Assembly (NCBI GenBank): GCA_002887195.1
Contig: PJAB01000312.1
Coordinates: 1-29,950, forward strand
From: Chrysochromulina parva
Lineage: Eukaryota; Haptophyta; Prymnesiales; Chrysochromulinaceae
Direction of reading: 5' to 3'
DNA: 29,950 nucleotides
Part shown: piece after piece, positions 1-29,950 of the stretch
Layout of the letters: every line of letters starts with the position of its first letter
Position numbering within the stretch: position 1 is the stretch's first letter
Program-made: the position numbers and the translations under genes
Notes under the pieces: generated by a model
What the model saw: only the letters and a program-made list of their open reading frames with translations
What the model was told of the DNA's origin: nothing
Databases searched by the model: none

Positions 1-958
1 TCGGTGTTGGGTGTGAAGCCAGTGGTGTAGTAGAGGACATCCGCCTGTAGCTCGGCAGGCTCCTCGCCAGGTGTCACCACGGTATCTGACTTGATGGACA
101 GATTCGGAAGGCGCGTAAGGTGCTTCATGATCTGCTTCTGCACCTTCGGGAGATACATGCCCCCGATTGTACCCTTGCTGACGAGCGTCACCTGAAAGAT
201 AGAGGGTTATTACGCTGGTCATGATTGTGCCACCAATGTGCAGAGGCCGAGGCAAGGCAAGCTTTGCTGCGCAGCTGAGCTTCAGCATCGAGCAAGCGCA
301 GAGGGTGAGCCAGAACGGCACCGGGTGGCGCTCTCTATCGAGCATACTACGTACCTTCGTCTGCGGATAGAAGTGGCAGATGTCGCACGCCAGCTCGATC
401 CCGGTGGCCCCGCCTCCGACGATGGTCACCGTTTTCGCCGAAGCAAGGGCGGAGCTCTTGACCTGCATCTCCGCGACGCGCTCCTTAAGCCCCGTCGCGT
501 TCTGAGGCAGAGGAAGTGCGGGGCGTATTGTCAGCCAGGCGAGATAGATGGGGCAGTCCTGCCACGATACTGCAGCGGGATCGCACCTCTGGGGACTTGA
601 GGAAGGCCGTGGTTGGATTCGCATAACGGCCGCCGGTTGCAATCACCAGCAGATCGTACGGCACCGTGACAGGTTCAGATTGGCCATTACTTGCAACCAT
701 AACCGCATCGCTAGTCACCGAGATGGCCTTCCCTTGGACAACCTTCGCGCCTTTCACGCAGGCGACGACCGATGGCGCAAAGGACCGGTCAGCTTCCTTC
801 GGCACTGCTAGCCCGCGAATGTGGCCACCCGGCCACTCCACAAACTCGGCCGGTGTGACAAGCGTCACCTCGAGGATGCCTTTGCTGATGGCGCCCTTGA
901 GTGCTTTGGCTGTGAACACGCCGCCGAGGCCGCCTCCGACGATCACGACGCGGGACAT
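1..958 (-). CDS. FSP1/AIFM2-like FAD-dependent NAD(P)H oxidoreductase, 3' end outside window
   Basis: Likely a type II NAD(P)H:quinone oxidoreductase of the AIF/FSP1 family, which transfers electrons from NAD(P)H through FAD to quinones. Exons are 958-587, 501-355 and 191-1, joined in phase 0. Exon 1 starts at the ATG at 958 with the FAD-binding Rossmann motif VVIVGGGLGG directly at the N-terminus and ends its domain with DLLVIATGGRY. Exon 2 holds the second dinucleotide-binding motif, VTIVGGGATGIELA, expected for NAD(P)H. Exon 3 has LQADVLYYTTGFTPNT, matching the family motif before the C-terminal FAD contact. The C-terminus is missing because the window ends. No targeting peptide or myristoylation glycine is seen (MSRVV). 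The two introns (502-586 and 192-354) are ordinary GT-AG introns without the 10-bp repeats of the other genes. The quinone-reductase role is inferred from family; the fold assignment is firm. Confidence 0.85.
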
Positions 959-1782
959 CTACGTGGACGGCAAAAAATCCTGGAATCGATCGCCGAACGG
1001 CCGAAGTTCCATTTATAGTGACACGAAATGCACAGACGGTACCGGTAAAAAGGCAAGGGCTCATTTTCCTAATGCGAGCGAATCATAACACCGGATCGCG
1101 GACCGCTTTTCTCAATGAGAAATAGTGCGGAAGACTTGGAAATAATCAAATAAAAGCTCGGGGCGGCGGCGGTTCGAGCGATAATGTAAGTTTGAGAAAA
1201 AAACGCGTGCGTCGTGCGGCGCGCGGGAAGCCCTGAACCCCATGTCCCCCCTGTGCCCTGTGTGTGCTGGGCCGAACTCGGATCTGCATACTGGAATTCC
1301 ATCTTTTTCCATCTGGGGGCATCTCCGCAATTGGATTTAAAACGAACTGGAGAGAAAAAAATTTGCGCGAACCGCGATCCCCTTATGATTCCCCCAGATT
1401 AATCTGCCAGATAAGTCCCAGGCGTATAACCACACATCGGAATGAAGATCAACGCAAGATCGACAGATGGACACGCGAGACTGGCTGTCAACTGTGTGAC
1501 GCGTCGTGTAAGTCAACTGTAATCTCTGGGGTGCCGCTACCGCTCCGATACCCCGCACTGCGCACACCAATTGCCGCACACACCAACCCGTCCCCATTTT
1601 TGCATTCTTGGCAGTTGGCTCGCTGAAATTAGGTCGGATCTCGGATGGCCAGGTTCACTCCCCGTACCCCGAGCGAACCGCTGCCCACTGCGCGCTGCCC
1701 AAATCGATCCTTAAAACAAAACTTGGCGCCGGGCGCCGGCATCTCCCGAGCCCTGGCCCAACACACGGCCCAGGGGGAGAGC
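959..1782. other. Intergenic region, promoter side of the oxidoreductase
   Basis: This stretch lies between the start of the FSP1-like gene and the stop of the Zn2Cys6 gene, both on the minus strand. It should hold the oxidoreductase promoter and the 3' UTR of the regulator. No coding region, RNA gene or intron-type repeat is seen. It is less GC-rich than the flanking exons, especially around 1080-1200. Confidence 0.5.
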
Positions 1783-3504
1783 TCAGTGCAGCACGAACCC
1801 GTCGCCGTACAGGCTAATCAGGTCTCCCGGCGTCAGCACGTCCAGGTCGACCGAGAGCGTGTCGTCTTCGCCCTTACCAGGCACTTCGATGATCGAGAGC
1901 GTGTCGTCCCGAAGCGTGTCGTCTTCGACGTCTCGAAGCCCTTCGAGCATGCCTTCGAGGGACTCGCCGGAGGGCGTCCGGCCTGCCTTCTGGAGGGGCG
2001 GCGCTCGAGGCTGCGCGTGCTCCTCTCCAGAGGCTCCCCTCTCCAGAGGCTCCTCTCCAAAGGCTGCTGGCTCCTCTCTCGGCGCGCTCGAGACGGCGCT
2101 CGGCGGCATCAGTCTCGCGGGCCCCGTGTACCGCGCCGTCGTGAGCGCCATTTGCCTGTGTTGGTGATTCTCCAGGACGAGCGCCGTCGTGAGCGCCATT
2201 GGGATCAACTCGATGGCAGCGGTCACCAGCCCCGTGTGCCGCGTGAGGAACACCACCTGAAGCATGCACTCGAGATAGACATGGTCCTGTGCCTGGCGCA
2301 CGCGCACCGGCTGGTCCAGCGAGCCGCGCACCTGAGGATGGAGGCCACCAGAGGTCGTCAGAGGTCTTCAGAGGTCATCAGAGGTCATCAGAGGCATCGG
2401 AGGTTATCAGAGGTCGTCAGAGGGGATCAGAGGTCATCAGAGGCATCAGAGGTCATCAGAGGTCATCAGAGGTCATCAGAGGGCATCAAAGGTCAACGGT
2501 CCAGCGAGCGGCGCACCATCTCTCCGAGGTCATCCGAGGTCATCAGTGGTCATCAGATGACGGAGGCCATCAGAGCGCGGCGCACCATCTCTCCGAGGTC
2601 ATCAGTGGTCATCAGTGGTCATCAGATGACGGAGGCCATCAGAGCGCGGCGCACCATCTCTCCGCTTCGCCTCACTGCCTGTCCGAAGACGCTCGCTAGG
2701 AGCGGGTACACAACAGGCTGGTCGTCCGGGTGGATGAATAGGGTTAGAGGACTGGTTTTGTTCTGATCGTAGCAACGGCAGAGGGCTTCAACGCTGTACA
2801 TGCCGTGCGCGAATCAGACGCACTCAGTTGCACTCAGTGGCACTCAGTGGCACTCAGTGGCACTCAGTGGCACTCAGTGGCATTCACCTGCACACGCCGA
2901 GCTCGAAGGCCGCGTTGACAAAGAAGTGGTTGGAACCGCTCCGTGTGACCGTGCGCACAAAGCAGTAGCCGCGCGACGCGCTCACAACCTGAAGCATCTC
3001 GAGTGGGTGCGGACTCTCCTGTCGTCCTCCGTCTGAGACCCAGTCGTCTTCCGGCATGGGCGGATCGAGGTCGGTCAACTTGAACCCCCTACTCTCACAG
3101 GTGCGCACGCACTCCATCATGAGGCTGTGCGCGTTGCGACGACGCGCAATCGCCGCAAAGTGCCGCAAGCAGAAGAGCTCCGCCTCTGTGGACTTGGCGG
3201 CACAGACCTCTCGCCAGAAGAGCGCAGTCACGTTGGGGCTTCCGCCAAAAGTCACTTGGCGCACTGATAAGTCAAAGCTGTCCGGCGCTGTGCTGACCAC
3301 GGCCGGCGCCATCGCGGTGTCCGTCTCGGCCCAGGTCGACGCCGTCTGCAACGAGAATTGTGCCATGATTCTCGGTTTCTTGGTTGGCGCCTCCTCGCAG
3401 CGCAAACTGAGACGCTTGCAGCGATCACACGTCTCTCCTGGCCAATAGTGACAGCGGACCTTGGAAGCCTTGCATGCCGTGCACACGTGCGTTGGGGGTG
3501 GCAT
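1783..3504 (-). CDS. Zn(II)2Cys6 binuclear-cluster transcription factor
   Basis: Probable DNA-binding regulator of about 434 aa. Exons are 3504-2888, 2793-2655 and 2331-1783 (phases 2 then 0). The ATG at 3504 puts the zinc cluster at the extreme N-terminus: residues about 8-36 show C-x2-C-x6-C-x7-C-x2-C-x6-C, the full six-cysteine pattern of the fungal-type Zn2Cys6 domain, with basic residues inside the first loop (KASKVR). A basic KKPR follows. The middle region (VSASRGYCFVRTVTRSGSNHFFVNAAFELG, then FIHPDDQPVVYPLLASVFGQAVRRSG) resembles a PAS-like fold, an inference from pattern only. The C-terminal exon is acidic, with three DDTL repeats and a duplicated MALTTA segment, and could be an activation region. 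It is divergent from the methyltransferase gene, 333 bp apart. Zn2Cys6 factors are best known in fungi, so the domain is notable here. Binding site and targets are unknown. Confidence 0.8.
2332..2654 (-). mobile_element. Introner-type intron 2 of the Zn2Cys6 gene, with internal junction copies
   Basis: This 323-bp intron is filled on the sense strand with CTCTGATGACCTCTGATG-type units. The donor GTGCGC repeats the first six bases of exon 3. Exon 2 end sequence plus donor (CGGAGAGATG|GTGCGCCG) recurs near 2590 and 2515. The copy at about 2498-2524 continues for 19 bases into exon 3 sequence with one mismatch, so it reproduces the uninterrupted exon 2-exon 3 junction. The acceptor is CATCCTCAG. 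Confidence 0.75.
2794..2887 (-). mobile_element. Introner-type intron 1 of the Zn2Cys6 gene
   Basis: This 94-bp intron has donor GTGAAT and acceptor ATGTACAG. Its body is a tandem array of the 10-bp unit CCACTGAGTG, present six times in a row on the sense strand. It is a variant unit not seen in the other introns except for CTGAGTGC fragments. Confidence 0.65.
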
Positions 3505-3837
3505 GTGCTCGCAAAAGCTGCAAGGGGCTCGTGTTTGGCGCGACCTCCGAGCGACCTCCGAGCAAGTTCGGTTGTGGGGCGGGCGCGACCTCCGTCGCTC
3601 CGAGCAAGTTTGGTTGCGGGGGGGAACACCGTGCGTACAGTAGTACGCATGTGTGTACCGTCATAGTGTGAAGACTCTGCGTGCAGGTTCGAGTGTTCAT
3701 TTCACGGTCATTCTCAGAAACTTCTGTGCCCCGCGAAAACTTGACAAAACTGACTACTATTGTATGAAAGACGCACCGCCGCCCGCGCCGCGCACCCTCT
3801 CTCGCTCACAGCCGCGCTTCGGCGGGGCGGTCGCAGC
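3505..3837. promoter_or_regulatory. Divergent promoter between regulator and methyltransferase
   Basis: These 333 bp separate two opposite start codons. Between 3540 and 3630 there is a local direct repeat: CGACCTCCGAGCAAGTTCGGTTG-GGG and, about 50 bp later, CGCTCCGAGCAAGTTTGGTTG-GGG, plus an extra CGACCTCCGAG copy. Repeated elements in a shared promoter could be binding sites, possibly for the neighbouring zinc-cluster factor; this is inference. No TATA box could be assigned. Confidence 0.45.
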
Positions 3838-6800
3838 ATGAACGACCATAATGCAAACGAGCTATGCGGAGTACTCTCTGGCGCGTACTGCTTCGCCGAG
3901 CTCGATGTGCGCATCACTGAAGCTCTTGAGCTCGCCGACTGCTGCAATCACATTGGCATCGACCTCGCCCAGCTCGCAGCGCCCTTAGATGCGGCCGCAC
4001 GCGCTGCTGAGGCGGAGGAGGAGACAGCGCAGCCGCATTTGAAGCGCCAGCGCTCGGCCTCTGATGTGGGCGACGTGCTGCCGGGCGAGCGGCGCGCTGT
4101 GCTCGACGTGTCTGCCTTTGATCCGCACACGGCGAGCGCCGTGCTTACCTGCGCAGGACGCTACTGCGCGCTCGTCAACCAGCCCGGGTTGGCGCTGGGC
4201 CACTTCCGTGCAGCGCTCGCGGCGTCGAGCACGGGAGGGCATAGCCCGTCCACCTTCGGCCCGGCCGGCGTGCCTGAGCCCGAGGGCAGCAGCGAGGCCG
4301 AGGCGCACCTGGGGATGGTGCAGTCGGCGCTGCAGCTCGGGCTTCGTGAGCATGCCACCTCCCTCACGATGAGCTTCTGGCGGGGCGGCAGCGCGGGTGG
4401 CGTGGGCTCGTGCTCGCCCGCGTATATCCATCTCGCCTTCCTGCTCGCCGCGCTCAGCGAAGCACTGCCCGCTCCACCACCTGACGCGCTCGCGCTCCTG
4501 CGCCGTCTCACTCCCTTATTAGGGACAGCGGCATGCTCAGCCGTTGAGAGTCTCGCGGCGCGCTGGCTGCCGAGCCAGGTGCCCACGGCGGCGCTCCCCC
4601 CTTCGGCCCGGGTGCCGCCATCACCGCCCTCGCCTCTCACGCTCACGCCCGCGACGGCGCTCCATGCGCCCGCGACGGCGCTCCACGCGCCCGCGACGGC
4701 GCTCCATGCGCCCGCGTACAGCGAGCCGCCGTACGAGAACGTCCTCGCCGAGCCTTTTGTGCAGGCGGCCCTCGCGGGCTCGCGCGCGTTTGGGTCTCGC
4801 TCGCTCGAGACGCTCGCCTGCGCCGCGCGCCGCCGGCTGCTCCACCGGCTGCTCGGGCCGCTAGAGGGGCCACTCGAGGGGCCACTAGAGGGATCACTGG
4901 AGGGGATGGCTGAAGGGTGCGGGGGGGGAGGCGCGGCGGGTCGCCGCCTGCGGAATGCGTCGAGCGCCCACGACGGCGCGGGCAGCGAGGACGAGAGCCA
5001 GATGGCTGTGAACGAGAGCCAGATGGCTGTGAACGAGAGCCAGATGGCTGTGAACGAGAGCCAGATGGCTGTGAACGAGAGCCAGATGGCTGTGATGACC
5101 GATGTGATGGGGGACGACCTCGGCGAGAGCGATGACGAGCGGCAGCTCTTTTTGAGCGGCAGCAGCAGCGGCGCCAGTAACGGCGGCCGCGGCGCGCCGT
5201 GCCGCCTCGCCGCAGCATTTTGGGCGGGGGGTGCCGTCGTGGGCGGCGGCGGCGGCGGCGGCAGCGGCGAGGACTGCGGCGCGCGCCTGCAGCTCATCGA
5301 GGCCGCGGCCGCCGTGGCGTCGTGGGCGTCATTTGCGGACTTTTGCCTCGATGAGACGCCAGCCGAGGGCGCCGTCGTGGCACGCGCTTGCGCAATGCTT
5401 GAGGCCGGTCTCTCGGCGGGTAGCGCCGGTTGGCCCGTCTCGCATGCCCATGAGCTCTCGTTCCTCGTCGCTGCGGCGATGTACCAGGACCTCTCCAAAG
5501 TGCGCCAATGACCTCTGATGACCCCTGATGACCTCGGAGGACCTCGGAGGACCTCAAATGACCTCTGATGACCCCTGATGACCTCGGAGGGGACGAACCC
5601 TCTCTGATTGCCTCTGAGTGCATGCTGATGGCCTCCCTCATTGCATGCAGGTGCGAGCGGTCGAGCTCTGGCTTCGCGACAGCGACGTTGCGGCCGAGAT
5701 GGGGCGGCGGCTGCAAGAGGCTGGGCTGACGCGCACTTGGTCCATGCTCCAAGAGCAGGTGCTCCAGCCTATGACGAACCCTCACATCATATGACGAACC
5801 CTCACATCACATGCTCCAAGAGCAGGTGCGCTGATTGCCTCTGATTGCATGTGATTGCGTCCCTCATCAGAAGGCCCTCCAAGTGCAGGTGCTCCTACCG
5901 TACGCACGCCAGCGTCGTGCCGAGCGGATCGCGGTGCTCACCCCGGTCCACTGCCTCGCGGTGCGTCACCTTCGACTACGTCGAACCATTTGTCGAACAC
6001 TTCCTATGACGAACCCTCACATCCTATGACGAACCCTCACATCCTATGACGAACCCTCACATCCTATGACGAACCCTCACATCATATGACGAACCCTCAC
6101 ATTCTATGACGAACCCTCACATCCTATGACGAACCCTCACATCCTATGACGAACCCTCACAACATATGACGAACCCTCACATCATATGACGCCCATCCAA
6201 AGTGGCACCTCTGAGTGCATGCATGTGACGGATTGATCTCCGCAGGTGCGTGACTTTTACAACGCGACAGTCTACCCCAAATGGCACGAGGCCGAGGTGC
6301 TCGGCTTCCGGAGCGCGCCCTCTTGATGACTTGATTGCATCCAATGAGCCATGATTGCGTCCCTACTCAGGTGTTCGGCATCCGGAGCGCGCCCTCGATC
6401 GCCGAGCGGTTACGTCGTCAGTTTCGTCACTTTCGCTGGCCGCATGGCGAGGACGCGCACCAGCATAGCATGCTCATCGCGGGCTGTGGCTCGGGCCACC
6501 AAGTCGCACAAGCGCTGCTCTCGTATGCTGATTGCATGCTGATTGCATGCTGATTGCATGCTGATTGCGGGCTGTGGCTCGGGCCACCAAATCGCACAAG
6601 CGCTGCTCTCGTACGAGCACGTGTCCATCACAGCCATTTGGATGATTGGCACTGATGAGCCTCTGATGACGTCTGATGGCCTCCCTCCTCAGGTATGACC
6701 ACGTGTCCATCACAGCCATCGACTTGTCGCCTCTCACCCTCGCGTTCGCCCACCACAAGCTGCATGCGCGATGGCCCGAAGAGACCGCGCGCCGCGTGCG

Positions 6801-7857
6801 CTTCTGCGTCGCGGACGTGCTCGCGCTCACGACGGCGCGCCTTCCCCCCGTCGAGCTCGTCTGCTGCATTGGGATGCTGCATCACGTGCCACGGGTGGAC
6901 GTGCCGCGCGCCCTCGAGAAGCTCGCGGGCGCGCTGCTCGAGGGCGGTGTGCTCCAGCTGGGGACCTACTCGACGCTCGGCATTGGCACATGGTACGTTG
7001 ATTGCATGCTGATGGTATGTTGATTGCATGCTGATGGTATGTTGATTGCATGCTGGGGACCTACTCGACGCTCGGCATTGGCACATGGTGGCCTTGCATG
7101 CGACGAACCCTCCCTCTGATTGCCTCTGATTGCATGCTGATGGCCTCCCTCATCGCATGCAGGTGGCCTGGCATGCGACGGCTCCTCCATCGCCTCGCAC
7201 CTGCGATCGTCGACGTGGCAGGCACGCTGCTTCGTCAGGTACGTTGATTGCATGCTGATGGCCTGCCTTGCATGCAAGTGCTCACCACAGCGCGCTCGAT
7301 TGGCCTCGTTTCGTCAGCCCGCACCCCATGAGCTCCGAGAGCTCCGCGCGGCCCTCCTCGCCCTCGGCGCCCAACACGGCGTCCATGGGGACATACACGG
7401 CAGCAGCGGATCGGGTCCCCACAGCGGATCGGGTCCCCACAGCTTGGTGCTCGACGAGGCCGAGAGGCAGGCCATTGAGCACGTGCTCAGCGCTCCGGAG
7501 TTTTACACGGCCACCGGCTGCCGTGACCTCCTGCTGCACCCGTGTGAATGCTCGTTCACAATGCTCGAGCTTCAAACGCTGCTCGAGGGCGCCGGGCTGG
7601 AGCTCGTGGGCGTGTGGTTTCAGAGCCTCGAGGCCGATCGAAAGGCGCGCGCCGCGTACGCGCAGAGCGCTCAATACGGCGCGCTCGGGGGTAGCCTCGC
7701 GCTGGCCGATGCGCCCGACTTGCAGACGGACCTCGCGCGCTGGCATCGGCTTGAGGAGGAGGACCCTACCCTCTTTGGACGCATGCACGTCCTGTTTGCG
7801 CAGAAGCGGTCGCGAGGCGCCGCCGCCAACAGGGCCTTTCGTCACAGCGGGCCATGA
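3838..7857 (+). CDS. SAM-dependent methyltransferase with long helical, TPR-like N-terminal region
   Basis: Predicted methyltransferase of about 986-992 aa. Exons are 3838-5499, 5651-5758, 5889-5960 (or 5871-5960, using an alternative in-phase acceptor), 6246-6296, 6371-6522, 6693-6992, 7163-7238 and 7318-7857. ATG 3838 is the first ATG in frame. Residues 1-554 are Ala/Leu-rich, with helical segments resembling TPR units (about residues 85-220) and low-complexity inserts. The catalytic part shows motif I LIAGCGSGHQ (split by an intron just after it), ITAIDLSPLTLAFA for the acidic SAM-ribose residue, VRFCVADVL, and VELVCCIGMLHHV with the post-motif II pattern, then GGVLQLGTYS. A C-terminal segment (about 180 aa) follows. 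Similar fusions exist in TPR-methyltransferase proteins of bacteria and algae; the substrate is not evident. Seven introns, nearly all repeat-built, crowd the last third of the gene. Confidence 0.82.
4661..4717 (+). repeat. In-frame repeat encoding ATALHAP
   Basis: Three copies of a 21-bp unit encode ATALHAP in the disordered, Pro/Ala-rich part of the methyltransferase exon 1. A related short array encoding LEGP/LEGS follows at about 4858-4905. Both keep the reading frame. Confidence 0.75.
4993..5097 (+). repeat. 21-bp in-frame minisatellite encoding ESQMAVN
   Basis: Five near-perfect copies of GAGAGCCAGATGGCTGTGAAC give (ESQMAVN)5 at about residues 386-420 of the methyltransferase; the last copy diverges into VMTD. 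Copy number probably varies between strains without breaking the frame. Confidence 0.9.
5500..5650 (+). mobile_element. Introner-type intron 1 of the methyltransferase gene
   Basis: Donor GTGCGC matches the start of exon 2 (GTGCGA). The body is built from GACCTCTGATGACCCCTGATG and GACCTCGGAGG units. The 3' end TGATGGCCTCCCTCATTGCATGCAG has the pyrimidine-rich element terminus. Confidence 0.75.
5759..5888 (+). mobile_element. Introner-type intron 2 of the methyltransferase gene
   Basis: Donor GTGCTCC equals the exon 3 start GTGCTCC at 5889. Two TATGACGAACCCTCACATC units follow. A copy of the exon 2 end (ATGCTCCAAGAGCAGGTGC, about 5812-5829) sits inside. An alternative acceptor, CTCATCAG at 5870, would add KALQVQ in frame. 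Confidence 0.65.
5961..6245 (+). mobile_element. Intron 3 of the methyltransferase gene with 20-bp minisatellite
   Basis: The 285-bp intron is dominated by about nine to ten tandem copies of the 20-bp unit TATGACGAACCCTCACATCC at about 6005-6190. The donor GTGCGTCAC nearly equals the exon 4 start GTGCGTGAC. The acceptor is GATCTCCGCAG. Confidence 0.75.
6297..6370 (+). mobile_element. Introner-type intron 4 with a 26-bp exon duplication
   Basis: The first 26 bases of this 74-bp intron (6297-6322) match the first 26 bases of exon 5 (6371-6396) with two mismatches. The rest carries TTGATGACTTGATTGC-type sequence and the acceptor TTGCGTCCCTACTCAG. The 5' splice site is therefore a copy of downstream coding sequence. 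Confidence 0.8.
6523..6692 (+). mobile_element. Introner-type intron 5 containing a copy of the intact exon junction
   Basis: After donor GTATGC come CTGATTGCATG units (11-bp period). At 6567-6637 a copy of the last 44 bases of exon 5 runs directly into a copy of the first 27 bases of exon 6 (matching 6479-6522 and 6693-6719 with few mismatches). Then CTCTGATGACGTCTGATGGCC units and acceptor CTCCCTCCTCAG follow. Confidence 0.8.
6993..7162 (+). mobile_element. Introner-type intron 6 containing a copy of the intact exon junction
   Basis: Donor GTACGT is followed by TTGATTGCATGCTGATGGTATG units. At 7052-7105 the end of exon 6 (6957-6992) runs directly into the start of exon 7 (7163-7180), again as an uninterrupted junction. 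Then CTCTGATTGC units and the acceptor CTCATCGCATGCAG follow. It has the same architecture as intron 5 of this gene. Confidence 0.8.
7239..7317 (+). mobile_element. Introner-type intron 7 of the methyltransferase gene
   Basis: This 79-bp intron has donor GTACGTTGATTGCATGCTGATGGCC. Its acceptor TTTCGTCAG repeats the exon 7 end CTTCGTCAG, so the 3' splice site may be a copy of upstream exon sequence. Confidence 0.65.
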
Positions 7858-8640
7858 GTCCCGGTGTATGAGGCGCATGAGTCCATGACTCCGCTCGGGC
7901 TCGCACGGTCGCGTCGCTCGCTCACTCCGTGCTCGGTGCTGCAGTATTACGTCCTTTGCGTTCGGCGTGACGCGTGTGAGTTGGGGTGTTGGCTGTTGCT
8001 GTTCGCCTCTTGTTGGCGTATCTAACAGCATCGCAGGTGCTCGACGAAGACGGAAGAGTACTCCGAAGCCACCCATTGCGTTCGAAATTGTTCCCTTGCG
8101 CGCCCGCACCGCCTTCCCCGGCCGCGCCCGGGAGTCGCAGTCGGCGACGCGCACGCCCGACCCCGCTTCGCGCTTGACCCAGCCTCGAAGCGGCGAAAGG
8201 GGCACGCCGGGGCATGACGCCGGGGGGAGCCGGGCAGACAGGCAGTCCTTCCGTTCTGGATTCACACACTATCCCCACCACCTGATTTTGAAGTCAGTGC
8301 CGGCCAACAGGGGTCATCAATATGCGGTATACTTTTGTCTTCCATTGTAACGGAGGATGGTATAGAGTTGAATTGTTGATCTTGTTGCCGATGCCGTGCT
8401 GCGCTTGCATGCCGTCCCATGACTTGCAATACATACATGTACACAAAGCTGACGCGGTGACCTGGCACCTTCACGTTGGGATCACGGGGTGGCACTCTGC
8501 GAAAAGACTTGAAAAAAACGAATTTGACGAAAAGAGCAGATTGCGACCCGAAAAAACCCTCCGACAATCTCACGCGGCAGATCTCGTGCCTCGGACATCG
8601 ACGGCTCTCGGGGAAGCTTTTTCTTGGTTCTCTGATCATT
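7858..8640. other. Intergenic region upstream of the putative plastid protein gene
   Basis: This 783-bp stretch lies between two plus-strand genes. It should include the methyltransferase 3' UTR and the promoter of the next gene. No intron-type repeats, RNA genes or convincing coding sequence are visible; a long minus-strand open frame that enters here from the last methyltransferase exon looks like a shadow frame. Confidence 0.5.
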
Positions 8641-10497
8641 ATGCACTCCGCTCGGCAGCTCTCCATCTCCTCGGTCGCGGGCCTCCTCATCGCGAATGCG
8701 GGGCCCACGCTGGGCTTCTCGTCGTCGCCTCCGACGTGGGCCCCCGCATCAATGGCCCCCATGTCGATCCACCACCGCGCGTCTGCCCTCGTCATGAAGA
8801 CGTACCCGGTGATTGATCTCGACGCCGAGTACATGACGTTGCAGAAGCAGATCGAGATCTTGCAGATCAAGTCGCGGATTCGGGAGCTGCAGGTGTCGCT
8901 CGACATCCTGCAGACGCCAACCGACGGTGCAGCCATCCCCATCCCGCAGGAACTCGCCGACTCGATGGCCACGGCAAAGCAGGACCTCGAGGCGGCGTTT
9001 GAAGCCGCCGATGCTGTGCCGGAGGAGGCCGTGGTCGCGATGCAGTCGGCGGCGGACGCGGCGCCCGTGGATGCGGTGCCGGAGGAGGCCGTGGCCGCGA
9101 TGCAGTCGGCGGCGGACGCGGCGCCCGTGGATGCCGTGCAGGCCGCGAGCGACGCCGCGAGCGACGCGGCAGCCGCAATGATGCAGAGCAACGCCGATGC
9201 GGCTGCCGACGCATTGCAGGGGGCCACGGAAGCAGCGGCCGCCGCGCTCTCAGCAGTCAGCGAGGCAGCAGCGCAGGCGGTGCAGAGCTCGGCGGACAAT
9301 GGGGTGCCATTGGCGGAGATGAGCGCCATCTTTAGCTTGGTGTTGGCTGGAGTACTCTTATCCGACTTTGGTCGTGAGAGCGTCTTCAGCGCGGTCAAGA
9401 TGACGCCCCCCGACGCGACCAAGATTGACGACGCCAAGTTCAACTTTGCGACGACTGCAGGAGCCGTCACGATGCCCGCGACGGCACCCTCGTCAGACGC
9501 CGAGTACGAAGCCTACTTGGCCGCTGTGGGCGCCAACGGCGGCATGCGGGACCGCTCGGCACCGAGCATCCTCTTCGGCGGTGCCGCCAACCTCCTCGGC
9601 GCCCCGCTGGGCTGGATATACGGTGGGCCCACAGCGCTCACCTCTGGGCGCCAGTCCACGATCGCATCCGTCCAGGATGCTGTGCTCGGCTTTGTGGCTG
9701 CCTACGGAGCGTCGGAGCTCGCCTTTTACGCCGCCATCGCGCTCGTGTGCGTCGTCGGCTTCCCGGGCGAGTTCTTCAACCTGGCGAGCGACCCCGCGCT
9801 GGCTCAAGGGGGGCTGGACGCGTACGACGCGCTGACCGCCGCCGAGGCCTTCTTGCCACTGCGCGCGGCGCTCGCTCTCACGACGACAGGCTGGGCGCAC
9901 GAAGCGGTCGTCATGCCGCTCGAGAAGTGGGCAACGCAGCTCAACTATGCTGAGCCTCGCGTCGAGAACGACTTCGTGAACGGCGACACATCGCGCTCGG
10001 CGGTCGTGCGCACGGTCGCCGCGATGCCGCTCTCGTACATCGGCTGGGAGGCGGCGTTCTGGGCGTCCGTAGCCGCGGTGGGCCTGGTAGGCTACCCGAA
10101 AGAGTTCTTTGGGATCGAGGCCTCGGAGGAGATCAAGAGCTTGAGCGTGCAGGCGTTCGAGTTCCTCTCGGCTGCCCGAACAGATCCGCAGACGCGCCTC
10201 GGGCTGGCGCTCCTCAGTGCACCGTGGGTGAGCGAGACCGTCTTGGATAACGCGATCAAGTACATTAAGGCGCTCACGTACAGTGCGGAAGAGACGGTCG
10301 CGGAGGCCGAGGCGCTGGCTGCTTCTGGCGCCGTGCCTGAGCCCGTCTTCACCTCCGGCCGCGTTGTCTCGACCCTCACCGGCAGCGAGGATCCCAAGTC
10401 CGCTTCCGTGCCCGTGCCCGTGGCCGTCGGCGGGGGGCCCTTGCCCGTCAGCTACGAGGAGTACCTCGACTACCGCCGAGCCATCGCGCTCCGTTGA
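8641..10497 (+). CDS. Unrecognised membrane protein with possible plastid-targeting leader and internal duplication
   Basis: I do not recognise this 618-aa protein. ATG 8641 is the only in-frame ATG near the N-terminus. Residues 1-25 form a signal-like hydrophobic stretch (SVAGLLIANAGPTLGF), followed by a Ser/Pro/Ala-rich stretch, which would fit a bipartite leader of a secondary-plastid alga. Next come a coiled coil (about 60-95, LQKQIEILQIKSRIRELQ), an Ala-rich acidic region with 20-aa repeats, and a membrane segment (AIFSLVLAGVLL). The C-terminal half carries two related units: ASELAFYAAIALVCVVGFPGEFF and GWEAAFWASVAAVGLVGYPKEFF, each followed by a helix with AFLPLRAALALTTTGW or AFEFLSAARTDPQTRLGLALL. 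A twofold repeat of a hydrophobic domain suggests a membrane-associated structural or transport role, but no function is assigned. It is intronless, unlike its neighbours. Confidence 0.75.
   Translation: MHSARQLSISSVAGLLIANAGPTLGFSSSPPTWAPASMAPMSIHHRASALVMKTYPVIDLDAEYMTLQKQIEILQIKSRIRELQVSLDILQTPTDGAAIPIPQELADSMATAKQDLEAAFEAADAVPEEAVVAMQSAADAAPVDAVPEEAVAAMQSAADAAPVDAVQAASDAASDAAAAMMQSNADAAADALQGATEAAAAALSAVSEAAAQAVQSSADNGVPLAEMSAIFSLVLAGVLLSDFGRESVFSAVKMTPPDATKIDDAKFNFATTAGAVTMPATAPSSDAEYEAYLAAVGANGGMRDRSAPSILFGGAANLLGAPLGWIYGGPTALTSGRQSTIASVQDAVLGFVAAYGASELAFYAAIALVCVVGFPGEFFNLASDPALAQGGLDAYDALTAAEAFLPLRAALALTTTGWAHEAVVMPLEKWATQLNYAEPRVENDFVNGDTSRSAVVRTVAAMPLSYIGWEAAFWASVAAVGLVGYPKEFFGIEASEEIKSLSVQAFEFLSAARTDPQTRLGLALLSAPWVSETVLDNAIKYIKALTYSAEETVAEAEALAASGAVPEPVFTSGRVVSTLTGSEDPKSASVPVPVAVGGGPLPVSYEEYLDYRRAIALR
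9013..9132 (+). repeat. 60-bp in-frame tandem repeat
   Basis: Two almost identical 60-bp units encode AVPEEAV(V/A)AMQSAADAAPVD. Degenerate Ala/Gln-rich copies follow to about 9290. The segment predicts a flexible or helical Ala-rich spacer. Confidence 0.85.
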
Positions 10498-11772
10498 GAA
10501 GACGTTCAGAAAGCGAGATTGAGCTGGCCATTACACATCATCGATCATGGAGGCGGCAAGGCACGGTGCCGCGCTGGTGGCATGGGCTGCGGTAGCATGG
10601 GCTCTAGCAAGGGCTGTGGGAATTTTGGAGGCGCGGCTGGATAAATGGAGCAAGAATCTGGCTAGGATGAGGCAGAGGCGCTTTCTCATACGGCGAGGTT
10701 GACAAGGAGCGCGAGACCATAGCTGGCAAGGTCGCCGGGACGGCGCCCGGGGCGGGGGCACATTGATCACATGAGCGGCAATAGGCCGGCGTGGCTCATG
10801 CCGGCGGGGAGTAGGCCTACTTGTGCATGCAGTCGAGAAGTCCTCGGCGCTCTCGATCGATGCAGTGACACATGCAGTCCACGAAGGCGGTTCACGCAGA
10901 GATGATGGGGGCAGAGATGATGATGCATGAGGTACAGCAGCGTGGCGAGGCGTGCAGCGTGGTCCGATGGAGAAGCGGCCTGGCGAGAATAGGCACTGGT
11001 TTGTGCTCCAAGTTTGGGTCAAGCAAAATGTACTTGACAATCGAATAATCATGGATCATGCATATTCTCATGGAAGGGATGGTTCACTGTCATGCATTTC
11101 AGTGCGAATCATCAGAGGGCCTTGCAGAGCACTATAAATCCTTTATTCTATCATCCGGTTATCTGGGTTAGTTATTAAATTGGATCCAATGTAACGTGAA
11201 ACGAACAACGCACGAGCAATGCGCAAATCAACAACACGTCCAATTCTGCCGCCCCCTCTGCACGCGCAAACCAAGGAGCTCTTCACTCCGTCGTCCGGTC
11301 TCAACATCTCTGACCGGGCACACCCGGCGCGTCGCATGTAGGCGCGTGTGAGAGAAAGGAAAACAGATCACACAGCATCAGGTGAAAGGTTACGGAGGAT
11401 TTATGGCCCGCACCGTCCTCGGTCGAGGCTGATTAAAACGGGGGCGTGGGCCGTGGCGCGTGGGAGAAGGCAGAAGCCGAGCGGGATTGCGGGAACGCTG
11501 TTAACGGTTAACTATCTTGTTCGGGATTCGAACTGTGTCCACATGGGACATGCGCCCCCGCGTCACTGTCAGAATCTCACTCCACCATAGGCCGATAGGC
11601 GGCGTCGTCCGATTGTGGATCTTGAGGAACCGTCAAAGTCGAGCTGCGAACGAGTAGAAAGTTAACGTTACTAGATTACTCTTCCACCCTCCGCGCACAC
11701 GAGACCCATCAGCCGACGGAGCCATCACGCCTCGATTTCACCGAGGCAGCCCGCGAGGCGCGAGCAGCATTT
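10498..11772. other. Convergent intergenic region
   Basis: These 1.27 kb lie between the ends of two convergent genes, so they should hold two 3' UTRs. No gene, RNA gene or intron-type tandem repeat was found. A short direct repeat GCAGAGATGATG occurs near 10890-10922. AT content rises around 11020-11180. Confidence 0.5.
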
Positions 11773-14406
11773 TTACGAGCGCCACTCGGGGCACACGTAC
11801 TTGAACTTGTCCACACCGAGCAGCTCCGCAATAGCGACCATATCCATCTGCTTCATCTGCTCGACGAGCCCGCGCTCACCGCAGCGCTTGGCTGCCTCCT
11901 CCTTCCGCTGCGCCTCGGCGCGCTGTCTCGCCGCCTCGGCCTCCGCGGCCGCGCGCGCCACCGCTGCCTGCCGCGCCGCCTCCTCGGCCACGCGCTCAGC
12001 CTGGCGCTGCGCGACGGCCGCGGCCGCCACCTTCTCGAGCTCCGCCGTCGAGATCGTGAGCTCCAGAATCTCGGCCTCGAGCGTTGGGATCGTCTTGATC
12101 TTGTCGCGCTGGTCCTTGTTGAGCTCGGCTCCCGCCGCCTTCTGCTCGAGCAGCTCGGTCGCCTGCCGTAACTTCTTTTGGGACGCGCGTAGCTTCTTAG
12201 CGGCCTCGCTCGCGGCGTCTGTGGCGAGCTCAACCGCGGCGTCCTTGGCTGCGGTGGCCGCGAGCGAGGCCGCCGCGGCCTTGGCCGCAAGCGCCGCCTT
12301 CGCCTCGGCCTCCGCGTGCTCCGCGAGCTTTCGTTCCTGAGGAGGGACGCAATCATTCACCATCAGAGAGGCCATCAGTGGCCATCAGAGCTCCGCCAGC
12401 TTTCGTGCAGAGGCCATCAGAGAACATCAGAGGCCATCAGTGGCCATCAGTGGCCATCAGAGGCGACTCGAGGCAATTCGAGGTCATCAGAGGCAATTGA
12501 CGAGACGCACCTGCTCCTTGAGCTCCGCCTTGCGCGCCGCCGCGGCTTGGGCCGCCTCCGCCTGAGCCACCACCACGTCAGACTCAACGCCCGCGCCCAC
12601 CTCGGAGGCGGAGGTGGGCGTGCAGCAGCTAGTGAACTTGCGCGCAAAGTAACGCACGTCCGTCTCGCCCGAGAGCACCGGTACGTAAGGAGACTCGAGC
12701 GTGCCGGCTTCGAGCGCGGCCCAATCCAATGAGCGCAGAAACGGGTGCGCTCTGCACTCGTCGGCGCCCCTGGTGCCCAATCGTGCCTCCGCCTTCTTTG
12801 TGAGCAGCTTACGCACGAAGCTGATGACCTCGCCGCTCAGCGTGGCGACGGGCGCCGCCGCGGGCGCCGACTCGCCATCCGAGCTGTTCGAGGTCACCGA
12901 GCTCGCCGAGCTCGGCCGCGGAGGTCCAAACGAGATCGCCGAGCTCGCCGAGCTCGGCCGCGGAGGTCCAAACGAGGGGCTCGCAAATGGGCTTGCGGCG
13001 GCAGGGGCTCCGGCGGAGGCTCCAGCGGGAAGGTCCTCATCCTCGTCATCCTCCTTGCAATGGCGGGGGAAGCGCAGTCGCGAGTTGCAGATCGCCGCGC
13101 CAAGCGCCTTGTCATTGTCGCCGCGGAAGGGGCCGTAGCCCACCAGTAATTCATACACCAAGACCCCCAGCGCCCACCAATCGCAGGGCGCCGAGACGGG
13201 CAGACCAAGGATCGCCTCCGGCGCGAGGTAGCACCTCGTGCCGCCCGCACGCTTGACGGCCTGCAGCCGGCCGACGTCGACGTCGCAGCGCACGAAGCCG
13301 AAGTCGACGAGCTTCGCGTCGCCGCGGGCATTGAGGATGACGTTCTCGAGCTTCAAGTCGAGATACAGCATGCCTCGACTGTGGAGCGCTCCGAGTGCAA
13401 GCACGAGCTGTGCGGCGTAGTAGCGTACGATCGGCTCGGGCAAGGCGAGGCCGGGCTGCGTCTGGTGCTGGATCGCCTCGTCAAGCAGCCTCGCGAGGGA
13501 TCCTCCCTGCAGGAACTCCATCACGAAATGGAGATGCTTGGCGGAGCGAAAGCAGCAGCGCGCGTACGCGAGCCGCGCGTGAGGCGCCTCCGAAAGCTCC
13601 GTGAGCACACGACGCTCCGTCACGAGCTCGATCGCCATCTTGTCGGTCGCGAGCGAGTCCAGACGCACAGTCTTCATTGCGTACGGGCGCCCGTCGCCGC
13701 GCCAGCGCATAAGCGCCACGCGCCCGAACGCCCCCTTGCCCAGCATGCAAAGGATCGCAAAGTCCGACGGGGCGCAGCACGAGCGCCTCCCATCGACGAC
13801 GCTCGCGTCGGGCTCAGGAGGAATCACTGCGCCGCTGTCCCGAAGACCCTCGCCGCTCGCCTTCGAAGCAAGCCGAAGCTTCTTCGCCTCCTTGCGCAGC
13901 CGCTTCGCCGCCGCCTCTGCAGCCGCCTCCGCCGCCTCTGCAGCCGCCGCCTCCGCCGCCGCCGCCGTCGCCGCCTCCGCCTCCGCCGCCACTCGCGCTG
14001 CCTCTGCCTCCGATGCCGCCCTTTGTTCCTCAGCTTCCTTGAGCTGAAGCTCCTCGAGCGCCCGTGAGATTTCGGCGTCAACGTCGCGTGCAGGAGCGGC
14101 CATGTCCTCCCTGGCATCGGAGCCACCACGGCCTCCGCGGCCACCGCGGCCACCGCGGCCACCACGGCCACCCTTTCCGCCCCTGCCGCCGCGAGTGGCC
14201 CGTTCACCCTCGGCGAGCAGTGCCTGGGCCACCGCGGCTTGGTGCGGCAGCATATCCACAACCCCTCCAGTTCGATGGCCTTTGTCCGTCGCAGGCAGTG
14301 GCGGCGGCGGCGCACGTGGCGGTGGCGGTGGTGGCCGCGGCTGCTGACACTGAAGGTGATTCGGCTGTCGGCCGCGTGGTGGGGGTGCAGGTTGAAAAGG
14401 CGGCAT
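11773..14406 (-). CDS. AGC-type Ser/Thr protein kinase with non-RD catalytic loop and C-terminal coiled coil
   Basis: Predicted kinase of about 819 aa. Exons are 14406-12511 and 12336-11773, phase 0. The first ATG is at 14406. The order is a Pro/Gly-rich disordered N-terminus with a GGRGG array, an Ala/Glu-rich helix, then the kinase domain from about residue 215: glycine loop LGKGAFGRV, catalytic lysine in YAMKTV, catalytic loop YLDLKLENVIL, DFGF, and YLAPEAI with DWWALGVLVYELL. An acidic, Ser-rich insert with FGPPRPSSASS twice interrupts the C-lobe. The tail HPFLRSLDWAALEAGTLESPYVPVL is the typical AGC C-tail. The HRD arginine is replaced by leucine (YLD), while catalytic Asp and Lys remain, so activity is possible but activation-loop coupling may differ. 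Exon 2 encodes about 185 aa of Ala/Glu/Lys coiled coil ending in FKYVCPEWRS. Family assignment is firm; substrate is unknown. Confidence 0.85.
12337..12510 (-). mobile_element. Introner-type intron of the kinase gene
   Basis: Sense strand: donor GTGCGT, then CCTCTGATGGCCACTGATGGCC units. An internal copy of the exon 2 start (12390-12406, ACGAAAGCT-GCGGAGC) lies inside. The acceptor is TTGCGTCCCTCCTCAG, before GAACGAAAGCTCGCGGAG. Confidence 0.75.
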
Positions 14407-15154
14407 TCGCGTCACTATCGGCTACGACGCGACCTGGGCGCAGGGCGAAGAGACAGAGAGAGACTGCCGTGAACGATATCTCTTCACAGCCAATGTTTAG
14501 AATTCGACACCCAAGACACCGGATCTTCACACGATATCTCTTCGAAGAGAGCTAAGTGTTCCCGCCCACCCACCGCGATGTAAGCCTGGTCTAGCTTTAG
14601 GATAGCAGGGACCGGGTTGTCGCCCTCACCAGGCTGCTTTGTGTAGCTTTGAAGAACCGCAATATTTCAAGTTTCAACACATGCGACCAGGACACCAGGT
14701 TTACGCGCGGTTTGAGAGCTTGACACGTGAACTGATGAATAACTAATAAATTAACAGCCATCTGCGCGATCGAGAGCCCAAGGCCTCAGGGAACGTGAGA
14801 GCCGCGCTTCGATATCTCAGTGATGTCAATAATCGTCCGGCAATCCGTTAACAATCCGTGCGCTTACGGTGCGGTGCACATGAGACACGTGGCCTCCACC
14901 TTCCTACACGGGACATCGCATGCCCGTTGTATGTTTACTAGAAGTTGATTACACGCGGGACAAAGACCGTCGCGGGCGGCGCTGGGGGACCCGGGGAGTC
15001 GGCGTCCGAGCTGGGCGGTACCGGTAGCCGCCCGCGGTGGCGAGTGTCCCGTGCCCCGTGGCGCGCAGGACGCGGACCGCATCGCCTGTCGAGAACATGT
15101 GTACGTTACGCGTGCACGCGACTATCTCGGCTCCCAGAGAGAGTGGATCGGATC
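14407..15154. promoter_or_regulatory. Kinase promoter region and channel 3' flank
   Basis: This 748-bp interval is upstream of the kinase and downstream of the channel, both on the minus strand. A 13-bp direct repeat ACGATATCTCTTC occurs at 14473-14485 and 14531-14543, about 67 and 125 bp upstream of the kinase ATG, a candidate regulatory repeat. No RNA gene or intron-type repeat is seen. Confidence 0.45.
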
Positions 15155-18100
15155 TCACGCAGTATACGGATCTAGGGCCGCCGGCTCGATGGCAGAGCGA
15201 GAGAGCGTCGCGCGCTTCAGTTCACGCTGACGAGAGAGCTCGCGCTCGGTGTGCCCTTTCTCGGCGGCGGCGCTCCTCCGCCCGAGAAAAGACATGTCGA
15301 ATGTACCGGTACGTATCTTGAGGAACGAGCCGTCGCTCGGCTGCTCTGTGGAGGAGCCAGCCTTGTTTCGATTCTCAAACTCGGCGAGCAGGCCGTTGGC
15401 CGCGAGGCCACGTTTGAGGTGCATCATGATCGAGGCCTTGGTGAACTTGTCCGAGGTCGATCCGGTGACGCGCTTCATCTTTTTAATTGAGTCGAGGTAT
15501 TTTGGGTGCATATGCATCAGCTTGGCCATGATCTGCTCCTCATGCACCACGCCCGTGAGCCGCTGCAAGAGAGCGAGGAGCACCTCGAGGAAGTGCACAG
15601 TTCCGTCTCGGTCGGGCGCATCGAGGTCGACGAGGATGCCCTCCATTTGCTCGAGATTGGGCGGCACCTGTCGTGGCTTCGTCAAGCCGTAGAAGGAGCC
15701 CTCGCCCACTTCCAGCTGCACTCCCACGAGCGGCGGCTTGCAGGTGTACCTGACGAGGGAGGCAAGCAGCGCTCATCAGTGGCCGAGCACTCAGGAGCGG
15801 CGGCATGCATGCATGCATACAGCAGCAGCCCCAGGTCGATGGGGCGCTTGCAAGCACTCAGGAGCGGCGGCATGCATGCATGCATACAGCAGCAGCCCCA
15901 GGTCGATGGTGCGCATGTACGACGTGTTCTCCCGGTCGAACTCGAGCCATTTGCGCTGAAAAGACTCGATGTCCTCGAACTTGATCGAGATACCCTCCTC
16001 GTAATTCGAGGTCGCGTACGAGTCTTGCACGATGGCCACGAACATGGCGATGAGCACCCAAGCCACGAATGCGATGTAGGCGATGAAGAAGACGGCAACT
16101 GCCGAGTCAGGTGGCCGGGTCTCGATGCGCGCGACGTGCGGGTTGTTCAGCGCGTCGGCGAGCATCGCACCCCAGGCGTCGCCCGTTGCCATGCGGAAGA
16201 GGGCCGAAAAGGCGCGAAACGCAGTCTCGAAGTTGGCGTGGCGCGACAGTCCGTCCCCTTCGTGGTCGTAGATGATGGTGCCGAGCAGGACCATCCCAAA
16301 GTGCGCGTACGAGAAGGTGAGGATGAAGATCCACGCGGAGGTGTAGAGGATGGAGGGGACCGCAAAGATGATGGTACGCAGTAGTTTGAGTAGCGAGGGC
16401 GACATCCCCGCGAGGCGCACCTGTGGGGAGAGAGAGGCAATCAGAGGTCATCAGAGGTCATCAGAGGTCATCAGAAGGGATCAGAGGACATCAGAGGCCA
16501 TCCCCGCGAGACGCACGATGCGGATCGCCCGGAAGCAGCGCAGCCAGCGCATCGCCGGATCGTCCTTCAAATTGTATCCATCGAGCACCGCAAAGGCGAT
16601 GATGGTGACGAAGGAGAAAATGACCGAGACCACGGCTAGCACGAAGTCCAGCCGGTTCCACGGATTCCTCCAATACTCGATGAAGGTGAGTGCGCCGATG
16701 CGGACCTAATGAGGGGAGCCATCAACGAGATCATCAGAGGCAATCACAGAGAGACTATCAGAGGCACTCAAAGACCATCAGGGTGCTGGGAGACCACACG
16801 CGCACCATCGCCTCGATCGCGAACAGTGCGACGAAGCCGTAGTCCAGCAGCTCATAGATCTGGAGCACGGTGCGATTGATCGGGTCGGAATAGAGCGTGA
16901 GCGCGACCACGTTGAGGCAGATGCACACGCTCACGGTCCGGTCGAACGCCTTGCCATGGAACCGCGCCGTATCGGGCGCGTTCACAGGCCTGCCGAGCTT
17001 CTCTTCATCGTGAATGAGTCGGAAGCACACGCGCCGATACGGCGCGGTGGGCGGCGGCTCCAGGTGGCTCCTCTTCTCTGGCTGGAGGCGAAGGATGAGT
17101 CGCTGCGTCTTGAGCCACGTCATCTGATCGTTGGTGAGCAGCGCCGAGCCGTCGTAGATTCGCTTAATACCCTCAAGCTCGGAGATGATGATGGCCGTGA
17201 AGACGCTCACGGACAGCCAGACGCCGAAGACGATGAAGAGGATGAAGTAGAGGGCCGGGATGAAGGTGGATGCCTCGCGGGCAGGCTGCGTCTCGACTGC
17301 AATGTAGTCGCCGGTAAGGTAGAGAATGTTGGCCCATCCGTCGAGGGTAGAGATCTGATGAGTGAGGCAATCGTAGGACATGAGGGGCACTCACACTGAT
17401 GAGTGAGGCAATCGGAGGACATGAGGGGCACTCACACTGATGAGTGAGGCAATCGAAGGACATGAGCGGCACTCATACTGATGAGTGAGGCAATCGGAGG
17501 ACATGAGCGGCACTCATACAGGCACTCATGAAGGGCCAGCCGTCGCCAGCGAGTACCTGGAAGAGTACAGGCAATGAGGGAGGCAATCAGCGAGTACCTG
17601 GAAGAGGGCGAGGAGCGCCATGGGCAGCGAGTCGAAGTTCGGGAAGGAGCGCGTCCATAGAAGCTCGGCCCCGTCGGCGGCGATAAACACGCTGCACTCG
17701 CGCCGCTCCCCGGTCCACTGGCAGCCGCATTGTGTCGAGTTGGTCTCGCCGGGCACAACGAGCGCGGGCGGCGGCAGAGGCCAGCGCGCGTACCGGCACT
17801 TGGTCGCGTCCGTGTAAAGGACGGAACCCTCCCCCCACACACCTTCCCCCACACCGCAGCCGGGGATGCCGAGGGTCGCGTTGAGGTGGGCACATTGACT
17901 CGTGCCTCCTCCGAACAGCTCGACGCCTACGAGCGCAAAGGTGAGCCAGACGGGTCAGGTGATCGCCTGATGAGAGAGGCCATCCGACGCAATCAGATGC
18001 ACTCAGATGCACTCAGACCTATGAGCGCAAAGATGAGCCAGCCGGTCAGGAGCAGGATGAGCGCGATGAGCACGTTCGGCAACGAGCGAGCGATGGACTC

Positions 18101-21100
18101 AGAGATGTGCTTGAGCTCGTTGAATCTAGAGAAGAGCATTAAGGCCCGCAAGGAGGTAAGGGCTCCGAATATGCGCTGGTTGAAAGTGATCACATCGGTG
18201 TTATTCAGCGGGTTGAAGAGGGCCAACAGCAAGCAGATGAGATCGAGCATGTACCTGGGGCACCACGCAATCAAGGGGGGTCATCAGTGAGGTCATCAGT
18301 GTCATCAAGGCCAACAGCAAGCAGGCCACATCGAGCATGTACCACGGCTGCTTGAGGAATGCCAAGGGGCCCTGTGTCATCATCTTGATGACGAGTCCGC
18401 CGCACGTCAACAGCATGAAGGTCACGTCTAGTCCGGACCGCACCTGCCATATTAGGGAGTATCACCATATTAGGGAAGGACGACCATATTAGGGAGGGCG
18501 TCTAATCCGGAGCGAGGGCGCACCGATGGGGGAGTGAGGGCCGGGGAAGAAAGTGAGGGCGCGCCGCTGAGCAGGCGCCAGTGCCTGATCATGCCATCGA
18601 TCTCCGAGGTGATCGCGAGCGAGGACGAGATGATGAGCGTCACCTGATGAGGGAGGCAATCAAGGGCGTCCTCAAGTATCATCAGCGGCCATCAGAGGAT
18701 CGAGAAGATGAGCGTCACCTGATGAGGGAGGCAATCAAGGGCGTCCTCAAGTATCAGCGGCCATCAGAGGATCGAGAAGACGAGCGTCACCTCGAAGCAC
18801 CAGAACGTGTTCGAGAACACTATCCGCTGCAGATTGCGTGCGTGCTCCTCGCCCAGCCCGTCCTGTCCGAATTTCCCCAGTGGCGGCAGCCGGTCGAGGT
18901 AGACGGTGCGCAGCCAATCGCCCGCCGCACGCACGCGCACCATGAGCAAGGTATACATGCGCCCGGCTAGAGGGCCGCTCTTGCGTTGATGACGCCGGAG
19001 CTCGATGTTCGTCTTCAACTGTTTGCCCAATGCGTCGCTTCGGACTTTCTGAGGGTCGAGATCGTCGTTACGCTTGATGGACATGAACATGAGGAACTCA
19101 TGCTGCGAGATGAGGTCGTCTACCGTCGAAGACTTGTCCAGTACCTGCACTCGGAGACGACCAGAGTTGGGACTATTTGCGGTCAGAGACGATCAGAGGC
19201 GATCAGATGCGATCAGAGGCGATCAGATGCGATCAGAGGCGATCAGAGGCGATCAGAGGCGATCAGAGGCGATCAGAGGCGATCAGAGGCGATCAGAGGA
19301 AATTGGACGCGATCAGACGCACTCCGAGGGGCAATCAGAGGGGCAATCATAGGGGCCATCATAGGGGCCATCAGAGGGGCCATCAGAGGGGGCATCAAAG
19401 GCCATCAGAGGCACTCCGAGAGGCAATGACGCACCTCCCACGTGGCCTCATTCTTGGGCTCTTCTCCGAGCTCGGCGAGGAGGCGATACACTTGGCTGCA
19501 GGTGATGTACCCGTCACCGTCCAAATCCGCGCGCTGGAAGGTATCCTTAAAGTACGCGATCTCCCACACGTTGAGTGATCCATAATCGGAAGCGTGCATG
19601 CGCATGCGCGAGCGACGCAACTTGCGCTGAATGCGCTCCCCTTTGCACCTGTGGGGAACATCGGGCGCCGTGGTGAGCACATGCATGCTGAGGGTCGGCG
19701 CACATGCTCTCCCCTTTGCACCTGCGCATCCACTTCTTCTTCTGGGCAGACAGGTAGCGCCTCTGCTCCGTTCGAACCCAGCCCCGATCACTGATCTGGA
19801 CTCGCACAAAGGGGGGCAGCAGCCGAAAGAGGCTGCGGGCCCAAGGGCCGAATGGCTCATTGCCCTTCACGCCGTGTGGAAGCTTTGCCCAATGCGGTAG
19901 GCGAGGGGGGGCAGCGCCGGATGCCACCACGGCATCGTGCGCTTCGATGACGCCGCGGTCGTCGGCATCGCCGTCATCGGCATCGCCGTCTTCCTCAATG
20001 TTGCGCTTGGGCTCACCATCGTCCAAACTGTTGCGCGAGGGCGCGCGCTCGTCCAACCGAGCTTGTAACGAATCTCTCTGTTTCAAGTTCTCTTCCTTCG
20101 GAGCCACCCAGGTGCCTCCCACGTCCATCCGTCCGGTGGCAGCATCCAGAGTCGGGGATCGCTGTCCACGTGCCAGAGGGGACCACCTACCAGAGCCAGA
20201 GGATGGGGAGGGCGAACGCGTGCGCCGCGCCTCGAGGTCGGCGAGCTTCCGCGCCTCTTCTTTAGTCTCCTTGCGCAGGCGCGCCTTGCGATTCAGCGGG
20301 GGTGGCCTGGCTGGAGCCTTCGTCGATTCCCTTTTGGGCCTCGCCGATCCTCGCTTGGGAGGTTGCCGGCCGGAGTCGTCGGGTCCCTTGATCCGTAAGA
20401 TCTGTGTGTCTGTGTTTTGGGCATATGACCCGGAGGAGTGCGAGAAGCGCGCCGCCTTGACATCGGCGTCGCGCTGTGCTTTGAGTGCGTGGCGATCCTT
20501 ACGCTGCTGCTCCTCCTCCTGTGCCAGCCTGGCGGCAGTCTCTTGGTTCACTTTGGAGGCGATCTGCTTTGCCATCGACGAGAACGTAGAGAGCAGGATG
20601 GAAAGGAACATATTGACCATCACAAAGTTGCCCGAGATGACTACCGCTGGGAAGAAGATGAAGGCGAGGGGGCCCGAGACGAGATATGTGTCCCACATCA
20701 CCCGGCTCCACACGTCCTGCGTGACCGTCTGGAAGACGCTCACGATCGAGATGAGCAGGAAGTCGAAGTGATGACGTGGCTTGAGCGCGCATGAATCCGT
20801 GTGCAGCTGGGTGGAGTTGGCACCATCGGCGTATGGAAGACACCGACCGCCGGCATACACGTCGTCGTACATGCCCGAGTACAGGTGCATGCCAAGGATG
20901 GCGATGAGGAAGATCCATATGACGAGCGCCACCAACATCCAAGCGACCGCGACGAGCGACGCGTAAATTTGGTCGAGGAGCGCGGTCGTGCCACTCAACT
21001 CTGAGAGCGAATAAAGTAATTTGTGGAGGCGCAGCAGCCGAAAGGACTTGAGCGACGAGAGGACTTGATTCTCCAATTCGAGCCCGGTGAACCACGAAAC

Positions 21101-24100
21101 CACCTCGAAGAACCAAACGACCACCAGGAGACCTTCGAAGACGAAGGACGGCGTCGTGGCGTACGTGCGCAGGCCGAACACGTAGATCCTAAGCAACATC
21201 TCGAGGAGGAAATAGATGCCAAAGAGATGGCCAATGATCCAGATGCGGTACGCCTCGTCGCCGCGTCCAAAGCGTTCATCGACGAAGGGGCCATCGAAAG
21301 CGCTCACGACGGCGTTCGCGAGGACGACGAAGAACGCGAGCGCCCGGAACGACGCCGAGACGAGCACCTTGCGCAATTTCAGTCGCGGGCCGCTCAGCCC
21401 GAGCACGGCGACAAACTCGTTGAAGCTGATCTCACCGCTACCATCCTTGTCGCACGCGTCGATGAATGACAGAAATTGCTGCTTGTCCATCGTCAGGTGT
21501 AACCTCTCGTAGGCGTCCTCAAGTTCTTCCTCGGTCAGGAGGCCGTCGCCGTTCTTGTCGATGGTTTCGAACGCTTTTTTCAACGAGCCCACTGCTTCGA
21601 GGATCCCAGCTTCCGCCTCCTTCGCCACATTCTTGATGTGCCTCACCTCACCTTTCGCATCCTTCGGCGTCGGCAACCTTCGCCCGTTGATTTGGGCAGT
21701 GGCGCGTGGATCCTTAGGGATAGGCAGGCCGGTGATGATCGACTTGATGCGTGCGACGATCCGGTGGTCACGGAGGGTGGGGCGGAGGTACCTATCGAAG
21801 TTCTCCTTCAGCCGATCGTAACTGAGCCAATCGAGCACGTGGGTCGCATCCGCTTCCCTGCGCTTCAGCCTCTGCAACTGATGCAGCTTTTCACGTTCGT
21901 ATGCTGTCCCGAGCACCGCGATGAACACGTTCATCAGTACCCAGGAGCCGATGGCGTACATGATGATGAAGACTGATTCCCAGGCGGCGCCCTGCGTGTC
22001 AACCACCAAGTTCTGCATAATCGACCAGTCGACGCCACACCAAATCTGGAAGACGGAGAGGACGGCCAGCGGGAAGTTATCGAAGCTGGGCTGGTACGGC
22101 GGGTTGGCATACCACGTGATAGGCTTGACCTCGTCAGCTGAGAGCCCTTTGCGCTCGTAATACGGCGTGAGTGCGAGGATGTCCCGCCCTCCCGTGCGCA
22201 AGCTCGCATGCTCGCCCGTACCCGAGTCGACGCACGTCGCGTTGGCGCGCGTGCACTGGCGGCCGATGGACTGGATGGAAGAGCAGACGAGGTAGGGCGA
22301 CTCATAGAACACGCCTTCGTGCGTGTCGTAGCATCGGAATCGCAACTTGGCCGAGAGAAGGCTGGTGAGGAAGAGACCGAACAAGAAGGTGAAGAAGGTG
22401 ATGATCATCAGCGTGCTCCCCAAGTCGTATGCCTGTGAAGAGAGAGAGAGGCGATCCACGGTCATCAGAGGCAATCCGATGGCAATCCGATGGCAATCCG
22501 ATGGTAATCAGATGGCAATCCGATGGCACTCAGAGGGCACTCAGAGGGCACTCAGATGGCACTCAGATGGCACTCAGATGGCAATCAGATGGCACTCCGA
22601 TGGCAATCCGATGGCAAGTAAAACTCCCACATCGCGCACCGCATACAACGTCGAGTTAATGATGATGCGCAGCCCGGGAATGGATTCGAGCACACGAAGC
22701 GGCCGCAGCACGCGCAGAATGCGCAAGTTGGTCACCGCGCCGGCGAATTGATTCCCCATCACGACCTCTACAATCAAGGCGGCCCAGCTCCCAACCACGA
22801 TGGTGCCATCGAGGATGTTCCACTTCTCAGCCAAGTACACGCGGCCGAGCCCCACCACCTTGATGACCATCTCGAAGGTGAAGAAGATGTTGAGCAACCA
22901 GTCAACCGTATCGTACAAATCATCACGAGCGGGGTCGGGTGGAAAGGGTTCGGGGTACCTGCGACGAAATCCATTGATGACGTTGTCAGAATACCTCCGA
23001 GGGCAATCAGACGCACATGAGCGACGTACTCAGTCGCAAGGAAATACGCGCTCATGAGCACCGCTCCCAGCACAGTGTTGCGGAAGGCCCAGTGGCGCTG
23101 CATCCGAAAGCACCAAAGGCCGATGGTGCCCCAGCACCGGCCCAACCGTGCGAACATCGACGACCCGCCATTCCCTCGTCGAGCTGCGAGCCACGCCGCT
23201 TCGATCGATTCCGAGCGTTTGGCCCGGTCAAGTGATCGTTCACGTGACCGTTCACGTGACCGTTCACGTGATTCCGAGCGCTGCAGCGGAGCTGCGGGGC
23301 CGCCGCTAGACTCCTCTCGCGGGTGCGCCTGCAATGAGCTCGCGTTGGTGCCCGTCTCGGCGCGCTCGCTTCCGCGCGTGAGCACCTCGGGGCTGAAGCT
23401 CGCACTCTTCTTCTCCTTTCCAAGCGCTGGCGCCGTGCCTGGCGCCGTGCCGTGCTCCCGTGCGGCGTCCTCCACCGAGGCCGAGCGCTCCTCACGGCGC
23501 TCGCCACCACTGAGCGCATGCTGCTGTAGCCGCGCCGCCCGCTCCAGAGCATGTCTGTCCCTCTCCGAGCGTGCCACCAATTTGAACTTGCCGTCCGCGC
23601 CGATGACGAAATCCATCTCCTCCTCGAGTGCGTCGGCCTCGTTGGCACGTTTCCAACTATCACGCGCCGGCTTGGCCGCCCCTGCCTCCCCTTCGAGCGG
23701 GCGGTCGAAAGATGCGCCGTGTTGAGCGAGACCAAAAGAGACTGACCGCTTGCCGCCCGCGCCGCCGGGGCCGCCCGCGCCGCCGGGGCCGCCGCGGGGG
23801 CTCGTCTCATCTTCGGTATCCGTGCCGACGGCTTCCTTGAGCCTCGACAGGTCGATCTCAATGAACTTGTGCACGAACTCCTTGAGTACGAGCTCAAGGA
23901 ACTCGTGCCGGTCGAGGAGATGGTTGCCGTCCGTGTCGTACTTACTGTGGAGCTCGGTGACCTTTTTGGCGCTGGCGTCGAACCCCAGCTGGAGCAGCAT
24001 GGGCTGCAGCTCCGCGACATCGAGAAAGCCGTCGCCGTCGGTGTCGAAGCGCTGGAAGAGCCGATTCGCCCGGAATCGGGTTTCGTTCTCGACGGCGAGA

Positions 24101-24648
24101 TCGCCACGATTCGGTGGGATCATCATGACACGCCCACCCTTGAGCGCTCGCTCGCTCGGTGGTGGCGAGTCGAGCAGCTCGGGATTCAGAACGCGCGGTG
24201 AGAACGAGGCGCGCCGGGAATCTGCGGCCGCCGCCAACGATGCCGACGCCGACCCCGACGCCGACGCGCCACCGTTGTTGTCGCTTCTCGCATCTGCCGT
24301 GCCGCTGCTGCTGCGGCGGCGACGCGGTCGGCCTTCGACACCATCGCCGTCCTGCCGCTTGCGCCGCCGCTTACCGCCGCCATCCCCGCCATCCCCAGCA
24401 TGCTGCTGCTGCCGCCGATGACGCCGTCCCTGCTCAGGGGAGCTCGTGGTGCCACTGCGAGTGCGGCTTCCGTTTCCGCGGCCGCCGCCATCGACGCTCC
24501 GGCCTCGCCCACTATCCACGCTGCTGCTCCAACGGACCTCTGCGCTGCGGCTGCGCATCTCGCCTCCGCCCGTGGTGCGCCCACCCTCGATGCTGCGGCT
24601 GCGGTCGCCGTCACGAGAAGCATCTGACGCCTTCACGAGGGAGGCCAT
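15155..24648 (-). CDS. Four-domain voltage-gated cation channel with EF-hands
   Basis: Pore-forming channel subunit of about 2,622 aa, related to CaV/NaV channels. Exons: 24648-23030, 22958-22640, 22432-19722, 19648-19435, 19144-18791, 18643-18524, 18443-18343, 18254-18019, 17926-17598, 17354-16806, 16705-16517, 16420-15888, 15749-15155; all phases agree. Residues 1-500 are charged and disordered, with two EF-hands at about 200-245 (DTDGDGFLDVAE, DTDGNHLLDRHE). Domain I spans about 520-840, with S4 LRILRVLRPLRVLESIPGLR. Two EF-hands lie at 935-985, domain II at 1005-1265 (weak S4), and another EF-hand near 1590 (DLDGDGYITCSQ). Domains III (1735-2060) and IV (2100-2390, S4 RWLRCFRAIRIVR) follow, then an EF-like C-terminal helix pair. 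Filter residues two before the pore Trp read V (CGVDW), D (TQDVW), D (TLDGW), D (TGDAW). A Ca2+- or Na+-conducting plasma-membrane channel with Ca2+ feedback is inferred. Confidence 0.88.
15750..15887 (-). mobile_element. Channel intron 12 with 57-bp tandem duplication
   Basis: Two identical 57-bp copies lie at 15786-15842 and 15853-15909. The second covers the last 22 bases of the exon plus the donor, so the intron contains a full copy of its own 5' exon-intron boundary. The intron start resembles the next exon start (GCCGCCGCTC shared). The acceptor is TTGCCTCCCTCGTCAG. Confidence 0.8.
16421..16516 (-). mobile_element. Channel intron 11, introner-type with 18-bp duplication
   Basis: The intron begins with GTGCGTCTCGCGGGGATG and the next exon with GTGCGCCTCGCGGGGATG: 18 bp with one mismatch. 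The body is CTCTGATGTCCTCTGATCC and CCTCTGATGA units. The acceptor is CTCTCCCCACAG. The site falls in S4 of domain IV. Confidence 0.85.
16706..16805 (-). mobile_element. Channel intron 10, introner-type, diverged
   Basis: Sense strand: donor GTGCGCGTGTGG against exon start GTCCGCATCGGC, a weakened duplication. The body has CCTCTGATAG, TTGCCTCTGATGATC and the acceptor CTCCCCTCATTAG. Splicing restores AIEAMVRIGALTFIEYWRNPW across S2-S3 of domain IV. Confidence 0.65.
17355..17597 (-). mobile_element. Channel intron 9: 41-bp tandem array plus internal pore-like segment
   Basis: Donor GTACTCGCTG recurs at 17556 after an internal CTCTTCCAG, a copy of the exon end. The segment 17556-17526 encodes VLAGDGWPFM. 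Four 41-bp units follow (17355-17518 on the plus strand), each containing the element terminus GATTGCCTCACTCATCAG and so each ending in a potential acceptor. Confidence 0.75.
17927..18018 (-). mobile_element. Channel intron 8 with acceptor copied from upstream exon
   Basis: Donor GTCTGAGTGC, CTGAGTGCAT and TTGCGTCGGATGG units, then the terminus CTCTCATCAG. The last 23 bases of the intron (17949-17927) copy the last 23 bases of exon 8 (18041-18019) with two mismatches, so the actual 3' splice site TAG is the duplicated exon end. Confidence 0.7.
18255..18342 (-). mobile_element. Channel intron 7, introner-type with 34-bp duplication
   Basis: The first 34 bases of the intron match the first 34 bases of exon 8 (start GTACATGCTCGAT) with four mismatches. 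The rest holds CACTGATGACCTCACTGATG and the acceptor GTGGTGCCCCAG. It interrupts S3 of domain III. Confidence 0.85.
18444..18523 (-). mobile_element. Channel intron 6 with TCCCTAATATGG repeats
   Basis: The 80-bp intron starts with GTGCGCCCTCGCTCCGGATTAGACG-like sequence, resembling the exon 7 start GTGCGGTCCGGACTAGACG with a short indel. Its filler differs from the others: three copies of TCCCTAATATGG, each holding a CTAAT branch-point match. The acceptor is ATATGGCAG. Confidence 0.7.
18644..18790 (-). mobile_element. Channel intron 5: two tandem introner copies
   Basis: Two nearly identical units of about 72-75 bp lie in tandem, each starting GTGACGCTC(G/A)TCTTCTCG and ending GATTGCCTCCCTCATCAG. 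The unit start is a copy of the exon 6 start GTGACGCTCATCATCTCG. The internal junction CATCAG|GTGACG is both acceptor and donor. Confidence 0.85.
19145..19434 (-). mobile_element. Channel intron 4 with GCCTCTGATC 10-bp array
   Basis: This 290-bp intron has donor GTGCGT and acceptor CCGAGTGCAG. About twelve copies of the 10-bp unit GCCTCTGATC (plus strand GATCAGAGGC/GATCAGATGC) lie at about 19190-19300. Further GGCCCCTCTGATG units lie to 19420. Confidence 0.75.
19649..19721 (-). mobile_element. Channel intron 3 with 13-bp exon duplication
   Basis: Intron start GTGCAAAGGGGAG equals the exon 4 start exactly (13 bp). The 73-bp body lacks the CTCTGATG units. The acceptor is GTTCCCCACAG. Confidence 0.75.
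22433..22639 (-). mobile_element. Channel intron 2 with GATTGCCATCG/GAGTGCCATCT array
   Basis: The 207-bp intron lies between TLYA and AYDLGS in the domain I S4-S5 linker. The donor is GTGCGC and the acceptor CTCTCTTCACAG. The body is a tandem array of 10-11-bp units (plus strand ATGGCAATCCG, ATGGCACTCAG, AGGGCACTCAG). Confidence 0.7.
22959..23029 (-). other. Channel intron 1, short GT-AG intron
   Basis: This 71-bp intron has donor GTACGT and acceptor GTCGCAG. It restores LATEYPEPFPPDPARDDLYDTVDWLL between S1 and S2 of domain I. Only GTAC is shared with the next exon start, with a CTGATTGCC trace inside; it may be an old, decayed element. Confidence 0.6.
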
Positions 24649-24787
24649 TGATTTGGCCGTTCGACGCGGCCGCGTTGTCTCGAACGCTCAAATGTGCATA
24701 TCTGAACTTCGAGCAGGTACTGTCTGACCAAACTTTGTTTTCACTTTTTCGAATCTTCATCACGTCGCAAGGACACCGTCAGCGCGG
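24649..24787. promoter_or_regulatory. Very short divergent promoter, channel and HMG-CoA reductase
   Basis: Only 139 bp separate the two start codons. The sequence is AT-richer than its flanks (TTTGTTTTCACTTTTTCGAATC). Both genes must share core promoter space unless upstream noncoding exons exist. No specific motif is assigned. Confidence 0.55.
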
Positions 24788-26614
24788 ATGTCCTCTCCCG
24801 ACGCGCCCACGCCCGCTCCCAGGCCTCCCTCAGAGACGGAGTCAGCGCCCGCCGCCCCGACGTCCAAGGTTGATTTCACGACGCTCTCGGACGAGGAGCT
24901 TGCCGCTCTCGTCGTCGCCGGCACGGTGGCGCCGCACAGTCTCGAGGCAGACCTTGGGAACTGCGCGCGCGCCGTGCGAGTGCGGCGGGCCTGGCTCGAG
25001 CGCTCGATGGGCGTGGGGGTCGGCACGCTGCCTCACGATGTGCTCGACTGCGAGGCCTTTTACAGCAGCGTGAAAGGCGCATGCGCGGAGATGGTCGTTG
25101 GCTTCGTGCCGCTGCCTGTGGGCGTGGCCGGTCCGCTGCTGCTCAACGGGAAGTCGTACCAGGTGCCCATGGCGACGGTCGAGGGCACGCTGATCGCCTC
25201 CACACGGCGCGGCTGCAAGGCCATCACCGAGTCGGGCGGCGCCCAGGCGGCCGTGCTGCAGCAGGGCATGACGCGCGCACCGGTGCTGCAGTTTCCGAGC
25301 GCGATGCGGGCCGTGGCGTTCAAGCAGTGGCTAGAGGATCCGGTGCATTTCGAGGAGGCGAAGGCGCAGTTCGAGTCGACCACGCGCTTCGGCAAGCTCC
25401 TCTCGGTCAAGGTGACCGTCGCCGGCCGCTTTGCCTACGCTCGCTTCATGTGTGCCACTGGCGACGCGATGGGAATGAACATGGTCTCCAAGGTGCAGCG
25501 AGTCTCCGGATCGCATTTGTATTGCCTCGGAGTGCTGCTGAGTGCTGCTGAGCGCCCCGGAGTGCTGCTGAGTGCCTCGGAGTGCTGATGAGTGCTGATG
25601 AGTGCTGATGCGTGCCTCTGGGTGCCTCTGGGTGCCTCTGGATGCCTCTGGATGCCTCTGGATGCTTCTGGATGCTTATGAGAGTGCTGCTCGACATCGC
25701 CGTCCTGTCCTAGGGAGTGAACGCGGTACTCGAGCACCTCGCAGCCACCGACTTCCCCGACTCGGAGGCACTCGGCCTGAGCGGCAACCTATGCTGCGAT
25801 AAGAAGCCCGCCGCGATTAATTGGATCCAGGTGCGTGATTGCACTTGATTGCTCTTGATGGCTCCTGATTGCTCTTGATGGCCTCTGATAGCCGCCGCTA
25901 TGAATTGGATCCAGGGACGAGGCTGCTCTGTGGTGGTCGAAGCGACCATCTCCGGCGCCATCGTCTCAAAGGTCCTCAAGACGACCGTTGCGGGCGTGTG
26001 CGAGCTCAACCTAGCCAAGAACCTGGTTGGCTCGGCGATGGCGGGCATGTCCGCGGGCGGCTTCAACGCACACGCGGCCAATCTCGTCACCGCGGTCTTC
26101 CTCGCCTGCGGCCAGGACCCCGCTCAGAATGTCGAGTCGTCCAACTGCATCACGCAGCTCACGCCCGTCAACGGCGGCGCGGACCTGCACATCTCGTGCA
26201 CGATGCCATCGATTGAGGTGGGCACCTTGATTGCATCGGATGGCCTCTGACGGCCTCCCTCCTCAGGTGGGCACCTTGATTGCATCTGATGGCCTCTAAT
26301 TGCGTCCCGCATCAGGTGGGCACTGTCGGCGGAGGAACCCACCTCGCGGCGCAGAAGGCGTGTCTGAACTTGCTCGGGGTCGCGGGCTCTGCCGACGCCT
26401 CGCCGGGTGCGCATGCACGCCAGCGACCTCTGATGACCTCTGATGACCTCTGATGACCTCTGATGACCTCTAATTGCGTCCCTCATCAGGTGCGCATGCA
26501 CGCCAGCTGGCCATGGTCGTCGCGGCCACCGTCATGGCAGGAGAACTCTCCCTCCTTTCCGCCCTCTCGGCTGGGCATCTCGTTAAGGCCCACATGGCCC
26601 TCAACCGAAAGTGA
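24788..26614 (+). CDS. 3-hydroxy-3-methylglutaryl-CoA reductase, class I, no membrane anchor
   Basis: Converts HMG-CoA to mevalonate with two NADPH, the committed step of the mevalonate pathway. It is 446 aa, from exons 24788-25492, 25714-25830, 25915-26217, 26316-26406 and 26490-26614. Family motifs are complete: [25 protein letters not shown] with catalytic Glu132, [20 protein letters not shown] with Lys265, GQDPAQN with Asp342, GTVGGGT, and HLVKAHM with His440. The first 35 residues are Pro/Ala/Ser-rich, with no membrane helices or sterol-sensing domain, so the enzyme is predicted soluble unless an upstream exon exists. The chain ends at LNRK, so the serine that AMP-activated kinase phosphorylates in animals is absent. 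It is head-to-head with the channel gene. All four introns carry the repeats. Identification is very secure. Confidence 0.95.
25493..25713 (+). mobile_element. HMG-CoA reductase intron 1, tandem-unit intron
   Basis: The 221-bp intron has donor GTGCAG and acceptor CCTGTCCTAG. The body holds GAGTGCTGCT, GAGTGCTGAT and GTGCCTCTGG/ATGCCTCTGG units, about 10 bp each. Splicing restores [16 protein letters not shown]. Confidence 0.75.
25831..25914 (+). mobile_element. HMG-CoA reductase intron 2 with acceptor copied from upstream exon
   Basis: The last 21 bases of the intron (25894-25914) match the last 21 bases of exon 2 (25810-25830) with two mismatches, including the CAG used as acceptor. In between are TTGATTGCTC, TTGATGGCTC and CTCTGATAG units. 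Confidence 0.8.
26218..26315 (+). mobile_element. HMG-CoA reductase intron 3, two tandem introner copies
   Basis: GTGGGCAC occurs at 26218, 26266 and 26316 (the exon 4 start). The first two are followed by the same CTTGATTGCATC sequence. The units end in CTCCCTCCTCAG and GTCCCGCATCAG. The internal CAG|GTGGGC is a potential ratchet site. CTCTAAT near the end is a good branch-point match. Confidence 0.8.
26407..26489 (+). mobile_element. HMG-CoA reductase intron 4 with perfect 18-bp exon duplication
   Basis: GTGCGCATGCACGCCAGC at 26407-26424 is identical to the exon 5 start at 26490-26507. Between them are four to five perfect GACCTCTGAT units, then CTCTAATTGCGTCCCTCATCAG-type terminal sequence. 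This is the cleanest example in the window and probably among the youngest. Confidence 0.9.
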
Positions 26615-27027
26615 TGACGCTCTTGGTGCTCGGCACGGCGCTATTGGTGCTCGCCACGGCGCTCGAGCGTCCGGACGCGGGCTACCTTGTCGGGTCTTTG
26701 GATGAAGGCGCACTGAGGACGGTGCTCAGCTCGGCGCCCCTGGACGGGAGAGGATCCATGGCTTGTGGCTTGGAAGGCGCCGCCGGCGCCGCCGCGCATT
26801 CCGAACGCTGCAAACGTACGGTACTGTACGCGTGTAATCTTTATTATTGTGGTCCCGTCTTGTCTTGACGAGACTGGAACGATCTCCTCTATTACCGTGA
26901 TCCGTGTATTTCATTCGTTTTTCGGTGCGGTCTCGTTAACGTTTTGACGTGTGGGTCGCCCCGCGCGCTGCAACACCGCAGCGCACGTGCGCACCTCCAC
27001 GCCCCAACCCCGGCGCCGCGGGATGAA
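26615..27027. other. Convergent intergenic region
   Basis: These 413 bp lie between the stops of the HMG-CoA reductase gene and the F-box/ankyrin gene, and should hold both 3' ends. AT-rich segments occur at 26820-26945. No gene or intron-type repeat is seen. Confidence 0.5.
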
Positions 27028-28587
27028 TTAATCGAGCGCGTCCAGATCAGCGGCGACGGCGGCCACCCCAATCACCTTGATGGCAGGCAGCTTGGCGCGC
27101 GGCGCGGCGTCGGCATTGGTCAAGGTAAGGGGGTAGGTCAGACCTACCGGTACCCCCTTAGTCAAGGAGCTCCTCTCGTCTTCAATCGGTACATGTTTAG
27201 TCAAGGAGCTCCTCACGTCTTCAATCGGTTTAGTCAAGGAGCTCCTCACGTCTTCAATCGGTACATGTTTAGTCAAGGAGCTCCTCACGTCTTCAATCGG
27301 TACATGTTTAGTCAAGGAGCTCCTCACGTCTTCAATCGGTACATGTATGCACGGCTTGGCTGGCGCGGGCGCGCCGCTCAGCACATCCGCCAAACCACCG
27401 CGGGCGGGCGACAGCTTGGGGATGCTGCCCATCGCATCCTTCTCCATAACTGCCGCGGGATAGGCGGCGAGGAGTACATTCAAGATGGCGTCCGACGCTC
27501 GCTTTTCAGCGGCCCAGTGCAACGGGAGCTTTGACAGCTTGTCCTTCTTCTGTGCCGCCTCGGGGTAGGCCGCAATCATCAGCTTCACGACGGCCTCCGA
27601 CGAGTCACATGCGGCGCCATAGTGCACCGCCCAATGCAACGGTAGCTTCGACATCATGTCCTTCTCTCTGACTGCGTCGGGGTAAGCCGCTAACAACTCC
27701 GTCACGACATCCACACAGACCTCACCAGCAGCAGCATAGTGCAGCGGTGTCCTCATCCCCATGTCCTTCTCCCTGGCGGCCGCTGGGTACGCGTCGAGCA
27801 ACGCTTTCACAATAGCCCTCGACGGTGACACACATGTAGCGGCCCAGTGCAGCGGGAGTCTCTGATCTGCGTCCTTCTTCTTGGCTGCTTCGGGATAGGC
27901 GGCGAGTAGCGCTTCCACGACGGCCACGGACGCCGACTGCTTCGCGGCGTAGTGCAAAGGGAGCCTCGAGCTGGCGTCCTTCTTCTTGACTGCTTCGGGG
28001 TAGGCTGTGAACAGCAACTTCACAACGGCCGCTGAGGCCTTACCCTGAGCGGCCCAGTGCAGCAGGTGCATCGAGTCACGGTCCTGCGCCTCGACCGCCT
28101 TGGGGTAGGCAGCGAGTAGCGCCTCCACGATGGCCTCTGACGCCTGATGCTCGATGGCATAGTGCAATGGAAACCTCCAGTTACAGTCCTTCCTCTTGGC
28201 CGCCTCGGGGTAAGCGGTGAGCAGCGCTTGCACGACGGCCAACGATGCTCGATTCATAGCGGCTAAGTGCAAGGGGAGGATCCCCGTGTGGCTAGACACC
28301 GGAGCAGGCGCAATCGCCGGCCAAAGCAGTCCATTGTCGCGCAGGTTGCTCTTCCACGCCGTGCACACCTCGGAGATGCGGAGGATGAGTACGCCCGGCC
28401 GCGAGTCGAGAACGTGGCCGAAAATCGACACGAGCAATGCATCCGGGAGTATATCCAACGTTGCATCCGTCGCATGGCTAACCGCCTCTGGAAAGCCGCC
28501 CGCGAGCTCCTCCTCCTCCTCTTCGCGCTGCCGCTGCGCTGTACTCTCTTCCGCGTCGACTACTTTCTGAGCGAGCACGTGCGCCAT
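27028..28587 (-). CDS. F-box and ankyrin-repeat protein
   Basis: A 519-aa protein, single exon, ATG at 28587. An acidic Glu-rich N-terminus is followed by an F-box at about residues 44-92 (LDILPDALLVSIFGHVLDSRP...CTAWKSNLRDNGLLW). About eight ankyrin-type repeats of 34-38 aa then run from 100 to 395, each with LPLHWAA or LPLHYAA and VVxALLxAYPEAxxxKD. The F-box would join an SCF ubiquitin ligase through Skp1, and the ankyrin repeats would bind the target; both are inferences from domain families. The C-terminal tail carries five copies of HVPIEDVRSSLTK encoded by a minisatellite, then VGLTYPLTLTNADAAPRAKLPAIKVIGVAAVAADLDALD. It lacks introns and intron repeats. Confidence 0.85.
   Translation of the reverse strand: MAHVLAQKVVDAEESTAQRQREEEEEELAGGFPEAVSHATDATLDILPDALLVSIFGHVLDSRPGVLILRISEVCTAWKSNLRDNGLLWPAIAPAPVSSHTGILPLHLAAMNRASLAVVQALLTAYPEAAKRKDCNWRFPLHYAIEHQASEAIVEALLAAYPKAVEAQDRDSMHLLHWAAQGKASAAVVKLLFTAYPEAVKKKDASSRLPLHYAAKQSASVAVVEALLAAYPEAAKKKDADQRLPLHWAATCVSPSRAIVKALLDAYPAAAREKDMGMRTPLHYAAAGEVCVDVVTELLAAYPDAVREKDMMSKLPLHWAVHYGAACDSSEAVVKLMIAAYPEAAQKKDKLSKLPLHWAAEKRASDAILNVLLAAYPAAVMEKDAMGSIPKLSPARGGLADVLSGAPAPAKPCIHVPIEDVRSSLTKHVPIEDVRSSLTKHVPIEDVRSSLTKPIEDVRSSLTKHVPIEDERSSLTKGVPVGLTYPLTLTNADAAPRAKLPAIKVIGVAAVAADLDALD
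27126..27160. repeat. Inverted repeat inside coding sequence
   Basis: Arms TAAGGGGGTA (27126-27135) and TACCCCCTTA (27151-27160) are perfectly complementary. The loop itself contains GGTC-A-GACC. It lies in the F-box/ankyrin tail, directly beside the 39-bp minisatellite. Confidence 0.8.
27158..27345 (-). repeat. 39-bp in-frame minisatellite (13-aa repeat)
   Basis: Five units have spacings of 39, 33, 39 and 39 bp (anchor GTCAAGG at 27161, 27200, 27233, 27272 and 27311). One unit lost exactly two codons. The encoded unit is HVPIEDVRSSLTK. All length changes keep the frame. Confidence 0.92.
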
Positions 28588-29103
28588 ATCGGATCACCGC
28601 CTTCAGTGCTGCATTGCTGGGCTTCGAATTTTTTATCATGGGCTGTGAAAGCGAAAGGTCAGCTCAGAACGACATGCGCAAGCGCGCGCGCGCGGCGCGC
28701 ACCGAACGGCCACTACCACACGAAACACTGCCACGAAGTAACTTTGCACAATCCATTCACACCATCACGACATGTCACGATCAGCGTGCCTTCAACACTC
28801 CAAGCCGCCGACGCCCAAACCATCCTCAACGCCGCCAGCGCGCGCATGCTCCGCGTCTCATATGGGGTCATGTAAGGTGTGTGTATTCTGAGCGGGCAGT
28901 AACAGTGCTGCAGCACCGGTTGACGCGTCTGTCGTGTTAACGTTTACACACAACACGTCGCCCCTGCACTTCACAACGGGCTTCACAACACATCACCACG
29001 CGAGTCGAACCTGTGCGAGGTACGCCTACCCACAGCCTTAAGCCAAGGCCGCCCTCCTCACGCGCAACACGACGCCCAACTCGTCGCCCAGCTGTGTCCG
29101 TCG
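28588..29103. promoter_or_regulatory. Promoter region of the F-box/ankyrin gene
   Basis: These 516 bp lie between the F-box/ankyrin start and the stop of the PAH-domain gene (both minus strand). A CG-alternating stretch lies near 28680-28700 and a 12-bp palindrome GTGCTGCAGCAC near 28905. No gene is seen. Confidence 0.4.
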
Positions 29104-29562
29104 TCACGCTGAGAACTCACCTCGCACCTCTTTGGTGAGCTTGATCCCCGCAAGCACGGCGAACTCCTCGCGACACGCATCGAAGCCGACGCCGCCCGGG
29201 GCGTACGCGCGGTCGGCCGCCCGCCGCCAGGCGAGCATCAAAGGGCCGATCACATTACTGACCATCCGCCAGCGAGCCATGAGATAGCCGGGCGGCAGGA
29301 AACGATTGAAGCCGAGAGTGAGGTCGCCGTGGTGCTCGAGGAGTTGCGAAACCTGCTCTTTCACCTCCTTGATGGTCTTCTTCTCCTTTTGGTACGTGTG
29401 CAGGATCTCGAGGAAGGCTTTGTACGTCTCGGGCTCCTTGGCGAAGCGAGTCTTGACCTTCCTCACGTACTCGATCGAATCATCGAATCCGATGGGCGCC
29501 TTCTTTCTGGTCCAAAGACCTTGGTCCCTCTTCGCAATGTCCTCCGGCTGCAGCCCGGTCAT
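29104..29562 (-). CDS. Small Sin3-type PAH-domain protein
   Basis: A 152-aa protein starting at ATG 29562. Residues about 28-92 (DDSIEYVRKVKTRFAKEPETYKAFLEILHTYQKEKKTIKEVKEQVSQLLEHHGDLTLGFNRFLPP) match the paired amphipathic helix domain of Sin3 corepressors: four helices, ending in the typical L..GFN.FLP motif. The remaining 60 residues are not recognised and lack the histone-deacetylase interaction region of full Sin3. It may be a stand-alone PAH adaptor or regulator of Sin3 complexes, or the C-terminal exon of a longer gene: CCTGCAG lies just upstream of the ATG and could be an acceptor. Confidence 0.75.
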   Translation of the reverse strand: MTGLQPEDIAKRDQGLWTRKKAPIGFDDSIEYVRKVKTRFAKEPETYKAFLEILHTYQKEKKTIKEVKEQVSQLLEHHGDLTLGFNRFLPPGYLMARWRMVSNVIGPLMLAWRRAADRAYAPGGVGFDACREEFAVLAGIKLTKEVRGEFSA

Positions 29563-29704
29563 GCCTGCAGGTACCGCGAGGAGTGCGAGCTGCTCAGGAG
29601 TGTGGCGGCGGGCGGCGCTCGCAAGTCGAGGACGTCATCGCAAATGCTCAGGAGGTTTGCGCACGGGTGCTCGCTTTTGGGGGGCCTAAAACCACCCACA
29701 GGTT

Positions 29705-29729
29705 GTGAACTCCCCTCTAAGGAGTTCAC
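29705..29729. repeat. Perfect 9-bp hairpin
   Basis: GTGAACTCC (29705-29713) and GGAGTTCAC (29721-29729) form a perfect stem with a 7-nt loop. A short (TTCACG)n run follows to about 29744. It lies between the PAH gene start and the next possible minus-strand gene, so it could be in a 3' UTR or promoter. Confidence 0.7.
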
Positions 29730-29813
29730 GTTCACGTTCACGTTAATTTGCCAGAAGAGCGAGCAGCACTTAAGTAGGAATATCAGTCGAAACTTCACAA
29801 GTCCGTCTCTTTT

Positions 29814-29950
29814 TCATGACGAAAGAAATACACACTCCTCCTCGACCCAATACACCAACATAACCTTGCGACCCGTCTCATCCATGTGGGTCTTCAGCCC
29901 GTTACGCGACATCTTGACTGCCCGGTCAATGCTGCAGCCCTCGCAAAATA
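29814..29950 (-). CDS. Possible 3' end of a further minus-strand gene
   Basis: An open frame enters from the right edge and stops at 29814-29816, giving 45 residues: it begins FCEGCSIDRAVKM, continues SRNGLKTHMDETGRK and ends VYWVEEECVFLSS. The CxxC and a following His recall a zinc-finger edge, but the piece is too short to name. The other two minus-strand frames are closed by stops. It may equally be non-coding. Confidence 0.35.
   Translation of the reverse strand, partial: FCEGCSIDRAVKMSRNGLKTHMDETGRKVMLVYWVEEECVFLSS

What the first reader, a model, noticed from the sequence alone, without database searches (positions are those of the whole stretch)
2332..26489. An introner family that built most introns of five genes
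Seen: about 22 or more of 26 introns in the regulator, methyltransferase, kinase, channel and HMG-CoA reductase genes are made of sense-strand CTCTGATG(G/A)C, CTGATTGCATG or GAGTGCC units, often ending in TTGC(C/G)TCCCTCATCAG. Known: introner elements that seed introns in many genes occur in some algae and fungi. Inference: this genome carries an active or recent introner family whose body is a simple-sequence array rather than a fixed-length element.
Basis: partly seen in the sequence, partly recalled or inferred. Interest (0 to 1): 0.92.

Follow-up and report, generated by a model that had tools for sequence, protein, structure and literature searches.

The report
Introns that jump, carrying exon fragments
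In what looks like a marine haptophyte alga, families of introns appear to have spread into new genes, each time duplicating a short and variable stretch of the neighbouring exon; a few seem to carry fragments of a gene they sat in before, which could make the origin of new introns traceable.

Summary
22 of 25 curated introns in the five genes carry the units; units cover 21% of intron bases sense, 1.5% antisense, about 0.4% per strand outside. The terminal motif occurs 1,010 times in the 45 Mb genome, reversed control 0. In 34 loci fetched for it, 49 of 49 exact copies are sense inside predicted introns. "Introner family" is right but incomplete.

At score 12 or more: 14 of 25 window introns against 0 of 600 mispaired controls; 37 of 68 family introns against 0 of 408 mispaired and 2 of 60 other introns, one of the two being a second family. 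Clean copies are 11-40 nt, 17 lengths in 32, so no fixed target-site duplication. The second, non-repetitive family (753 core copies) often shows the same.

Two sets of introns hold exon fragments of another gene, e.g. 12 nt of a PDZ exon. This suggests the intron itself moves, perhaps through RNA. Four other candidates found no parent. No RNA-seq, no strain comparison.

The parts
2332..2895 (-). Regulator-gene intron, CTCTGATGAC arrays; 2498-2516 copies the first 19 nt of the downstream exon (2313-2331), 18/19
5500..5650 (+). Methyltransferase intron, CTCTGATGACC array; only a 5-nt flank match
5759..5888 (+). Methyltransferase intron (acceptor 5888 chosen by hand; gene finder used 5870); 5810-5825 copies upstream exon end 5743-5758, 16/16
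5961..6245 (+). Methyltransferase intron made mainly of a 20-bp repeat with ATGACGAACCCTCACATC; no flank copy at score 8 or more
6297..6370 (+). Single-unit intron: exon copy 6297-6322 (= 6371-6396, 24/26) + insert 6323-6370 ending TTGCGTCCCTACTCAG
6523..6692 (+). Reads as two nested insertions: array, copy of upstream exon (6567-6610 = 6479-6522, 43/44), copy of downstream exon (6611-6637 = 6693-6719, 25/27), second insert
6993..7162 (+). Same architecture: 7052-7087 = 6957-6992 (36/36) and 7088-7105 = 7163-7180 (17/18)
7239..7317 (+). Methyltransferase intron with TTGATTGCATGCTGATGG and CTTGCATGCAAGTGCTCACCAC, an incomplete match to the family 2 core; 8-nt flank match
12337..12510 (-). Kinase intron; 12390-12406 copies downstream exon 12318-12334 (16/17)
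15750..15887 (-). Channel intron (boundary by hand); the 22-nt upstream exon end CCATCGACCTGGGGCTGCTGCT is repeated inside it
16421..16516 (-). Channel intron; 16499-16516 copies downstream exon 16403-16420 (17/18)
16706..16799 (-). Channel intron, family 1 units; no flank copy at score 8 or more
17355..17597 (-). Channel intron, four 41-bp units ending TTGCCTCACTCATCAG; 9-nt flank match
17927..18018 (-). Channel intron whose acceptor is provided by a copy of the upstream exon (17927-17953 = 18019-18045, 24/27); the insert still carries an unused CATCAG
18255..18342 (-). Channel intron; 18309-18342 copies downstream exon 18221-18254 (30/34). The gene finder had set the donor at 18315
18444..18523 (-). 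Channel intron with CCCTAATATGG repeats; 16-nt copy of the downstream exon start, score 11
18644..18781 (-). Channel intron, two units each starting with a copy of the downstream exon (18701-18718 = 18626-18643, 17/18); the donor could also be at 18790
19145..19434 (-). Channel intron, CTCTGATCGC array; no flank copy at score 8 or more
19649..19721 (-). Family 2 intron (CATGTGCTCACCACGGCGCCC..TTCCCCACAG); 19704-19721 copies downstream exon 19631-19648 (17/18)
22433..22630 (-). Channel intron, 11-bp array; no flank copy at score 8 or more
22959..23029 (-). Channel intron, two units; no flank copy at score 8 or more
25493..25713 (+). HMGR intron 1, GAGTGCTGCT/TGCCTCTGGA array; no flank copy at score 8 or more
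25831..25914 (+). HMGR intron 2; 25892-25914 copies upstream exon 25808-25830 (21/23) and supplies the acceptor
26218..26315 (+). HMGR intron 3, two 49-bp units each starting GTGGGCAC = downstream exon start 26316-26323 (8 nt only)
26407..26489 (+). HMGR intron 4: exon copy 26407-26424 (= 26490-26507, 18/18) + array + TTGCGTCCCTCATCAG

Best explanation
The introns are mobile spliceosomal introns (introner-like). A copy of an existing intron enters an exon, usually just before a GT, and leaves a direct duplication (D, 11-40 nt) of the adjoining exon on both sides of the incoming copy (E). When E lacks its own 5' end, the first D copy supplies the new donor GT and E supplies the acceptor (...CTRATTGCSTCCCTCATCAG or ...TTCCCCACAG), so splicing restores the old exon exactly. 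When E keeps its own GT, the second copy of the upstream exon can supply the acceptor. D then becomes the 5' part of the new intron; when that intron is copied again, D travels with it, often shortened at its 5' end, as a passenger from the former gene. Repeated [D E] units arise later by local tandem duplication. SHOWN HERE: dispersed families, sense and intronic position of the sampled exact copies, variable D, two passenger sets. INFERRED: that the predicted introns are spliced as modelled, and that the copied molecule is the excised intron RNA, reverse transcribed either at a staggered nick (as in target-primed reverse transcription) or by template jumping between pre-mRNA and intron RNA followed by recombination of the cDNA.
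For: Dispersal: 1,010 exact family 1 terminal motifs and 753 exact family 2 cores genome-wide, reversed controls 0 and 1. Position: 49 of 49 exact family 1 sites in 34 loci are sense and in predicted introns; 26 of 27 family 2 cores are sense. Flank copies at score 12 or more: 37 of 68 family introns, 0 of 408 mispaired, 2 of 60 other introns; at score 9, 40 of 68, 5 of 408 and 5 of 60; window alone 14 of 25 against 0 of 600 mispaired. In an unanchored search over 150 nt of flanking exon, 15 of 18 best downstream copies begin at exon position 0 (one at 2, two elsewhere) and 8 of 13 best upstream copies end at the junction (one at 2, four elsewhere) (41 introns). Variable D: 11-40 nt, 17 lengths in 32. 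No terminal inverted repeats: 3.34 of 14 matches against 3.56 for mispaired ends. Passengers, set B: L079 (contig C1486) has GGAGATGTCATC between its own duplicated flank and GATTGGTGGAGGTCGCTGATTGC..CATCAG; the same 12 nt are PDZ-domain exon at L078 (C1194), where they end that locus's D beside the same insert. GATTGGTGGAGGTCG occurs at three loci in the genome. Set A: L001 (anthranilate synthase gene, C1) carries TCCGATCTCCCTCCGAGCCACT; the same 22 nt follow an intron end at L077 (C1167, read as exon) and stand in an intron from its GT onward at L076 (C798). None of these copies runs upstream of the presumed donor's GT or past its AG. L024 and L043 share an intron start exactly from GT (GTGCGATCTCCCTTGAT). 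In four introns whose acceptor comes from the duplicated exon, three inserts still end in an unused AG (17927-18018, HMGR intron 2, L043; not L046); this is read by eye, and two of the three need a gapped reading of the exon copy.
Against: No RNA-seq; splice sites come from a home-made gene finder. Only 2 of 6 passenger searches found a relative (hits; none: 47, 62, 68, 69; the second hit, at 2 mismatches, is matched by one hit of its reversed control). 31 of 68 family introns show no flank copy at score 12. The family 1 loci were fetched by their 3' motif, so the constant 3' end of E is by construction there, and selection for an acceptor would also give it; only 14 of 27 family 2 cores are followed by CCACAG within 40 nt, and the 3' ends of the window introns differ. 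A cruder strand measure (coding score of the 120 nt after the site) is sense in 49 of 56 family 1 and 15 of 18 family 2 sites, not in all. Its flank-copy null is also not zero: 14 of 578 at score 11. No autonomous partner was found: 5 reverse-transcriptase places; two inspected stretches carry neither family's 3' end, though one holds CTGATTGCC. At C798 the target exon itself holds GTCCGATCTC, which blurs that case. Several nested introns end their inserts inside the array, not at AG (6523, 6993, L037, L047).
Confidence: 0.57

Rival explanations
1. DNA-level template switching or repair of staggered breaks: a repair polymerase copies part of an existing intron as filler between the two duplicated flanks. 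No RNA step.
For: Variable D, insert ends inside the array in nested cases, short overlaps at the D-E joint read by eye (e.g. CTC, CTG, CTGAT, CTTG), local tandem duplications (L041, L044).
Against: Predicts inserts that run past the donor's AG or upstream of its GT, and copies between genes or antisense; none in the two passenger sets and none among 49 exact family 1 sites, which are few and fetched by motif. Introns of one gene are not clearly more alike than others.
Confidence: 0.28
2. Non-autonomous DNA transposons (MITE-like introners) as reported for other algae.
For: Dispersed families and co-option of a splice site from the target duplication, as in PMC9860276 sections 7-8.
Against: D is 11-40 nt with 17 lengths among 32, no terminal inverted repeats; passenger exon fragments inside the moving unit.
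Confidence: 0.07
3. Minisatellite growth inside ordinary old introns: the arrays look alike because of slippage and shared splicing signals.
For: Arrays with 10-11 bp units are plentiful and the unit resembles a branch-point sequence (recalled consensus, not tested).
Against: Does not give identical 16-20-mers at hundreds of sites, exon-flank copies, a non-repetitive second family with the same flanks or passengers.
Confidence: 0.05
4. Exon tandem duplication (AGGT duplication) alone makes the introns.
For: D often starts with a good donor GT.
Against: It needs no insert, but the cases listed were found by a family insert lying between the copies, and the window cases have inserts too.
Confidence: 0.03

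Closest known systems
Introners of algae, dinoflagellates and other protists (Gozashti et al. 2022, PMC9860276; sections 7, 8 and passages read)
   Same: Similar introns dispersed in unrelated genes; one splice site carried, the other taken from the duplicated target. Chrysochromulina sp. MAG introners (a haptophyte of the same order, recalled) are shown there with 4-bp TSDs, no TIRs and a carried 5' splice site.
   Different: Here D is 11-40 nt and variable, and passengers from former genes are seen. That study removed low-complexity families by hand, so family 1 might have been filtered out.
Amoebophrya introner elements (PMC7789003, passages read)
   Same: Direct repeats over exon/intron borders, repeated introns.
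   Different: There DRs are 3-5 nt, with 8-20 nt inverted repeats and mostly non-canonical introns; here the models are GT-AG (some GC, possibly GA donors) without inverted repeats.
Direct repeats near intron borders (Rogers and Bendich 2025, PMC11782384, abstract and passages read)
   Same: Reports repeats of 4-30 bp (mean 11.4) near the borders of 213 introns and ties them to insertion.
   Different: Not tied, in what I read, to a dispersed intron family or to traced donors.
Target-primed reverse transcription of LINE/SINE elements (recalled)
   Same: 5' truncation, variable target duplications, short overlaps at the 5' joint.
   Different: Moving unit is a spliceosomal intron bounded by its own splice sites; sampled copies sense in genes; no partner element identified.
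Fungal introners and stwintrons (stwintron papers: search listings only; reverse-splicing model as summarised in PMC9860276 section 8)
   Same: The intron itself is thought to be the mobile unit.
   Different: Fungal introners lack TSDs (section 8); here long duplications are seen.

Membership tests
Introner (broad sense) | Families of similar introns at non-homologous positions in many genes | tested here: met
   1,010 and 753 exact motif copies; unrelated genes
Introner (broad sense) | Copies function as spliced introns | tested here: inconclusive
   Reading frames and HMGR alignment fit splicing; no RNA data
Introner (broad sense) | Presence/absence difference between close relatives | not testable with these tools
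   No relatives are held for this genome
DNA-transposon (MITE-type) introner | Short target-site duplication (3-9 bp in PMC9860276), constant within a family as DNA transposases leave (recalled) | tested here: not met
   D 11-40 nt, 17 lengths among 32
DNA-transposon (MITE-type) introner | Terminal inverted repeats | tested here: not met
   3.34 of 14 against 3.56 for mispaired ends; not every introner family in PMC9860276 has them
Target-primed reverse transcription product | Constant 3' end with variable 5' end | tested here: inconclusive
   5' ends vary; the 3' end is constant by construction in loci fetched by the motif, 14 of 27 in family 2, and selection for an acceptor acts the same way
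Target-primed reverse transcription product | Variable-length target duplications | tested here: met
Target-primed reverse transcription product | Encoded by or dependent on an endonuclease/reverse transcriptase | tested here: inconclusive
   5 RVT_1 places exist; no link found in the two inspected
Reverse-splicing insertion | No target duplication | tested here: not met
   Flank copies in 37 of 68; the other 31 are open

The most novel reading that the evidence does not exclude
Excised spliceosomal introns are themselves being retrotransposed, through RNA, into new exons with variable 11-40 nt target duplications. Because each duplication becomes the 5' part of the new intron and rides along at the next jump, introns carry a readable record of the genes they came from: an intron genealogy with direction, such as from a PDZ-domain gene at C1194 to the gene at C1486.
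Probability: 0.37. Interest if true: 0.93.

Novelty: new variant of a known kind. Interest (0 to 1): 0.86.

Why it matters
How new spliceosomal introns arise, and whether the moving unit is DNA or the spliced-out RNA, is a long-standing question. Here donor and recipient can be paired by passenger exon fragments, so the boundaries of the moving unit can be read off and RNA and DNA models compared. In the listings of eight paper searches and the passages I read, I saw no report of passenger exon fragments or of long variable duplications in introners; none of the searches used a term for passenger fragments, and most subscription papers are not in that library.

Tried and rejected
Local donors: not supported (best partner in the same gene 5 of 35 against 2.5 expected at k=9; 353 of 500 permutations reach the observed value at k=11). 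Fixed target duplication and terminal inverted repeats: not met. Passenger parents for L046, L058, window 18644-18781 and HMGR intron 1: none. Link to a reverse-transcriptase element: none in the two of five places inspected. Virus collection: family 1 motif 0 records; family 2 one IMG/VR record. 18S rRNA lookup for a species name gave no answer. A scan for any GT-started repeat in the fetched sequence was too noisy in coding repeats to use alone and its output was cut; it did show the better boundary 18255-18342. Rows dropped before counts: introns under 30 nt or under 40 nt in the random sample; exons of low score; spurious low-complexity predictions in the channel gene (24311, 20307, 20028); sites with score under 11 or with family units in the next 70 nt were left out of the D lengths, and about 1 of 32 could be chance by the null. 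One search used 23 window introns, before 18444 and 19649 were added and 18255 was corrected; one search is the corrected window count. Regions were picked partly because motifs cluster there; those are one per contig.


Full report
What was checked. The window is contig C312 of a 45.07 Mb, 2,199-contig genome with no relatives held. HMG-CoA reductase spliced from the window matches haptophyte proteins; the best hit with an organism label I could resolve is Haptolina brevifila (Prymnesiales), 77%, so the organism is a Prymnesiales-like haptophyte by inference. A gene finder trained on the window and sampled loci recovers the methyltransferase, kinase, channel and, with hand splicing, HMGR genes as long proteins; Pfam confirms the methyltransferase and kinase domains.

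22 of 25 curated introns carry at least two of the units; unit coverage is 21.2% of intron bases sense, 1.5% antisense, and about 0.4% per strand outside introns. The terminal motif has 1,010 exact copies genome-wide (545 + 465), none for the reversed pattern; 632 have the longer form CTRATTGCSTCCCTCATCAG. In 34 loci fetched for this motif, 49 of 49 copies are sense and in predicted introns. Those loci were chosen by the motif, so this says where exact copies sit, not how many introns have it. The window is richer than the genome: 200 kb at fixed places on 20 other contigs has 2.9% sense coverage in predicted introns.

Exon-flank duplications. HMGR intron 4 starts with GTGCGCATGCACGCCAGC, also the start of the next exon; intron 2 ends with a copy of the previous exon's end. 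With corrected boundaries 14 of 25 window introns contain a copy of a flanking exon at the junction at score 12 or more, and 15 of 25 a copy of at least 16 nt at score 11 or more, against 0 of 600 mispaired intron-flank pairs at score 12. Across 68 family introns (23 window, 41 at motif loci, 4 in the random sample) it is 37, against 0 of 408 mispaired and 2 of 60 other introns. One of those two, L012, proved to be a second family; the other, L019, is a 13-nt G+C-rich match. A motif-anchored search adds L035, L045 and L051, where the gene model had hidden the copy: 37 of 56 family 1 and 13 of 18 family 2 sites at score 11 or more, against 14 of 578 chimeric controls; some of the 37 are tandem-unit repeats. 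Thirty-two clean cases give duplications of 11-40 nt, median 20.5, 17 lengths, 13 of them identical.

Two arrangements. In the commoner one the duplicated stretch is the downstream exon's start, so the exon copy supplies the donor GT and the insert the acceptor. In the other it is the upstream exon's end, so the insert supplies the donor and the exon copy the acceptor (17927-18018, HMGR intron 2, L043, L046). In three of these four the insert still ends in an AG that is not used (by eye), as if it had arrived as a whole intron. L024 and L043, on different contigs, share the intron start GTGCGATCTCCCTTGAT from the GT on. Several introns hold both arrangements nested (6523-6692, 6993-7162, L053) or tandem [D E] units (L032, L039, L046, L052).

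A second family. GCATGCAHGTGCTCACCACGGCGC..TTCCCCACAG is not a simple repeat; its 15-nt core has 753 exact copies (reversed control 1). In 20 loci fetched for the core, 26 of 27 sites are sense; 16 fall in predicted introns, 8 in predicted exons sense, 2 outside predicted genes and 1 in an exon antisense. By eye some of these are plain coding matches (L056, L059, L067) and others poor gene models. 14 of 27 are followed by CCACAG within 40 nt. The intronic ones show the same long variable duplications (37 nt at L055, 30 nt at L012) and variable 5' ends of the insert. A shared mode of insertion for two unlike sequences argues for a general mechanism, not for one element's transposase.

Passengers. 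If D becomes the start of the new intron, later copies should carry it. Six candidate segments were searched genome-wide; two had relatives, four had none. Set B: at C1194 (L078) the intron lies in a PDZ-domain gene and reads D = GTGAGCTGAGCAGCGGAGATGTCATC, then GATTGGTGGAGGTCGCTGATTGC..CATCAG. At C1486 (L079), in a gene without a Pfam match, the intron has its own D, then GGAGATGTCATC, then the same insert. That 12-mer is not part of C1486's exon; in the 611 kb of held sequence (both strands) it occurs only at these two loci, though a 12-mer alone is expected several times in the whole genome, so it is the joint with the rare insert that counts. At C48 (L039, ubiquitin hydrolase gene) the same insert follows a different D. 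GATTGGTGGAGGTCG occurs in the genome only at these three loci, four times. Set A: TCCGATCTCCCTCCGAGCCACT follows an intron end at C1167 (L077), stands in an intron from GT onward at C798 (L076), and is a 5'-shortened passenger in the anthranilate synthase gene at C1 (L001). The C1167 stretch is read as exon by eye (the gene finder skipped it), and C798's own exon shares 10 nt with the passenger, so set A is weaker than set B.

Mechanism. The moving unit in these cases lies between a GT and an AG and is shortened only at its 5' side. That fits reverse transcription of excised intron RNA from its 3' end with integration at a staggered nick. A variant, jumping of a reverse transcriptase from pre-mRNA to intron RNA and back followed by recombination of the cDNA, would also explain why sampled family 1 copies are only sense and only in genes. 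DNA-level template switching is the main rival; it predicts copies that cross the donor's splice sites, not seen but in very few cases. Insert ends inside the array in some nested introns fit it better. The array itself can be read as repeated branch-point-like CTGAT/CTAAT units whose number is free to vary (recalled consensus, not tested).

Against known kinds. Gozashti et al. (PMC9860276, sections 7, 8 and passages read) report introners with 3-9 bp TSDs and/or TIRs, and families without either, including a Chrysochromulina MAG with 4-bp TSDs; they say they removed low-complexity families by hand. Amoebophrya introners (PMC7789003, passages) have 3-5 nt repeats and inverted repeats. Rogers and Bendich (PMC11782384, abstract and passages) report 4-30 bp repeats near introns in general. 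A 2025 mirusvirus paper (PMC12768974, passages) found candidate introners in viruses without matching the known set. The case here shares the introner plan but not a fixed short duplication. I file it as introner-like, a new variant, not as a MITE-type introner.

Limits. No RNA, no strains, one assembly of unknown type, a home-made gene finder, thresholds chosen after seeing the first cases (other thresholds are), and two traced passenger sets.

Noticed in passing
L075:4200-4554 (IMG/VR record IMGVR_UViG_3300027760_000958): A contig filed as viral carries GACGAACCCT repeats like those of window 5961-6245 and one family 2 core near its end, next to sequence that looks bacterial or phage-like to my eye; a chimeric assembly or haptophyte DNA.
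   Followed up: partly
window 28870-28960: Intergenic stretch with CACCGGTTGNCGCGTCTGTCGTGTTAACGTT also found at two places in L014, and GGTGTGTGTATTCTGA also in L020; a dispersed intergenic element or motif.
   Followed up: partly
L030:456-545 and about L063:200-380: Exact restoration of the exon would need a GA-AG intron (donor GAACG or GAGAG); a GC donor fits L051. Rare donors may be in use.
   Followed up: no
window 27158-27346: Five 39-bp units TTAGTCAAGGAGCTCCTCACGTCTTCAATCGGTACATGT beside a gene that I read as ankyrin-repeat; a different tandem array, unexplained.
   Followed up: no
about L077:480-700: An intron made of repeated TCTGATTGCCTCCCTCATCAG-like units, i.e. the 3' end itself multiplied.
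   Followed up: no
window 4991-5095: A 21-bp unit repeated five times without change inside the methyltransferase coding region.
   Followed up: no
G000:C798:10488-10586 (L076): The exon after the inserted intron shares GTCCGATCTC with the passenger, as if the landing site had been chosen by a 10-nt match; unexplained.
   Followed up: no
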